Assembly (NCBI RefSeq): GCF_030369635.1
Contig: NZ_CP128474.1
Location: 1,550,001-1,614,000, forward strand
Source: Microbacterium arborescens
Lineage (GTDB): Bacteria > Actinomycetota > Actinomycetes > Actinomycetales > Microbacteriaceae
Reading direction: 5' to 3'
Length of the DNA stretch: 64,000 nucleotides
A program made the translations under genes and the position numbers. The notes beneath the pieces were generated by a model that had not been told where the DNA came from, searched no databases, and saw only the letters and a program-made list of their open reading frames with translations. Position 1 is the stretch's first letter; the number at the start of each line of letters is the position of its first letter. Shown piece by piece: positions 1 through 64,000 of the stretch.

Positions 1-539
1 AGAACCTCATCGCCGTCGCGATCGGCATCGTCGACGGTGTCGGGTACGGCGAGAACACGAAGGCCTCGATCATCACGCGCGGTCTCGTCGAGATGACGGA
101 CTTCGCGGTGGCACAGGGCGCGCAACCCGAGACGCTCCAGGGTCTCGCCGGGCTCGGCGACCTGATCGCGACGTGCCAATCGCCCCTCAGTCGCAACAAC
201 ACCGCCGGACGCCTGCTCGGACAGGGGTTCTCGTTCCAGGACGTCGTGAAGCAGATGGACCAGACCGCCGAGGGACTCGCTTCGGTGGCGCCCGTTCTGA
301 CGCTGGCGCGCGCGGCGGGGGTGCAGATGCCCATCGTCGAGCAGGTCAAGATGGTCTTGGACGGCACGATGAACCCGCGCGACATCGCGCCCCACCTGAC
401 CACCGACGACGACAAGCCGACCGGCGAGAGGACCCCCCATGGCGACGACAACAGTAGCGGTGCTCTTCGGCGGGCGTTCCAGCGAGCATTCGATCAGTTC
501 CGCCACGGCGGCCGGGGTGCTGCGCGCGATCGATCGTGA
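1..539 (+). CDS. gpsA: Glycerol-3-phosphate dehydrogenase [NAD(P)+], C-terminal part
   Basis: Makes sn-glycerol 3-phosphate from dihydroxyacetone phosphate for membrane phospholipid synthesis. The 5' end lies outside the window; the frame is open from base 3. The visible C-terminal domain has the family signatures YGENTKASIITRG and GLAGLGDLIATCQSPLSRN. Recognisable GpsA similarity ends near HLTTDDDKPTGERT (about base 435). The frame then runs on about 100 bases into ddl before a TGA at 537-539, so the last 30 or so residues are probably a non-conserved tail or reflect a small indel at the C-run before the ddl start. The gpsA-ddl order is usual in Microbacteriaceae. Confidence 0.93.
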   Translation, partial: NLIAVAIGIVDGVGYGENTKASIITRGLVEMTDFAVAQGAQPETLQGLAGLGDLIATCQSPLSRNNTAGRLLGQGFSFQDVVKQMDQTAEGLASVAPVLTLARAAGVQMPIVEQVKMVLDGTMNPRDIAPHLTTDDDKPTGERTPHGDDNSSGALRRAFQRAFDQFRHGGRGAARDRS

Positions 540-1539
540 GCGCTATCGCGTGATCCCGGTCGGGATCACGCGGGAAGGCGCGTTCGTCCTCGAGGACGAC
601 GACGCCGACAAGTTCGCCCTGAACCCGGAACGGATGCCCGAGGTCGCCGACAACGGCACACGGGTGCTGTGGCCGGAGCCCGGCGGCCGTCGCGAGCTGC
701 GCGTGCGCCGCGCCGACGGAACGGTCGACGCGCTCGGCGAAGTCGATGTCGTGCTGCCGATCCTGCACGGTCCCCACGGCGAGGACGGCACGATTCAGGG
801 CTTCTTCGACACGCTGCAGCTGCCCTACGCCGGAGGCGGGGTCTTCGATTCCGCGCTGTGCATGGACAAGCACTTCATGAAGATCGTGCTGCAGGCAGCC
901 GGCATCCCGGTCGCTCCGTGGGTGACCGTAGACGAGGCGCGATGGCGTCGTGATCCCGAGGGCGTTCGAGCGGATGCCGCAGCCCTCGGCATCCCGAGCT
1001 TCGTCAAGCCGGCGCGCGCCGGATCGAGCGTCGGCGTCTCGAAGGTCCACGAGGCTGCTGAACTCGACGCCGCTCTCGAGCTGGCGTTCGCGGAAGACGG
1101 CAAGGTGCTCATCGAGCCTGCGATCGTCGGCCGCGAGGTCGAGGTGGCGGTCCTGGAAGGTCGCGGCGGTGAGCCGGCCCGCGCGTCGTTGCCGGGCGAG
1201 ATCGTGCTGACGACCCGCGAGTTCTACGACTTCGAAGGCAAGTACCTCGGTGGTGACGGCGCGGAGGTCGTCTGCCCCGCCGACGTCACGGCCGACGAGA
1301 TCGATGCGCTCCAGCGCATGGCGGTCGCCGCTTTCACCGCCGTCGACGGTCGCGGTCTGGCGCGCGTCGACTTCTTCCAGACGGCGGACGGCCTGTACGT
1401 CAACGAGCTGAACACGATGCCGGGGTTCACGCCGATCTCGATGTTCCCCAAGTGCTGGATCGCCTCGGGCCTCAGCTACGGCGATCTCATCTCCGAACTG
1501 ATCGAGGTCGCGCTCTCGCGAGTGTCCGAGCGCGTCTGA
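439..1539 (+). CDS. ddl: D-alanine--D-alanine ligase
   Basis: ATP-grasp ligase that makes D-Ala-D-Ala for the peptidoglycan stem peptide in the cytoplasm. At 366 residues it has normal length for the DdlA type. It starts MATTTVAVLFGGRSSEHS (N-terminal domain), then HGPHGEDGTIQG, MDKHFMK, the ATP-grasp core with PSFVKPARAGSSVGV, and the metal-binding end ARVDFFQTADGLYVNELNTMPGFT. The ATG at 439 follows GAGAGGACC, a fair ribosome binding site, and sits inside the gpsA reading frame, so the two are probably cotranscribed. It converges on the DUF3515 gene with only about 33 bases between. Confidence 0.96.
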   Translation: MATTTVAVLFGGRSSEHSISSATAAGVLRAIDRERYRVIPVGITREGAFVLEDDDADKFALNPERMPEVADNGTRVLWPEPGGRRELRVRRADGTVDALGEVDVVLPILHGPHGEDGTIQGFFDTLQLPYAGGGVFDSALCMDKHFMKIVLQAAGIPVAPWVTVDEARWRRDPEGVRADAAALGIPSFVKPARAGSSVGVSKVHEAAELDAALELAFAEDGKVLIEPAIVGREVEVAVLEGRGGEPARASLPGEIVLTTREFYDFEGKYLGGDGAEVVCPADVTADEIDALQRMAVAAFTAVDGRGLARVDFFQTADGLYVNELNTMPGFTPISMFPKCWIASGLSYGDLISELIEVALSRVSERV

Positions 1540-1572
1540 GCGCACGCGGACGACGCGGCCTGTGGCACTGCC

Positions 1573-2070
1573 TCAGGGGCTGACCGGCGTCGGCACCGGC
1601 GTCGCCTCCGCGCGGTCGACGCATTCGCCGCCGTCGCGGGGGAGGCGGGAGACGACCCGCGAGAGCTCGTCGAGCACCTGGCGGCTCGAGACGCCTTGCA
1701 CGTCGTCGGAGGTCTCGGTGTCGAAGTAGAGCTCGACGGCGGGGGTGCGGCCGAATGTGACGACCCGGAACTTGGGTGCTTCGGACTCGTCGATCACCCA
1801 GTCGACGCCCGCCACCGACTCGCACCGCAGCGTCGTCGGACCGGGCGACGCGACGCCGCACGAGAAGATGACGGTCGTGGGGTCGCCCCATGCCGCGGTG
1901 GCCTGACTGTCGGTCCAGCGTCGCTCCGCACCGGCAACGGTCTGGGGAAGGCGGACCATGACGTCCGCGCACTCGGGGGAGTTCGCCTGCGGCGCCGATG
2001 GAACGTTGACGGTACCGGCGCAGCCTGCGAGGACGAGGGCCACCGAGGCCAGGACGAGAGCGGGGATCAT
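1573..2070 (-). CDS. DUF3515 family lipoprotein
   Basis: A membrane-anchored exported protein of unknown function typical of actinobacteria. The N-terminus MIPALVLASVALVLAGCAG is a lipoprotein signal with lipobox LAGC, so it should be lipidated on Cys and face outward. Two further cysteines (SPECADV and IFSCGV), one later (LRCESV) and a C-terminal GGECVD suggest disulfides. The ATG at 2070 has GAGAGG 13 bases upstream; an in-frame GTG at 2085 would add five residues (MSRRR) but leaves no room for a ribosome site. It is divergent from thiL with about 70 bases between them. Confidence 0.8.
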   Translation of the reverse strand: MIPALVLASVALVLAGCAGTVNVPSAPQANSPECADVMVRLPQTVAGAERRWTDSQATAAWGDPTTVIFSCGVASPGPTTLRCESVAGVDWVIDESEAPKFRVVTFGRTPAVELYFDTETSDDVQGVSSRQVLDELSRVVSRLPRDGGECVDRAEATPVPTPVSP

Positions 2071-2127
2071 TCGGCGGCGGGACACCTCTCCAGGGTACTG
2101 CGCGGCGAGCAGGGCCGACCGCGGCGG

Positions 2128-2133
2128 TAGCGT
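2128..2133 (+). promoter_or_regulatory. Probable -10 box of a leaderless thiL promoter
   Basis: TAGCGT fits the actinobacterial TANNNT -10 consensus and lies 6 bases before the thiL ATG, with no ribosome binding site between. This points to a leaderless transcript. Confidence 0.5.
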
Positions 2134-2139
2134 GGACGC

Positions 2140-3138
2140 ATGCCCGAGCCCGCATCCGCCACCCCCGTCGGCTCGCTCTCGGAAGAGGCGGTGCTCGCGC
2201 ACATTCTCGAATGCCTCGGTCCCTCGGATGCCCTTGTCGGGCCGGGCGACGACGCGGCGGTCCTCCGTCTCAGCGACGCGCGCGTCGTCGTGACCACGGA
2301 CACGCTCATCCACGGTCCCGACTTCCGTCTCGCGTGGTCGTCGGGTCGAGACCTCGGCGCGAAGGCAGCGGCGGTCAATCTCGCCGACGTCGCCGCGATG
2401 GGTGCACGCCCCGTCGCGCTGTTCGTCGCGCTGGCGATGCCTCCCGAGACGACCATCGGGTTCGTGGGCGAGCTCGCGGCCGGCCTCCGTGAGGCCTGCG
2501 AGGAGCTCGCACCGGGATGCCGGGTCGCCGGGGGCGATCTCACCAGTTCTGACACGCTCACGGTCGCCGTCACCGCGATCGGCGAGCTGGAACCCGGTCG
2601 CGCTCCGGTGCTGCGGTCGGGTGCGCGTCCCGGCGACGTCGTGGCGATCTGCGGAGATGTCGGGCTCGCGGCGGCGGGTCTCGACATCCTGTTCGAACGG
2701 TTCCGCGATGAGCGAGGCGCCGCCATCACTGTCGACGCCGGGTCGCTGTCCGACTCAGAGCGTGCGGCGGTGGCGGGCCAGCTCCGCCCGCGCCCGCCCA
2801 TCGCCTCTGGGGTGGTCGCGGCGCGCTCTGGGGCCACCGCGATGATGGACGTCTCCGACGGACTCGTGCGGGATGCCCGTCGGCTCGCCCGTTCGTCCGG
2901 CGTGACGGTCGACCTCGAACGGAGTGCGCTCGGCGTGGACAGCGATCGTGCTCTCCGCGGCGGGGAGGATCACGCCCTCCTCGCGACCTTCCCCGAGGGG
3001 ACGGCCCTGCCGGCGGGCTTCCGTGCGATCGGTTCGGTGAGTGAGGCCGGTTCCATCCCGCTCACCGTCGACGGTCGGGCGGAGCGGTCAGCCGGCGGAT
3101 GGGATCCCTATCGCGACTGGGACGGTGCCGGCGGCTGA
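2140..3138 (+). CDS. thiL: Thiamine-monophosphate kinase
   Basis: Phosphorylates thiamine monophosphate to thiamine pyrophosphate, the last step of cofactor synthesis. It has 332 residues, normal for the family. The N-terminal AIRS-type motif GPGDDAAVL and VVTTDTLIHGPDF are followed by GAKAAAVNLADVAAMGA (metal/ATP binding), then MMDVSDGLVRDARRLARSSG and GGEDHALLATFP in the C-terminal half. The ATG is chosen because the TAGCGT box is six bases upstream. Its last 31 bases overlap the end of convergent rsmD. Confidence 0.95.
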   Translation: MPEPASATPVGSLSEEAVLAHILECLGPSDALVGPGDDAAVLRLSDARVVVTTDTLIHGPDFRLAWSSGRDLGAKAAAVNLADVAAMGARPVALFVALAMPPETTIGFVGELAAGLREACEELAPGCRVAGGDLTSSDTLTVAVTAIGELEPGRAPVLRSGARPGDVVAICGDVGLAAAGLDILFERFRDERGAAITVDAGSLSDSERAAVAGQLRPRPPIASGVVAARSGATAMMDVSDGLVRDARRLARSSGVTVDLERSALGVDSDRALRGGEDHALLATFPEGTALPAGFRAIGSVSEAGSIPLTVDGRAERSAGGWDPYRDWDGAGG

Positions 3139-3704
3139 TCGTCGTCGATCGCGCGTTCGAACCACCACAGCGCAGTGTCGCCGTAGCGCTTGCTGCGCAG
3201 CGGTTCGAGGAGCGCCGGAACACGGGGCTCGGGGGAGCGGCTGGCGCGTTCGACGATGACGATCGCACCCGGCGCGGCGACCTCGCCCAGCAGCGCGAGA
3301 GTGACCGCGAGGGCTTCGTCGTCGAGGTCGTATGGCGGGTCGACGAAGACGAGGTCGAAGGGCCCGGATGCCGACTGGAGGAATGCGTCGGCGCTGCTGC
3401 GATGGACTCGGACGGCCGATGAGCCGACGGCACGGGCGACAGTGCGCGCATTCCGCTCGGTCACCGCGGCTGCCGCGGTCGACTTCTCGACGAGGTCGAC
3501 GGACGCCGCTCCACGGCTGACAGCCTCGAGTCCGAGGGCGCCGGAGCCGGCATAGAGGTCGAGCACGCGGGCGCCGTCGAGGATGCCCGACGCGTCGAGC
3601 CCGCCGAAGAGCGATTCGCGCACCCGGTCGCTCGTCGGGCGGGTGCCCCGATCGGGAACCCGCAGGACGAGCGATCCCGCGGAGCCGGCGATGATCCGCG
3701 TCAT
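3108..3704 (-). CDS. rsmD: 16S rRNA (guanine-966-N2)-methyltransferase RsmD
   Basis: SAM-dependent methyltransferase of G966 in 16S rRNA. The protein (198 residues) starts MTRIIAGSAGSLVLRVPDRGTRPTSDRVRES, the classic RsmD N-terminus, then has the SAM-binding motif VLDLYAGSGALGLEAVSRGA and the catalytic FVDPPYD loop. Its ATG overlaps the stop of the upstream acyltransferase by 4 bases (ATGA), so the two are translationally coupled. The 3' ends of rsmD and thiL overlap tail to tail. Confidence 0.94.
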   Translation of the reverse strand: MTRIIAGSAGSLVLRVPDRGTRPTSDRVRESLFGGLDASGILDGARVLDLYAGSGALGLEAVSRGAASVDLVEKSTAAAAVTERNARTVARAVGSSAVRVHRSSADAFLQSASGPFDLVFVDPPYDLDDEALAVTLALLGEVAAPGAIVIVERASRSPEPRVPALLEPLRSKRYGDTALWWFERAIDDDQPPAPSQSR

Positions 3705-4315
3705 GACGGCCCCGCAGCCCGCGTGACAGTGTCGTCGCCGGCGCTGCCGCGTTCCTCGTCGCGCAGGCGCGGCTCGCTGCGCAGCTCGGGACGGAACCCG
3801 GCCTTATCGGCGTAGAACTCGCGGATGACGTCCATGTCGGCGGCGACGTCGCCCGTGAGCTCGATCGTCGGGCCGAGGCCGGTGGTCATGGTGGTGCGAT
3901 CGACGTACCCGAGGGTCACGGGCAGGCCCGAGGCGCGGGCGATGCGATAGAAGCCCGACTTCCACCCGTTACGGGAGGTGCGCGTCCCATCAGGGGTGAT
4001 GACGAGACCGAACACCTCGCCCGCGGCGATCTGCGCGAGCACATCCTCGACGACGCGCGAGGGGTCGTCGCGATCGACGGGGATGCCGCCCAGACGACGC
4101 ATCGGGCCGCGCCGCCAGCCGCGGAACAGGCTCTTCTTGCCGAGCCAACGGATGGGTATCTGCAGGCGCCACGCGATCGCGAGCATCAGCACGAAGTCCC
4201 AGTTGGAGGTGTGCGGCGCGCCGATGAGGATGGTCGGCCCTGTGGGGGCGGGGGTGCTGACGAGGCGCCAGCGGCTGAACGTCCAGAAGAGGCGGGCGAT
4301 CGCGCGTCGGAGCAT
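3701..4315 (-). CDS. Lysophospholipid acyltransferase family protein (PlsC-like)
   Basis: Probable 1-acylglycerol-3-phosphate acyltransferase or related membrane-associated acyltransferase. The catalytic HX4D motif is HTSNWD near residue 35, followed by a GKKSLFRG segment, a glycine/proline block GGIPVDRDDPSR, and TPDGTRT in the place of the usual EGTRS. Length 204 residues, typical of the smaller family members. The chosen ATG at 4315 starts MLRRAIARLFWTFSRWR, an amphipathic membrane-binding start. Coupled to rsmD downstream and divergent from recG. The substrate cannot be told from sequence. Confidence 0.82.
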   Translation of the reverse strand: MLRRAIARLFWTFSRWRLVSTPAPTGPTILIGAPHTSNWDFVLMLAIAWRLQIPIRWLGKKSLFRGWRRGPMRRLGGIPVDRDDPSRVVEDVLAQIAAGEVFGLVITPDGTRTSRNGWKSGFYRIARASGLPVTLGYVDRTTMTTGLGPTIELTGDVAADMDVIREFYADKAGFRPELRSEPRLRDEERGSAGDDTVTRAAGPS

Positions 4316-4359
4316 GCTCTTACCGTAGAGCCTGGCGGCAGCGTGTCCGACCTCCTGCC

Positions 4360-4365
4360 TAGACT
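4360..4365 (+). promoter_or_regulatory. Probable -10 box of a leaderless recG promoter
   Basis: TAGACT, seven bases before the recG ATG at 4373; no Shine-Dalgarno sequence in between. Confidence 0.5.
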
Positions 4366-4372
4366 CGACTCC

Positions 4373-6532
4373 ATGCCGCAGGTCGACCTGGATACCCCGC
4401 TGGTGCAGGCCGTGGGTGAGAAGGTCGCCGCGACTCTGTCGCGCGCGTTCTCGATGTCGACGGTCGGCGACCTGCTCGCGCACTACCCGCGTCGCTACGC
4501 CCGTCGGGGTGAGCTGACCCCCATCTCGTCCCTTCCCGTGGGCGAGATGGCGACGATCGTCGCCGAGGTGAAATCGGTGTCCGAGCGTCCCATGCGTCAG
4601 CGTCGCGGGTCGCTGATCGAGGTCGTCATCAGCGACGGTGTCGGCGAGGCGACACTGACCTTCTTCGGACAGAAATGGCGGCTGCAAGAGCTCCGTGTCG
4701 GGCGGCAGGGCATCTTCTCCGGCAAGGTCGGCGTGTTCAAGGGGAAGCAGCAGTTCGCCCACCCCGACTACGAGCTCTTCGACGACGAGGTCGAGGCGCG
4801 CGTGACGGCCGTGGCACGAAGCCTCGAACCGATCCCCATCTACTCCGCCACGAGCACCATCACGAGCTGGCAGCTGCGCAAGATCATCGCCGACGTGATC
4901 GGCCGGCTCGGCGACGTGCCCGATCCGCTGCCCGACGAACTGCGCGAACGCCGTCAGCTCCTCGATGCACGGACGGCGCTCGTCCAGGTGCACACACCGA
5001 CTGTCCCCGAGCAGGTGCGTCCGGGGTTCGAGACGCTCCGCATGCACGAGGCCTTCGTCCTCCAGGCGGCGCTGCTGCAACATCGCATCCAGGTGCGGCA
5101 GCTCGCCGCCACCGCGCGGCCCGCGGGCGACCTGCTCGAGCAGTTCGACGCCGCCCTCCCGTTCGAGCGCACGCCCGATCAGATCGCTGTCGGCGACGCG
5201 ATCGCCGACGATCTCGTCAACGAATGGCCGATGAACAGATTGGTGCAGGGCGAGGTCGGATCGGGCAAGACGCTCGTGGCCCTGCGGGCGATGCTGCAGG
5301 TCGCGCAGTCCGGAGGCCAGGCTGCGCTCATCGCGCCGACCGAGGTTCTCGCCGCGCAGCACGTGCGATCGATTGCGAAGATGCTCGGCCCGCGACTGGC
5401 GCCCGAGCTCATGCCCACGCTGCTCACCGGGGCGCAGCCCGCGGCCGAACGGCGAAAGGCCGCCCTGCGCGCGGCATCCGGGCAAGCGCGGATCGTCGTG
5501 GGCACCCACGCGCTGCTGAGCGCCTCGACGACATTCGCCGATCTCGGTCTGGTCGTCGTCGACGAGCAGCACCGGTTCGGCGTCGAGCAGCGCGAGGCGC
5601 TTCGCGCGAAAGGCACCTCCCCGCACGTGCTCGTCCTGACCGCGACGCCGATTCCGCGGACGGTGGCGATGACGGTCTTCGGAGACCTCGACGTCTCCAC
5701 GATCCGCACGATGCCGACCGGGCGCGCGGGCATCTCCACGTTCGTCGCGCCCCTCGCCGAGAAGCCGGGATGGTTCGGCCGTGTGTGGGAGCGCGTGGCG
5801 GAAGAGGTCGCGGCCGGCAGGCAGGCCTTCGTCGTGTGTGCGGCGATCGACGCCGAGAAGGCCGTCGTCGACGACACCGACGACGCGGGCATGCTCGAAG
5901 ACGGAACGCGAACGCGCACACGCTGGGGAGTCGTGCAGGCCACCGCGATGCTTGCACAGCATCCGTCGTTCGCAGACCTCACCGTGGCGACGTTGCACGG
6001 CAAGATGCCAGCCGACGAGAAGGATGCCGTCATGCAGGCCTTCGCCCGCGGTGAAATCGACGTACTCGTGGCCACGACCGTGGTGGAGGTCGGCGTCGAC
6101 GTGCCCAATGCCTCGACGATGGTGATCCTCGAGGCCGAGCGCTTCGGTGTGTCGCAGCTGCACCAGCTCCGCGGACGCGTCGGCCGGGGGAGCGTGCCCG
6201 GGCTGTGTCTCCTCGTCACCGAGGCCGACCCCGACACGGCTGCGCGGTCGCGCGTAGAGGCAGTAGCGGCCACGACCGACGGCTTCTCCCTCGCCGAGGT
6301 CGACCTCGAGCTCCGAGGCGAGGGAGACGTCCTGGGCGACGCTCAGTCGGGCGCGCGGTCATCGCTGCGTCTCCTGCGCGTCGTCGCTGATGCCGATCTG
6401 ATCGCGCAGGCGCGCGACGAGGCCGCGTCGGTGCTGCAGCACGACCCCGATCTGTCGGGGCATCCCGGGCTCGCCGCCGCCATCGCGCGGCGCCTGGGCG
6501 AAGAGGAGCGCGGCGCGCTCCACAGGAACTAG
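4373..6532 (+). CDS. recG: ATP-dependent DNA helicase RecG
   Basis: Branch-migration helicase for stalled forks and recombination intermediates. It has 719 residues. The N-terminal wedge/OB domain (LTPISSLPVGEMATIVAEV, then LTFFGQKWRL) is followed by the helicase core with Walker A GEVGSGKT near residue 294, the DEAD-box variant DEQHRFGVEQR, LTATPIPRT, and the C-terminal helicase motif ATTVVEVGVDVPNA ending in QLHQLRGRVGRG. An upstream in-frame start would make an implausible low-complexity N-terminus, and the TAGACT box fixes the ATG at 4373. Confidence 0.96.
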   Translation: MPQVDLDTPLVQAVGEKVAATLSRAFSMSTVGDLLAHYPRRYARRGELTPISSLPVGEMATIVAEVKSVSERPMRQRRGSLIEVVISDGVGEATLTFFGQKWRLQELRVGRQGIFSGKVGVFKGKQQFAHPDYELFDDEVEARVTAVARSLEPIPIYSATSTITSWQLRKIIADVIGRLGDVPDPLPDELRERRQLLDARTALVQVHTPTVPEQVRPGFETLRMHEAFVLQAALLQHRIQVRQLAATARPAGDLLEQFDAALPFERTPDQIAVGDAIADDLVNEWPMNRLVQGEVGSGKTLVALRAMLQVAQSGGQAALIAPTEVLAAQHVRSIAKMLGPRLAPELMPTLLTGAQPAAERRKAALRAASGQARIVVGTHALLSASTTFADLGLVVVDEQHRFGVEQREALRAKGTSPHVLVLTATPIPRTVAMTVFGDLDVSTIRTMPTGRAGISTFVAPLAEKPGWFGRVWERVAEEVAAGRQAFVVCAAIDAEKAVVDDTDDAGMLEDGTRTRTRWGVVQATAMLAQHPSFADLTVATLHGKMPADEKDAVMQAFARGEIDVLVATTVVEVGVDVPNASTMVILEAERFGVSQLHQLRGRVGRGSVPGLCLLVTEADPDTAARSRVEAVAATTDGFSLAEVDLELRGEGDVLGDAQSGARSSLRLLRVVADADLIAQARDEAASVLQHDPDLSGHPGLAAAIARRLGEEERGALHRN

Positions 6533-6535
6533 GCT
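6530..6535 (+). promoter_or_regulatory. Probable -10 box of a leaderless coaD promoter
   Basis: TAGGCT overlaps the end of recG and lies six bases before the coaD ATG. Confidence 0.5.
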
Positions 6536-6541
6536 CAGACC

Positions 6542-7039
6542 ATGAGCAACCGGATCGCGGTCGTGCCCGGCTCCTTCGATCCGCCGACCCTCGGCCATCT
6601 CGATGTGATCCGTCGGGCTGCGGCTCTGTACGACCAGCTCCACGTCCTGGTGGTCCACAACCCCGGCAAAGAGGCGATGCTCCCCATCGCGCAGCGGCAG
6701 GCGCTTCTCGAGCAGTCGATCGACGAGGCCGGCATCGAGGGCGAGATCGTGGTTGCGGCGTGGAGCATGGGTCTGCTCGTCGACTATGCCACCGACGTCG
6801 GCGCCGGCATCCTCGTCAAGGGCATCCGCTCGCAGGTCGACGTGGCCTACGAGACGCCGATGGCGATCGTGAACCGACACCTCGCCCGGATCGAGACCGT
6901 GTTCCTGCTTCCCGACCCGGCGCACGCGCTCGTGTCGAGCTCGCTCGTGCGACAGGTCGCCTCGCTCGGCGGAGACGTCGCGCCGTTCGTACCGGGGCCC
7001 GTCGCCCGCTTCCTCGACACGGGATCGCGCGGCATCTGA
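6542..7039 (+). CDS. coaD: Phosphopantetheine adenylyltransferase
   Basis: Fourth step of coenzyme A synthesis: transfers AMP to 4'-phosphopantetheine. The 165-residue protein has the nucleotidyltransferase signature [15 protein letters not shown] at its start (HxGH-like TLGH), the substrate loop [15 protein letters not shown] and the C-terminal ISSS-type motif as [17 protein letters not shown]. Length and order after recG are usual for actinobacteria. Confidence 0.96.
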
Positions 7040-7061
7040 GTCCGGACGCCCTCGCGGCGAC

Positions 7062-7067
7062 TACCAT
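7062..7067 (+). promoter_or_regulatory. Probable -10 box before the DUF177 gene
   Basis: TACCAT, eight bases before the GTG start at 7076; likely leaderless. Confidence 0.4.
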
Positions 7068-7075
7068 GGTCGATC

Positions 7076-7642
7076 GTGGGTAGAAAGCACGTCACCGGAC
7101 CATTCGTCATCCCCGTGCACGACATCGTGCGCCAGCCGGGGGAGATGCGGGAGTTCGCGTTCAGCGTGCCCGCGCCCGACAAGTGGGGCGAGGGTCTCGT
7201 CTCCGTCGCTGCGGGCCAGCCGATCGATCTCGAGGTACGCCTCGAGTCGGTGCACGAGGGCATCCTGGCGACCGCTGAGGCCGACACCGTCTACGACGGT
7301 GTGTGCGGTCGGTGCCTCACGGAGCTGACACGCCCCCTCCGAATCGAGTTTCAGGAGCTCTTCGGGTATTCTGGGGACGAAGCGTCCGACTTCGAGGTTC
7401 AAGACGACCACGTGGATCTTGAAACTCCGGTCAGGGACTCGATCGTCCTGGCGCTTCCGTTCCAGCCGGTGTGTCAGCCGGATTGCCCCGGGCTCGACCC
7501 GGTCACGGGTGAGAAGCTGACGCCGGGAACGGAACCTGCCGAGCAGGTGCAGATCGACCCGCGCTGGGCCGCGCTGACGGCCTACACCCCAGACCACGAC
7601 GACGCAGACCACCGCGTCGCGCCCGACACAGAGAAGAGCTAG
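7076..7642 (+). CDS. DUF177 (YceD-like) protein
   Basis: A 188-residue protein of the family nearly always found beside rpmF and linked to 23S rRNA or large-subunit assembly in other organisms. Four cysteines form a probable metal site: VCGRCL in the middle and QPVCQPDCPGL later. The C-terminal tail is acidic. The GTG start follows a TACCAT box. It is two bases upstream of rpmF, so the two form an operon. The role is inferred from family context, not from visible catalytic residues. Confidence 0.88.
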   Translation: MGRKHVTGPFVIPVHDIVRQPGEMREFAFSVPAPDKWGEGLVSVAAGQPIDLEVRLESVHEGILATAEADTVYDGVCGRCLTELTRPLRIEFQELFGYSGDEASDFEVQDDHVDLETPVRDSIVLALPFQPVCQPDCPGLDPVTGEKLTPGTEPAEQVQIDPRWAALTAYTPDHDDADHRVAPDTEKS

Positions 7643-7644
7643 CC

Positions 7645-7854
7645 ATGGCAGGTAACCCCCCGAAGCGGAAGGTCTCCCGCTCCAACACGCGTTCGCGTCG
7701 CGCGCAGTGGAAGGCCGAGGCTCCCGCCCTCGTCAAGACCATCGAGAACGGCAAGGTCGTCTACAGCCGCCCCCACCAGGCGAAGGTCGTCACCGACTCG
7801 CAGGGCACCGAGCTGTTCCTCGAGTACAAGGGTCGCAAGGTCGCTGACGTCTGA
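7645..7854 (+). CDS. rpmF: 50S ribosomal protein L32
   Basis: Small basic protein of the large ribosomal subunit, 69 residues, beginning MAGNPPKRKVSRSNTRSRRA, the standard L32 N-terminus for zinc-free actinobacterial forms (no CxxC pair is present). AGAAGAG upstream of the ATG serves as ribosome binding site. The lack of cysteines is seen directly and may mean this is the zinc-independent paralogue type. Confidence 0.96.
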   Translation: MAGNPPKRKVSRSNTRSRRAQWKAEAPALVKTIENGKVVYSRPHQAKVVTDSQGTELFLEYKGRKVADV

Positions 7855-7865
7855 CGACGAGCGGC

Positions 7866-8558
7866 GTGACTGAGAACATCACCGAGCGCTCGGCGCTCAC
7901 CGACAAGCTCGGGGTCGACATCGACCCCGAGCTTCTGTCGCTCGCCCTCACTCATCGGTCGTATGCCTATGAGAACGGCGGGACGCCCCACAACGAGCGC
8001 CTGGAATTCCTCGGCGACTCGATCCTGGGCCAAGCCGTCACCGTGCACCTCTTCCGCACCCATCCCGACCTCGATGAGGGGGCGTTGGCCAAGCGGCGTG
8101 CGAGTGTCGTCTCGACGGTCGCTCTCGCCGAGGTCGCTCGGACGATCGGGCTCGGCGACCACATCATGCTCGGCCGCGGCGAGACGCAAACCGGCGGGCG
8201 CGACAAGGACTCGATCCTCGCCGACGCGATGGAGGCCGTGATCGGCGCGGCGTTCCTGTCGGCGGGGGCCGAGAAGGCGCAAGACCTCGTGCTGCGATTG
8301 GTCGCCCCCCTGCTAGCGGATCCGGCGCGGTACGGCGCTGCCATGGACCCGAAGACTTCGCTGCAGGAGCTGGCGGCCCATCTGGGGGTCGCGCCGCCCG
8401 TATACGCTATCGAGGCGTCGGGACCGGACCACAACCGCGTGTTCACCGCGACCGTCACGGTTGGCGACGTGTCACGCCAAGGCGTGGGGAGCAGCAAGAA
8501 ACAGGCGGAGATGGCTGCGGCCCTGTCTGTGTGGCACGAGCTGTCAGCCCGTGCCTGA
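7866..8558 (+). CDS. rnc: Ribonuclease III
   Basis: Double-strand RNA endonuclease for rRNA maturation and mRNA decay. In 230 residues it shows the signature HNERLEFLGDSILGQ (catalytic Glu and Asp), the second acidic site DAMEAVIGA, and a C-terminal double-stranded RNA-binding domain (DPKTSLQELAAHLG to SSKKQAEMAAALSVW). GTG start 11 bases after rpmF. The end overlaps mutM by 8 bases, so translation is coupled. Confidence 0.96.
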   Translation: MTENITERSALTDKLGVDIDPELLSLALTHRSYAYENGGTPHNERLEFLGDSILGQAVTVHLFRTHPDLDEGALAKRRASVVSTVALAEVARTIGLGDHIMLGRGETQTGGRDKDSILADAMEAVIGAAFLSAGAEKAQDLVLRLVAPLLADPARYGAAMDPKTSLQELAAHLGVAPPVYAIEASGPDHNRVFTATVTVGDVSRQGVGSSKKQAEMAAALSVWHELSARA

Positions 8559-9444
8559 ACTGCCCGAGGTCGAGGTCGTTCGTGCCGGGCTCGAGCCTGC
8601 CGTCGTCGGTGCGCGTATCGAGGCGTGCACGGTCCTGGACCCTCGCGCGCTCACCCGACACGTCGGGACGCCGGAGTCGTTCGAGCGCGAGCTGACCGGC
8701 CGCTCGTTGAAGGCGGTAGCGCGCCGCGGCAAGTTCCTGTGGTTCCCGGTGCAGGGCACGGGTCGCGCTGTGATCGCGCACCTCGGGATGAGCGGGCAGA
8801 TGCTGCTCCGCGAGCCGGGTGCGCCCACCGAGCGTCACGAGCGCATTCGCTGGGACATCGTTCATCCCGAGCACGGCGAGCTCGCCGTGCTCTTCGTCGA
8901 CCAGCGGACCTTCGGCTCCCTCGCAGTGGACGATCTCGAGGCCACCGCCGACGGAGCCGCAGGCGGGCGGGGAACCGATGCTGCACTGGTTCCGGGTCAG
9001 GTGCGACACATCGCCCGCGACCCCCTCGACCCGGCCTTCGACGCGCCGCGCTTTCATCGGGAGCTGGCCCGCCGCTCGTCGGGCATCAAGCGCGTCCTGC
9101 TCGACCAGGCTGTGGTCAGCGGCATCGGCAACATCTACGCCGACGAGGCGCTGTGGGCTGCCCGCATTCACCCGGAGACCGCGGCATCCCTCCTCTCGCG
9201 GCCTGCGCGTGAACGCCTCCTCGAGGCCGTCGTCGCGGTCATGACGAAGGCTCTTGCAGAGGGCGGTACGAGTTTCGACGCCCAGTACGTCAACGTCAAC
9301 GGGCAGGCCGGCTACTTCGCTCACTCGCTCGAGGCCTACGGGCGCACCGGAGCGGAATGTTCGCGGTGCGGGTCCGCGATCATCCGGGTCGCGTTCACGA
9401 ATCGCTCATCGCACTACTGCCCGCGCTGCCAGCGGCGGAGGTGA
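8551..9444 (+). CDS. mutM: Formamidopyrimidine-DNA glycosylase
   Basis: Removes 8-oxoguanine and formamidopyrimidines and cleaves the strand. It starts at GTG 8551 so that, after removal of the first residue, Pro2 of PELPEVE is the Schiff-base nucleophile. Glu follows at position 3, Lys in GRRGKFLW-type context (ARRGKFLWFP), and a zinc finger closes the protein (CSRCG near residue 270 and CPRC near the end). Length 297. The rnc-mutM-smc-ftsY order is common, but here an asparagine module and other genes separate mutM from smc. Confidence 0.96.
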   Translation: MPELPEVEVVRAGLEPAVVGARIEACTVLDPRALTRHVGTPESFERELTGRSLKAVARRGKFLWFPVQGTGRAVIAHLGMSGQMLLREPGAPTERHERIRWDIVHPEHGELAVLFVDQRTFGSLAVDDLEATADGAAGGRGTDAALVPGQVRHIARDPLDPAFDAPRFHRELARRSSGIKRVLLDQAVVSGIGNIYADEALWAARIHPETAASLLSRPARERLLEAVVAVMTKALAEGGTSFDAQYVNVNGQAGYFAHSLEAYGRTGAECSRCGSAIIRVAFTNRSSHYCPRCQRRR

Positions 9445-9530
9445 CGGGGCAGGCGTGCTCCGCGCCCGCCGTACGTGGCACGAGCGGGGCGCAACCCTTG
9501 CGCGTGGACGAGTCGCCGTGCTTTCATAAG

Positions 9531-9544
9531 CTGTCAGGCAGCTA
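9531..9544. promoter_or_regulatory. Candidate GntR operator upstream of the regulator gene
   Basis: CTGTCAGGCAGCTA lies 30 bases before the regulator's ATG and overlaps a TAAGCT -10-like box at 9527-9532. The identical 14 bases occur on the other strand upstream of the asparaginase (13740-13753). With the bases before it, AGCTG-TCAGG-CAGCT forms a dyad, the usual shape of a GntR-family operator. Confidence 0.5.
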
Positions 9545-9574
9545 ATCATGTTGCCGCTCCGGGAGGTTGAGCCG

Positions 9575-10288
9575 ATGGCTGAAGACGCGAAACCGGGCGT
9601 GCTCGCACCCATCCGCCGGGTACCAGCAGCCGAAGCCGTGCTTCGAGCGCTCCGCAAGGCGATCCGTGACGGGACCTTCCCCGTCGGTTCGAAGCTGCCG
9701 TCCGAGGCCAAGCTCGCCGCCGAGTTCGGTGTCAGCCGGCCGGTCGTTCGCGAAGCGCTCCTCGGGTGCGCGACCCTGGGCCTGACCGTCACCCGGACGG
9801 GGAGTGGGACTCGCGTCGTCTCGCAGACCGAGGACGAGGGCCTGAAGCTCGGCCGCTACTCGGCTCGTGAACTGTCCGAGGCTCGACCCCATATCGAGAT
9901 GCCCGCTGTCGCCCTCGCCGCTGCACATCGGAGCGACGACGACGTCGCGACGTTGAGGCAGCTGATCGACGAAATGGAAGCCATCACGCGCGGCGAGCTC
10001 GACGGCGGCATCATCCGGTGGGTCGAGCTCGACGCCCGATTCCACACGACCATTGCGCGACTGAGCCGCAACGGCATCTTCGAGCGCATGGTCGGCGAGA
10101 TCCGCGAGGCCATGGTTCGGCAATCCGGATTCCTGACCCTCGTCGCAGCCCGCGCGGAAGAATCCGACGTCGAGCACCGCCGCATCCTCGAAGCCATCGC
10201 GGCTGGAGCGCCGGGCGAGGCTTCGGCTGCCATGAGCCATCATCTGCGCGCCGTGGACGCGGCCGTGGATCGTATCGACAGGCTGTGA
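9575..10288 (+). CDS. FadR-type GntR transcriptional regulator
   Basis: Dimeric DNA-binding regulator. The N-terminal winged helix-turn-helix has the GntR signature (AVLRALRKAIRDGTFPVGSK, LPSEAKLAAEFGVSRPVVREAL), and the rest is an all-helical FCD ligand domain with the expected metal ligands in ELDARFHTTIARLSRN and later SDVEHRRILEAI. ATG 9575 is preferred over ATG 9548 because GGGAGG lies eight bases upstream of it. It directly precedes ansP and shares an operator-like sequence with the asparaginase gene, so asparagine or aspartate use is the likely target. The ligand is not known. Confidence 0.88.
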   Translation: MAEDAKPGVLAPIRRVPAAEAVLRALRKAIRDGTFPVGSKLPSEAKLAAEFGVSRPVVREALLGCATLGLTVTRTGSGTRVVSQTEDEGLKLGRYSARELSEARPHIEMPAVALAAAHRSDDDVATLRQLIDEMEAITRGELDGGIIRWVELDARFHTTIARLSRNGIFERMVGEIREAMVRQSGFLTLVAARAEESDVEHRRILEAIAAGAPGEASAAMSHHLRAVDAAVDRIDRL

Positions 10289-10371
10289 TCTGAAACGCCG
10301 GCGCCGATGATCGCCGACTCCTGACGCGAGGACGTGCCTTCCGACGACCACGCCCCGAGTCCATCGCCGAC

Positions 10372-10464
10372 CGGTGTTCCCGCGAACACCGCGTTGTTCC
10401 ACCATCCGCAGCGTGCCGTCTATCGGCGTGCCCGAAACAGGCCGGTTCAGCAACCGGCTGAACC
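10372..10464. promoter_or_regulatory. Two dyads in the ansP leader
   Basis: CGGTGTTC and GAACACCG (10372-10379, 10384-10391) form a perfect 8-base dyad, the shape of a regulator site. GGTTCAG and CTGAACC (10444-10450, 10458-10464) form a hairpin ending just before the GAGAGGAAGAG ribosome site of ansP. The first may bind a regulator; the second could affect translation. Neither resembles the shared 14-base GntR candidate site. Confidence 0.35.
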
Positions 10465-10479
10465 TTCTGAGAGGAAGAG

Positions 10480-12009
10480 ATGTCCAGCAGTGAAGCCCCT
10501 CGCAACGAGGCGAGGGAAGACGTGTCGGATGCCGCGCTGGTGAACGAGGAAAAGGGCTACAGCAAGAATCTGTCTGCCCGCCAGATCAACATGATCGCGA
10601 TCGGCGGTTCGATCGGGACCGGGCTCTTCCTCGGCGCCGGTGGCCGGCTCGAGACCGCGGGGCCGTCTCTCGTGCTGTCCTACGCCCTCTGCGGTCTTTT
10701 CGCGTTCTTCATCCTCCGCGCACTCGGGGAGCTGGTGCTCCACCGGCCGTCGTCGGGCTCGTTCGTGTCTTACGCCCGAGAGTTCTTCGGAGAGAAGGCC
10801 GCCTTCGTGTCCGGATGGTTCTACTGGGTGTCGTGGGCGACGACGGCGATCGTCGACATCACCGCCGCTGCCCTGTACATGAACTTCTTCGGAAAGTACG
10901 TCCCGTGGATCGGTGCGGTGCCCCAATGGGTCTGGGCTCTGACTGCTCTCGTCCTGGTGCTCACCCTCAACCTGCTCTCCGTCAAGGTGTTCGGTGAGCT
11001 CGAGTTCTGGTTCGCATTCATCAAAGTCGGTGCGCTCGTCAGCTTCCTCGCGGTCGGTGCGTACTTCGTGTTCTTCGGTACGCCGATCGACGGTCAGGAC
11101 GTCGGTTTCGCGTTGCTTTCGGGCAACGGCGGCTTCTTCCCCAACGGGCTGCTGCCCATGATCCTGGTGATGCAGGGCGTCATCTTCGCCTACGCGTCGA
11201 TCGAGTTGATCGGCACCGCGGCCGGCGAGACCAAGAACCCGGAGAAGGTGATGCCGCGCGCCATCAATGCCGTGATCATCCGCATCGTGATCTTCTACGT
11301 CGGCTCCGTGCTGTTGCTGGCCCTCCTGCTGCCGTACACCGCGTACAGCGCGGGGGAGAGCCCGTTCGTCACCTTCTTCGCCTCCATCGGCGTGCAGGGC
11401 GTGGATACGCTGATGAACTTCGTGGTCCTCACGGCGGCGCTGTCCTCGCTGAACGCCGGCTTGTACTCCACCGGCCGCATCCTCCGGTCCATGTCGTCGG
11501 CAGGGTCGGCGCCGAGGTTCGCGAACCGGATGAGCCGTGCGGGTGTGCCGTACGGCGGTATCCTGCTCACCGCTGTGGTCGCGCTCGTCGGGGTCTTCCT
11601 GAACTACATCGCGCCGTCGGAGGCGTTCGAGACCGTGCTCAACGTTTCGGCCGTGTGCATCGTCGTCACCTGGGCGACCATCATCGTCTGTCAGCTGCGG
11701 CTGAAACACCTGAGCGACCGGGGAGCGATGGTCCGCCCGTCCTTCCGCATGATCGGCGCCCCGTACACCGGGTACCTGACACTGCTCTTCCTGCTGTTCG
11801 TGCTCGTCATGACCTTCGTGTCGTCTCCACAGACGATGGTCGTGACGGCCGTCATGTCAGCCGGCATGGCGGCGGGATGGTTCGCGTGTCGTCGGCGCAT
11901 CGCACAGATCGCCGCCTCACGGGAGGGGTACACCGGGGTCTACCCCGTCGTGCCGAGTCCGTTCGGTGAGGATGAGGCCCCGTCGGCGCGGCCTGTAACA
12001 AGGGGTTAG
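10480..12009 (+). CDS. ansP: L-asparagine permease (amino acid-polyamine-organocation family)
   Basis: Proton-coupled amino acid importer with about 12 transmembrane helices in 509 residues. The core matches enterobacterial AnsP strongly as I recall it: IGGSIGTGLFLGAGGRLETAG, ALGELVLHRPSSGSFVSYAR, NGGFFPNGLLPMIL, IELIGTAAGETKNPEKVMPRA, and LNAGLYSTGRILRSM. The N-terminal 30 residues are charged and cytoplasmic. ATG 10480 has GAGAGGAAGAG upstream. Together with the nearby asparaginase it would bring in and break down asparagine. Substrate is inferred from similarity. Confidence 0.9.
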   Translation: MSSSEAPRNEAREDVSDAALVNEEKGYSKNLSARQINMIAIGGSIGTGLFLGAGGRLETAGPSLVLSYALCGLFAFFILRALGELVLHRPSSGSFVSYAREFFGEKAAFVSGWFYWVSWATTAIVDITAAALYMNFFGKYVPWIGAVPQWVWALTALVLVLTLNLLSVKVFGELEFWFAFIKVGALVSFLAVGAYFVFFGTPIDGQDVGFALLSGNGGFFPNGLLPMILVMQGVIFAYASIELIGTAAGETKNPEKVMPRAINAVIIRIVIFYVGSVLLLALLLPYTAYSAGESPFVTFFASIGVQGVDTLMNFVVLTAALSSLNAGLYSTGRILRSMSSAGSAPRFANRMSRAGVPYGGILLTAVVALVGVFLNYIAPSEAFETVLNVSAVCIVVTWATIIVCQLRLKHLSDRGAMVRPSFRMIGAPYTGYLTLLFLLFVLVMTFVSSPQTMVVTAVMSAGMAAGWFACRRRIAQIAASREGYTGVYPVVPSPFGEDEAPSARPVTRG

Positions 12010-12064
12010 GACCGAGCTGCGAGCGGTAGTTTCTCCTGACGCGACAAGGATCGGAGTGCCCCGG

Positions 12065-12658
12065 ATGCTGACCCCTTACATGACGGAGCCTGGGTTGTTG
12101 GCGTCACTGCGTGGCCAGCAGTACATCGTTCTCAGGCCGACAGTCGCGGTGGCGGCCTTCTACGAGAGCGAGCAGTCGAAGCTTCTGACGCGGCTGCCAG
12201 GCTCGACGCCGCACCCGAACACCGGGCACGTCACACTCCGCGGGCTCTACGAGCCGGACCGAGTGCACGTGGTGCGGGACCTCATCGAGTCATGGGCCGA
12301 CGCCATGACGCCGATCGACCTGATCGTCGATGCGATCGACGGGTTCCCGCCCCCGTTCGCAGTCCTCATCGCGCGGCTTGCGCGTACGAAATCCCTGACC
12401 GAGGCGTACTCGAGCTTGACCGAGCTGCTCGACGCCACCGATGTTCGCCGGATCGGGGAGCTTCCGCTCGACGACTGGGTGTTCCACCTCTCAATCGCGT
12501 ACGCGAGTGCGCTCGACGAGCAGGAGTGGCACGACGTCCTCGCGGCGAGTGCGCGAGCAGTGACGTCCTCTCCGCGTGAGCGTGTCTCATCTGTCGACTT
12601 CGTCTGGTACGACGACGACGGCGAGCACATCGACAGCTTCGCCTTGCGGTCATCCTGA
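12065..12658 (+). CDS. 2'-5' RNA ligase / 2H phosphoesterase family protein
   Basis: A 197-residue protein with two HxT/S motifs of the 2H superfamily: HVTLRGLY near residue 60 and HLSIAYAS near residue 145, spaced as in 2'-5' RNA ligase-like proteins. Such proteins open 2',3'-cyclic nucleotides or join 2'-5' RNA ends, but the substrate here cannot be known. ATG 12065 is chosen over GTG 12056 because GGAG sits eight bases before it. It lies between ansP and the convergent asparaginase and may only be a neighbour. Confidence 0.75.
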   Translation: MLTPYMTEPGLLASLRGQQYIVLRPTVAVAAFYESEQSKLLTRLPGSTPHPNTGHVTLRGLYEPDRVHVVRDLIESWADAMTPIDLIVDAIDGFPPPFAVLIARLARTKSLTEAYSSLTELLDATDVRRIGELPLDDWVFHLSIAYASALDEQEWHDVLAASARAVTSSPRERVSSVDFVWYDDDGEHIDSFALRSS

Positions 12659-12678
12659 GGATGGGATGGAGGCGCGCC

Positions 12679-13677
12679 CTAGGGGTTCAGGCGGGGAACG
12701 ACGCCGGCGACCGTGCGCAGCTCGCCGACCGGCTCACCGCCGCCGAGGACGGGCGCGCTCCGGAGCCGAGTGAGCGCGTCCCGATCGACTCCGAGCGCTT
12801 CGAGGATGCTGGCCGTGATGGTCGATCGTGCGCGATCGCCTCCGTCCGAGATCTTTACGGCGATACCGACAGCCGGAGACGCGAGCCCGCCCAGCTGCAC
12901 GCCCTCCGCGCCATCCTTGGCGACCAAGCCCGGCACGACACGCATCATCGTCGTGACGTCGCGCTCTTCCCCGGCCACCATCTGCGGGAACGCGCGCATC
13001 GCGGCCGCGACCCGCGCCTCCGCCGTATGGTCGGGTGCGGTGGCGAGCCGGGCATAAGCGCGTGCCATCCCCCGGAGTGAGTGGGCGAGAAGCGGGGTGC
13101 CGCAGCCATCCACGGTGACTGCGACCGCGCGTTCGCCGGTGAGGTCCGCGACCGTTGCCTCGACGAGCCGTTGCAGTGGGTGGTCGGCTCGAAGGTAGTC
13201 GTCCGTCGACCACCCATTTATCAGGCAGGTGGCGATCATGGCCGCGTGCTTGCCCGAGCAGTTCTGTGCGAGCCGGGACGGTTCGCCGCCTCCGCGGACG
13301 AACACAAGGCGTTCCGCGACGCCATAGGGCAGGTCCTGCACGTTGCGCAGCGCGGCGGCATCCGTCCCGTGCATCTCGAGGATCTCCCGCGCGCCGGCGC
13401 GGTGAATCGGGGCGCCCGAGTGGCTGGCCGCGCTCAACGCGAGCAGGTGATCCGGCAGATCGAGGCCGGCACGGACCATCGCGACGGCCTGCAGCGGCTT
13501 CAACGCGGAGCGCGGGTACATCGGCGCTGCGCCGTCTCCACCCTCGGCGAGCACATGTCCCTCGGGGGAGACGACGGCGAACGAGCCGTAGTGCACCCCC
13601 TCGATGAGCGGGCCACGGGTGACCTCGACCAGCGGAATGTGGCGCACGGGGCGGGCCAGTGCAGGTGCGGTGGTCAT
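12679..13677 (-). CDS. Asparaginase (asparaginase II / rhizobial type)
   Basis: Hydrolyses L-asparagine to aspartate and ammonia in the cytoplasm. It belongs to the ReAV-like class, unrelated to the bacterial AnsA/AnsB type. Visible are the Ser-Lys tandem in YPRSALKPLQA near residue 58, NCSGKHAAM (Cys and Lys of the metal site) and VDGCGTP (second Cys). 332 residues, full length. It has its own upstream region with a large inverted repeat that includes the 14-base sequence also found before the GntR gene, so it is probably controlled with ansP. Confidence 0.9.
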   Translation of the reverse strand: MTTAPALARPVRHIPLVEVTRGPLIEGVHYGSFAVVSPEGHVLAEGGDGAAPMYPRSALKPLQAVAMVRAGLDLPDHLLALSAASHSGAPIHRAGAREILEMHGTDAAALRNVQDLPYGVAERLVFVRGGGEPSRLAQNCSGKHAAMIATCLINGWSTDDYLRADHPLQRLVEATVADLTGERAVAVTVDGCGTPLLAHSLRGMARAYARLATAPDHTAEARVAAAMRAFPQMVAGEERDVTTMMRVVPGLVAKDGAEGVQLGGLASPAVGIAVKISDGGDRARSTITASILEALGVDRDALTRLRSAPVLGGGEPVGELRTVAGVVPRLNP

Positions 13678-13712
13678 CGTTATCGGCCCCGATCTCTCGT
13701 CTTAACGGCGCG

Positions 13713-13753
13713 CAGGCAGCTATGCCGGCTAAACCAGCATAGCTGCCTGACAG
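13713..13753. promoter_or_regulatory. Inverted repeat / candidate operator upstream of asparaginase
   Basis: CAGGCAGCTATGC (13713-13725) and GCATAGCTGCCTG (13737-13749) are a perfect 13-base inverted repeat with an 11-base spacer. The right arm with its neighbours reads CTGTCAGGCAGCTA on the minus strand, identical to 9531-9544. A TATGCT box lies within it on the minus strand. There is no T-run, so an operator is more likely than a terminator, although it also follows the stop of the GNAT gene. Confidence 0.5.
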
Positions 13754-13754
13754 A

Positions 13755-14873
13755 TTACGCCGAAGTCCGCTCTGCGCCACTCCCGGCGTCATCCGAAAGC
13801 CGCTTCTTCCACGCCCCTTCGTACGACACCGGTCGGAAGCCGATTGCCTCGTTGATGTCGAGCATCGGGCGATTCTCTTCGGCGTTGTAGGTGATGACGC
13901 GGGGTGTATCGGGGGCGATGTCGCGCCACGCGACGAGCCCCGCGCACTTCACGAGCATTCCGAGGCGGTGGCCCCGGTGGGACGCCGCCACGAGCGTGTC
14001 GTGCTGGTGGGTCGCGCCGGTGCGGTCGGAGCTGATCATGAGCTCGTTGAAGGCCGCGAGCTCGCCAGTCTCGACGTGCTGCGCCGCAGTCACGAGCAGT
14101 GTCTGCTCCGCTTCGACGTAACGCGCATCGTGGCGGGCCAGGCGCGCGGCATCCCACTCTTCCTCGTCCACCTCGAGGCCGGCGGCGGGGGCGTCGGTCG
14201 ACATGCGCGATTTGAGCCAGGCGTACCCTTCGACGAACTCCGGCGGCGTCGGCGCGGTCCATCGCACGACGCGATACCCGGCGGCCGCCACCGTGGCTCT
14301 CGCCAGGTGCTCATCGACGACGGCGGCGGAGTCGGTCAGATCGAGCACGCTCTTCCGGTTGATCTGCTCGAGCGTGTAGCCGTGACGCAGCAGGAAGCGC
14401 GCGGCATGGTCGCGTGGAATGTCGCCGTACCCCGTCGGTGCGGCCAGCCTGTCGCCCGGCTGGTCGGGATGCTCGGCATACGTCTGCAGAACGTGGCGGC
14501 CATGGTCGCGGGCGGTCCGCTCGACGAGCGCGTGGGCCTGCGAACCGATGCCGAGTCCGTGGACCTCGCGCAGGAGTTCGATGAGCGAGTACGCGCTGTC
14601 GGATCCGGCTTCGTGGGGGATGTCGAGCCCCACGCGCCCGACGACTCTGCCGTCCCACACCGCAAGCCAGCTGAATCTCGTCTCGTCTGGGCTCGGGCGA
14701 TAGTGGGGGAGCAGCTCGTCGGGGCGGGCGGTATCGTCATCGCCGCCGGTGATCTCGCGGTACACGAGATTGCGCACGCGCACCATCTCGCAGAAATCCG
14801 CGGCGTCCGGTGCGTCGATGCTCTCGGGGATGCGGAGGGGGCGCAGCTCGAGCCGCGCAGTGATGTCGTTCAT
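13755..14873 (-). CDS. GNAT family N-acetyltransferase (tandem domains)
   Basis: 372 residues with two GNAT folds. The first (about 1-190) has FSWLAVWDGRVVGRVGLDIP and LIELLREVHGLGIGSQAHALV; the second has the acetyl-CoA loop AASHRGHRLGMLVKCAGL followed by VITYNAEENRPMLDINEAIGFRPV. Double-GNAT proteins of this kind are common in actinobacteria, and some have roles like mycothiol synthase, but nothing here shows the substrate. ATG 14873 is the only sensible start. It stops 2 bases from the operator dyad. Confidence 0.82.
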   Translation of the reverse strand: MNDITARLELRPLRIPESIDAPDAADFCEMVRVRNLVYREITGGDDDTARPDELLPHYRPSPDETRFSWLAVWDGRVVGRVGLDIPHEAGSDSAYSLIELLREVHGLGIGSQAHALVERTARDHGRHVLQTYAEHPDQPGDRLAAPTGYGDIPRDHAARFLLRHGYTLEQINRKSVLDLTDSAAVVDEHLARATVAAAGYRVVRWTAPTPPEFVEGYAWLKSRMSTDAPAAGLEVDEEEWDAARLARHDARYVEAEQTLLVTAAQHVETGELAAFNELMISSDRTGATHQHDTLVAASHRGHRLGMLVKCAGLVAWRDIAPDTPRVITYNAEENRPMLDINEAIGFRPVSYEGAWKKRLSDDAGSGAERTSA

Positions 14874-14919
14874 AATTCTCTTTCGGCGGCGGGGGTCTCG
14901 TCACCGAGACCCCCGCGGA

Positions 14920-15171
14920 TCAACGGTAGGGAGTGAGCAGGTACGCGCGTTCCCAGTGCCGCTCGCGCGCCTCGCGGGCGGCGAGCTGTTCGCGGCGGTA
15001 CGCGACCTCGGGAGCAGAGCTGGCGCCGCGGTTCGCGCTCCACACGATGAGGCGCAGTGCGATGCGCAGCGCAAGGCGCTGGGCGAGGGTCGGACGGCCG
15101 AGAACCGTCTGCTCGGAAATGGCAGGCCGCGCAGGCGCGACCTCGGGACGTCGTTGTACGACGGTGTTCAT
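14920..15171 (-). CDS. Small basic hypothetical protein
   Basis: 83 residues, rich in Arg and Ala, with a helical middle (QRLALRIALRLIVWSANR) that could lie on or cross the membrane and a C-terminal YRREQLAAREARERHWERAY helix. I do not recognise a family beyond similar short proteins in Microbacteriaceae. It sits between the GNAT gene and a 37-codon ORF on the same strand, so the three may be cotranscribed. It is not a shadow of another gene: the opposite strand has no recognisable protein. Confidence 0.55.
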   Translation of the reverse strand: MNTVVQRRPEVAPARPAISEQTVLGRPTLAQRLALRIALRLIVWSANRGASSAPEVAYRREQLAAREARERHWERAYLLTPYR

Positions 15172-15300
15172 GATGTCCTCGTTCGAAGAGGGCGGACGTG
15201 CGATGGCGACGATGTGCGTCGCAGGTGCAGCCGTCGGCTGCGGCCCGACGCGAGTTGGCGCGCGGGCGGAGAGGCGGAACGGGGCGAGGGACTCGCAGAC

Positions 15301-15414
15301 TCAGACGTTCAGCGGAGCACCCATGACGGCGGCTCCACCGATCACGCAGGAGAAACGGTCGCGGTGCTCGGAACGAACAGCAACAGCGTTAAACGCGGTG
15401 ACAGAAATCAACAT
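15301..15414 (-). CDS. 37-codon small ORF with a strong ribosome binding site
   Basis: ATG at 15414 is preceded by AAAGGAGG at ideal spacing (seven bases), one of the best Shine-Dalgarno sequences in the window. The product starts MLISVTAFNAVAVRSEHRD and ends MGAPLNV. It is either a small protein or a leader peptide for the 83-residue gene 130 bases downstream. No recognised function. The rest of 15172-15539 holds no other gene I can support; the smc promoter lies at its right end. Confidence 0.45.
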   Translation of the reverse strand: MLISVTAFNAVAVRSEHRDRFSCVIGGAAVMGAPLNV

Positions 15415-15500
15415 CGGGGAACCTCCTTTCGTCAGGGATGCGGGAAGTGACGCTAGCGGTCCGCCCGGTGCGGCGTCAAGTCCGGCTCGTCATCCTCCGG

Positions 15501-15506
15501 TAGCGT
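15501..15506 (+). promoter_or_regulatory. Probable smc -10 box
   Basis: TAGCGT, with smc starting 34 bases downstream behind GGGAGG, so this transcript should carry a short leader. Confidence 0.4.
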
Positions 15507-15539
15507 GTGGGCATCCACCGAGCGCCGGGAGGGCCCGAC

Positions 15540-18500
15540 ATGCACCTGAAGAGCGTCACGCTCAAGGGCTTCAAGTCGTTCGCTCAGCCGACCACTTTCG
15601 TGCTCGAACCGGGCGTCACCTGCATCGTCGGACCCAACGGCTCGGGCAAGTCGAACGTCGTCGACGCGCTCGCCTGGGTCATGGGCGAGCAGGGGGCCAA
15701 GACCCTTCGCGGCGGGAAGATGGAAGACGTCATCTTCGCCGGAACTGCGACGCGCGGGCCGCTCGGTCGCGCCGAGGTCCAGCTGACGATCGACAACCAC
15801 GACGGCGTGCTTCCGATCGAATACGCCGAGGTGACGATCAGCCGCACGCTGTTCCGCAACGGATCGAGCGAGTACGCGATCAACGGCGAGACGTGCCGGC
15901 TGCTCGACGTGCAGGAGCTGCTGAGCGACTCCGGCCTCGGTCGCGAGATGCACGTGATCATCGGGCAGGGCCGGCTCGACACCGTGCTGCAGGCGAGCGC
16001 CGAGGACCGACGCGGTTTCATCGAGGAAGCGGCGGGCATCCTGAAGCACCGCCGCCGCAAAGAGAAGACGGTCCGCAAGCTCGAGGCGATGGAGGCCAAC
16101 CTCACGCGGTTGAGCGACCTGGCGGGCGAGCTGCGGCGGCAGCTGAAGCCCCTCGGCAAACAGGCCGAGATCGCGCGCGAAGCCGCGACGATCGCCGCCG
16201 TCGTCCGCGACGCGAAGGCGAGGCTGTACGCCGACGACCTCGTCGCGCTGCGCTCCCAGCTCGCCGACCATGCACGCGACGAGCACGAGCGTCACGCCGA
16301 ACGCCTCGTGCTGCAGGACCGGCTCGACGGCGTCAAACGACGCATCGACGAGCTCGAGGCCGAGCAGCGATCCGAGGCCGTCGACAGGGCACGCGCAACC
16401 GCGTTCGCGCTCGAGCAGGTCCAGGAGCGGGTGCGCGGACTGCACACGCTCGCGGCGCAGCGCCGCGCGCTTCTCGAGGACGACGGCCAGCTCTCCACCG
16501 AGGTCGCCACGGTCGGGCAGTCCGCCATCGACGAGGCGCGGCAGGAGATCGACGACATCGCGTCGGGCGTCGGCGATGCGCAGGATGCGGCTGCTGCGGC
16601 ATCGCGCGATGTCATCCGGGCGCGCGCTGAACTCGATGCGCTCGACGCCGACATCGCGGCGCAGAGCGCTCTCGTCTCGGAGCACGACATGCGCCTCACC
16701 AAGCTCCGCGGGCGCGCCGAGGCCGCAGCGTCCCGGCTGGATGCCCTTCGTGCGGCGGTGGAGCGGCAGCAGCGGGGTCTCGATGCCGCTCGGGCGCGCC
16801 GCGCCGAGGCAGAGGCAGCCCTCGAACAGGTCCAGGCCGACGCGGCTCCCGAGGTCAGCTCCGCCGAGCACGCCGCCGCCTACGAGCGGGCTCAGCGCGA
16901 CGCGACGGACGCCGAGACCGCGCTGGCCGGGATCCGCGAGAGACTGCACGCGGCCGAGCGCGAGGTCGAGTCGCTGACGGCGCAGACGGCCGCACTCGGG
17001 CGTGCGCTCGAGGTCCGAAACGCCGCTGCCGACCTCCTGTCGCGCGGCGACGACGGGCTCCGGTCGCTCGTCGCCGACGCCCTGAGGGTCGAGCCGGGCT
17101 ACGAGGCACCCGTGGCTGCGGCTCTGGGGGCGCTCGCTGAAGGCGTGCTCGCGGTCGATGTGGCGGCAGCGCTGCGTGCTGCGGCCACCGCTTCCACGGA
17201 AGACCTGGGCGTGGTCGACATCGTCCTAGCGGACGCTGCGCGGGGAGCGGCTGTCGCCGCCCCACCGGGTGCTGTTCGCGCGACCGACGTCGTCAGTGGT
17301 CCCGACGGCGTCATCGGGCAACTGGAGAACGTACTCATCGCGGACGACCTCGACGCCGCTGTGCGCATCCGCGATGGTTGGAGCGCGAACGATCGCGGGC
17401 GTGCCGTAGCCGTGACCAAGCAGGGCGAGCTCGTGTCGTGGCGCACGGTGCGGGCCGGCTCGGGCGAAGGTCGCTCGCACCTCGAGCTCGCCGCGGAGCG
17501 AGACGCGGCGGCAGATCGATTGAGCGAGATGAGCGTCGTCGCTGACGCGCTTCGCGAGTCGTTGACCGACGCCCAGGCGGCATGGACCGACGCTCGTGCC
17601 CGTACCCGAACCGCCCTCGAGACTCTCCGTGCCCACGATGCTGCGCTCGCGGCGGACGCCGAGAAGCTCAACAGGGTCACCGTGCGCTACGAGGCGGCGG
17701 TGGCGGAATGCGATCGGCTCGAGGCGGGCATCGCGCCGGCGGTCCATGCGGCGGCGGAAGCCGAGTCGGCAGCCCGGGAAGCGGAAGAGGCTCTGGCGGC
17801 AGCGGCCGCCGCTCCGCGCCCGATCCTCGATGCATCGGCGCGCGACGGGCTTCTCGACGCCCTCGAGCAGGCCCGGGAACGCGAGATGCGCGCGCGCCTC
17901 GACATCGAGACCTTGCGTGAGCGGGTGCGGGCCGGCGAGGCACGGGTCGTCCAGCTCGAACGACAGCGCGAGCGGGAGCGGGCGGCGGCGGCAGAAGCGG
18001 CCCGGCGCGCCGTCATCCGCCGGCAGCAGCGCGCGATCGCGGATGCCGTCGCCGCCCAGTTGCCGCCTCTGATCGCGTCCATCGATCGGTCGGTGGCCGC
18101 GGCCCGTGTCGAGCTCGGACGTGCCGAACAGGCACGGAGCGAGATCACCGCCGAACTCGCCGAGCTCCGGAAGCAGGACCAGGCGGCCCGCAGCCGGCTC
18201 GCGGCCCTGACGGACTCCGTGCACGGACTCGAGATGCAGATGCACGAGAAGAAGCTCCACGTGACGAGCCTGCTCGAACGCGTCGGCTCCGAGCTGGGCT
18301 TCGACGAAGACATTCTCGTTTCGGAATATGGCCCGGACCAGCCCGTCCTCGACGATGGCGGTGAGGCGGTGCCATTCGACCGGGCGTCTCAGCGCCGCCG
18401 TCTGACGGACGCGGAGCGGAAGCTCGGGCAGCTCGGCCGCGTGAATCCGCTGGCGCTGGAGGAGTACGCGGCGCTCGAGCAGCGACACGCGTTCCTCACC

Positions 18501-19046
18501 GAGCAGCTCGCCGATCTCACGCAGACGCGCGCGGATCTCCTGACGATCATCGGTGAGCTCGACGAGCGCATGCAGACGATCTTCCTGGCTGCATTCGAAG
18601 ACACGAAGGTCGCGTTCGGTGAGGTGTTCCCGATCCTGTTCCCGGGCGGCACGGGCAGCATCTCGCTCACCGACCCCGACAATCCGCTGACGACCGGCAT
18701 CGAGGTCTCGGTGCGACCGGTGGGAAAGAAGATCGAGCGACTGTCGCTGCTCTCGGGAGGCGAGCGCTCGCTCGCGGCGGTGGCTCTGCTGACGGCGATC
18801 TTCAAGGCGCGCCCGAGCCCGTTCTACATCCTCGACGAGGTCGAGGCGGCGCTCGATGATGCGAACCTCGGGCGGCTGCTCGGCGTCTTCGAGCAGCTCC
18901 GAGAGTCGAGTCAGCTCATCGTGATCACGCATCAAAAGCGCACGATGGAGATCGCGGATGCCCTCTACGGCGTGTCCATGCGTCAGGACGGGGTGTCGGC
19001 GGTCGTGGGCCAGCGCGTACGTGAGCGTGCAGGCGCCGTAGGCTGA
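15540..19046 (+). CDS. smc: Chromosome segregation protein SMC
   Basis: ATPase of the condensin complex that compacts and segregates the chromosome. At 1168 residues it is full length. The head begins MHLKSVTLKGFKSFA with Walker A GPNGSGKSN; two long coiled coils (about 170-480 and 660-1000, rich in Ala, Arg, Glu) flank the hinge (about 500-640, with GDDGLRSLVADAL and GAVRATDVVSGPDGVIGQL). The C-terminal head carries LLSGGERSLAAVALL and Walker B SPFYILDEVEAALDDAN. The ATG at 15540 has GGGAGG seven bases upstream. Followed within six bases by ftsY. Confidence 0.97.
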   Translation: MHLKSVTLKGFKSFAQPTTFVLEPGVTCIVGPNGSGKSNVVDALAWVMGEQGAKTLRGGKMEDVIFAGTATRGPLGRAEVQLTIDNHDGVLPIEYAEVTISRTLFRNGSSEYAINGETCRLLDVQELLSDSGLGREMHVIIGQGRLDTVLQASAEDRRGFIEEAAGILKHRRRKEKTVRKLEAMEANLTRLSDLAGELRRQLKPLGKQAEIAREAATIAAVVRDAKARLYADDLVALRSQLADHARDEHERHAERLVLQDRLDGVKRRIDELEAEQRSEAVDRARATAFALEQVQERVRGLHTLAAQRRALLEDDGQLSTEVATVGQSAIDEARQEIDDIASGVGDAQDAAAAASRDVIRARAELDALDADIAAQSALVSEHDMRLTKLRGRAEAAASRLDALRAAVERQQRGLDAARARRAEAEAALEQVQADAAPEVSSAEHAAAYERAQRDATDAETALAGIRERLHAAEREVESLTAQTAALGRALEVRNAAADLLSRGDDGLRSLVADALRVEPGYEAPVAAALGALAEGVLAVDVAAALRAAATASTEDLGVVDIVLADAARGAAVAAPPGAVRATDVVSGPDGVIGQLENVLIADDLDAAVRIRDGWSANDRGRAVAVTKQGELVSWRTVRAGSGEGRSHLELAAERDAAADRLSEMSVVADALRESLTDAQAAWTDARARTRTALETLRAHDAALAADAEKLNRVTVRYEAAVAECDRLEAGIAPAVHAAAEAESAAREAEEALAAAAAAPRPILDASARDGLLDALEQAREREMRARLDIETLRERVRAGEARVVQLERQRERERAAAAEAARRAVIRRQQRAIADAVAAQLPPLIASIDRSVAAARVELGRAEQARSEITAELAELRKQDQAARSRLAALTDSVHGLEMQMHEKKLHVTSLLERVGSELGFDEDILVSEYGPDQPVLDDGGEAVPFDRASQRRRLTDAERKLGQLGRVNPLALEEYAALEQRHAFLTEQLADLTQTRADLLTIIGELDERMQTIFLAAFEDTKVAFGEVFPILFPGGTGSISLTDPDNPLTTGIEVSVRPVGKKIERLSLLSGGERSLAAVALLTAIFKARPSPFYILDEVEAALDDANLGRLLGVFEQLRESSQLIVITHQKRTMEIADALYGVSMRQDGVSAVVGQRVRERAGAVG
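19039..19044 (+). promoter_or_regulatory. Probable -10 box before ftsY
   Basis: TAGGCT at the end of smc, seven bases before the ftsY ATG; an internal leaderless promoter would allow ftsY to be expressed apart from smc. Confidence 0.45.
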
Positions 19047-19051
19047 GGGGT

Positions 19052-19924
19052 ATGGCCGAGAATCCCTGGTCGCTCTCGCGCGCGTTGCGCGGGCTCTTCG
19101 TCAAGCCGACCATCGACGAGAACACGTGGGACGACCTCGAGACGGCGCTCCTGACCGCCGACTTCGGGCCCGACATCACCGAGCGCCTGGTGGACGACCT
19201 GCGCGGCAAGGTCGAACGCTACCGCACGACCGACCCTCGCGACCTCCAGCGGATGCTGAAGGAGACGCTCGAGGAGCGGTTCGCCGCCTTCGACTCGACT
19301 CTGCGCTTGACCGAACGTCCCGCGGTGGTCCTGGTCGTCGGGGTCAACGGGGTGGGCAAGACCACGACGATCGGCAAGTTCGCCAAGTTCCTGCAGCGCT
19401 ACGGCCGCTCGGTCGTCGTCGGCGCTGCCGACACCTTCCGCGCCGCTGCCGTCGATCAGCTCGCGACGTGGGCCGAGCGCGGCGGTGCTCAGATCGTCCG
19501 CCCGCAACAGGAAGGGCAGGATCCGGCTTCGGTCGCTTTCCAGACGATCGACTACGCCAAGCAGACGGGCACCGAGATCGTGCTCGTCGACACGGCCGGC
19601 CGCCTTCACACCAAGGGCGGGCTCATGGACGAACTCACCAAGATCCGCCGCGTCATCGAGAAGCAGGCACCCATCAGCGAGGTGCTGCTGGTTCTCGACG
19701 CGACGACCGGTCAGAACGGCGTCATGCAGGCCGAGGCGTTCCTCGAGCACGCGGGAGTGACCGGCCTGGTGCTCACGAAACTCGACGGCTCCGCCCGCGG
19801 CGGATTCGTCCTCGCGGTGCAGGAGCGCACCGGCATCCCCGTGAAGCTGCTCGGTCAAGGAGAGGGCATCAACGACCTCACCGGCTTCACCCCGCACGTC
19901 TTCGCGTCGGCGCTCGTCGATTGA
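19052..19924 (+). CDS. ftsY: Signal recognition particle receptor FtsY
   Basis: GTPase that receives SRP-bound ribosomes at the membrane. 290 residues: it lacks the long acidic A domain of E. coli FtsY and begins directly with the N domain (WSLSRALRGLFVKPTIDENTWDDLETALL). The G domain has VVGVNGVGKTTTIGKFA, DTFRAAAVDQL, VDTAGRLHTKGGLM, TKLDGSARGG and LGQGEGINDL. It works with Ffh, also encoded here at 23.3 kb. Confidence 0.96.
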   Translation: MAENPWSLSRALRGLFVKPTIDENTWDDLETALLTADFGPDITERLVDDLRGKVERYRTTDPRDLQRMLKETLEERFAAFDSTLRLTERPAVVLVVGVNGVGKTTTIGKFAKFLQRYGRSVVVGAADTFRAAAVDQLATWAERGGAQIVRPQQEGQDPASVAFQTIDYAKQTGTEIVLVDTAGRLHTKGGLMDELTKIRRVIEKQAPISEVLLVLDATTGQNGVMQAEAFLEHAGVTGLVLTKLDGSARGGFVLAVQERTGIPVKLLGQGEGINDLTGFTPHVFASALVD

Positions 19925-19984
19925 CTCCCGCGCCGCGCCGCATCAGGACTTCCCCCGCACCCTCACGGCTGGTTTCATAAACAC

Positions 19985-20485
19985 ATGGCGATCGAGCACG
20001 ACTACTTCGGACTCCTCGAGTCGGGGCCGGACGGATCGATCTTCTGGTCGGATCACGTCGAGATCGGTGACCAGACGGTCACCGTCGACCTGACGGCTCC
20101 GGATCAGGATGACGTGTCCGCCGCCGCCCTCGATGTCGCTGCCGCGATGATCTCGGCGATCGAATCGATCGACCTGTCTGCCCGCAATGCCATGGTCTCC
20201 GAGCTCAACGATCGCACGAGCGAGGTGATCGAGTTCATCCTCCAGCAGCAGGAGGAGCTCGGCGAAGACATCGAGTCGTACCTGGTCGACATCTCAGGCG
20301 ACGTTCATATGGACGTCATCCGATCGCTTCAGCTGATCAGCATGACGATCCTGGCCGACGAGCATGGGGGATCCGACCCGTTCGCCGTGCTCGAATATGC
20401 CCTCGACCCCGACTCGACCGAAGAGGTCCTTCTGGTCAATCTCACCAGCGACGGCAGCATCCAGTCGGTCACCAGCGCGGACTGA
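19985..20485 (+). CDS. DUF2004-like protein
   Basis: 166-residue acidic cytoplasmic protein, beginning IEHDYFGLLESGPDGSIFWSD, which fits the DUF2004 type. The function is unknown. The middle is helical (EVIEFILQQQEELGEDI), and the end has a beta segment (EEVLLVNLTSDGSIQSV). It directly precedes the next gene with one base between stop and GTG start. Confidence 0.7.
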   Translation: MAIEHDYFGLLESGPDGSIFWSDHVEIGDQTVTVDLTAPDQDDVSAAALDVAAAMISAIESIDLSARNAMVSELNDRTSEVIEFILQQQEELGEDIESYLVDISGDVHMDVIRSLQLISMTILADEHGGSDPFAVLEYALDPDSTEEVLLVNLTSDGSIQSVTSAD

Positions 20486-20486
20486 C

Positions 20487-20930
20487 GTGCAGACCTTCCT
20501 GCCGTACCCCTCGTTTTCAGAATCGGCGGCAGTACTCGACATGGCGAGGCTCGGCAAGCAGCGGGTCGAGACGTTGCAACTCCTGCGCGCCAATACTGTG
20601 GCGGGCTATGGCTGGCGGAACCACCCGGCCGCAAAGATGTGGCGAGGGTATCTGCCGGCGCTGACGGCGTACGGCCTTGCGATGACCGACGCGTGGATCG
20701 CGGCCGGTCGCGCCGACACGGTCCGGCCGCAACTGCGGGAGTTCGCGCCCGATGTCGACGGAATCTCTGAGAGTGATCTCGAGATGCCACCGTGGCTCGG
20801 CGACGAGGCGTTCCATCTGTCTCACCGCTCGAACCTCTTGCGCAAGGATGCCGCCTACTACCGGCCGCGCTTCGGTGACGTCCCCGACGACCTTCCCTAT
20901 GTCTGGCCGCCGGACCCGACCGCGACCTGA
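20487..20930 (+). CDS. MSMEG_6728 family (pyrimidine-dimer glycosylase-like) protein
   Basis: 147 residues starting at GTG 20487 with MQTFLPYPSFSESAAVLDMARLGKQRVETLQLL, the hallmark of a widespread actinobacterial family related to T4 endonuclease V-type proteins (Thr2-containing N-terminus, Arg and Glu in the following helix). It then has GWRNHPAAKMWRGY and FHLSHRSNLLRKDAAYYRPRF. The activity in DNA repair is a family-level suggestion only. It converges on lipA. Confidence 0.75.
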   Translation: MQTFLPYPSFSESAAVLDMARLGKQRVETLQLLRANTVAGYGWRNHPAAKMWRGYLPALTAYGLAMTDAWIAAGRADTVRPQLREFAPDVDGISESDLEMPPWLGDEAFHLSHRSNLLRKDAAYYRPRFGDVPDDLPYVWPPDPTAT

Positions 20931-20958
20931 GCGGGGCGTGGCCAGGCCCCCCGGGTCG

Positions 20959-21984
20959 TCAGACGGCCTGCGCGAATCCTGACTGCGCCGAGTCGGCGAG
21001 ATGTGCCAGGTGCGGCGGGATGTCGCGGCCCTTCGCGACCATCGACTGCGCCCACAAGCGTCCGGCGCGGTAAGAGGATCTCACGAGCGGGCCGGCAAGC
21101 ACCCCCAGGAAGCCGATGCGCTCGGCCTCCTCTCGGAAACCGACGAACTCCTCGGGCTTCACCCACCGGTCCACGGGCAGGTGGCGCGGTGTGGGGCGGA
21201 GGTACTGCGTGATCGTGATGATGTCGGTCCCGGCGTCGTGGAGATCCTGCAGAGCCTGGACGACCTCGTCGGGTGTCTCGCCCATGCCGAGGATGAGGTT
21301 CGACTTCGTGATGAGCCCGGCGTCACGGGCACGTGTGATCACTCCGAGCGAGCGCTCGTAGCGGAACGCTGGTCGGATCCGCTTGAAGATACGGGGGACC
21401 GTCTCGACGTTGTGGGCGAAGACCTCTGGCCGCGACGCGAACACCTCGTCGAGCTGTGCGGCATCCCCGTTGAAGTCCGTCGCGAGGATCTCGACGCCCG
21501 TACCCGGGTTGTCGGCGTGGATACGACGGACCGTCTCTGCGTGCAGCCACGCCCCGCCGTCGGCGAGGTCATCGCGTGCCACGCCCGTCACCGTCGCGTA
21601 GCGCAGTTGCATCCGGTGGACGCTCTCGGCGACGCGACGCGGCTCGTCGGTGTCGTACTCGGCGGGCTTCCCCGTGTCGATCTGACAGAAGTCGCAGCGC
21701 CGTGTGCACTGCGACCCGCCGATGAGGAAGGTCGCTTCTCGGTCTTCCCAGCATTCGTAGATGTTCGGGCATCCTGCTTCCTGGCAGACCGTGTGCAGGC
21801 CCTCATCCCGGACCAGGTCGTGAAGCGCGCGGTACTCCTCGCCCATCCGGGCCTCCGTCTTGATCCACTCGGGCTTGCGCTCGATCGGGGTCTGGGCATT
21901 GCGCACCTCGAGGCGCAGGAGCTTGCGTCCCTCCGGCCCGCCCGCTGCCGGGGCGCCGGCGGGCACGGCGCAGCCGCCGCTCAC
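20959..21984 (-). CDS. lipA: Lipoyl synthase
   Basis: Radical-SAM enzyme that inserts two sulfurs into octanoyl groups on lipoate-dependent enzymes. The auxiliary cluster cysteines are in [12 protein letters not shown], the radical-SAM cluster in CTRRCDFC, and the C-terminal RSSYRAG serine ligand is present. 341 residues. The GTG start overlaps the lipB stop by 4 bases (GTGA), so the pair is coupled. The first 20 residues ([20 protein letters not shown]) are a non-conserved extension. Confidence 0.96.
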
Positions 21985-22619
21985 GCTGCGACCGCCGTGT
22001 CGAACTCGGCGCGGAAGTGGCGGGTGACGGTGTCGAGCGCCGATGCGGGCGAGATGTCATCGCCCAACACCGTCGACAGCGTGGCCACCCCGGCATCGGT
22101 GATGCCGCAGGGGATGATCTGGTCGAAGGGCGCGAGGTCGTTGTCGCAATTGAGGGCGAAGCCGTGCATCGTCACGCCGCGCTGGACGCGGACGCCGATC
22201 GCCGCGATCTTCGCGTCGTGGCCGCCGTCACGTACCCACACCCCGCTACGACCCGTCACCTGACGGGCCGAGATGCCGAGCTCGGCGACAGCGTCGATGA
22301 GGACACGTTCGAGTCTCCGCACGTGCGAGACGACGTCGACCGGCTCGGGGAGGCGGAGGATCGGATAGCCCACCAGCTGCCCGGGCCCGTGCCAGGTGAT
22401 CTTGCCGCCGCGGTCGACATCGACCACGGCGGTCCCGTCGGTCGGTCGTTCGCCGGGGGAGGTGCGTGCTCCCGCGGTGAACACCGCCTCGTGCTCCAGC
22501 AGAAGGAGTGTGTCCGGACCGCCGGCGACCACAGCGTCGTGAACACGACGCTGCAGCTCCCAGCCTTGTGCATATGGGACGACGGCGGGGGCGAGCCCCA
22601 CGACGCGGATGTCGAGCAC
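21981..22619 (-). CDS. lipB: Octanoyltransferase LipB
   Basis: Moves octanoate from acyl carrier protein to lipoyl domains, the step before LipA. 212 residues with the family signature [19 protein letters not shown] (Lys and His region), [16 protein letters not shown] and the catalytic Cys in [11 protein letters not shown] start behind GAGGAGG. It is divergent from the TetR-type gene. Confidence 0.95.
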
Positions 22620-22665
22620 GGATCCTCCTCGAGATACTGGACTGCGTCCAAGAATACGACACGCC

Positions 22666-22671
22666 TAGGCT
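22666..22671 (+). promoter_or_regulatory. Probable -10 box of the TetR-type gene
   Basis: TAGGCT lies three bases before an ATG (22675) and six before an in-frame GTG (22678); the spacing seen at other starts here favours the GTG. Confidence 0.4.
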
Positions 22672-22677
22672 GTCATG

Positions 22678-23244
22678 GTGACGTCCCGATCCCGCGCCGG
22701 CCGGCCCCGCGTGTCGTCCCGCGAGACGCTGGCCGAGGCTGCGTGCGAGTTGTTCCTCGAGCAGGGCTACGACGCGACGACCGTCGCTGACATCACACGG
22801 CGCGCCGGCGTCAGTCGATCGAGCTTCTTCAATTACTTCTCGTCGAAGTCCGCCGTCCTGTGGTCGGGGCTCGACGAGCGGCTCGACGCAATCGAGCGCG
22901 CTCTGCGCTCCGCCTCCGACGTCGAGGACGTCGCGGCGGCCGTGGCCGACCTCGCCCAGGGCTTCGCTCCCGATGCGCTGGCGCTGGCGATCGTCAACGA
23001 TGCAGCGATGGGGTTGTCGGACGAGCTCGCACGCGACGCGGCTCTGCGCTCCGCTCGGGTCGCTGCCGCCGTGGCGGAGACGCTCCATCGCGCGGGGACG
23101 GGCCGGCTCGAATCCGACATCCTCGGTGGCGCGTGGGGCGGTGCGGTGCTGGGTGCCGTCCGGTCGTGGGCGCGTGGGGGAGCGGGCCGTAGCGACCTGG
23201 CGCAGGAGATGGCCCGGGCGATCGCTCTCGTCCGCCGGCGCTGA
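22678..23244 (+). CDS. TetR family transcriptional regulator
   Basis: 188 residues with an N-terminal helix-turn-helix: LAEAACELFLEQGYDATTVADITRRAGVSRSSFFNYFSSK, typical of TetR. The C-terminal ligand domain is Ala-rich and short, with a C-terminal WARGGAGRSDLAQEMARAI. The start may be GTG 22678 or ATG 22675. Divergent from lipB; the target is unknown, and the adjacent lipBA operon is only a guess. Confidence 0.85.
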   Translation: MTSRSRAGRPRVSSRETLAEAACELFLEQGYDATTVADITRRAGVSRSSFFNYFSSKSAVLWSGLDERLDAIERALRSASDVEDVAAAVADLAQGFAPDALALAIVNDAAMGLSDELARDAALRSARVAAAVAETLHRAGTGRLESDILGGAWGGAVLGAVRSWARGGAGRSDLAQEMARAIALVRRR

Positions 23245-23290
23245 GCGGCCGAAGCCGCGGTCGGTGCCCGCGGGCGGCCACCCGCTCGCA

Positions 23291-23296
23291 TAGAAT
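23291..23296 (+). promoter_or_regulatory. Probable -10 box of ffh
   Basis: TAGAAT, nine bases before the ffh ATG. Confidence 0.5.
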
Positions 23297-23305
23297 CGAG
23301 GGATC

Positions 23306-24859
23306 ATGGCAACTTTCGGCACGCTCTCCGACCGTCTCACCGAGACCTTCCGGAACCTCCGCACCAAAGGAAAGCTCTCGGCGGCTGACGTCGACCAGAC
23401 CGTCCGTGAGATCCGCCGTGCGCTGCTCGACGCCGACGTCGCCCTCGTGGTCGTCAAGGAGTTCACCGCCAAGGTGCGCGAGCGCGCGCTCGGCGACGAG
23501 GTCAACCGCGCGCTGAACCCGGCGCAGCAGGTCGTCCAGATCGTCAACGAGGAGCTCGTGGGCATCCTCGGCGGCGAACAGCGGCGGCTGCAGTTCGCGA
23601 AGAACCCGCCGACCGTCATCATGCTCGCGGGTCTGCAGGGTTCGGGTAAGACCACGTTCGCAGGCAAGCTCGCCAAGCAGCTCGAGAAAGACGGCCACAC
23701 GCCGCTCCTCGTCGCGTGCGACCTCCAGCGCCCGAACGCCGTGAACCAGCTCCAGGTCGTCGCCGAGCGCGCCGGGGCGGCCATCTACGCGCCCGAGCCG
23801 GGCAACGGGGTCGGCGACCCCGTGCGGGTTGCGCGCGACGGCGTCGATCACGCCCGCCGTCACCAGCACGACGTGGTCATCATCGACACGGCGGGACGAC
23901 TCGGCGTCGACGCCGAGCTGATGAAGCAGGCGGCCTCGATCCGGAAGGCGACCGATCCCGACGAGGTGCTGTTCGTCATCGACGCGATGATCGGTCAGGA
24001 CGCGGTCAACACCGCGAAGGCGTTCCAGGAGGGTGTCGACTTCACCGGCGTCGTCCTCTCGAAGCTCGACGGAGACGCCCGCGGTGGCGCCGCGCTGTCG
24101 GTCGCCTCGGTCACGCAGCGGCCTATCATCTTCGCGTCCACGGGTGAGGGCCTCGACGACCTCGAACCCTTCCACCCCGACCGGATGGCCAGCCGCATCC
24201 TCGACCTGGGTGACATCCTCACCCTGATCGAACAGGCTCAGCAGGCGTTCGATGAGCAGGAGGCCCTCGCGGTCGCCGAGAAGCTCGCCAAGGAGCAGTT
24301 CACGCTCGAGGACTTCCTCGACCAGCTTCAGCAGATGAAGAAGATGGGCTCGATGAAGAAGATGCTCGGCATGCTGCCGGGCATGGGGCAGATGAAACAG
24401 CAGCTCGAGCAGTTCGACGAGCGCGAGATCGACCGCACCGAGGCGATCATCCGGTCGATGACGCCGTCTGAGCGACGCAACCCCAAGGTGCTCAACGGCT
24501 CGCGCCGCCTGCGCATCGCCCGCGGCTCGGGCATGACGGTGACCGACGTCAACCAGCTCGTGCAGCGCTTCGAGCAGGCCGCGAAGATGATGAAGACGGT
24601 GGCCCGAGGCGGCGTGCCCAACATCCCTGGTATGGGACCCATGGGTGGGAAGCCCGGCGCGTCGAGCAAGCGCGGCAAGCAGGCCAAGAGCAAAAGCGGT
24701 TCGCGTTCGGGAAACCCGGCCAAGCGCGCCGCCGAGAATGCGGGCCTCGCGACTGCCACAGCGCCGACCGGCTCGGGCTTCGGCCTCGGAACCGGCGGTC
24801 AGGCTCAGCCGAGCGAGGCCGACCTCGCCGAAATCCAGAAGCTTTTCGGCAAGGGCTGA
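23306..24859 (+). CDS. ffh: Signal recognition particle protein Ffh
   Basis: SRP GTPase that binds signal sequences and 4.5S RNA. 517 residues. N domain, then G domain with [45 protein letters not shown] and [13 protein letters not shown]. The methionine-rich M domain follows: [19 protein letters not shown], with the RNA-binding segment [19 protein letters not shown]. The C-terminal tail ([20 protein letters not shown] and beyond) is long, basic and low-complexity, as in other actinobacteria. Confidence 0.97.
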
Positions 24860-24890
24860 GTCAGCGGGGCCGGCTCAGCGGCCCTGACTC
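24858..24890. terminator. Bidirectional hairpin between ffh and the YbdK-type gene
   Basis: GAGTCAG (24858-24864) and CTGACTC (24884-24890) pair, extended inward by GGCC/GGCC pairing. It sits exactly between two convergent stop codons. No T-run is present, as is usual in such high-GC genomes. Confidence 0.5.
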
Positions 24891-26058
24891 AGCGGCCGAC
24901 GTCCGGCTGCGCCAGGTGCTGGCGCAGCGTCGGGCCGTCGCGGAACTCGCGGATGAGGTGCTGCACGACCTCGCGGAGGTCGCCGTCGGCCGCATCCGCG
25001 ACGCGCGTCTGCCGGAGATAGCTGGCCCCTTGATCGAGGATCGTGTTCAGCCCTCGGAACTCGCGGGCGCAGTGCAGCTCCTCGGCGATCGGCTCGAGCT
25101 CCGCCATCGTGTCGCGGAGGTGGTCTGCGACGTGCCGCTGAGTGCCGTCCGCATCGACGATGAGACGTGCGTCGAGTCCGTACCGCGCTGCGCGCCACTT
25201 GTTCTCCCGGACGAACCACGGCGGGATCGTGGGAAGTTCACGCCCCTCGTCGAGCTGGCGGGAGAGGTGCTCGGTGAGCACCTGAACGAGGGATGCCACG
25301 GCGGCGAGCTCGGGAAGGGTCGACATCCCGTCGCACGCCCGGATCTCGAGCGTTCCCCACTTCGGCGCCGGGCGGATGTCCCAGCGCACCTCGGATGCGT
25401 CCTCCATGACACCCGTGCGCACCATGCCGTCGAGGTAGTCCTCGAAGTCGCTCCACTTCGTGAAGCTCCAGGGCAGGCCGGCGGTGGGCAGCTGCTGGAA
25501 GACGAGGGCGCGGTTGGATGCATAGCCGGTGCGGTCGCCCGCCCAGAACGGGCTCGACGCCGAGAGCGCCTGGAGATGGGGGAGGTAGACCGAGAGGGCG
25601 TTGATCAGCGGGAACACCTTGTTGACGTCCTCGACGCCGACGTGGATGTGGATTCCCCAGATCATCATGTTGCGGCCCCACCACTGCGTCCGCTCGATGA
25701 GCTTGTGGTAGCGGGTCTTGTCCGTGATCTCCTGCTCGTACCACCGTGCGAAGGGGTGGCTGCCGGCGCACAGCATCTCGAGACCGCGCGGTGCGGCGAA
25801 CTCTCGCACCCGCTGGATGGCGTCGTCGATGTCATCGACCGCGGCTGCGACGGTGTCGCCGACTCCGCTGGTGACCTCGATGGTGTTCGTCAGCAGCTCG
25901 CCGGTGATGGTGTAGCGCTCGAGCGCCGAGGATTCCTCCACTTCGGCGAGCACTTCGGGCGCTCGGGGCGCGAGATCTCCGGTGTCGCGGTCGGCGAGCA
26001 TCAACTCCCACTCGATGCCCACGGAGGAGCGGGCAGACGTGGCGAAGGGGACCGTCAT
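24889..26058 (-). CDS. Glutamate--cysteine ligase 2 family (YbdK-type carboxylate-amine ligase)
   Basis: 389 residues of the GCS2 family. The N-terminus [12 protein letters not shown] carries the Glu-x-Glu metal site; later segments are [12 protein letters not shown] (His metal ligands), [20 protein letters not shown] and [13 protein letters not shown]. Members join glutamate or another carboxylate to an amine with ATP; the physiological product in actinobacteria is uncertain. ATG 26058 is preferred over one 57 bases upstream because the protein then starts [17 protein letters not shown] like its relatives. Confidence 0.85.
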
Positions 26059-26241
26059 GCGCTCAGTCTGACACGCGCTACGGCGCGGTTCGCGACGACC
26101 GTCATCATCTGGCAAAATAGACGGTTGGACCGCTCGCTCGACCCTCTATCCGGCGAGAAGGTCCACCCTCAGAGCTCCCGCCGGGTGTGCACCCCACGCT
26201 CCAGGCGACGTTCACTTCACATCACACCACTCAGGAGAATT

Positions 26242-26664
26242 GTGGCTGTCAAGATTCGTCTCAAGCGCCTCGGCAAGATCCGCGCACCCTACTACCGCAT
26301 CGTCGTCGCCGACTCGCGCACCAAGCGCGACGGCCGAGTGATCGAGGAGATCGGTCAGTACCACCCGACCGAAGAGCCCTCGGTCATCAAGGTCGACTCC
26401 GAGCGTGCCCAGTACTGGCTCTCGGTCGGCGCGCAGCCGACGGAGCAGGTCACCGCGCTGCTCAAGCTCACGGGCGACTGGGGCAAGTTCAAGGGCGACA
26501 AGAACGCCGTCTCGACCGTTCGCACGGCCGAGGCCAAGGGCGACTTCGTCGCCGACGCGTCGAAGAAGTCGGTCATCAAGCCGCAGGCCGCGAAGAAGGC
26601 TGAGGAGCCCGCCGCCGAGGCTCCCGCCGACGAGGCCGCCGCCGACGCGACCGACGCGGAGTAA
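26242..26664 (+). CDS. rpsP: 30S ribosomal protein S16
   Basis: Start GTG 26242 behind CAGGAGAAT. Product [20 protein letters not shown] and [18 protein letters not shown] match S16. Length 140 residues: the conserved part ends near residue 85 and is followed by a Lys-rich then Ala/Glu-rich tail common in actinobacteria. First gene of an rpsP-khpA-rimM-trmD operon. Confidence 0.96.
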
Positions 26665-26668
26665 TCCG

Positions 26669-26899
26669 TTGCTGTCCGCCGCGCTCGAGCACGTCGTCAA
26701 GGGGATCGTCGATCACCCCGACGACGTCGTCATCCGTTCCTCCTCGTCGCCCCGCGGCGAAGTACTCGAGGTGCGCGTGCACCCCGACGACCGGGGACGG
26801 GTGATCGGGCGCGGCGGGCGCACCGCCAAGGCGCTGCGAGCATTGATTTCCGCGCTGGCCGACGGCACGCGCGTCCGTGTCGACGTCGCGGACGACTGA
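26669..26899 (+). CDS. khpA: KH-domain RNA-binding protein KhpA
   Basis: 76 residues, beginning at TTG 26669 with GGAG about seven bases upstream. The KH motif is GRVIGRGGRTAKALRALIS; the start reads LSAALEHVVKGIVDHPDDVVIR. It is the partner of KhpB in RNA binding in other bacteria and is typically placed between rpsP and rimM. Five bases after rpsP and one base before rimM. Confidence 0.92.
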   Translation: MLSAALEHVVKGIVDHPDDVVIRSSSSPRGEVLEVRVHPDDRGRVIGRGGRTAKALRALISALADGTRVRVDVADD

Positions 26900-26900
26900 G

Positions 26901-27518
26901 ATGGCCGCCGAACCCGCTCGCACTCAGCTGCGCGTCGGGCGCCTCGTCAAGGCGCACGGGCTCAAGGGCGCGCTCAAGCTCGAGCTCTACACCGACGATC
27001 CCGACGGTCGCTTCGTGACGGGCGCAACGTTCACGTTGCAAGTCCCCGAAGCATCACCGTGGCACGGCAAGACCGTGACCGTCCGCGAGTTCCGGTGGAT
27101 GAACTCGCACCCCGTCCTCTTCCTCGAGGACGTCAACGACCGCGACGCCGCCGAGAGCCTCGTGAAGGCCATCCTGTGGGTCGACCAGGACGGCGACGCC
27201 ACTGCTGAGGACGACGCGTGGTTCGACCACCAGCTCGTCGGCCTCGACGTCGTCCGCGACGGGCAGAAGGTCGGACGCATCGCACGCGTCGACCACTTCC
27301 CCGCGCAGGACCTTCTGATCGTCCAGCGCGACGGTGATGACACCGAGGTCCTCGTCCCGTTCGTCAAGGCGATCGTGCCCGAAGTGGATGTCGCGGCGGG
27401 CCGCGTGATCGTCACGCCGCCGGCCGGACTGTTCGAAGAGTTGCCAGCCGAACAGTCGGATGACGCGGTGGAAGCCGCTTCCGACCCTGAGGGCGGCGAC
27501 GCCCCCACCGAGGGCTGA
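26901..27518 (+). CDS. rimM: Ribosome maturation factor RimM
   Basis: Assists assembly of the 30S head by binding S19. 205 residues: RimM N-terminal barrel ([25 protein letters not shown]), then a PRC-barrel ([33 protein letters not shown] and [23 protein letters not shown]). A short acidic C-terminal tail follows. ATG one base after the khpA stop. Confidence 0.95.
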
Positions 27519-27519
27519 C

Positions 27520-28221
27520 GTGCGCGTCGACGTCGTCACGATCTTCCCCGCGTTCTTCGACGTCCTCGAGGTTTCGCTCCTCGGCAAGGCCCGCGGTGCG
27601 GGTCTCCTCGACGTCCGCGTTCACGACCTGCGCGACTACGCCACCGATCGTCATCGGACCGTCGACGACACCCCCTACGGCGGCGGCGCCGGCATGGTGA
27701 TGAAGCCCGAGCCCTGGGGGCTCGCGCTCGATGCGATCGTGGCGGATGCGGCCGACCGGCCGACGTTCATCTTTCCCTCGCCCGCCGGCGAGCGGTTCTC
27801 GCAGGCGTCGGCGCGTCAGCTCAGCGGAGCATCGCACCTGGTGTTCGGCTGCGGACGCTACGAAGGGATCGACGAGCGCGTGTTCACGTACGCTGCGACC
27901 CTCGGCGACGTCCGACTCATGAGCCTCGGCGACTACGTCCTCAACGGAGGAGAGGTCGCCTCGATGGCGATGATCGAAGCGATCGGTCGCCTCATTCCCG
28001 GCGTCGTGGGCAACCCGGAGAGCCTCGTCGAGGAGTCTCACGAGGACGGGCTGCTCGAGTACCCCTCCTACACCAAGCCCGCGTCGTGGCGGGGCCACGA
28101 TGTGCCGGACGTCCTGCTCAGCGGACACCACGGCCGCGTCGCGGAGTGGCGGCACGCTCAGCGGGTCGAGCGCACGCGCCAGCGCCGTCCCGACCTGCTC
28201 CCCGGCGGCCTCGGGGACTGA
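27520..28221 (+). CDS. trmD: tRNA (guanine-37-N1)-methyltransferase
   Basis: Knotted SPOUT methyltransferase that methylates G37 and prevents frameshifting. 233 residues from GTG 27520. Motifs: [64 protein letters not shown] and [11 protein letters not shown]. Last gene of the rpsP operon, one base after rimM; it converges on map. Confidence 0.96.
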
Positions 28222-28257
28222 GCGCTCGTCGGGATCGGCCGAGCCCGCCGCGGCCCC

Positions 28258-29040
28258 TCAGTCGACGCCGAGGAAAGAGCGGTCGGTGAGGATCACGGGG
28301 CCCTCGGCCGTGATCGCGACGGTGTGCTCCGAATGTGCCCCACGCGATCCGTCGGCGCTGCGCAACGTCCATCCGTCCGCGTCGGTGATGAGCTTGTCCG
28401 TGGTCTGCAGGAACCACGGCTCGAGCGCCACGACGAGGCCGGCGCGAAGCGGATAGCCCCGGCCGGGCTTGCCGTCGTTGGGGACATGGGGATCGCCGTG
28501 CATCTCGCGGCCGACGCCGTGTCCGCCGAAGTCGGTGTTGATCGACAGTCCGTCGGCCCGGGCGACCGTCGCGACGGCGTGCGAGATGTCGCCGATCTTG
28601 TTGCCCACGACGGCGGCGCTGATCGCCGCGTCAAGCGCGCGCTCGGTCGTGTCGATGAGCGCGAGGTCTTCGTCACGAGCGGTGCCGACCACGAACGACA
28701 CCGCCGAGTCGGCGACCCAGCCGTCGACGGAGACGGCGAAGTCGAGCGTGACGAGGTCGCCGTCGCGCAGCGCATAGTCGTGGGGGAGGCCGTGGAGGAC
28801 CGCATCGTTGATCGAGGTGCAGATGACCTTGCCGAACGGACTCGCCCCGAAGGACGGGTGGTAGTCGATGTAGCACGACTCAGCGCCGGCACGTCGGATG
28901 AGCTCGTGCGCGCGCCGGTCGATCGCCAGGAGGTTCGTCCCGACCTTCGTCTCGTCGCGAAGGGTCGCCAGCGTCTCGGCGACGAAGCGTCCAGCCGGAC
29001 GCATCGCTTCGATCTCGGCAGGTGTGCGCAGCTCGATCAT
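28258..29040 (-). CDS. map: Methionine aminopeptidase, type I
   Basis: Removes the initiator methionine. 260 residues; metal ligands are visible in VTLDFAVSVDGWVADSAVSF (two Asp), GHGVGREMHGDPHV (His), ALEPWF (Glu) and SEHTVAI (Glu). ATG 29040 has GAGAGGATC upstream. Upstream in-frame starts give low-complexity sequence and are rejected. Divergent from the small membrane protein gene. Confidence 0.95.
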   Translation of the reverse strand: MIELRTPAEIEAMRPAGRFVAETLATLRDETKVGTNLLAIDRRAHELIRRAGAESCYIDYHPSFGASPFGKVICTSINDAVLHGLPHDYALRDGDLVTLDFAVSVDGWVADSAVSFVVGTARDEDLALIDTTERALDAAISAAVVGNKIGDISHAVATVARADGLSINTDFGGHGVGREMHGDPHVPNDGKPGRGYPLRAGLVVALEPWFLQTTDKLITDADGWTLRSADGSRGAHSEHTVAITAEGPVILTDRSFLGVD

Positions 29041-29092
29041 CGTGATCCTCTCTTCAGGTTCTATCCTGCCGGACCGGCGTAGCATCAGGAGC

Positions 29093-29587
29093 ATGTGGCT
29101 GCGACGCGCACTCTTCTCCTGGCTCCTCCCGGCAGCTGTCGTGCTGCCGCTCTGGCTCGTCGTCGGTTGGGCGATCTCGGGAGCGGGCGGCTGGGTCTTC
29201 CTGTGGGTGCTGTTCATCGCAGTGCCTGCCGTGTTGATCGGCCAGCTGGTGACCACGTTGCTCGTGCGGGCTCGGGGCACCGTCCGGCACTCCCGGATGC
29301 TGTCGTGGTGGGACGTCCTGGTCTTCGCCGTGTGGCACGGGCTCATCATCGCGATCGGGTTCTACCCCGCTGGCGCCTTCTGGCCGCTGCTGTTCGCAGC
29401 GGTCGCCGCATTCCTCGCCGTCTTCTGGGTTTCGCTGTGGCAACTCTTCCGCGAAGCGCGCCCCGTCTCGCTGTTCTCGGTGGCGACCGATCCGAGCTAC
29501 CTCCGTGAGGCGATGCGGCCGAGTTCCGAGCGTCTCCCCGACGAGAAGGTCGTGATCATCGAAGAGGTCCGGCGCAGCGACAGCTGA
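29093..29587 (+). CDS. Small integral membrane protein
   Basis: 164 residues with four hydrophobic segments: about 8-28, 34-57, 74-93 and 96-117 (starts MWLRRALFSWLLPAAVVLPL). The last 45 residues are soluble and acidic (DEKVVIIEEVRRSDS). ATG 29093 behind AGGAGC. No recognised family or function. Between map and rplS. Confidence 0.72.
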   Translation: MWLRRALFSWLLPAAVVLPLWLVVGWAISGAGGWVFLWVLFIAVPAVLIGQLVTTLLVRARGTVRHSRMLSWWDVLVFAVWHGLIIAIGFYPAGAFWPLLFAAVAAFLAVFWVSLWQLFREARPVSLFSVATDPSYLREAMRPSSERLPDEKVVIIEEVRRSDS

Positions 29588-29589
29588 CG

Positions 29590-29742
29590 TTTTGGTGCGC
29601 GGGGCGCGGCGTGGCAGAATGGACGCTTGTGCCCTGACAGTTCTCTGCCTCAGGGGAGCGGCGCCCGGCGGGCGCCCGGGGCACCGCATCCTTATTCAAC
29701 TTTTTCGTGGTCGACCTGAGGCGGTCGCAGGAAGAACAGATC
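29590..29742 (+). promoter_or_regulatory. Structured rplS leader
   Basis: The 155 bases before rplS hold two hairpins: CCCTGA/TCAGGG (29632-29637, 29650-29655) and GCGCCC/GGGCGC with a GGC loop (29661-29675). A promoter-like CAGAAT lies at about 29615. Placement suggests an L19 autoregulatory leader, but no known motif is recognised. Confidence 0.35.
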
Positions 29743-30090
29743 ATGCAGATCCTCGACTCCGTCGACGCAGCATCGCTGCGTAGCGACATCCCCGCATTCG
29801 CCCCCGGAGACACCGTCAAGGTGCACGTCAACATCACCGAGGGCAACCGCTCGCGTATCCAGGTCTTCCAGGGCGTCGTCATCGGCCGCTCGGGCGACGG
29901 CGTGCGCGAGACCTTCACCGTCCGGAAGATCAGCTTCCAGGTCGGCGTCGAGCGCACCTTCCCCGTCCACAGCCCCGTGATCGACCACATCGAGGTCGTC
30001 ACGCGCGGTGACGTCCGTCGCGCGAAGCTGTACTACCTGCGCAACCTGCGCGGCAAGAAGGCGAAGATCAAGGAGAAGCGCGACCGCTGA
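29743..30090 (+). CDS. rplS: 50S ribosomal protein L19
   Basis: 115 residues at the 30S-50S interface. ATG 29743 ([19 protein letters not shown]) is preferred to one at 29707 because AGGAAG lies upstream and homologues start here. Conserved blocks [32 protein letters not shown] and [18 protein letters not shown] are present. Confidence 0.95.
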
Positions 30091-30109
30091 TAGCAGCGAC
30101 GCATTCTCT

Positions 30110-30139
30110 GGATGCCCCGGGCTCAGGCTCGGGGCATCC
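30110..30139 (+). terminator. Terminator after rplS
   Basis: GGATGCCCCG (30110-30119) and CGGGGCATCC (30130-30139) form a perfect 10-base stem with a 10-base loop, 20 bases after the rplS stop. The downstream sequence GTCGTC is only weakly T-rich. Confidence 0.7.
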
Positions 30140-30231
30140 GTCGTCTGCGCTGCGCGGTGACCGGCGTTGGCCGCGGAATGTGCGACCCTGGGTAGGGCTC
30201 CCCGGCGGGTGAGTCGGATGAGAGGCGATGA

Positions 30232-30975
30232 ATGACCACCGATGACCTTGCCGCGCAGGCGCCGAAGCCCGCGCGTTCACGATCACGTCGCCTCGGCCTG
30301 CTGCTCCGCGACGTCCTGGTGATCGTCGCCATCGCACTCGCGGTGTCGTTCCTGGTCAAGACGTTTCTCGTCCGCTCGTTCTACATCCCCTCCGGGTCGA
30401 TGGAACGCACGCTGCTGAAGGACGACCGGATCCTCGTCGACCAGCTCACGCCCCGATTCGGCGGCTACGCGCGCGGCGACGTCGTCGTCTTCCGTGATCC
30501 GGGCGGTTGGCTCCCCGCGACGGTCGAGCCGGCGCGCCCCCCGCTCGTGGAGGGGATGGACTGGGTGCTCTCGATCGTCGGACTGTCAGCCCCCGACAGC
30601 AAAGACCACCTCATCAAGCGCATCATCGGAATGCCGGGCGACCACGTCGTGTGCTGCAACGCCGTCGGCCAGATCACCGTGAACGACGTGCCGATCGACG
30701 AGTCGTCGTACGTGTCGCTCGCCGACGGGCAGTCGGCTCCACAGGAGGTGCCGTTCGATGTGACGGTGCCGGAGAACTCGCTGTGGGTGCTCGGTGACAA
30801 CCGCGATCACTCGCGGGACTCGCGCTACAACCGCGATCAGCCTTCGCAAGGCTTCGTCCCGCTCGACAACGTGGTCGGACGAGCCTTCCTCATCACGTGG
30901 CCGCTCGACCGTTTCGGTCTCATCGATTTTCACCACGACGCCTTCGCGGGTGTTCCCGCGCCTGTGACGCGATGA
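30232..30975 (+). CDS. lepB: Signal peptidase I
   Basis: Membrane serine protease that cleaves Sec and Tat signal peptides. 247 residues with one N-terminal membrane helix (VLVIVAIALAVSFLVKTFLV, about 27-45). Catalytic Ser in YIPSGSMERTL and Lys in LIKRIIGMPGD; box E is VLGDNRDHSRDSR. A cysteine pair in VVCCNAVG sits near the active site. ATG overlaps rnhB by 4 bases at its end (ATGA). Confidence 0.95.
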   Translation: MTTDDLAAQAPKPARSRSRRLGLLLRDVLVIVAIALAVSFLVKTFLVRSFYIPSGSMERTLLKDDRILVDQLTPRFGGYARGDVVVFRDPGGWLPATVEPARPPLVEGMDWVLSIVGLSAPDSKDHLIKRIIGMPGDHVVCCNAVGQITVNDVPIDESSYVSLADGQSAPQEVPFDVTVPENSLWVLGDNRDHSRDSRYNRDQPSQGFVPLDNVVGRAFLITWPLDRFGLIDFHHDAFAGVPAPVTR

Positions 30976-31631
30976 CCGTCGTCGCGCCCCGGCTGACCGT
31001 CGAACGGCGGCTGCTGCGCGAGTACGAGCTCGTCGTCGCCCTCGACGAGGTGGGGCGCGGTGCGCTCGCGGGGCCGGTGTCGGTGGGCGCCGCCGTGCTC
31101 GACGCGTGCGGCGCACGCCGGCGCATCCCCGAAGGACTGCGCGATTCCAAGCTCGTCACGGAGCTCCGCAGGCCCGAGCTGGCAGCGAGAGCCGCGGACT
31201 GGGTCATGGCGTCTGCGGTCGGGTCGGCGACGCCGGCCGAGATCGACGAGATGGGGATCATGCGGGCCCTGGGGCTCGCCGCCGTCCGCGCGATCCAGAG
31301 CCTCGACGGCATCGACCCCTTCGCCGCGGAGACCGTCGTGATCTTGGACGGCAATCACGACTACGTGAGCCCGATGGCCGGACCGGGCATGACCGTTCAG
31401 ACGATCATCAAGGCCGACCGGGACTGCGCCAGCGCCGCGGCGGCGTCGGTCATCGCCAAGGTGGCTCGCGACGCTCACATGACCGGGCTTCACGATGAGA
31501 CGCCGATGTACGAGTGGGCGCGGAACAAGGGATACGCCAGCGCGGTCCACCGCGCTGCGATCCGTGACCACGGGCTGTCGCGTCATCATCGGGCGTCGTG
31601 GGCGATCGCCGACGCGCCGACCCTGTTCTGA
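30972..31631 (+). CDS. rnhB: Ribonuclease HII
   Basis: Cleaves RNA-DNA hybrids and single ribonucleotides. 219 residues from ATG 30972, coupled to lepB. Catalytic acids in ALDEVGRGALAGPV (Asp, Glu), VILDGNHDYV (Asp) and KADRDCASAAAASVIAKV (Asp). The N-terminal start MTVVAPRLTVERRLL is standard. Confidence 0.95.
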   Translation: MTVVAPRLTVERRLLREYELVVALDEVGRGALAGPVSVGAAVLDACGARRRIPEGLRDSKLVTELRRPELAARAADWVMASAVGSATPAEIDEMGIMRALGLAAVRAIQSLDGIDPFAAETVVILDGNHDYVSPMAGPGMTVQTIIKADRDCASAAAASVIAKVARDAHMTGLHDETPMYEWARNKGYASAVHRAAIRDHGLSRHHRASWAIADAPTLF

Positions 31632-31682
31632 GCCGGACGTGCCGGGGGTGGCCGGGGACGATCACGGCGTGCTGCCGCCGCC

Positions 31683-31688
31683 TAGGAT
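31683..31688 (+). promoter_or_regulatory. Probable -10 box of the DUF2469 gene
   Basis: TAGGAT, nine bases before ATG 31698. Confidence 0.45.
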
Positions 31689-31697
31689 GGAAGCACC

Positions 31698-32021
31698 ATG
31701 GATGACGAAGTCTTCGAAGACTATGACCGCGAGCTGGAGCTGGCGCTCTACAAGGAGTACCGCGACGTCGTGTCGCAGTTCCAGTACGTGATCGAGACCG
31801 AGCGTCGCTTCTACCTCGCGAACGACGTCAACGTCGTTCGTCGCGACACCGAGCACGACTTCTACTTCGAGCTCACGATGAACGACGTGTGGGTCTGGGA
31901 CATCTACCGAGCCGACCGTTTCGTGAAGTCCGTGCGCGTGCTCACCTTCAAGGACGTCAACGTCGAAGAGCTCCAGCGTCGCGACTTCGAGCTTCCCGAC
32001 GAGCTCTCGCTCGACAGCTGA
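31698..32021 (+). CDS. DUF2469 family protein
   Basis: 107-residue acidic protein conserved in actinobacteria between rnhB and yraN. It reads MDDEVFEDYDRELELALYKE, then YVIETERRFYLANDVNV and DVWVWDIYRADRFVKSVRVL. No catalytic motif is visible and the function is unknown; its constant place next to rnhB suggests a housekeeping role. Confidence 0.88.
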   Translation: MDDEVFEDYDRELELALYKEYRDVVSQFQYVIETERRFYLANDVNVVRRDTEHDFYFELTMNDVWVWDIYRADRFVKSVRVLTFKDVNVEELQRRDFELPDELSLDS

Positions 32022-32111
32022 CCTTCCTCCCCAGGACCGTCTCCTTGCCGGTTCTGCACGGGCTCACGGCCGTGGCACCCGGGTCGTCCGCCGCCGCGCG
32101 AGAGTGCTCGT

Positions 32112-32474
32112 ATGGCAGCGAAAGACGACCGGGGCCGCGCCGGTGAAGAGCGGGCCGCGCGGCACCTGACCCGCCTCGGCTACGAGATACTCGACCGCAA
32201 CTGGCGTGACCGCCAGGGCGAGATCGACATCGTCGCGGTGTCGCGCGACGAGCTCGTCATCGTCGAGGTCAAGACCCGGCGGACCGCGGCGTACGGGCAC
32301 CCGTTCGAGGCGGTCGACGAGCGCAAGAAGGACCGGCTGTGGCGCCTCGCGTGCGCGTGGATCGCCGCACATCCGGGGGAGGTGCGCGGACGCCGTATTC
32401 GTCTCGACGTCATCGGCATCACCGGCGACGACGTCGAGGCGGCGGTGCTCGAGCACGTCGAGGATCTCCGATGA
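32112..32474 (+). CDS. YraN family (UPF0102) nuclease-like protein
   Basis: 120 residues with a restriction-endonuclease-like core: GYEILDRNWRDRQGEIDIVAVSRDELVIVEVKTRR holds the E, D and ExK acidic residues. Likely a Holliday-junction or single-strand nuclease by family, not proven. Its end overlaps comM by 4 bases (ATGA). Confidence 0.88.
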   Translation: MAAKDDRGRAGEERAARHLTRLGYEILDRNWRDRQGEIDIVAVSRDELVIVEVKTRRTAAYGHPFEAVDERKKDRLWRLACAWIAAHPGEVRGRRIRLDVIGITGDDVEAAVLEHVEDLR

Positions 32475-33534
32475 GCCTCGGCCGCACCTGGGCGGTCTCG
32501 CTCACGGGGCTGGCCGGCGATCTCGTCGAGGTCGAGGCCGACCTGTCGAACCAGACGCCCGCGTTCCGCATCGTCGGACTCGCCGACCGGGCCCTCGCCG
32601 AGGCGCAGCAGCGCGTGCACAACGCCTGCCAGAACAGCGGGCTGCCGCTGTCACGACGTCGTGTGACGGTCAATCTCTCCCCGGCCAGCCTCCCGAAGCA
32701 GGGATCGGGTTTCGATGTCGCCATCGCGGCGGCTGCGCTCGCGACAGAGCTGCCGATGGATCCGGTGTCCCTTGCCGACACGGTCCACATCGGTGAGCTG
32801 GGCCTCGACGGACGCCTCCGGCCGGTTCCGGGAGTGCTCCCCGCGGTGATCGCCGCGGCGCGGGCACGACGGCGGACGGTCATCGTTCCCGAGGCCTGCC
32901 GAGCCGAAGCCGCTCTCGTCGACGGCATCCGGGTCGTCGGATGCCGCACCCTCGCAGGCGTCGCGCGCTGGCACGGGCTCGACATCGATGGTGACGACGA
33001 AGCGGTGCCCGAGGTGCCGGGACCGGCCGCGGGGCGAGGGAGCAGCGGCGACGACCCACCCGGGGAGGACCTGTCGGACATACGCGGACAGGAGGAGGCG
33101 ATCGACGCGCTCGTCGTGGCGGCCGCCGGCGGCCATCATCTGCTCATGAGCGGTCCGCCCGGCGCGGGCAAGACCATGCTCGCACGACGCCTGCCGGGGA
33201 TCCTGCCCGCGCTCGACGACGAGACCGCGCTTCAGGTGGCGTCCATACGCTCGCTGTCCGGCACGGTCGTCGACAGCCTGAGCAGGGTTCCTCCGTTCGA
33301 GGCGCCGCATCACAGCGTGAGCGTCGCCGCGCTGGTGGGCGGCGGCAGCAGGTCGTTGCGCCCGGGGGCGATCGCTCGCGCGAGCGGGGGCGTGCTGTTC
33401 CTCGACGAGGCTGGTGAGTACAGCGCCCACGCGTTGGATTCTCTGCGTCAGCCGCTCGAGGCGGGGTCGATCGACATACACAGGGCGGGGTTCCGCGCGA
33501 CGCTGCCGGCGAGGTTCCAGCTGGTCGTTCTGGC
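32471..33534 (+). pseudogene. comM: comM 5' part, interrupted by the island
   Basis: N-terminal two-thirds of the AAA+ branch-migration helicase ComM (YifB), which helps integrate DNA during transformation. Present: the ChlI domain (WAVSLTGLAGDLVEVEADLS, ATELPMDPVSLADTVHIG), Walker A SGPPGAGKTMLARR, and FLDEAGEYSAHALDSLRQPL (Walker B). The match stops after ARFQLVVLA; the rest is at 55040-55531. The frame runs on in island DNA to a stop at 33691 with no ComM similarity. Joining the two halves gives 1551 bases, exactly 517 codons with stop. Confidence 0.95.
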
Positions 33535-33540
33535 TTGTGT
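33530..33540 (+). repeat. Left island junction (attL): CTGGC and inverted end
   Basis: CTGGC at 33530-33534 repeats at 55040-55044. GCTTGTGT at 33533-33540 is inverted at 55033-55040 (ACACAAGC). Confidence 0.85.
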
Positions 33541-33793
33541 ACGACTGGGCAGTGTCCGGCACCCATCTCGCGTTTCGGCGCCCCACGGCAGGCCAGCGGC
33601 CCTTGTGGCCGTCGAATGCCGACCGAATGGGGGGACGAATCGGTGCGCTATGTGCCTGGATTACGAGTCCGACGTCGGTGTTTCTGGATAGCATCGGACT
33701 ACGTTGTACGCGTTGGAGGACCTCCGCGCGAACGGCGTGAAGACAGCCGGAGCACGACGCCGACAGAGGCTTCGTCGAAGCCTGAGGAGCGCA
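33541..33793. other. Left-end non-coding segment before hsdM
   Basis: About 250 bases with no supported gene. The comM frame continues to 33691 without homology. The hsd promoter should lie here (a TAGCAT box at about 33687 is a weak candidate). GAGGAG at 33784 is the hsdM ribosome site. Confidence 0.4.
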
Positions 33794-35398
33794 GTGCCCC
33801 CGAAGAAGAAGCAGGCGCAGTCACTCGAGGAGACCTTGTGGGAGGCAGCCACTGCGCTGCGCTCGTCGATGGATGCGGCTGAGTACAAGCATGTCGTCCT
33901 CGGTCTCATCTTCCTGAAGTACGTCTCGGACACCTTCATGGTCCGTCACGACGACCTCGTGCGCCTCGTCAACGACGAGTCCTCGGACTACTTCATGCCC
34001 AACGAGGCGGCGAAGCTCTCAGTCCTCGAGGACCGGGACGAGTACACCGCCGAAGGCGTCTTCTGGATTCCGGAGGGTCACCGTTGGGATGACCTGAAGA
34101 AGGCAGCCAAGCAGGCGGACGTCGGCGGACGCATCGACAAGGCCATGGAGGCCATCGAACGCGAGAACCCAAGCCTCAAGGGCGTGTTGCCGAAGAACTT
34201 CTCGCGCCAGGAGCTGACTCCCGCGATGCTCGGTGGACTGATCGACGTATTCTCCCGCAACGATCTCGCCGCCGCGGAGCACAAAGACCTCGACGTCCTT
34301 GGGCGCGTGTACGAGTATTTTCTTGGTAAGTTCGCTGGCGGCGAGGGCAAGCGCGGCGGCCAGTACTACACTCCCCGCTCTGTGGTGCAACTGCTCGTCG
34401 AGATGCTCCAGCCGTACCACGGACGGGTCTACGACCCCGCTTGCGGCTCGGGCGGCATGTTCGTCCAGGCCGACAAGTTCGTGCGCGCCCACGGCGGCAC
34501 TCACGCCGACATCTCGGTCTACGGCCAGGAGTCGGTGCCGACCACTTGGCGTCTGGCGAAGATGAACCTCGCATTGCGCGGCATCGAGGCAAACCTGGGC
34601 CCGGAGTGGGGCGACTCTTTCCACGCTGACAAGCATCCTGATTTGCGCGCCGACTTCGTGATCGCGAACCCGCCCTTTAACCAGAACGACTGGGGTGGGG
34701 AGCGCTTGGCGAGCGATCCGCGCTGGAAGTACGGCACGCCGCCGACAGGCAACGCCAACTACGGCTGGATCCAGCACATGTTGCATCACCTGTCGCCGAC
34801 CGGCACGATGGCGACCGTACTCGCAAACGGGTCGCTCTCGAGTCAGCAGAACGGTGAGGGCGACATTCGAAGGAGACTCGTCGAAGCGGATCTCGTCGAG
34901 TGCATCGTTGCGTTGCCGCCGCAGCTCTTCTTCGGCACTCAGATACCCGTTTGTCTGTGGTTCATGACGAAGAACAAGGCAGGCATTCCGAACGGCCTCA
35001 AGACACGGAAGCGGACGGGCGAGACGCTCTTCATCGACGCACGCAAGAACCTCGGCTACATGGAGACTCGTACAGTGCGAGCCTTCGCTGACGAAGATAT
35101 CAACAAGATCGCCGACGCATACCACTCGTGGCGTGGCACAGAGACGAGCGATGGCGAACCCTACAAAGATGTCGCAGGATTCTGCCGGTCCGTGCCGACG
35201 AGTGAGATCGCCGAGCATGACTACATTCTGACGCCGGGCCGCTACGTCGGGGCTGAGGACGCAGAGGACGATGGCGAGCCGCTCGACGAGAAGATCGCCC
35301 GCCTGAGCGCGAGCATCCGCGACGGCTTTGCGATGCGCGGTCGTCTGGAAGACCGCATGCGTGCTGCGCTTGACGCGCTGGTGGTGGCGGATGAGTGA
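33794..35398 (+). CDS. hsdM: Type I restriction-modification system, methyltransferase subunit HsdM
   Basis: N6-adenine DNA methyltransferase subunit. The start is taken as GTG 33794, behind GAGGAG, giving MPPKKKQAQSLEETLWEAA; a start 90 bases upstream adds an unlikely Arg-rich stretch. 534 residues. N-terminal HsdM helical domain (HVVLGLIFLKYVSDTF, SRNDLAAAEHKDLDVLGRVYE), SAM-binding YDPACGSGGMF near residue 213, catalytic NPPF near residue 292, and LPPQLFFGTQIPVCLWF. It overlaps hsdS by 8 bases. Confidence 0.95.
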   Translation: MPPKKKQAQSLEETLWEAATALRSSMDAAEYKHVVLGLIFLKYVSDTFMVRHDDLVRLVNDESSDYFMPNEAAKLSVLEDRDEYTAEGVFWIPEGHRWDDLKKAAKQADVGGRIDKAMEAIERENPSLKGVLPKNFSRQELTPAMLGGLIDVFSRNDLAAAEHKDLDVLGRVYEYFLGKFAGGEGKRGGQYYTPRSVVQLLVEMLQPYHGRVYDPACGSGGMFVQADKFVRAHGGTHADISVYGQESVPTTWRLAKMNLALRGIEANLGPEWGDSFHADKHPDLRADFVIANPPFNQNDWGGERLASDPRWKYGTPPTGNANYGWIQHMLHHLSPTGTMATVLANGSLSSQQNGEGDIRRRLVEADLVECIVALPPQLFFGTQIPVCLWFMTKNKAGIPNGLKTRKRTGETLFIDARKNLGYMETRTVRAFADEDINKIADAYHSWRGTETSDGEPYKDVAGFCRSVPTSEIAEHDYILTPGRYVGAEDAEDDGEPLDEKIARLSASIRDGFAMRGRLEDRMRAALDALVVADE

Positions 35399-36566
35399 GT
35401 GGTCACGAACGCGACTGGGCGACGTGCTCACTATTAAGCACGGGTACGCGTTCGCCGGTGACGCATTCTCCGACAATCTCGACTTCCCCACGCTGGTGAC
35501 GCCCGGGAACTTCTCGATCGGCGGTGGGTTCAAGGCGACTAAGCCGAAGACGTTCCTTGGGGATTACCCACCGGAATACCTGCTCGCACCCGGTGATGTT
35601 GTCGTTACGATGACTGATCTGAGTCGAGCCGCTGATACGCTCGGCTATTCCGCTGTCATTCCAGACGACGGACGCGAGTACCTTCACAACCAGCGGATCG
35701 GCAAGGTCGTTATCACCGACGTTGATCGGGCGGATCTGAAGTTCGTCTCGTACCTCCTGCGCGGCCGAGAGTACCGCCAACACGTGGTCGGCGGAGCGAG
35801 CGGATCGACGGTCAAGCACACCAGTCCGGGGCGTATTGAGTCGTTCATAGCTGAGCTCCCGCAGCTCGACGAGCAGAAGCGCATCGCCTCGGTCCTCGGC
35901 ACGTTTGACGACCTGATCGAGACGAACGTCCGTGACGCAGAACACGCGGACGAGCTCTGGCGCGCAGTTCTTCGAGCAGAAGTAGGGAACGAGTCGATGG
36001 GTGTCGCGCTCTCGTCGCTCGCACAGTTCGTCAATGGTCGCAATTTCACGAAAGATGCGTCGCGGTCTGGGCTACCCGTAATTCGAACGCCGGAACTTCG
36101 TACAGGTCCATCAGGCTCCACGGTTAGAACCGAAGTCGCCACAACCGCCGATCGGATCGCGAATGTTGGTGACATCCTCTTCGTCTGGTCCGGCAGTCTC
36201 TTTGTGTCACGTTGGTACTGGGAGCCCGGCCTGGTGAATCAGCATGTGTTTAAGGTGATCCCGGAACCCGACGTTCCCGACTGGCTGGTTATGTTCGCCA
36301 TTGAAGAGCTTATGGACGATTTTCTAGGGGTCGCTGCTGACAAGGCGACCACGATGGGACACATCAAGCGCAGTGACCTCGACAGACTCGTGGCAGTTCC
36401 GCCGCGGTTGGCTTGGTCGGCTCTCGATGCGAAGATCCGTCCCCTTTGGGATGGAAGTCTTTCGGCGCGAACGCATATCTCAGACCTCGCCCGCGCACGT
36501 GACGAGATCCTTCCGTTGCTGATGTCCGGCAAGATCCGTGTCGACGAGAGATTCGAGGTGGCGTAA
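35391..36566 (+). CDS. hsdS: Type I restriction-modification system, specificity subunit HsdS
   Basis: DNA-recognition subunit, 391 residues from ATG 35391 ([21 protein letters not shown]). Two target-recognition domains alternate with two helical conserved regions: [21 protein letters not shown] near residue 165 and [20 protein letters not shown] at the end. Two half-sites should form a bipartite target that cannot be read from sequence. Overlaps hsdM by 8 bases and hsdR by 1. Confidence 0.93.
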
Positions 36567-39500
36567 TGGCCGGGATGACCGAAGACGATCTGGAGCAGAT
36601 TGTACTGAGCGACCTCGCCGAACTCGGTTGGGCAACCGTCCATGGCCCTGATATCGCACCCGGGGAAGCTCACGCCGAGCGCACTGACTACCGGGACACG
36701 ATTCTCGAGTGCCGCGTCGCCTCGGCCGTCCGGCGACTCAATCCCGAGCTGCCCGCGGCTGCCGTGCACGACGTCGTCAGCACCATCAAGCGCGCAGAAT
36801 CGCCTCTGGTCGAGACCGAGAACTGGCGCGCGTACAAGTACCTCATCGAGGGCGTGCCGGTCGAGTACCGTGACGACGAAGGCACTCTGCGCACGACGCG
36901 CGCCTGGCTGGTCGATTGGGACGACGTCGATACCAACGACCTCATCGCGGTTGGTCAGTTCACTATCAGGGGCCCGAAGCACGAGCGCCGGCCAGACGTA
37001 ATCTTGTTCGTCAACGGGCTGCCGATGGCTTTGTTCGAGCTCAAGCGGCCCGGCAAGGAGTATGCCAGCGTCAAGGGCGCGCACCGCCAGACTCAGACCT
37101 ACCGGGCGCAGATCCCCGACGTGTTCAAGTGGAACCAGATCACGGTCGTCTCCGACGGCCTCTTCGCCAAGGCCGGCTCGTTCTCAGCCCCGTGGAACCA
37201 CTGGGCACCGTGGAAGACCATCGACGGCGTCGTGAAGGACCCAAAGCACCCGGCAGGCTACAAGCTGCCCGAGATCGAGGTCCTGACCCGCGGTCTGTTC
37301 TGCCCGGAGGTCTTCTTCGACCTCTGCCGGAACTACATCGCGACCTACGGTGACGGAGAGCACACCCGCAAGGCAGTCGCGAAGTACCACCAGTACTGGG
37401 CGGTCAAGAAGGCGGTCGACGAGACGCTACGCGCGGTCGCCGGTGACGGCCGCATCGGCGTTGTCTGGCACACCCAGGGCTCGGGTAAGTCGCTCGAGAT
37501 GGCTTACTACGCGGGCAAAGTCATGCGGAATCCGGGTATGCAGAACCCGACGATTGTGGTGTTGACCGACCGCAACGACCTCGACGACCAGTTGCTCGAT
37601 GAGACATTCGCTTCCTCGAAGGTCGGCTCACCTCTACCTGAAGCGCCCGTCCAGGCCGACTCTCGCGCTCACCTCAAGGAGTTGCTGGCAGGACGTGAGT
37701 CCGGCGGCATCGTCTTCACGACCATCCAAAAGTTCGGGCTCTCCAAGGCCGACCGAGACGCCGGCCGGAAGTTTCCCCTGCTCTCGGATCGCCGCAACAT
37801 TGTGGTGATGGTCGACGAGGCGCACCGCTCGAACTACGACATCATCGATGGCTTTGCGCGGCACCTGCGCGATGCGCTGCCACACGCGTCGTTCATCGGC
37901 TTCACGGGGACGCCAATCGACGAGCGCGACCGCTCCACCATCGAGATCTTCGGTACGACCATCGACGTGTACGACATGACCGACGCCCAGCAGGACGGTG
38001 CGACAGTCAAGGTCTACTACGAGCCTCGCCTGGCGAGGATCGACCTGCCCGAGGCTGCTCGTGAGGAGATCGATTCGGAGTTCGAGGACATCGTCGAGGA
38101 GGCCAGCGAGGGCGTCGGCGAGAAGCTGAAGTCCAAGTGGGCGAAGGTCGAGGCGATCGTGGGCTCCGAGAAGCGCATTGCTGAGCTCGCGGCCGACATC
38201 GTCGAGCACTGGGAGGCGCGACGCGAGGTGCTCACGGGTAAAGCGATGATCGTGACGATGTCGAGGCGCATCGCGGTCGACCTGTACGACGCGATTGTGA
38301 AAATCCGTCCGGACTGGCATCACGAGGACGACGACAAGGGCGTCGTAAAGACAGTCATCACCGGCAACGCGACGGACCCCGCCGAGTTCCAACCGCACAT
38401 CCGCAATAAGAAGATGCGCAACGCGATGAAAGCCCGCGCAAGTGACGCTGACGACTCGCTCGAGCTCGTGATCGTCCGCGATATGTGGCTCACTGGCTTC
38501 GACTCGCCGCCCATGCACACGATGTACGTCGACAAGCCGATGCGCGGCGCGTCGCTGATGCAGGCCATCACCCGCGTGAATAGGACGTTCAAGGACAAGC
38601 CAGCGGGCCTGGTCGTCGACTACATCGGCATCGCGGAGAACTTGCGCGACGCCCTGCAGACCTACACGAAGCGTGACAAGGACGGCCGAGCGATCGGCGA
38701 CGACGTTCGCCGTGCGGCGATCCCGGAAATGCTCGCCGAGCACAGCATCGTGTCCGACATGCTCCACGGCATCGACTGGGTGACAATCCTGGGCTCCGGT
38801 AGCGAAAAGGCCTTCCTGCACGCGGTCGCCGCAACGGTTGACCACTTGCTCGAGTCTGAGCGCGAGTTCGTCGACGGCTCGCACGGCGACGCCGGCGAGT
38901 TCGCAGACGAGGAGGGGCACTCGCTCAAGCAACGCTTCATGGCGCACATGCGCCGCCTCAAGCAGCTCTATACGTTGGTACCGACCTCGGAGGAGGCCGA
39001 GGCGATCCGCGACGATGTCGCCTTCTTCGACGCTGTGCGCCAGTCGATCGCCAAGATCGAGGGATCTGACCGGCCATCGGCCGACGACGACGCGGCGCTC
39101 GACACAGCGGTGCGCCAGATCGTCAGCAACCACATGGCCGGATCCGGCGTCATCGACATCTACGAGGAGGCCGGACTCGGTAAGCCCGACATCTCGCTGA
39201 TCGATGATGCGTTCGCCAAGCAGTTCGAGAGCGCCGAGAACCAGAACCTTCAACTCGAGATGGTTCGACGTCTGATCAGCCAGGAAGTGAAGGTCATCGC
39301 AAAGCGCAACATCGTTGCGGGGCGTCAGTTCTCTGAGATGCTTGCCGAAGCGCTGAACCGATACCAGAACCGAGCCATCGATGCGGCGCAGGTCGTCGCC
39401 GAGATCGTCGAGATCGCGAAGCAGATCAAGGCACAGCAGGAGCGCGGTGAGCGCACCGGCCTGTCCGAAGATGAGTTGGCGTTCTACGATGCGCTGTCCT

Positions 39501-39736
39501 CCAACGAAGCCGCGAAGCTCGCGATGGAGGAGGCAGTCATGAAGCAGATCGCGCACGAGCTGACCGAGATCGTGCGCAACGACGCGAAGACGGACTGGAA
39601 CCTCAAGGAAACAGTGCGAGCGAAGCTGCGAACGCGCATCAAGAGACTCCTGCTCAAGCATGGGTATCCGCCGGACCAGGAGGTAGCGGCGACCGAGCTG
39701 ATTCTGAAGCAAGCGGAGGTCACCGCAGGTGAGTAG
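36566..39736 (+). CDS. hsdR: Type I restriction-modification system, restriction subunit HsdR
   Basis: Motor and nuclease subunit, 1056 residues. The PD-(D/E)xK nuclease is at residues 144-160 (D144, E158-L-K160 in [12 protein letters not shown]) and is intact. Helicase motifs: Walker [12 protein letters not shown] (K308), [18 protein letters not shown] (417-422), FIGFTGTPI, and later [23 protein letters not shown] and AITRVNRTF. The C-terminal helical region docks on the methylase. The ATG overlaps the hsdS TAA by one base. Confidence 0.95.
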
Positions 39737-42700
39737 TGACACGAGCGAAGCGAGCCTGAGCGCGGTAGGGCCAGCCGAGTCGGTCAAGGCCCCGGGCGCC
39801 GCCGAGAACGCGACAGCAGGCGAAAACTTGCCCAAGAAGGAGATCAAGCTCAGGTCTCTCGCGCCGGAGTACAAGAGCGACCACCACAGCGCATACGTGC
39901 GGCACCTCGAAGACGCCGTTCGCGCGAAGAAGAACCGGAACATCGCGCTTACCGGCCGCTACGGCGCCGGCAAGTCGAGCGTGCTCGACGAGTTCGAACA
40001 GAAGCACCGCGACAAGACCGTCCGCATCAGCATCAACACACTCGGACCGGACGAGAACGATGAAGACCTGACGAACCGCATCCAGAAGGAGCTAGTCAAG
40101 CAGCTCGTCTACCGACTTCGGCCCGGCCAGGTTCGGCGCTCCAGGTTCGCCCGCCCGAAACCGCTCACACGGTGGCGCGCCCTCGCCCAGGCGTTCGGCG
40201 TCACCGTCATCGGCCTCGCGCTGCTCTGGCTGTTCGGGGTGCGCCCTGCCAACGGCTGGCCGGGCGAGGGCCTCACAGCCGAAGCTCAGGGCCTGCTGGC
40301 GTTGGTCTTCTTCTGTCTTGTGCTTTGCGGAGTGTGGGGCATTCGATGGCTGGTCGGCGACAGGATCGTCTCTGAGGTGACCACAGGAGGCACGAAGATC
40401 GCTCTCGGCGACGGGCCGACCACCTACTTCGACAGCTTCCTCGATGAGATCGTTGCCTTCTTCGACGCGGTCGAGCCCGAGTTCGTGATCTTTGAGGACC
40501 TCGATCGGTTCGACGATCCCCAGATCTTCGACTCCCTACGCGAACTCAACACGTTGATCAACGCCTCGGCGCACTGGAAGGGCAGGCCGAATCCACTCCG
40601 GTTCATCTACGCGATCAAGGACAGCCTCTTCGAGCAGTTGGGCTCGGAGCCCGATCGCAAGGAAGAGGACCCGAAAGGCAAGAAATCGGGCGTCGGCCCC
40701 GCAAGTGGCGAGCAGGACACAACCCCGGACGGTCAGGAGACCACGACGAGTGATGCTGCAGCAGCGAAGCCAGCGATCGCACCGAGACTGGACGTAGCTG
40801 CCGAGGCTGTTCGACGCGCCAACCGCACAAAGTTCTTCGAACTGGTCATCCCGATCGTGCCGTTCCTCTCTCACCGGAACGCGCGCGACCACCTCTCTGA
40901 CGCACTTGCCGAGCTTGGCTTCCCGAAAGACTTCGTGTCCCGCCCGCTGTTGGACCTCGTAGCGCGGCACACCACTGACATGCGCCTGATGATCAACATC
41001 TGCAATGAGTTCGCAGTCTTCGTCGAGCGTCTCCTCTGGACCGAGACTCCGGCGCCAGGGATGACTGCCGACCATCTCTTTGCGCTCGTCGCGTACAAGA
41101 ATTTCCACATGGCTGATTTCGAGGCCATCGCGGAGCGCACGAGCACCTTGGATGTACTCGAACGGCATCATCGAGACGACGTACGGGCACTGATCGATGG
41201 ATTGCAGGAGAAGCGCCGGGACCGCGCAAGGATTGAGGAGCTACGCAAGCGGAGGGAAGAAACAGCCAAGATTCTGGGTCGTCGTCTCCGCGACATGAGC
41301 GGCATGCTCCCGACTCAGTACAGCAGGCGGGCGTACACGGTCTCGGCTGGGGCATGGAGCGGTGTGTTGGAGGCTGTTGACACCGTCGATTTCTGGGCGA
41401 ACGTGGCCGAGACCAAGTCGCTCACGCTCCACCAGACGAATCTCTCGCCGGTAACCACGGGCGCCAAAGTGATTGAGGCTGTCTTCCCAGAGCTTGACAG
41501 CCGGGAAGCTTGGCTCGGCCCCGACCCGGCGGAACTCGAGCGTCTCCGGCGGCGCTATGACGAGGACATCGCGATGCTGCGTGGCGCCGACTTCGTCGAG
41601 CTAGCCGAGTACGACGGCGTCCCCGAAGGCCGCACGAAGTTCGCAGAGCGGATCACGGATGTGCTGAAGTCAGAACTTGCTCGTGTTCTCGTTCGCAAGG
41701 GATTCATCACGCGGAACTACGCCGAGTACTCGGCGATCTTTTACGGTAGCTTCGTCGGGGTCGACGTGGCCTACTTCTACAACCACAGCGTTCAGCCGAA
41801 CGAGATGTATCTCGACTTCCACTTCACGTCGGAGAACGCCGTTAGCAACTTGCTCGAGCAGGTGCCGTCGGACTTCACGAGCACCGTGAGCTCGCTGAAC
41901 ATCGAAGTGGTCGACTACCTCCTGACGCATCAGCTCGAACGGGCGAAGGAAGTTGCGGCGTACATCGCATCCCACGAGTCGAGCGAGGACGTGCAGGCCT
42001 TCCTCGACGCCTACTTCAACACGCCCGAGGCACAGCACGAGGCACTCGTCGGGCTGCTCGCTTCGCACCCATGGCACTCTCTATTCGAGTACTTGGCCGG
42101 CCATCGCGCGATCCCGGATGAGGACACGAGGCTGCGGATGTTCGACGCAGCCCTCCTGGGTGTGCAGCCCGTCGAATCGTACAATCTCGGCGAGGTGGCA
42201 AGGGAGCTCTTGGCCGCCTATCACCCACGCATGAAGGCCATCACGGCCGAGCACAGCGCTGCTCAGATCGCGCGAGTGTTCGAGATCCTCCAGGCTGTGG
42301 AACTTGCTGTGCCGGATCTGAGCCACCTGAGCAAGCCACTTCGCGAGCGAATCGTGGCTGCGCACATGTACGAAATCACCGTCCCAAACTTGCAACTAGC
42401 GCTCAGCACCGAGCAGGCCCCTGTTCTGGACGAGGTTAGGAAGAACCAGCATGTGTGGGAACACTGCCGATCCCGCGTCGACGACTACCTCGACGCCATG
42501 CGTGCGCACGAGACGGTCGAGTGGTTCGTCCTGTCCGAGCAGGTGCTTATCGACGTCATCAACGAGCAGCACGAGTCCTGGACGGACGACCAGCTGCGGG
42601 CGGTGATCGAACGCAGTGCCGACACGGTGGCGATCGCTGACCTCCACGAGCTTCCCGAATCAACCTGGCCGATGCTCGTCGAGTCGCGGCATGTGGAACC

Positions 42701-43541
42701 GTCGTTGGTGAACACCATTGAGTACGTGAATGCACACGGCATCGACGAGCGGGTTGCTGGCTTTCTATCGCGGAACGGCGAGGGCCCCATCGAGCTGACG
42801 GAAGTCGACGCGATGGATGACGAAGCGCGCGCAGGACTCGCGGTCAGCCTGTTGAACGCCTCAAAGCACCTGAGTGCCCGAGACCGCGTGGCGTTGGCAG
42901 CTCAAGTGAGTCCTGACGGCGGCGTCGATCTCGCGTCCGTGACGCCCAGTCAGGATCCGCTCTTGGCACGGGGTCTCGAAGTGGGGCTGTTCGAAGACGA
43001 CCTCGCGACCTTCGCCCACTTCGCACCTGGCGGGTGGGCGGCCATGTCCGAGGCCTTCGAAGTGTCGAAGAATGTCTCGGGCTTCATGTCGCCTGCGATC
43101 GTGCGGGGATTCGTCGCAGAGTTCCTCGGCGGGAAGTCTCCTAAGCGTCTAAAGGAGATCGTGGTGGACCGGCTTGCACAGTACGTCGCGGACGACGACG
43201 TGCGGGCCCTCCGGGCCGCCGGCGAGTTCGCCCGTGCGGAGTCACTCAAGCTGCCGCTGGACGAGGTTCGGCGGATTGCGCGCGTCACCAAGGCCGCCAG
43301 TGCTGTCATGCGTCAGTTGGTATTGTCCGCAAAGGAACTTGCGCCAGTCGATGTCGTCGAGATCCTCGCCACCCTCGGACCGCCCTACGACAGGCTTGTT
43401 GCGGGGCCCGGCGCGAAGTTCGACTATCCCGGGAACGTCCCGTCTCTTGACACAGTATTCAGGCGCCTCGAAGAAGCGGGCCGCATCAAGATCACGAGGA
43501 AGGTCCTCGGGTCTGGGCGGACTGTGGAGGTGCTCGTCTAG
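39729..43541 (+). CDS. KAP/YobI-like membrane P-loop NTPase
   Basis: 1270 residues, starting at GTG 39729 inside the end of hsdR (8-base overlap), so it is translated with the restriction operon. Walker [15 protein letters not shown] (K82); two membrane helices about 155-171 and 187-209 inserted between Walker A and Walker B; Walker [13 protein letters not shown] (252-262). This layout is that of KAP-family NTPases and YobI-like proteins. The remaining 1000 residues are long helical repeats without a recognised enzyme domain. Family members include PifA-type phage exclusion proteins, so a defence role is likely but inferred. Confidence 0.87.
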
Positions 43542-43664
43542 CGAGCGCGACCTCCTGACGCCCGGGAGAGGGGGAGACCGTGCCGTCCCCCGACAGGAGG
43601 TCTGGCGAGTTGGCCACAGTCTCGCCGAAGGCAGAGCGCTTGGCGCCGGCCAGCGCTCCACGTC

Positions 43665-43829
43665 CTACCAGCCAGGCAGGTTCGCGCCGTCGAAGTCCTC
43701 AGGACGACGAGCCGGGTCGTGGCGCTCAAGGCGGCCGCACTCGGGGCAGCGATCGCCGCCGTCGACCGGACGCATCACGACGTGGCAGTCGGGGCAGTGC
43801 GGCTGCGCACCGACATCGAGATCATCCAC
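43665..43829 (-). CDS. Small zinc-ribbon protein
   Basis: 54 residues from GTG 43829 to TAG at 43665-43667. Two cysteine knuckles, HCPDCHVVM and CPECGRLE, 19 residues apart, form a zinc ribbon; the end reads FDGANLPGW. The frame is open upstream to about 43900 without a better start. It probably binds zinc; function unknown. The stretch 43542-43664 up to the end of the KAP gene holds nothing I can identify. Confidence 0.45.
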   Translation of the reverse strand: MDDLDVGAQPHCPDCHVVMRPVDGGDRCPECGRLERHDPARRPEDFDGANLPGW

Positions 43830-43914
43830 TCTGATCGTCCGTTCGTCGATGGGGCCACCTCGACGCAGGTCCGCGCCGCAAGGTCATCGTATCGACGCGG
43901 GCCTCGCGGCGCTC

Positions 43915-44307
43915 CTAGCTTCGAGCAGCCTGCCCGCCCTCCCACCGTCGCCGCTGTTCCTCGGCCGAGATCGCGGAGCTGTAGCCGTCGCGGAAAGGAG
44001 CGTCGAACGCGGGCCGTTCAATGTCGGTGCGACAGTGCTCCGAGGCTTCCTGATATGTCTCGAGCCATGCGACGATTACGCGATTGCGCCGTTCCAAGGC
44101 CCATTTCGAGACCCGGTAGAGCAGATGCGTCTCGCCAGTCGTTCGGTTCACGGCGGGGCCGTAGTGGATGAGATGCCGCGGTCGGTAGGCCTCGTCGATG
44201 ACGAGCCAGTCCGTTCTGGCCACCTGGATGATGCGCACGGGCCGAATCCCTTCTCCGGCCGTATCTGAGAGTGTAGGGATGCGCCCGTGCCCATTCCAGC
44301 GAGGCAT
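43915..44307 (-). CDS. Hypothetical protein
   Basis: 130 residues with a sensible composition: IIQVARTDWLVIDEAYRPRHLIHYG, LLYRVSKWALERRNRVIVAWLETYQEA. No known family. Its start lies inside the preceding 133-residue frame, whose similarity to a protein seems to end exactly there, so this may be the second half of one gene split by a frameshift near 44310. Same strand as its neighbours. Confidence 0.5.
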   Translation of the reverse strand: MPRWNGHGRIPTLSDTAGEGIRPVRIIQVARTDWLVIDEAYRPRHLIHYGPAVNRTTGETHLLYRVSKWALERRNRVIVAWLETYQEASEHCRTDIERPAFDAPFRDGYSSAISAEEQRRRWEGGQAARS

Positions 44308-44549
44308 CCGACTGCCCGTCGGCGCTCGACCTCGTAGGCCTTGAGCCCAAGTCGGACAGCCACCTCGTCCGCGCTCAGCGACGCCGCCAACCCCTCGAGT
44401 TGCGTTCGCTCTTGGAGTTCAGCCAGCTCTCCTCGGGCGACCCGCGCCTGCGCATCCGCGAGCTCCCGGCGGGTGAAGACTCCCGACTCGATCAGGTATG
44501 CCGTTATGTCGTCGGGGAGACGCCTGGCGTCCCGCTCGTCGCTGTTCAT
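44148..44549 (-). CDS. Helix-turn-helix-like protein, probably frameshifted
   Basis: Reads MNSDERDARRLPDDITAYLI, a helical middle, then a helix-turn-helix-like LSADEVAVRLGLKAYEVERRR up to residue 79. After that the translation is the shadow of the next gene. The real product is either about 80 residues long or a fusion with the following 130 residues. ATG 44549 overlaps the stop of the upstream fragment (ATGA). Confidence 0.4.
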   Translation of the reverse strand: MNSDERDARRLPDDITAYLIESGVFTRRELADAQARVARGELAELQERTQLEGLAASLSADEVAVRLGLKAYEVERRRAVGCLAGMGTGASLHSQIRPEKGFGPCASSRWPERTGSSSTRPTDRGISSTTAPP

Positions 44550-44769
44550 GGTTGCCGGCCGAATCGGCTCGCAGGCCGGCCGTACTCATCCCGCGCGGCC
44601 ATGTCCAGCACCCATTCCGGCGAGGGTCGCCGCAACGCGTAGGCCGCGCGGACGGCGTCGGTCGCGCACCACTTGGGTTGGTAAGCCCGTAGCCGGTTTG
44701 CTCAAGATGCCGATGTTGCTCGCCGACCTCCAGCACGCCGGCGCGAACGTCGTAGCGGGTCCGGGTCAC
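44546..44769 (-). pseudogene. Short hypothetical gene with a frameshift
   Basis: From GTG 44769 the frame reads TRTRYDVRAGVLEVGEQHRHLE and GYGLTNP; after about 44680 plausible protein continues in another frame: PKWCATDAVRAAYALRR, PEWVLDMAARDEYGRPASR, ending at the TGA at 44546. One base added near AACCCAAG would explain this. About 74 residues when joined. Unknown family. Confidence 0.4.
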
Positions 44770-44793
44770 CTCGGCAGGGCGCCGGCAGTCCCA

Positions 44794-45153
44794 CTACTCC
44801 TTGGGTGAATGCTCATCGCACAGCGTTGAGACCCAGAGATCCACGACATACTGCTTCGCGGGCGAGCCGCACAGCTCGCAGGTCTCGATGCTCTTCCACT
44901 CCGCAGCGAGGATCGCTTCATCGAACGCGGGCAGGTAGACCGAGCCGTCGGCGGATGCCTGTGCGTAGAACCTAAGCGAGCCGAATTTGGACTTGACCTG
45001 GTGGATCACGTAGTTCGGGGCGATCGATGAGAGTTCCTCGTCGAGTGCTGCGAGGAGTGGAAACCAGCCGGCCTCGACGTCGAGAACCGCTGGCCACCCC
45101 GCGGCGAATCGCGAGAGGAGGGGGTGACTCTCGGAGGGATCGCTGTCGCTCAT
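44794..45153 (-). CDS. Hypothetical protein with C-terminal CxxC
   Basis: 119 residues from ATG 45153 behind GAGAGGAGC. HPLLSRFAAGWPAVLDVEAGWFPLLAALDEEL, NYVIHQVKSKFGSLRFYAQ, then CELCGSPAKQYVV and LCDEHSPKE, which give a four-ligand zinc site. Similar short proteins occur scattered on plasmids and islands, in my recollection. Coupled to the gene before it by an ATGA overlap. Confidence 0.6.
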   Translation of the reverse strand: MSDSDPSESHPLLSRFAAGWPAVLDVEAGWFPLLAALDEELSSIAPNYVIHQVKSKFGSLRFYAQASADGSVYLPAFDEAILAAEWKSIETCELCGSPAKQYVVDLWVSTLCDEHSPKE

Positions 45154-45656
45154 GGTCGGCGCTCCTCTCTCAGATCGATATCGCGCGATGGACATGACGA
45201 CGTCGGGACACCACTGGCGTCGAGCACCCTTGCAGAGTCGTGACCAGTGCGGATCCGCTGCACCTGACTGGAGCGCGCACGGAAGGTGCGCCCGACGCGA
45301 AGACTCCGGGTGATGCCCTTGTCCCAGTTGATCATCCCGCGACGTCGCCACTCGATCGCGGCGTGGCCACGAAACCCAGTCACCGCTCGCTTCCGCTCAA
45401 AATAAGTCATCCCGGGCGGGAACGATCCTGGGAGGCCATCTGAGTCTGGCAACAGGTGTGTGAACAGCTCGGCGAAGGTGGGGCCGGTCGACGTGCGGCG
45501 GCGTGTCTGCGCGATGAAGATCGCGGCGGCCAAACCCCACTCCTCGGCACTTTGGTCTCCCGTGAAGGCTTCGAAGACATAGCGCCACTCCGCGGGAGGT
45601 GGGGTCTCGATGCCTCGCCACCAGATCGGATACGGCTCGAGGGTCACGCTCACCAT
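45150..45656 (-). CDS. Hypothetical protein
   Basis: 168 residues if ATG 45656 is used; a GTG at 45695 would add 13. LEPYPIWWRGIETPPPAEWRY, AAAIFIAQTRRRTSTGPTFAEL and YFERKRAVTGFRGHAAIEWRRRGMINWDKG suggest a DNA- or RNA-binding basic protein with a helix-turn-helix-like end. No family recognised. No clear ribosome site. Divergent from the Xre gene. Confidence 0.5.
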   Translation of the reverse strand: MVSVTLEPYPIWWRGIETPPPAEWRYVFEAFTGDQSAEEWGLAAAIFIAQTRRRTSTGPTFAELFTHLLPDSDGLPGSFPPGMTYFERKRAVTGFRGHAAIEWRRRGMINWDKGITRSLRVGRTFRARSSQVQRIRTGHDSARVLDASGVPTSSCPSRDIDLREERRP

Positions 45657-45771
45657 CACAATCGCGGTCGTATGCGGAGCCCAGCCCCGTGACACGACCG
45701 GAGGTCATCGGGGCCGGCAGCACACGTGCAGACGAGAGCGGAGTGATCCGATGGAGACGGTGATTGTTTCG

Positions 45772-45809
45772 TATGGCCTCCCGAATTATGCCATACGGAT
45801 TAGGCCATA
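45772..45809. promoter_or_regulatory. Candidate operator upstream of the Xre gene
   Basis: Three copies of a GCCATA unit: TATGGCC (inverted) at 45772-45778, TATGCCATA at 45787-45795 and GGCCATA at 45803-45809. Spacing of the units is 15-16 bases. The segment is AT-rich for this genome and lies between divergent genes. Confidence 0.45.
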
Positions 45810-45839
45810 CCGACTGATTGTCATCGCAACGCTGGAGAG

Positions 45840-46124
45840 ATGGGCCGGCGAGACAACGACATCGAGGCGGCTTGGGGCGCCTACGCACAACGTCTCGCAA
45901 CGGCTCTGCGCCGCGCACGCGAAGCCTCCGGATTGAGTCAGGAGGATGTCGCCTACCGGGCCGGTTTGACCCGCTACACGTACCAGAAGTATGAGAAGGG
46001 CGAGTCGCGACCGGGCAGTCCGGCGAACCCGACGTTACGCACAATCTTGGCGATTTCGCAGGTGCTTGGGACGTCCCTCAGTGAGCTGCTGCCTGACAAG
46101 GCGCCGGATCTCCGCAGCCGTTGA
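45840..46124 (+). CDS. Xre-family helix-turn-helix regulator
   Basis: 94 residues: RLATALRRAREASGLSQEDVAYRAGLTRYTYQKYEKGES is a Cro/CI helix-turn-helix, followed by TILAISQVLGTSLSELLP. The size fits a restriction controller (C protein) or phage-like repressor. ATG 45840 has GGAGAG immediately before it, which is too close, so a leaderless or alternative start is possible. It may bind the GCCATA repeats upstream and control the divergent genes; a role for hsd genes is only a guess. Confidence 0.8.
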   Translation: MGRRDNDIEAAWGAYAQRLATALRRAREASGLSQEDVAYRAGLTRYTYQKYEKGESRPGSPANPTLRTILAISQVLGTSLSELLPDKAPDLRSR

Positions 46125-46258
46125 GCACACCGACGGTGTGCCGCCGTCTTAGGCCCTGATCGGTTGAGTCGACCTGCAGCGGCGTGCTGTCTGTTGAGTC
46201 AGGCCCTGCACCCGCGCACGACGAACGCCTTAACGGGGCCCCGCCCTGGACGCGGATC

Positions 46259-46924
46259 CTAGACAGCCCGCCGCCAGGCCACGTGGGGCTCGTGGCGCTC
46301 ATCGTCCGTGACGGTGCTCAGGTGGTCATTGGCGGGAAGAGCTGCCCAAAGCGCGGGGTGAGCGAGCCACAGATCCGGATAGAAGTGCTGGTAGACGAAC
46401 CGGATGAACTGAGCCGGCGTCATGGGTGCTTCGCAGGCGATGCGGCAACTGGCTGCATTGATGGTCAGATGGGCCGCGGGGTGCCCGGGGGCCGATGCCA
46501 TCGGGTCGTAGTCGAAGCGTATGGTGCTCTGCATCGTGACGTCATCATGGGGGCCAGCGGTGTGTAGCTCGATGATGTCGCTGAGTGACTCAGTGAGGAG
46601 CAGATCTGGATCGACTCGGTAGGGGCAGGGCACGAACGCCAGGCGGTGAGATGTTACCGCGCCGTTGGCCACGGTGTACCGCATCTGAAGGAGCGCCCCG
46701 TCGTTCAGTAACGCCGAGTATTCCCCGGCGACCGCCCAGCGACGATAGGTGCGTACAGTCGGGTAGTCCGCGAAGTCGACAAACCGCTCCAAGGGTGTAG
46801 GGGACCGCCACGCCACCGTATCGCCGTCGACCGTCACAGGGTTCGGTACCAAGAGCAGCTCCGCGTCCAGCAGAGCGCTGAGGAGTTCTCGGATGCTACG
46901 GCCGAGGGCGTTAGCTGTCGTCAT
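46259..46924 (-). CDS. DUF2290-like protein
   Basis: 221 residues. The blocks RFVDFADYPTVRTYRRW, IRFDYDPMASAPGHPAAHLTINAASCRIACEAPMTPAQFIRFVYQHFYPDLW fit the DUF2290 family as I know it. No catalytic motif is clear. It overlaps the upstream helicase gene by 14 bases, so the two work as a unit. The pairing of DUF2290 with a large helicase recurs in other genomes to my knowledge; a defence role is plausible but unproved. Confidence 0.7.
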   Translation of the reverse strand: MTTANALGRSIRELLSALLDAELLLVPNPVTVDGDTVAWRSPTPLERFVDFADYPTVRTYRRWAVAGEYSALLNDGALLQMRYTVANGAVTSHRLAFVPCPYRVDPDLLLTESLSDIIELHTAGPHDDVTMQSTIRFDYDPMASAPGHPAAHLTINAASCRIACEAPMTPAQFIRFVYQHFYPDLWLAHPALWAALPANDHLSTVTDDERHEPHVAWRRAV

Positions 46925-49043
46925 CGGGCAAACTCAGCTGACTCAGTCGCCGCACCAGTTTCGGCGGGAGCTGCTCCGGGACAATCCTGCCGGCCTCCAG
47001 CGCCTCCACGAGCTGTTCGATCGTGAGCAGCCCACGTTCCGCGGCGCCGTCGTCATGCAGGTCGGAGCTGACCCTCCTCATTTCGGCCATCTGTCCTTCT
47101 GTGGGGATACGGAACGCGAGCTTGTAGTCGGCTGCCTGCACCCGTCCGATCTCGGCGGCAACAGGGGCCATGGCTGGTCCCCAGCCACAAATCCGCACCC
47201 ACGCCTTGCTGCGCGTGATCGCCGTGAAGATGGTGTTGCGCCGGCTGACCTCGCTCAGCCCGCTGCCGGCGTACTGCGCGTCCACAACATACACCATCGG
47301 TGCCTCGTTGCCTTTGGCGCGGAAGATGTGGGCCACCGCGATTGAGCCGCGCTGGAACACCTCGTCGCGACTGGTGTTGACTCCGACCAAATGGCTGGGG
47401 ATGCCGCGCTCCTCGAGTACGCGGGCCAGGCGCGCGTACCTTCTCTTCGACGTGTACGCGCTCGGAAGGACGATCAGGATGTCGTCCTGTTCGAGCTCGC
47501 CGACCGTGGTGTCCGCAATGATCTGGTCAGCAACCCACTCGTCCTGTGCAAGCTCGTCACGGAACTCTCCCTCCAACACCACCGCGTCTGCGCTTGGGAT
47601 CCGGTCGAAGTACTTCGGGGTGCTCTCCGTGGCCCGCTCCAGTTCGACCGACGATCCGAGCTTGAGCGTCCCGGAATTGCGGCGGTAGCCGATGTCCTCC
47701 CACAGGACGGGGTCATCGAAATGCTGGATGAGCCCGCCTTTTCGATAGATCCCGAATCCCACCGCGTGTGCGGTCGCCAGCGCCCAGGGCGAGTTCCGAT
47801 AGCACACCGGTAGCACGATGTCCCGGCGCGGCTCCCCTTCTCGGTTCTGGATGTTCACCATCGGCTCGCCGGTCGGTGTGGCGCCGAATAGCTCCGCCAC
47901 GTTGGCCATCTCAGTCTCGTCTAGCTTCTGAAGTTCGTCGTATGCCCAAACGATTCGCTTGGGGTCCCGCGTGAAGAGGTAGACGAGCTGGAAGAACGCG
48001 GGCGGAAGGTCCTGCGCTTCATCGATCAGGACGGCGTCGAACAGCTGAGGAAGTGCGTCGCGGTCCTTCGCGATGCTCAGCAACTCAGCACAGGCGCCCT
48101 CGAAGGCGTCGTCATAGCCGAACCGACTGCGTGCGGAGTCGAAATTGTGCGCTTGCACGCCCAGCGCATCGGCGATGCGGGTGTACACCCCGTCGCGGGC
48201 GCGAGAGCCCCACGCGTGCATGATGGATACGCGGTCACTGTCTGGCAAGTCGTCCATGTGCGCGAACGAGAATCGTTTGACGAGGTCTTCGAACTGCTGG
48301 TACAGCGACCTCGACTGGAATGTCACGACGATATTCCAATCCTGGTGCTGCGCATGGAGAAGCGCGGCTTTTAGCGCCAGCACGATCGTCTTTCCCGAAC
48401 CAGCGAGACCGCGAATGCGCTGCGGCCCTTCGGGCGTTTCGATCGCTGCCTTCTTCTGCCAGAAGTCGAGGTTCGCGATGCCGCGTTCGATTATCTTCAT
48501 GGTGGCGCCGCGGCTATCCTCGCTCTTCACCTCGGAGCGCCGCTTTGCGGGCCGGATCGTCGTGACCCGCTGCAGAGCCGCCTCTAGATTGCGATACCGC
48601 TCTGCGGATAGCGACTCGAACGAAGTGATCAGGTCGGGGAGCTGCTCGAATGTTGCGAATGTCGCCGCACTGGGTGGCGGCGTACCGGGGTCAGCACTGA
48701 ACACTGTGATCGTGCCGATAGTGATGTCGAACTTCCTGCCCGTTCGCAGAGACTCATGCCGTGAAAGGTGGCTTTCGAGGGTGTTGTAGATAGTGTCCTG
48801 CTCCGAAATGAGCTGATCCCAGTTCTCGTCATCACCTGGCAGACCGTCAGCGAAGCGGAACGCGATCAGCCCGTACTGCTGCGACACGAGCAGCGCATCG
48901 ACCTCGACACGGTCGTCAGCGGTTGCGAGGACCGGGTACCCGAGGTAGATCGTGCCCTCGTCAATATGCTCCGCGGCAAGCTCAGCAAGCTGCGCGGCGG
49001 CCGCTCGATTGTCCTGCTGCCCGTGCACTACCTCGAGCGTCAT
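46911..49043 (-). CDS. UvrD/Rep-like superfamily 1 helicase with NERD-like N-terminus
   Basis: 710 residues from ATG 49043 (MTLEVVHGQQDNRAAAAQLA). The N-terminal 70 residues resemble a NERD nuclease-like fold (VEVDALLVSQQYGLIAFRF), but the usual Lys of ExK is missing, so cleavage there is doubtful. Helicase: Walker A GLAGSGKT (K218), LIDEAQDLPPAFF (341-345 DEAQD), WAYDELQKL, GTLKLG and the C-terminal FTAITRSKAWVRICG. Probably acts on nucleic acid together with the downstream DUF2290-like protein. Confidence 0.85.
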   Translation of the reverse strand: MTLEVVHGQQDNRAAAAQLAELAAEHIDEGTIYLGYPVLATADDRVEVDALLVSQQYGLIAFRFADGLPGDDENWDQLISEQDTIYNTLESHLSRHESLRTGRKFDITIGTITVFSADPGTPPPSAATFATFEQLPDLITSFESLSAERYRNLEAALQRVTTIRPAKRRSEVKSEDSRGATMKIIERGIANLDFWQKKAAIETPEGPQRIRGLAGSGKTIVLALKAALLHAQHQDWNIVVTFQSRSLYQQFEDLVKRFSFAHMDDLPDSDRVSIMHAWGSRARDGVYTRIADALGVQAHNFDSARSRFGYDDAFEGACAELLSIAKDRDALPQLFDAVLIDEAQDLPPAFFQLVYLFTRDPKRIVWAYDELQKLDETEMANVAELFGATPTGEPMVNIQNREGEPRRDIVLPVCYRNSPWALATAHAVGFGIYRKGGLIQHFDDPVLWEDIGYRRNSGTLKLGSSVELERATESTPKYFDRIPSADAVVLEGEFRDELAQDEWVADQIIADTTVGELEQDDILIVLPSAYTSKRRYARLARVLEERGIPSHLVGVNTSRDEVFQRGSIAVAHIFRAKGNEAPMVYVVDAQYAGSGLSEVSRRNTIFTAITRSKAWVRICGWGPAMAPVAAEIGRVQAADYKLAFRIPTEGQMAEMRRVSSDLHDDGAAERGLLTIEQLVEALEAGRIVPEQLPPKLVRRLSQLSLPDDDS

Positions 49044-49214
49044 GCTGCCTCCTCGTTGGCCTCGTCCGTAAATATATCGGCACCCGAAACTGGCATCGTT
49101 AGTCGCCCATCGCATAGTGGCAAAGGCAGCCGGGCCGCGAACAGCCGCCGGTGGCGCACATCCACAAGGTCGGCCCGCCAGCTTGTTCGAGCAGCCAGCC
49201 GTCCCCGCGCGGGT

Positions 49215-49616
49215 CTACCGGTCGGCGCGTCCGCGCAAAGGGATGAGGCCGCTTGCGTGTTGGAGTTGGGCGCGGAGGGCATGGTTCTCGAGCGTCAGCC
49301 GCTGAACCTCCGCAGCCGCCGTGCGCAGCTCGCTCTCGAAGCGCGCTTTGTCGTTACGGAGCCGGGCAAGCTCAGCAACGGGCAGTTCAGACACGGCACG
49401 TTCCGGAGCGCGGGCCCGATTGCGCAGCGCGTCTCTGCGAGTATCGGCGAGCGTCTGCGCGAGTTGAGGGAAACGGCGCCAGAAGGTGGCGTTGCTGAGT
49501 CCGAGGCGCGCGGCGACGGCGACGACAGCGGGAGGGCGAGATGGATCCTCCCGCTTGAGCGCCTCGATGACAGCGGTGATCTCGGTCTCGGTCGGTAGCG
49601 GTACGGCGCGGGTCAT
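49215..49616 (-). CDS. TnpC-like small coiled-coil protein (DUF6262-like)
   Basis: 133 residues from ATG 49616 (MTRAVPLPTETEITAVIEAL). A helix-turn-helix-like VVAVAARLGLSNATFWRRFP is followed by a coiled coil (LRNDKARFESELRTAAAEVQRL). It is the last of four overlapping genes; the equivalent in Tn554 is TnpC, which influences orientation and frequency of transposition. ATGA overlap with the recombinase upstream. About 170 bases to the helicase gene hold no gene. Confidence 0.7.
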   Translation of the reverse strand: MTRAVPLPTETEITAVIEALKREDPSRPPAVVAVAARLGLSNATFWRRFPQLAQTLADTRRDALRNRARAPERAVSELPVAELARLRNDKARFESELRTAAAEVQRLTLENHALRAQLQHASGLIPLRGRADR

Positions 49617-51696
49617 GGCTCGGCTCCGTTGCTCTCCAGCAGATGCATGATCTGCGCTCGGCGCTTCCGCAGGCGCTCCGCCAGGAGCGGTGGCAGCGCG
49701 GGGCGGGTCGCGGTGTCGGCGTCGATGATCTCGAGCTCTTCCTGCCAGGCGCGGCGGTTGTCGGCGTCCAAGGCGACGTTTCCACAGACGAGGGGCTTGC
49801 ATGCGCGCAGGTCCGGGCCCTCATCCGGTGCGCCGGTGCGATCGCGGCAGAGTGCCTTGCGGTGGTCGTACACGCAGGTGACGTAGCGATCGGGATACAC
49901 CGCGGGATCGTGGCGGGTGATGATCCGCAGCAGTCGGTGACGGTCGGTGGCGACGACGCCTTGGAAGCGAGTCTTCTCGCCGAACTCGGCCAAGCGCTCC
50001 CGGGCGGTGTCTGCTGCGGGTCCAAGGAGCGCTGAGTGGTCGTGCTGGTCGATCATGGCCAGCAGGTTCTCACCGCGTGCCAGAGCCTGCTCGGCTTCGA
50101 CCTCGGCGCGGAACCCGGATTCGGATGTGCCGGCGTAGCCCTCGAACATGTGGATGCTGTGGTGCCGGTACGCGATTGCTCCCGCGATCGATCCGCCGGG
50201 GCGGCGTGCGATGTACCAGGCGAGGGTGCGGCGGAACTGCCTGCTGGACAGTCGCCAGGTGCGTCCGTTGACGTCAGGGATCCCGTCGTCCCGACCGTGT
50301 GCGGCGCAGTAGTCGTTCACCCAGGTCGTGAAGCGTGCCAGCTGCCTGTTGGTGGCAGCGAGGGTGAGTGCGTGGTTGCCGCCGCGACCGGCTGATCCGG
50401 CGCCGGGGCCGACTTTCAGCGGTGTGAACAGCCATTGAGCAGGTGTGGACGTGGCGGAGTGCGCGTCCTCGAGTACTTGGATGGCGCGCGCGGCGGCCTC
50501 GCCAATGACCCAGGTTGCAGTGGTGCCGCGGTCGTCGAGCTCGCCCTTGAACGCCGTGCTCGTCACGGTCCACCGATAGGGGCGCCCCGTCCCGTCCCGG
50601 GCAGAGGTACAGCAGCCGGGGCGGAGGTGTTTGATTTCGTTGTCGCGCATGCCAGACAGGAAGGCGATCACGATGTAGCAGGCGATGTGGAGCACCTGCG
50701 TGAGTACGGTGAGGGACTGGTCCGTCCCGGGAGTCAGGCTGACGCCCTCGATCCACGGCGCCCCGTCGAGACGGCCGTGTACGTCGAGGCCGAGCTCGGC
50801 GTATTCCGATACGCCGACGATCGCGGCCGTGGCGAGGATCTCTTCGCGTTGTCGCTCGAGAGCAGTGCGGTCGCACCCGATCTGGTAGGCGATCGCGTTG
50901 AAGTGCGAGATGCGCGCAGGCCGGGCAAGGGTGAACCCGTGCGACGGGTCCTTGCGAGGTATGCGCGTATCCGGTCTTGCTGGAATCCGTACGGCTTGCC
51001 GGTGATCGGCTCTTTTTGCACTGGGCGGCGCCGGACGCTCCAGGATCTGATTGCGGCGATAACGTCGCCGCTGAAGTCATCCACGAATCGCATCGCCCAC
51101 ACCAGTACTCGGCTGTGCACGGCTTCGGGGATGCGTTCGGTCGTGTTCTCACGGCTACGGCCCGGGTCGGGCTCGCTCCAGGAGGCCGCGCGTCGCGGAT
51201 CGGTCTGCAGTCCCGCTTCCGCGACGGCGCCGCGGTAGCGCCACAGGATGTTCACGGCCGAGCGCAACGCGAACCGCCTCGACGCGGACGGGAAGGTGGT
51301 GAGTAGGTGGCGCTGGTACTGCTCGTAGACCGTCGTTGTGACCTCCGGCAGGTGCTTGTCGGGGTGCGTCGTCTCCAGCCAGCGAAGGAAGATCCGCAGG
51401 TTGTAGAACCCGGTCGCGACACTCGAGATCCGTGGTCGAGGCGCCTCGTCCGGCGTTGGCCCGGACAGCATTGCGTAACAGAGCCGTTTGAGCGCGGTCC
51501 GGTGCAGCGCCGGGACCGTGTCGAATCGGAGCGTCAGGCCGCGTTCCTGCTGCTGCACGGAGGCTGGCGACAGCGCCCAGTCGTCATCGTCGAATCGTGC
51601 CGTGTCCTCGAGATGGTATCCAGGGCGCAATGCGCGCCCATGAAGGACGAATGGGAGATCCGCGATCTCCGCGTCGAACGCAGTGCGCGAGGTCAT
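49613..51696 (-). pseudogene. Third tyrosine recombinase of the trio, frameshifted
   Basis: Starts at ATG 51696 (ATGA overlap with the gene before). The N-terminal part (to about residue 245) reads FYNLRIFLRWLETTHPDKHL, AVNILWRYRGAVAEAGL and GKPYGFQQDRIRAYLA. The protein then continues in another frame (RKDPSHGFTLARPARISHFN, CDRTALERQREEILATAAI), through FLSGMRDNEIKHL (box I Arg), LSSRQFRRTLAWYIARRPGG and the Tyr in MFEGYAG, to 49613. The shift is at about 50,945-50,980. Full product would be near 690 residues. Decay, sequencing error or programmed shift cannot be told apart. Confidence 0.8.
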
Positions 51697-53516
51697 GGTC
51701 GTTCCCAGGGAGGTTCGACGAGATCCAGCAGGCTGTCGTTCGGGCGCTCTGCGTGTGCGCGCGCGATCTCCGCCTCGGTGAATTTTGGCAGCACGTCATG
51801 ATGGATCGCCGCCCAGACCGGCCCGTAGCGGGCCCACCACTCCTCATCGGAGAGCACCGACCTGCGCGTCTCGAGCGCGTCCAGCAGGCTCAACAGCCGG
51901 GGTAGGTGATCTCCGGTGACGACACAGTTGCTGCAGAGGAAGCAATCAAGGAAGGACGTCCCGCAACGACGCCCTGTGAGCGGATGGTGGGAATGGTCAC
52001 GACACGACGTCCACGCCGTCTCGGATCCGCACGCTTCGGCCTCCGGCGGCGCCGACCCGGCTGGCGGCGAGGTGGTGAGGATGTTCAGATGGCGGCGTCC
52101 GCCGTTGTCGCGCAGCGCGCGCAGGTGCGCGTCGTAGGCAGCGCGCTCCACGTCGGTGAACGCCTCGGAAACCACTTCGCGCGCCCACTCGATCGTGGTC
52201 TGATCACCCGAGAGGTAATTGCGGAACAACACGGCGGTGGTGTTGCTGCGGGCTGCGGAAGGCAGATGTCCGCCGAGCTGACGAGTACGGCGAACGTCGA
52301 TACTTGTCTTCAGCCGGTTCGCGGTGAGCCGCAACGAGTCTCCAGTCGCGTCCGGGTCGGGGTCCGCTCCCGACGGTGGGTCGGCGCGCAGGTCGTGCAC
52401 TGCCACCCACGAGCCCCAGCGCAAGCTCGCATCCAATGAGGCGTCGAACGGATTACGGCACTCCGACGCGTGAGGTTGCCCGCCGAACTGGTGCCATATG
52501 GCCCAAAAGGCGGGCGTCTGCAGGAACGCGCGAGCTGGGGCCATAAGCCGATGCAACAGCAAGTAGAGGCCACCAGGCGTATGAAGCTCGCGACCTTCCA
52601 CACCGATTTCCCACGTGACGGTCTGGTGCCAGTGACCCGGGCCGCGGCGCCGTTTGACGAGATCGACTTCGACCGCGCGCCCCTCGATCACGCGATGCTC
52701 GACCGGAAGCTCCTTAATGACCTCGAGGTTCCATCCAGTCACCGCCATCAGCAGCACCAGCATCGGATAGAGGTCTCGGCGAGTCGCGAACACCCTTTCT
52801 GCCGTTGACCGCCTCGCCTCGGCGCGCGCCGGAACAGACACTCCTCCCAGTCTCACGCCACCAGCGCGGCGTGCCGCGGACGCGGCTGAATCCTCGCTGG
52901 CGTCGGCGTCCGCGTCGGCGTCGTGGAATCTCTGCCGCAGCGCATTGATGTCTGCGCGTGCCGCGGCGATGATTCTCGCCAGCTCAGCATCCGAGTATCC
53001 GGAAACCGCGGCCCTATTCCGACCGGCGAATACGCGAGCGCGGAGCCGGTCTCTCACCTCCGAGGACACCAGCTGATTGAGCGGGGGCTGCTCGAAGAGA
53101 AGGCCGATCATGCGCAATTCGGCGCCAGCCTGGGCGCGCCCAATGGCCTCGGAGCGCAGCCGCCGGTAATCGTCCACGTGCAACGCGGTGAGTTCCGCCG
53201 GCGCCGTCGGAGGCCATCGCGTCCCGTCGAGGAACCGCATGAATCTTCCCAGTGCGCCCCAAGCCCCTTGGCTGGACGCCAGGGTACGAAGGCCACCGGC
53301 CGGGCCGGTACGGGCCGCCCATGCACTAGCAAGAGGCTCATGCCAGCCAGGTAGCGGCAGCGAACCGACCTCGAAGCGATAATGCCGCCGATCCTCACCT
53401 CTGAAGTGCACGGTCGTTCCCTCGACGCCCGACGTGTCGCCTGCGACCGGGGCGTAGCGCCCGGCCGGAGACCCCGATGGCCGGCCGACGCCGGTGCTGC
53501 CTCGCCCCGCCATCAC
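51693..53516 (-). CDS. Second tyrosine recombinase of the trio (TnpB-like)
   Basis: 607 residues from GTG 53516, overlapping the upstream stop by 4 bases. N-terminal SAM-like DNA-binding region (AWGALGRFMRFLDGTRWPPTAPAELT), ELARIIAAARADINALRQRF, then the catalytic half: LVLLMAVTGWNLEVIKELPVE in the box I position (Asn where Arg is usual), SLRLTANRLKTSIDVRRTRQ and a C-terminal Tyr candidate in VLFRNYLSG. A cysteine-rich end (CRNPF earlier; CGTSFLDCFLCSNCVVTGDH) looks like a zinc site. Because box I Arg seems absent it may be a structural partner. Confidence 0.78.
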   Translation of the reverse strand: MMAGRGSTGVGRPSGSPAGRYAPVAGDTSGVEGTTVHFRGEDRRHYRFEVGSLPLPGWHEPLASAWAARTGPAGGLRTLASSQGAWGALGRFMRFLDGTRWPPTAPAELTALHVDDYRRLRSEAIGRAQAGAELRMIGLLFEQPPLNQLVSSEVRDRLRARVFAGRNRAAVSGYSDAELARIIAAARADINALRQRFHDADADADASEDSAASAARRAGGVRLGGVSVPARAEARRSTAERVFATRRDLYPMLVLLMAVTGWNLEVIKELPVEHRVIEGRAVEVDLVKRRRGPGHWHQTVTWEIGVEGRELHTPGGLYLLLHRLMAPARAFLQTPAFWAIWHQFGGQPHASECRNPFDASLDASLRWGSWVAVHDLRADPPSGADPDPDATGDSLRLTANRLKTSIDVRRTRQLGGHLPSAARSNTTAVLFRNYLSGDQTTIEWAREVVSEAFTDVERAAYDAHLRALRDNGGRRHLNILTTSPPAGSAPPEAEACGSETAWTSCRDHSHHPLTGRRCGTSFLDCFLCSNCVVTGDHLPRLLSLLDALETRRSVLSDEEWWARYGPVWAAIHHDVLPKFTEAEIARAHAERPNDSLLDLVEPPWERP

Positions 53517-54856
53517 GCTCTACCCTCGGATCGAGGAGCGCGCGGATCGTCCCACCCATCCGGGATCAATGCCAGCCGGGTTTCCAGCTCGAGCTCCTCC
53601 AATGCATGCAGGTAGATCTGGGTTGTGGTGACGCTGCGATGTCCCAGAGCCCTGCGCACCCAATCCAGCGGATCTCCGAACACGCGCACATAGTGCGTGC
53701 GTTGCTCAGACTTGAGCCCCGCCAACGCGGCGATGTGCCCGCGTTGCAGCTGTTCCAGCGTCAACACGGCAAATGTGTGGCGAAGCAGATGAGCGTGCGC
53801 GCGCAGCGCGAGCCCACGTGCCGCGCACCTGTCGTTGGCCTGGCGGAACAGGTCCTTCCAGGGCGACACCGACACTGGAGCACCGTCCTCGGTCAACCAC
53901 AGCGCCGCCGGTTCCGCCCCGCCCTCTGCTTCGCCCATGATGCGCGCCCGTTCCGACGGCGGCAGATTGGCGATCCTCGTGCGCGACAGAAGTCCACCGC
54001 CGGCCCGGGTGGTGACAACTCCTGTGTCGGGGTCCAGAAGCGGGCCGGTGGAATGCTCGTACCGTCCTCGAGCTCGCGCAGACTCGATCACGTCTCGCCG
54101 ATCGACCCGCACATATTCTGCGATCTCGCGCAGGACGCTCGCGGGTGCGTAGATCCAGCGCTCGGACCCCCACTTGGCTACCGCGCTACCCAACCAAAAC
54201 CTGTTATACCCGCTAGTCGGTGCCGAAGGGATCTCTGGCGCCAGCAACGAGGCCTGTTCCGTCAGGCGCAGGCCTGTTCGCACCATCAAGTCCGTGAATG
54301 CCGCGTTGCGCGCAGCCCACCTTCCACGGAACGACGGGTCCGGAAGGGCATCGGTCGTGTAACCGCGCACGCCCACATCACGCCACGTCCGATAAGACGC
54401 TGCGGGCAACCAATGCACGTGCTCACGACGCGCATCGTGCGAATACGTGGCCGCCGTCTGTTCCACAGAACGCGCCACAGACCGCGGCCCCGGGCGCGAA
54501 TGGCGTTGCGGAATCGGGTTCTCAGCCACGTGGCTACGCGAAAACTGCCAGCGAAAGAACCGGTTCTGGGCGCTGACCTCCCGGTCCCATGTCCGCCCAC
54601 TGACCAACGGGCCATGAGGATCCTGCCGGCGCCAGAGGAGATACGCGCGATGATCCGTCTCCGTCGCGTCCCGCCAATCGACGACTCCGCGGCCGCGGTA
54701 CAGGAAGTTGAAGAACATCACGAGGTCGCCCGCGTACCCCACGCGCGTTGACATTCGCGTCGACAGCATGTCCGCCGAGTAGAAGAACTCGTTCAGCTCG
54801 CGGTCGTACGCGAACGACGGCGACAACAGGAACGGCGTACCCAACGGGATACCCAA
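53513..54856 (-). CDS. First tyrosine recombinase of the trio (TnpA-like)
   Basis: 447 residues from TTG 54856. All catalytic residues are seen: R197 in RTGLRLTEQA, H356-x-x-R359 in AHLLRHTFA, H406 in ALGHRSVTT and Y415 in TTQIYLHA. Sensible protein (WRLFRLTDEPRAA, SRWWEQLGIP) continues in frame about 100 bases upstream of the TTG, up to an 8-G run; an ATG at 54974 lies just beyond but is out of frame by one base. So the natural start may be that ATG, giving about 486 residues. Confidence 0.85.
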   Translation of the reverse strand: MGIPLGTPFLLSPSFAYDRELNEFFYSADMLSTRMSTRVGYAGDLVMFFNFLYRGRGVVDWRDATETDHRAYLLWRRQDPHGPLVSGRTWDREVSAQNRFFRWQFSRSHVAENPIPQRHSRPGPRSVARSVEQTAATYSHDARREHVHWLPAASYRTWRDVGVRGYTTDALPDPSFRGRWAARNAAFTDLMVRTGLRLTEQASLLAPEIPSAPTSGYNRFWLGSAVAKWGSERWIYAPASVLREIAEYVRVDRRDVIESARARGRYEHSTGPLLDPDTGVVTTRAGGGLLSRTRIANLPPSERARIMGEAEGGAEPAALWLTEDGAPVSVSPWKDLFRQANDRCAARGLALRAHAHLLRHTFAVLTLEQLQRGHIAALAGLKSEQRTHYVRVFGDPLDWVRRALGHRSVTTTQIYLHALEELELETRLALIPDGWDDPRAPRSEGRA

Positions 54857-54957
54857 CTGCTCCCACCACCTGGAGCGCTCGGCAGGCTGCGCAGCACGCG
54901 GCTCGTCAGTCAGTCGGAAGAGACGCCAACGCCCACACTCAAGCGACGACTCACGAT

Positions 54958-54965
54958 CCCCCCCC
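54958..54965 (-). repeat. Run of eight G (minus strand) after the recombinase ATG
   Basis: On the minus strand ATG (54974-54972) AGC ACA is followed by eight G. With seven G the frame would join the recombinase; with eight it stops at a TGA after seven codons. Confidence 0.6.
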
Positions 54966-55032
54966 TGTGCTCATGCCAGGACACTACGCTCACGCAGTCC
55001 GGATGTGAACACCGAGCAGCGAGAAACCCCCG

Positions 55033-55044
55033 ACACAAGCTGGC
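55033..55044 (+). repeat. Right island junction (attR): inverted end and CTGGC
   Basis: ACACAAGC (55033-55040) is the inverse of the left end; CTGGC (55040-55044) is the shared 5 bases. ComM coding resumes at once. Confidence 0.85.
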
Positions 55045-55531
55045 GACGAACCCCTGCCCGTGCGGACAGTACGGAGTCCGTGGCGGCACATGCTCCTGTC
55101 CATCTCTCGCGATCCGTCGCTATCTCGGCCGGGTCTCCGGCCCCTTGCTGGACCGCATCGACATCGAGCTCTCGCTTTCGCGGGTGTCGCTCGCCGACCT
55201 GGCGTCGCGCGGTCCTGCGCAGATGACCACTGCCAATGCGCGGGAGCAGGTCGCAGCCGCGCGAGCGCGGGCTGCCGCGCGGCTGGCGGCGACGCCCTGG
55301 CGGACCAACGCCGCTGCCTCCGGAGCCTGGCTGCGCGATGGACCGCTCGCTCCCGAGCCGCGCGTCCGCGCTCCGCTCGACACGGCGCTCCAGCGCGGCT
55401 CGCTCACCCTGCGCGGCTACGACCGGGTGTTGCGGGTGGCATGGTCGGTCGCCGACCTCGCCGGTCGCGAGCGCCTGACCGCGAGTGACGTCGGCCGCGC
55501 GCTGTTCCTCAAGAAGGGGCTGCAGCAGTGA
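55040..55531 (+). pseudogene. comM: comM 3' part, cut off by the island
   Basis: Continues the ComM frame: LATNPCPCGQYG with the conserved cysteine cluster (CPCG, CSCP), RYLGRVSGPLLDRIDIELSL, and the C-terminal domain TLRGYDRVLRVAWSVADLAG to KKGLQQ. Its stop overlaps the dprA GTG by 4 bases. A TTG at 55145 could give a short fragment without ATPase. Confidence 0.95.
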
Positions 55532-56715
55532 GTGACGACGAGGTGCGCAGAGCGTTGGCGGGGCTCGTGCCCGCGGGCGACCTCGCGGCTCCCGAAGGCG
55601 GTCGCGAGCGTTGGGCACGCGCACGATGGTCGGTGCTGGCCGAGCCCGGCGACGGTATCGCCGGCCTCGCGATCCAGCGCCTGGGCGCGGCCCGTGCGCT
55701 CGACTGCGCCCTGCGAGACGACACACCCCCGGCGGAGCTCGACCTCGACGTACGGGACTGGCGCCGCGCCTGTGCCCGGTGGCGTCCGCGACAGGACGAC
55801 CACCGCTATCCGATCGAGCGGGCTCGGCGGGTGGGCGTCAGACTCGTCATCCCGGGGGATGCAGCGTGGCCGGTGCGCGTCGACGAGCTCGGCATCCATG
55901 CTCCGGTCGCGCTGTGGGCACGCGGGCAGACGGATGTGCTCGCCGCGCCGGTGACGGCTGTCGCGCTCGTGGGCGCCCGTGCCGCGACGCCGTACGGGGT
56001 GCAGGTCGCGGGGGAGATCGCGGGGGACCTGGCCGTCGGCGGCGCGACGATCGTCTCGGGCGCTGCCGTCGGCATCGACGCGGCGGCGCACCGGGCGTGC
56101 CTCGCCGTCGACGGCGTCACGATCGCCGTGCTGGCCGCGGCGTCGACAAGGCGTACCCGTCCGGGCATGCCGCTCTGCTGACAGACGTGTCGCGTCGCGG
56201 TGTGGTGGTGAGCGAGGTGCCCTGCGGCACCGCACCGACGAAGTGGCGTTTCCTGCACCGCAATCGGCTCGTTGCGGCGCTCTCCGATGCCACCGTGGTG
56301 GTCGAGGCGGGATCGCGGTCGGGTTCGTAGACCACCGCGGGGCACGCAGCGGCGCTCGGGCGGGCACTCGGCGCCGTACCGGGGCCGGTGACCTTGGCGG
56401 CTCGGCAGGATGCCACCGGATTCTCCGCGAGTACGATGGCCGGTGCATCACGAGCACAGACGACGTGGGGAGATGCTCGGCTGGTCGAACGAGCCCGGCC
56501 CTGCCGCGGCCCTCGACGGCGACGGTCGCACGAACGATGCGAACAGGGTGCTCGACGCGCTGAGCACACGAGCGCCGCGGGGTGTCGCGGAGACCGCTCG
56601 ACGCTCCGCTGCGGCCGCCGAGGAGGTGAGCGTCTGGCTGGGGCTCCTCGCGCTCGATGGCCCCGTCGTGTCCGACGAACGCGGGTGGCGTCGAAAAGGG
56701 AGCTCACCGGACGGC
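55528..56715 (+). pseudogene. dprA: dprA, decayed
   Basis: DprA loads RecA on incoming single-stranded DNA in transformation. The first 200 residues are good: RARRVGVRLVIPGDAAWPVR, VALVGARAATPYG, IVSGAAVGIDAAAH. Then: a one-base loss near 56145 (frame moves at VLA/GVDKAYPSGH), a TAG at 56328-56330 within SRSGS-TAGHAAALG, a shift near 56400 (SAGCHRILREYDG) and another near 56472 (MLGWSNEPGP). The winged-helix tail (RVLDALSTRAPRGVAE, WLGLLALDGPVVSDERGW) ends about 56700. Four lesions in 350 bases make a true pseudogene more likely than reading errors. Confidence 0.9.
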
Positions 56716-56770
56716 GTCCCGCGACCCTTGCCCGGCGACACCGGCGTATTGGTCATGCTGGGTGCGGGCT
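56551..56770 (+). repeat. dprA 3'-end repeat, copy 1
   Basis: From CTCGACGCG to GTCATGCTGG; matches 59101-59310 at roughly 85% by eye in its second half, with a small gap in the first. It is contiguous with the body of dprA. Confidence 0.8.
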
Positions 56771-56943
56771 TCGGCGACATGCAGCTAGCGCTGGGCGGCG
56801 CAGGCCTAAGCACCGTGAGCGGCACGCCGCGGGCAGGCGGCAGGCGCGAAGTCCTGCGGTGCCGTGGGAGGGGGCGGGCAGCGAAACTCTCACCCGGGGG
56901 GCCAACGTGCGCCTGCCCTGGCTCCCGCCCCAACCTACGTTGC

Positions 56944-58305
56944 TCAAAGCGGCGGAATGTACGAGAGCCCCCACCCGCTGCCGCTGCCTAGCGCCGCAGC
57001 GACTGGCGCGAACAGCGCGACGGGGCTGCATTGGCGACCGCCCGGCTCCCCGGGTTCTCCGGTGCATGTTGAGGAACCGCCAACGATCCCGCTCACCACT
57101 CCCGAGGCGTACGCCATGCCGTTGACCATCTGATAGACCGGGCCGCCGCTATCGCCGTTGCCGGCTGCTTCGACGGAATCTCGTTGGCTGGTCCATGACA
57201 TGCCCCCGTAGCACTGGAACGCTGAGTAGCAGATCAGGAGCCCCTGATACAGGACTTCGTTGTTACAGACGTTTCCGGATTGCGAGCCGGTGTAGCAGAC
57301 ATCGGTGCCGACTGCGGGGTAGTTGCCGCCTCGAATGAACTCCCCCGTGGCCACGTCGGTGTAGGAACCCGTGTAAATAGCCGGTATGAACTTCGAGTCG
57401 ATCTTGCCACCTGTCCACAGCGCCGTGTCTGGGGTCAGGCCCGACACCGATGACACCACGCCGTTGAACTTCCCCAGCGCGTTTGTCGTGCTGGGCGCCG
57501 AGCGCGAGTAGCCCCAATCGGTGTAGGGCTTTCCGCTTCCGCAATGGTCGGCCGAGAGCATACCGACGTCGGAACCATTGAGCTTGCCGATCTGGAAGCC
57601 CGTGCTGCAGAGATAATAGCTGTTCGAGCTCGTGCTATTCGTGCGCATGGCGTTACCGCCTAGCCAATACGTTGACGCGCCCGAGGCATTGCGGTCCGCA
57701 GGTGTCACTTCCGGCGCTTTTTCGACCACGAGCGGGATATCAATGTCCAACAGACTCGCAATGTCAACCGCGCTGCGTGTTGCGGCACCACCGGTGGCCT
57801 CGATGCCAATCGTGATTTGACTGCCATCTTTTGCGGGGATCGCGGTGACGACCCTACTCTCGCGATCGATTATGCCACCGGAGGCCTGTATCAGCGAAAG
57901 CGTTGCGTCGATCTCGCTTTTCGAGTGGAGGGCGGGGATGACCTTCACGTTCGCAGAAGGAAAGTGTTCCTTCAACAGTGGGTCCCAATACTCGGCGGTC
58001 TCTGCGGAGTAGATCAGAAGGGTCTCCGTTTCCGACTCCCACTCATAGGTGTTCACGGGCGACGGCTTGATCGTGAGTTCAATGTCCCAGATGCCGTCGG
58101 ACACCTGTCGTGGCATCTGGCCATCGCCTGGAGCGGTCTCGGTGTCGAGCTCGAACGAATCAGGCCACTCTCCCTCCCAGCGGATGAGACCGGGTCGATC
58201 TGGCGGCGCATCCGATACGGCATTAGCAGTCGGCGCGACCAATGCGCCGGAGACCGCGACAGCCGCGGTTCCGATTGAGGCGAGTAGCTGTCTGTGCTTG
58301 AACAC
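56944..58305 (-). CDS. Secreted trypsin-like (S1 family) serine protease with pro-region
   Basis: 453 residues from GTG 58305 behind AAAAGGAG. Sec signal peptide: KHRQLLASIGTAAVAVSGALVAPTANA. A pro-region of about 170 residues follows, then the catalytic domain with His in MLSADHCGSG, Asp in LTPDTALW and Ser in GNGDSGGPVY; six or so cysteines suggest disulfides as in streptogrisin or alpha-lytic-type enzymes. It lies in a block inserted between two dprA tails and has a 17-G run upstream. Substrate unknown; extracellular proteolysis is likely. Confidence 0.88.
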   Translation of the reverse strand: MFKHRQLLASIGTAAVAVSGALVAPTANAVSDAPPDRPGLIRWEGEWPDSFELDTETAPGDGQMPRQVSDGIWDIELTIKPSPVNTYEWESETETLLIYSAETAEYWDPLLKEHFPSANVKVIPALHSKSEIDATLSLIQASGGIIDRESRVVTAIPAKDGSQITIGIEATGGAATRSAVDIASLLDIDIPLVVEKAPEVTPADRNASGASTYWLGGNAMRTNSTSSNSYYLCSTGFQIGKLNGSDVGMLSADHCGSGKPYTDWGYSRSAPSTTNALGKFNGVVSSVSGLTPDTALWTGGKIDSKFIPAIYTGSYTDVATGEFIRGGNYPAVGTDVCYTGSQSGNVCNNEVLYQGLLICYSAFQCYGGMSWTSQRDSVEAAGNGDSGGPVYQMVNGMAYASGVVSGIVGGSSTCTGEPGEPGGRQCSPVALFAPVAAALGSGSGWGLSYIPPL

Positions 58306-58331
58306 CTGTGCTCCTTTTCATTGCCGATCCA

Positions 58332-58348
58332 GGGGGGGGGGGGGGGGG
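58332..58348. repeat. Homopolymer of 17 G (C on the protease strand)
   Basis: Seventeen G in a row on the plus strand, 27 to 43 bases upstream of the protease start and 20 bases from the end of the lipoprotein gene. It lies where a change of length could alter promoter spacing or leader structure. Confidence 0.85.
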
Positions 58349-58367
58349 ACAGGCCGGCGGACGAGTG

Positions 58368-58808
58368 TCATCGCCCGCCCGAGAGTCGGAGGGTGGTCTC
58401 GCGGTTGAGGACAACGTCGGCCTGCTGGAACTCGCTGAGGCCCGCCGGTACGTCAATCCAGAAAGTGGTTGGTCCGTAGTCGGCTGTGCACATCCAGTTA
58501 GACCGGGCCACTTCGATTTCAACGACGGATTTTTGTGTCACGCGCACTGACCTGGGTTCGGCGGGGCAACTGCTGCTGCCGTACGTCGTCAGGACTAGCT
58601 GTGAGCCGTCTGCGGACCAGGCGATGACGGGAGTCAGCGCGGGTGAGTCTTCGTCTTCCTGGCTCCGGAACGTCCCGGTGATTTGATCCGCCTCTGGCAC
58701 GCCGGAGATCTTCTCCGTGTATGCGCTCGCGCAACCCGAGAGGACGAAAACGCTCAACAAGACCAGGGTCACCGGAAGAGCTGGCCTACAACGGCACCGC
58801 CTGGTCAT
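58368..58808 (-). CDS. Small lipoprotein
   Basis: 146 residues from ATG 58808 (behind AGAGGT). The signal MTRRCRCRPALPVTLVLLSVFVLSGCAS has lipobox LSGC; the mature part is a beta-rich domain (ITGTFRSQEDEDSP, LVLTTYGSSSCPAEPRSVRV, SNWMCTADYGPTTFWID). An earlier in-frame ATG is possible. Same strand as the protease and upstream of it, so the two might be cotranscribed across the G run. No known family. Confidence 0.72.
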   Translation of the reverse strand: MTRRCRCRPALPVTLVLLSVFVLSGCASAYTEKISGVPEADQITGTFRSQEDEDSPALTPVIAWSADGSQLVLTTYGSSSCPAEPRSVRVTQKSVVEIEVARSNWMCTADYGPTTFWIDVPAGLSEFQQADVVLNRETTLRLSGGR

Positions 58809-59100
58809 CGTCGCACCTCTGGTCTTTCCATTCATGCAATGCGGCCAGGGTACCGCTTTTGATTGTGAAAGGGAACAGCCGGATTTGACGTAATCGGTGA
58901 CATGCAACGCCGTGGTTCCTGCGGTGTACTACAAGGCCTCTGATCGGGTCATCAAGGTTGCAGTCGCCGGATTAACCGTCCTGACGGTCGTGGGCAGTCC
59001 GCTGCGCTCGCGGATGACGACGCATTCGATACGCCAGCCGTTGGGGTTGGCATCCACGAGCGGCCTGAGGGATTCGAGGCCTGTGGGATTGCTAGAGGCA

Positions 59101-59310
59101 CTCGACGCGTCGAGCACGCGCGCGTCGCGGACATCGCGCGGCGCTCGGGTCCGGCGGCCGAGGAGGTAAGCGCCTGGTTGGGGACTCCTCGCGCTCGATG
59201 GTCGAGTCGTGTCCGACGAACGCGGGTGGCGTCGAACGGCGAGCTGGCGACCGGCGTCCCGCGAGCCTGGCCCAGCGGCACCGGCGTATCGGTCATGCTG
59301 GCTGCATGCT
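59101..59310 (+). repeat. dprA 3'-end repeat, copy 2 (decayed)
   Basis: A second copy of the dprA winged-helix tail, just before xerC: VADIARRSGPAAEEVSAWLG, then with an extra base LLALDGRVVSDERGWRRTAS. It lacks a dprA body; the 290 bases on its left (58,809-59,100) hold no gene I can support. Confidence 0.8.
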
Positions 59311-60217
59311 CATCTCGGAGGCGGCGGAGGCGTACGCAGACCACCTGCTGCGCGTGCGCAGACTCTCCGAGAACACCGTCCGGGCCTACCGCAACGACCT
59401 CATAGATCTGGCTGGGGCTTCTGGTGACATCGAGCTCGCGGAAGTGGACATCGAGGTGCTGCGTGACTGGGTCTGGCGTGCGAGTGAACGGGGCGACGCG
59501 CGCTCGACACTGGCTCGCCGAACCGCGACCGCGCGCGGCTTCTTCGCGTGGGCGACCGAGCGCGGCGTGATCGCCAACGATCCGGCGCTGCGCCTCGCGT
59601 CGCCGAAGCGGGCGCGCACCCTGCCCAAGGTCGCGACCGCCCAGACGATGGCGGCGGTCCTGGACGATCTGCGGGTGCGGGCCGCCGACGGAGACCCGGT
59701 CCTCCTCCGCGACCACGCGATGCTCGAGCTGCTGTACGCGACGGGTATCCGCGTGTCCGAACTGTGCGGGCTCGACCTGGACGACGTCGACAGTGAACGG
59801 CGCACGGCGCGCGTCACCGGCAAGGGCGACAAAGATCGGGTCGTTCCGGTGGGCGGTCCGGCGTTCGACGCCGTGCAGGCGTACCTCGTGCGCGCGCGCC
59901 CGGTGCTCGCGGCACGCGCCGCAGGCCACGCGGGCGCAGCGCGCGCGGTGTTCCTCGGCTCACGGGGCGGCCGGCTGACCCCGCGCGGCGTATACGCGAC
60001 GGTGTCGGAGAAGCTCGGGCCCGCACTCGGGGTTGATGCTGTCGGGCCGCACACCCTGCGACATTCCGCCGCGACGCATCTGCTGGATGGCGGCGCCGAC
60101 CTGCGTGCCGTTCAGGAGATTCTCGGGCACGCAAGCCTCGGCACGACGCAGATCTACACGCACGTGTCGGGGGAGCGGCTCGCCGCCGCCTACCGCCAAG
60201 CTCATCCACGGGCCTGA
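59306..60217 (+). CDS. xerC: Tyrosine recombinase XerC
   Basis: Resolves chromosome dimers at dif with XerD. 303 residues from ATG 59306 (MLISEAAEAYADHLLRVRRL). SAM-like N-terminal domain, then the catalytic set: Arg in ATGIRVSELCGL, Lys in TGKGDKDRVVP, H-x-x-R in HTLRHSAATHLL, His in LGHASLGTT and Tyr in TQIYTHVSGERL. Its usual neighbour dprA is now separated by the protease insertion. The first ATG is placed at the end of the dprA tail repeat. Confidence 0.95.
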   Translation: MLISEAAEAYADHLLRVRRLSENTVRAYRNDLIDLAGASGDIELAEVDIEVLRDWVWRASERGDARSTLARRTATARGFFAWATERGVIANDPALRLASPKRARTLPKVATAQTMAAVLDDLRVRAADGDPVLLRDHAMLELLYATGIRVSELCGLDLDDVDSERRTARVTGKGDKDRVVPVGGPAFDAVQAYLVRARPVLAARAAGHAGAARAVFLGSRGGRLTPRGVYATVSEKLGPALGVDAVGPHTLRHSAATHLLDGGADLRAVQEILGHASLGTTQIYTHVSGERLAAAYRQAHPRA

Positions 60218-60279
60218 TGGTGCGCCGTGCCGGTCCGTCGTAGCGTGGAGCGCGCCGGGCACATCGTGAGGAGAAGCGT

Positions 60280-60858
60280 ATGAGAACGACCGCCGTCGTC
60301 GGGGCTGCCATGGCGCTCGTCGCGATGCTGGCGTCATGCACACCGGCATCCTCGGACGAGCCCGACCGCATCGTCCGCCCCACCGCGCCCCGGACTTCGC
60401 CGCCTCCCTCGGCTTCGTCCCCGCCGGTGCCGGACGTGTCGCCGGACGCGACGGCCTCCGCGGCGCCCGGGGCAGGTGACGCCTCGTGTGTCGACGGGGT
60501 CCTCGCGATTCGCGGTACCGACCTCGATGCCTCCTTCGCGGGAGAATGCGATCTCGTCCAGATCGAGGGCGCCTCGCTCGATGTCGACCTGGAACGAGCC
60601 CGCATCAACCGTGTGGTCGCGAGCGGCGATCGCCTCGAGATCGATCTCGGCTCGGTCGACTCGCTCGAGGTCACGGGACAGTCCGCCGATGTCGATGCCG
60701 TCGTCGTCGGCACCCTCGCCGTCGCAGGCGACCGGAACGTCGTCGACGCCGATGAGATCGGAGCCGTTTCGGTGTCGGGCAATGACAATCGCGTCGAAGC
60801 GGACCGCCTCGGGGCGGTCACGCAGAGCGGCGACCGCAATGAGATCGGCGCCGGCTGA
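60280..60858 (+). CDS. DUF3060 lipoprotein
   Basis: 192 residues. Signal AVVGAAMALVAMLASCT with lipobox MASC-type, a Pro/Ser-rich linker (about 25-65), then a repetitive beta domain with GDRLEIDLG, GDRNVVDAD, GNDNRVEAD and GDRNEIGAG, the DUF3060 pattern. Probably surface-exposed; function unknown. GAGGAGAAG upstream and TAGCGT at 60241-60246. Confidence 0.82.
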   Translation: MRTTAVVGAAMALVAMLASCTPASSDEPDRIVRPTAPRTSPPPSASSPPVPDVSPDATASAAPGAGDASCVDGVLAIRGTDLDASFAGECDLVQIEGASLDVDLERARINRVVASGDRLEIDLGSVDSLEVTGQSADVDAVVVGTLAVAGDRNVVDADEIGAVSVSGNDNRVEADRLGAVTQSGDRNEIGAG

Positions 60859-60861
60859 CGC

Positions 60862-61380
60862 TCAGCAGCACGGCAAGAGGACGGCACGGGCGATGCCGGT
60901 GACCATGGTGAGCGGGTTGATGTACTCCCCGTCGCGGCGGATACCGAAATGGACTCCGCCCTCGCCGACATGACCACCGGCGACCGCGGTGCCCACCGGC
61001 TCGCCGCGGGCGACCACGGTTCCCGGCACGAGCGTCGTCTCGACCGGCTCGAGGCTGGTCACGAGACCGTCGTCGTGGTCGATCGTCACGACCGGCCTGC
61101 CCGCCACCGGGCCCGCGAAGGCGATCGTCCCGTCGGCCGGCGCGACGACCGCGGGGTCCGGGGCTGACAGATCGACCCCGCGGTGCCCGGGCGCGTACTC
61201 ATGCGCAGGGGCTTCGAATCCACGCACGACCGTGGGCTGTCGGAGCGGCATCGCCCAACCCGGTCGCGGCGCGGGAACGGCATCCGAGTCGGCGCTCGGT
61301 TCGGGTCCGGAGCCGCCGAGGAGGAGCGGACTCATCACGATGAGCACTGCTGCCAGACGTCCGACTGCATGGTGGATCAT
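60862..61380 (-). CDS. M23 family peptidase (LytM-like), exported
   Basis: 172 residues from ATG 61380. Signal-like AVGRLAAVLIVMSPLLLGG, then a LytM domain: YAPGHRGVDLSAPDPAVVAP (His and Asp zinc ligands), DHDDGLVTSLEPV, VAGGHVGEGGVHFGIRRDGEYINP. The last HxH has Val in place of the first His (GVHFG), so hydrolase activity may be reduced; many actinobacterial forms are like this. It converges on the DUF3060 gene. Confidence 0.85.
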   Translation of the reverse strand: MIHHAVGRLAAVLIVMSPLLLGGSGPEPSADSDAVPAPRPGWAMPLRQPTVVRGFEAPAHEYAPGHRGVDLSAPDPAVVAPADGTIAFAGPVAGRPVVTIDHDDGLVTSLEPVETTLVPGTVVARGEPVGTAVAGGHVGEGGVHFGIRRDGEYINPLTMVTGIARAVLLPCC

Positions 61381-61478
61381 GTGCCGAGTCTCGAGCCGCC
61401 GGCGCGGGTGCGAGCGGTGCAGAGCGGACACGTGCAGAAACCGACCGCCGCGAGCCCGGGGGAGGAGTGGCCGACTGC

Positions 61479-61654
61479 TACACTGATGTCCGCACCTCGC
61501 TCGTCGAGGTGACTACGCGTGCCCTGAGCGATCGGTTCGATCGTGGCGCACCTTCCCCAGGTCTCCCGCTCCGGCGGCGAGCGGAAGTGCGTCGGGCACC
61601 AGGAACACCGGACCGTCGGTCCGGCGAATCAACCGAAACAGAAGGAGAACGGCC
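61479..61654 (+). promoter_or_regulatory. rpsB promoter and long leader
   Basis: TACACT at 61479-61484 is a good -10 box. It leaves a leader of about 165 bases with GC-rich pairing segments before AGAAGGAGAAC and the rpsB ATG. Likely site of S2 autoregulation, though no named motif is seen. Confidence 0.4.
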
Positions 61655-62587
61655 ATGGCCGTCGTCACCATTCGCCAGCTGCTCGACAGCGGCGTCCACT
61701 TCGGGCACCAGACCCGCCGCTGGAACCCGAAAGTCAAGCGCTTCATCCTGACCGAGCGCTCGGGCATCCACATCATCGACCTGCAGCAGTCGCTGTCGTA
61801 CATCGACCGCGCCTACGAGTACGTCAAGGAGACCGTCGCCCACGGCGGCACCGTCCTCTTCGTCGGCACGAAGAAGCAGGCGCAGGAAGTCATCGCAGAG
61901 CAGGCGACCCGCGTGGGACAGCCCTACGTGAACCAGCGCTGGCTCGGTGGCCTGCTGACCAACTTCCAGACGGTCTCGAAGCGCCTCGCCCGTATGAAGG
62001 AGCTCGAGGAGCTCGACTTCGAGAACCCCGCGGCCAGCGGCTTCACGAAGAAGGAGCTGCTGCTCAAGAAGCGCGAGCTCGACAAGCTGCACAAGTCGCT
62101 CGGTGGTATCCGCAACCTGCAGAAGACCCCCTCGGCGATCTGGGTCGTCGACGCCAAGCGCGAGCACCTCGCCATCGACGAGGCCAAGAAGCTCGGCATC
62201 CCCGTGATCGGCATCCTCGACACGAACGCCGACCCCGACGAGTTCCAGTACCCGATCCCCGGTAACGACGACGCGATCCGCTCGGTGAGCCTGCTCACGC
62301 GTATCATCGCCGACGCCGCCGCTGAGGGCCTGATCCAGCGTCACCAGCCGACCGACGAGTCGGCCGAGGCCGAGCCGCTCGCCGACTGGGAGCGCGAGCT
62401 GCTCGAGAGCGCTCCGGCAGAGGCAGCTCCGGCCGAGGCTGCTGCGTCGACCGACGACGCCGCTTCGACCGAGGATGCCGCCGTCGAGGGTGCTGCCGCC
62501 GAGGTCGCTGCGACCGAGACGCCCGCCGACGAGGCCGGCGCCGAGGCTCAGGCCGAGACCGTCGCCGCCGAGGCGACCGAGAAGTAA
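61655..62587 (+). CDS. rpsB: 30S ribosomal protein S2
   Basis: 310 residues. [47 protein letters not shown] and [19 protein letters not shown] are diagnostic. The C-terminal 65 residues are an Ala/Glu-rich acidic tail common in actinobacteria. Followed by tsf after about 105 bases. Confidence 0.96.
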
Positions 62588-62611
62588 TCAGCGCGTCTTC
62601 CTGACCCGCTA

Positions 62612-62651
62612 CGATCGGCGCGGCCGCGGCTGAGCCCGGCCGCGCCGATCG
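62612..62651 (+). terminator. Strong hairpin between rpsB and tsf
   Basis: CGATCGGCGCGGCCG (62612-62626) and CGGCCGCGCCGATCG (62637-62651) pair perfectly over 15 bases with a 10-base loop. No T-run. It could attenuate readthrough into tsf or protect an mRNA end. Confidence 0.6.
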
Positions 62652-62692
62652 GCATCCACGAGATTTCCCACAGACAGAAGGAGCCGCCACTC

Positions 62693-63520
62693 ATGGCAAA
62701 CTTCACCATCGCCGACATCAAGGCTCTGCGCGAGCAGCTCGGCACCGGAATGGTCGACACCAAGAAGGCCCTCGAAGAGGCTGACGGCGACGTCGAGAAG
62801 GCCGTCGAGATCCTCCGCCTCAAGGGCGCCAAGGGCAACGCGAAGCGTGCCGACCGCTCCACGAGCGAAGGTCTGGTCGTCGCACGCGAACAGGACGGCA
62901 AGGTCACTCTGGTCGAGCTCGCCTGCGAGACCGACTTCGTCGCGAAGAACGACCGCTTCATCGCGCTGGCCGACAAGGTCGCCGATGCTGCCGCTGCAGC
63001 ATCCGCCGATTCCGTCGAGGCTGCTCTCGCCGCCGACGCGTCGGGCGAGACCATCGAGCAGCTCATCAACGATGAGGCCGCGATCATCGGCGAGAAGGTC
63101 GAGCTCCGCCGCGTTCGCACGCTGACCGGTGACGCCTTCGAGATCTACCTGCACAAGACGAGCAAGGACCTGCCCCCGCAGATCGGCGTCGTCGTGGCGT
63201 ACTCGGGCTCGGACGCCGAGACCGCCCGCTCGATCGCGCAGCACATCTCGTTCGCCAACCCGAGCTACCTCTCGCGTGAGGACGTTCCCGAGGCGGATGT
63301 CGAGAAGGAGCGCGAGATCGTCACCGAGATCTCCCGCAATGAGGGCAAGCCCGAGGCTGCTCTCCCGAAGATCGTCGAAGGCCGCGTCGGCGCGTTCTTC
63401 AAGCAGGTCGCCCTCCTCGACCAGGACTACGCGAAGGACAACAAGCTGTCCGTCGCACAGGTCGCGAAGGACGCCGGCATCACGATCACCGACTTCGCAC
63501 GGTTCAAGGTCGGCGCGTAA
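62693..63520 (+). CDS. tsf: Elongation factor Ts
   Basis: Nucleotide exchange factor for EF-Tu. 275 residues: ADIKALREQLGTGMVDTKKA (N-terminal UBA-like), ELACETDFVAKND (the TDFV signature), VEKEREIVTEIS, GRVGAFFKQVALLDQDYAKD. AGAAGGAG upstream. Confidence 0.97.
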   Translation: MANFTIADIKALREQLGTGMVDTKKALEEADGDVEKAVEILRLKGAKGNAKRADRSTSEGLVVAREQDGKVTLVELACETDFVAKNDRFIALADKVADAAAAASADSVEAALAADASGETIEQLINDEAAIIGEKVELRRVRTLTGDAFEIYLHKTSKDLPPQIGVVVAYSGSDAETARSIAQHISFANPSYLSREDVPEADVEKEREIVTEISRNEGKPEAALPKIVEGRVGAFFKQVALLDQDYAKDNKLSVAQVAKDAGITITDFARFKVGA

Positions 63521-63527
63521 TTGCCCG

Positions 63528-63558
63528 AAAGGCCCGCATCCTCGGATGCGGGCCTTTT
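63528..63558 (+). terminator. Rho-independent terminator after tsf
   Basis: AAAGGCCCGCATC (63528-63540), loop CTCG, GATGCGGGCCTTTT (63545-63558): a perfect stem ending in four T, the best terminator in the window. Confidence 0.9.
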
Positions 63559-63607
63559 CCATGCCCGTCCGGGCGATACTCTGCAACACAGCGACGAGAG
63601 GGACACG

Positions 63608-64000
63608 ATGAACGATGAGAAGACCGGGCGCCGGCGCGTCCTGCTGAAGCTGTCGGGCGAGGCATTCGGTGCCGGCCAGCTGGGCGTCAACCCCGATGTC
63701 GTCGGGCAGATCGCTCGGGAGATCGCCGAAGCGGTCGACCGTGTCGAGGTCGCGATCGTCGTGGGCGGCGGCAACTTCTTCCGTGGCGCCGAGCTGAGCC
63801 AGCGCGGCATGGACCGTGGGCGCGCCGACTACATGGGCATGCTCGGCACCGTGATGAACGCACTCGCGCTGCAGGACTTCTTGGAGCAGGCCGGCGCGGC
63901 CACGCGTGTGCAGTCGGCTATCTCGATGACGCAGGTCGCCGAGCCCTACATCCCGCGCCGCGCAGAACGGCACATGGAGAAGGGGCGCGTCGTGATCTTC
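63608..64000 (+). CDS. pyrH: UMP kinase, N-terminal part
   Basis: Phosphorylates UMP to UDP. From ATG 63608 ([21 protein letters not shown]), with [42 protein letters not shown] and the start of the effector region. The 131 visible codons run off the window end; the rest is outside. Confidence 0.96.

Follow-up and report, generated by a model that had tools for sequence, protein, structure and literature searches.

A site-specific mobile island with predicted anti-phage genes interrupts comM in Microbacterium arborescens

The gene comM, a gene for DNA uptake, is interrupted by a site-specific mobile island with predicted anti-phage genes in the 64,000-nucleotide stretch of Microbacterium arborescens DNA analysed here (the window). 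The 5′ part of comM lies at 32471..33525 on the + strand and ends in CAGCTGGT, and the 3′ part follows at 55045..55531 on the same strand. On the single 3.37-Mb contig, the ComM profile TIGR00368 matched only window positions 32489-33529 (profile positions 2-343) and 55040-55501 (343-495); comM is thus present in this genome as two halves only, 21.5 kb apart, with no other copy in the contig. This distribution bears out the initial annotation, which had placed a 21.5-kb island within comM and the bases CTGGC at both of its ends, the two copies of which are indeed found at 33530-33534 and 55040-55044. ComM function would be lost through insertion of the island.

The cargo is predicted, from domain and profile matches, to comprise three anti-phage systems. 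A type I restriction system is encoded on the + strand by hsdM (methyltransferase, 33704..35398; Pfam N6_Mtase and HsdM_N, and MTase_I), hsdS (specificity subunit, 35328..36566) and hsdR (restriction subunit, 36566..39736), followed on the same strand by a Tmn-like ATPase, a YobI-like P-loop NTPase (39729..43541; PF20693, 7.1e-100; PADLOC Tmn, 3.3e-40). The third predicted system, helicase-DUF2290, is on the − strand and consists of a DUF2290 protein (46259..46924; PADLOC DUF2290, 4.3e-32) and its helicase partner (46911..49115; PADLOC Helicase, 1.4e-211; UvrD_C_2).

A four-gene recombination operon resembling ginABCD occupies one end of the island, all on the − strand, and short inverted ends, TTGTGT and ACACAA, bound the element. 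The ginA-like gene (53513..54856) encodes a tyrosine recombinase of 447 aa with Pfam Phage_integrase and Phage_int_SAM_1 matches and a XerC-like match below the cut-off. The ginB-like gene (51693..53516, 607 aa) has no Pfam match; its assignment draws only on its place in the operon, its size and its homologs in the five other Microbacterium islands at the same comM site. The ginC-like gene for a large tyrosine recombinase (49613..51696) is in two frames, with the frame change near 50.9 kb; its closest homolog, in genome G212, is open over 694 aa, and the GinC class was taken from the fold of that homolog. PDB sequence searches with the GinB and GinC profiles gave 0 matches each at E ≤ 0.1. 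The small ginD-like gene (49215..49802) has homologs, by alignment, in the same five islands; as listed, its ORF overlaps the end of ginC, and translation may actually begin at a more internal position. Because ginC is frame-broken, the copy of the island in the window is probably immobile now.

The initial annotation had described these genes as a Tn554-like set of tyrosine recombinases. Tyrosine recombinases are indeed included, but the module is of the four-gene GInt/SE type and not the Tn554 trio. That the island is a Tn554-type transposon (TnpA, TnpB, TnpC) is improbable, since homologs of four genes, not three, are present in 5/5 other Microbacterium islands and in 5/5 fetched plasmid relatives, Tn554 being set apart here by its description. 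The target of Tn554 is radC, unlike comM. The features that Tn554 does share with the island are an ordinary and large tyrosine recombinases, a small last gene (TnpC) and a six-base footprint (PMC10214605). No Pfam match to DDE-type tni/tns transposition genes (AbaR/Tn7-like) was obtained among the ten island ORFs scanned.

The closer likeness is to GInts, described as carrying three recombinase genes and a small fourth at one end with variable cargo, and as site-specific with imperfect repeats and a proposed six-base staggered exchange (Bardaji et al. 2017, PMC5385486). The island likewise has a ginABCD-like operon at one end (with ginC frame-broken here), site specificity, short imperfect repeats and variable cargo, known Gin proteins being matched by description. 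It differs in its target, comM, and in its host, a member of the Actinomycetota; the main text of PMC5385486 contains none of the terms 'comM', 'chelatase' and 'Actinobacteria'. The AT-rich far end of GInts is weak here, with 63.3% GC in the left 169 bp against 64.2% in the island and 68% in the flanks; the far ends of the five other islands have 54.7-65.3% GC over 170 bp. Strand-biased circularizing elements (SEs), in that account reported only from Gammaproteobacteria, also have four genes including an ordinary and a large tyrosine recombinase, six-base host/donor fingerprints and inverted ends (PMC10214605). The ILEs in rulB of plasmid pWW0 share three recombinases and a fourth conserved ORF, are inserted in a gene of the umuC family close to its 5′ end, a likeness to the Arthrobacter umuC copy described below at the level of the gene, and differ in their Pseudomonas host and 3-bp repeat (PMC4542609).

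The bases at the junctions indicate how comM was joined to the element. Excision had been expected to restore comM exactly, an expectation that failed: the join first proposed, of 1551 nt, gives FQLVVLATN, FQLVVLATNPCPCG, one codon too long. We checked this motif at 40 comM loci, 30 of them the best-scoring ones, of which 36 were readable intact genes and four (L147, L148, L149 and L176) yielded no motif. All 36 disagree with the proposed joint, having four residues, never five, between FQL (35 loci) or CQL (1 locus) and NPCPCG, and comM of G216, a genome labelled as the same species, reads FQLVLATNPCPCG. The fitting join is window ..33525 + 55039.., which gives 1548 nt and 515 aa, with 475 residues identical to G216 ComM (515 aa) and 2 gap positions in all. 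Because this is the join that fits, the shared CTGGC is not a simple target repeat.

On the left, nine bases foreign to comM, CGTTCTGGC (33526..33534), precede the conserved element end TTGTGTACGACTGGGCAGTGTCC (33535..33557, + strand), which is like the end of eight other elements (seven in comM, one in umuC). On the right, ACACAA (55033..55038, + strand), the inverted copy of the left TTGTGT, is followed by the hexamer GCTGGC (55039..55044), which fits the comM codons for V-L-A. Seven other comM elements in the same orientation have six foreign bases between comM and the conserved TTGTGT (TTGTAT in G685), where the window has nine. Eight comM copies in this orientation could be read at either end: all eight have a comM-like hexamer on the ginA side, and seven have a foreign one on the far side, where the window's own copy has the nine bases. 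In two inverted Curtobacterium copies the pattern looks reversed, and these seem not to fit the SE rule of a host hexamer on the intA side and a donor hexamer on the far side (PMC10214605).

We consider the island very likely to be an integrative element of the GInt-like, site-specific kind, with its gin operon at one end. In the exchange proposed, the recombinases would break and rejoin comM at the two edges of a six-base core; where the element meets the 3′ half of comM the host's own six bases would be kept, and where it meets the 5′ half bases borne by the element would be received. A shared CTGGC is by itself weak, being five bases, and could fit a comM split by chance, whether through misassembly or through insertions or deletions unrelated to one another; the same site and the same operon, however, recur in independent assemblies, six of them from this genus and others from outside it, which makes chance breakpoints exceedingly unlikely.

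A close GinA is present in 6/295 Microbacterium genomes, precisely those in which comM is interrupted at this site. The gin islands sit at the same comM codon in 6/6 of these genus members, with largely unlike cargo, and homologs of all four gin genes are present in the five islands other than that of the window. Relatives outside Microbacterium also occupy the site, three of them inverted, so that the search for other islands joined there succeeded both within and beyond the genus. Close relatives are rare in the broader samples, to judge from the low counts at order level (1/396, the window's own only, at E ≤ 1e-60) and class level (8/394, the seven others at ≤300 bits). From 199 records of plasmid relatives five were fetched (GinA identity 47-56%), and their fetched flanks contained no comM or umuC match.

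At slightly less than even odds, the present copy was acquired from a strain with an already occupied comM, through homologous recombination in the flanks of the gene, gin having acted only in an earlier host. Compared with G216 in 250-base steps, 17/20 outside steps are ≥99% identical and the other three 95-96%. In a 31-kb tract from about 30.3 to 61.5 kb identity falls to 70.6-96% where alignable, and the change is abrupt to the left and to the right of the island; the broken ginC, open in G212, points the same way. Either strain, that of the window or G216, may be the one replaced, and no donor of the diverged tract was found when the right flank was compared with a sample of 84 other genomes (G216 excluded; best 71% over 1.9 kb). 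Because such recombination leaves the same-site insertions with other cargo in five other genomes unexplained, it adds to gin-mediated integration as the best explanation and does not replace it.

The foreign hexamers may point to a link with umuC. At the junction with the comM 5′ part, 5/7 clear cases (GGTGCT twice, CGTCTT, CGTGTT and GGTGTT) fit NGTN(C/T)T, the Val-Leu codons of umuC directly before SNNDG, and a plasmid umuC of Microbacterium amylolyticum has exactly GGTGCT at this place. The other two, TGCACA and CGCCCG, depart from this form. The nine bases of the window can be read either way, since they contain CGTTCT, which has the umuC form, and TCTGGC, which is comM-like. One Arthrobacter gin copy is inserted in umuC. 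We tentatively propose, at somewhat less than even odds, that comM-resident gin elements retain, in six bases, a trace of the site they occupied before, that one recombinase set serves two homes with a like core, umuC and chromosomal comM, and that most comM copies came from a umuC copy. Junction hexamers might reveal each element's route from sequence, which would make the way that GInt/Tn554/SE elements move directly testable. The gene umuC, for a Y-family polymerase, is often plasmid-borne; a plasmid seat for the Arthrobacter copy was not supported, the neighbouring ORFs looking chromosomal by eye.

In relatives, mobile elements of two or more unrelated kinds have interrupted comM, and they have done so at several positions. 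In addition to the gin islands, serine-recombinase islands cut comM elsewhere in 10/295 Microbacterium genomes, plus one less clear, and mobile elements interrupt comM in at least 17/295. Since gin-type islands at one site and serine-recombinase islands at others both cut it, the initial suggestion that unrelated elements target comM holds. Elsewhere, in Acinetobacter, AbaR islands also occupy comM. Integrase-bearing elements that interrupt comM are already known, having been described, through one integrase type, in Aggregatibacter, Acinetobacter, Mannheimia, Francisella and Pseudomonas (Croucher et al. 2016, PMC4774983). Those elements resemble the present ones in lying within comM, where they are viewed as limiting transformation, and differ, when set beside the gin islands by description, in having a single, CF65_00446-like integrase type and gammaproteobacterial hosts. 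Transformation can delete mobile elements (PMC4774983), and in Acinetobacter removal of AbaR from comM raised transformability (PMC7508600). Convergence of unrelated recombinase classes on comM, if true, would be in keeping with selection on mobile elements to shut down transformation, here in an actinobacterial genus, outside the Gammaproteobacteria in which comM insertions were reported. Apparent matches to a Dehalococcoides 'comM' in the serine-recombinase literature proved to be 'pers. comm.' The gene dprA is also broken in the window, by a change of frame; a link between comM loss and dprA loss was rejected, as DprA is open in 16/16 other split-comM genomes examined. Among intact-comM loci, 26/32 are open over most of DprA, and the other six (L011, L012, L017, L019, L021 and L032) have a DprA that is split or partial or runs off the end of the stretch, or give no match.

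The genome containing the window is a single contig of 3.37 Mb, and a profile search of this contig found comM (TIGR00368) only as two pieces, profile positions 2-343 at 32489-33529 and 343-495 at 55040-55501. We indeed observed CTGGC at both ends of the 21.5-kb island that separates them, and the proposal of the initial annotation that an island lies within comM is borne out. Its further claim that excision restores the gene exactly does not hold. The join it proposed gives 1551 nt reading FQLVVLATNPCPCG. We surveyed the motif in 40 comM loci, 30 of them the top scorers of a comM scan of 295 Microbacterium genomes (the window's own counted), and it was readable in 36 (FQL in 35, CQL in one; no motif in four). 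All 36 have FQL or CQL, then four residues, then NPCPCG, and G216, a genome labelled as the same species, reads FQLVLATNPCPCG; the proposed repair is therefore one codon too long. An alternative join, which keeps the left part up to 33525 and the right part beginning at 55039, yields 1548 nt encoding 515 aa; G216 ComM is equally long (515 aa) and shares 475 identical residues with this product.

The literature, as far as its available portions go, describes insertions into comM of proteobacteria, GInts in targets other than comM, and ILEs within rulB, a gene of the umuC family; the portions searched mention no GInt-type element in comM, no GInt in Actinobacteria and no comM-umuC link. The comM scan, together with a second scan of the 30 genomes with a weak or absent match plus G216, revealed comM split at profile position 343 in the window and in M. 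hominis NBRC 15708 (G081), Microbacterium sp. MYb66 (G197), sp. USTB-Y (G257) and Microbacteriaceae PS02068 (G212) and PS02067 (G276). All five other genomes carry homologs of the four-gene recombination operon ginA-D at the same island end, with GinA identities of 57-89%. An independent GinA search of the 295 genomes found 17 with a match at E<=1e-20, and scores above 800 bits occurred in exactly the six genomes with comM cut at 343; the next best, 275 bits, was in G230, where comM is intact.

Cargo is mostly dissimilar among these islands, and the only matches to the type I genes of the window, at 25-27%, are in G212. Four of the six islands carry defence-type cargo: three defence systems in the window, a type I methyltransferase in G212, a cyclase in G257, and a cyclase with E1-E2 in G197. 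Outside the window, nine cargo ORFs were checked (four in G197, one in G212, three in G257, one in G276 with a weak match only, none in G081). The MYb66 island bears CBASS-like cyclase and E1-E2 genes (L063:16704-19195).

Serine-recombinase islands occupy other comM profile positions (loci L076-L080, L082-L084, L087 and L089): about 79 in G093, G115 and G246, and about 306 in G017, G020, G029, G040, G107, G130 and G273. By tblastn, a serine recombinase lies close to a comM junction in all ten, with identity falling to about 24-29% for G107, G115 and G273; all six of these proteins scanned with Pfam have Resolvase and Recombinase domains. G229 has its comM cut near 355, and a serine recombinase follows about 0.5 kb inward. 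The comM halves are on separate contigs in G276 (gin) and G130 (serine recombinase). Altogether, comM is interrupted in at least 17 of the 295 genomes (6 gin, 10 serine, 1 less clear), a count that leaves outside ten genomes with partial or faint comM (G001, G027, G030, G103, G163, G168, G171, G235, G251, G260) and four with no comM match (G046, G151, G213, G266).

Gin elements also occur beyond these islands. A scan of named genomes found 14 GinA loci, nine of them flanked by comM: five islands already named above, plus copies in M. murale, in two Curtobacterium and in a record labelled Corynebacterium glyciniphilum. In this last record comM carries two cuts, at profile positions of about 221 and 343 (L154, L155, L163). 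In a family sample of 398 genomes, eight (own included) had a GinA match at E<=1e-20, adding comM copies in G526 (same orientation) and G381 (opposite); no comM match was found beside ginA in the other five. Relative to comM, both Curtobacterium copies and the G381 copy are inverted, and in the GinA tree these three form their own branch (93/90, not starred). Same-orientation copies cluster with an Arthrobacter copy and also, at an open fork, with a single plasmid copy, whereas the four remaining plasmid copies fall between the two sets. In Arthrobacter sp. E3, comM is intact and an 8.6-kb element lies in umuC, immediately before SNNDG. Large actinobacterial plasmids bear four-gene gin-like operons (L115-L119), whose fetched flanks gave neither a comM nor a umuC match.

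At the junctions, the left element end TTGTGTACGACTG.. is conserved across same-orientation comM copies. The comM-3'-side hexamers (CCTGGC, GCTGGC, CCTCGC, CCTCGC, ACTGGC, GCTCGC, GCTTGC, GCTGGC, TCTTGC) all fit NNTNGC, the form present in each of the 36 intact comM genes read. On the comM-5' side, the window has nine bases, CGTTCTGGC, and the six-base cases are GGTGCT (G197, G212), CGTCTT (G081), CGTGTT (G276), GGTGTT (G685), TGCACA (G257) and CGCCCG (G526). NGTN(C/T)T fits five of these seven, against a background of 0.43-0.53% in Microbacterium DNA, giving p about 9e-11 if the cases are independent and for a pattern picked post hoc; counting once per branch, three of three gives about 1.5e-7, with the two misfits left aside and the pattern again picked post hoc. 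The umuC hexamer has the same form in Arthrobacter umuC and in all eight plasmid umuC genes hand-picked from 40 among the matches listed, one of them reading GGTGCT. The inverted G381 copy has GGTCGC and GATGGC. For the two inverted Curtobacterium copies, the 5'-side hexamer is CGTGCC and the 3'-side hexamer either GCTCGC or CCTCGC; the comM-3'-side bases therefore look host-derived in these copies too, irrespective of orientation. This seems to depart from the rule for SE, a strand-biased circularizing element, whose description, in the part available, assigns the host-derived bases to the intA side (PMC10214605).

We further compared the window with G216 in 250-base steps. On the two sides of a tract at about 30.3-61.5 kb, 17 of 20 steps were at least 99% identical and the remaining three 95-96%, whereas alignable steps within it were 70.6-96% identical; an extra block lies at about 56.65-59.1 kb. 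This sharp drop in identity suggests that one of the two strains, the window's own or G216, carries a replaced tract including the island. Adjoining comM, dprA (55528-56710) is spread over three or more frames in the window, while its frame is open in G216 as well as all 16 other split-comM genomes examined.
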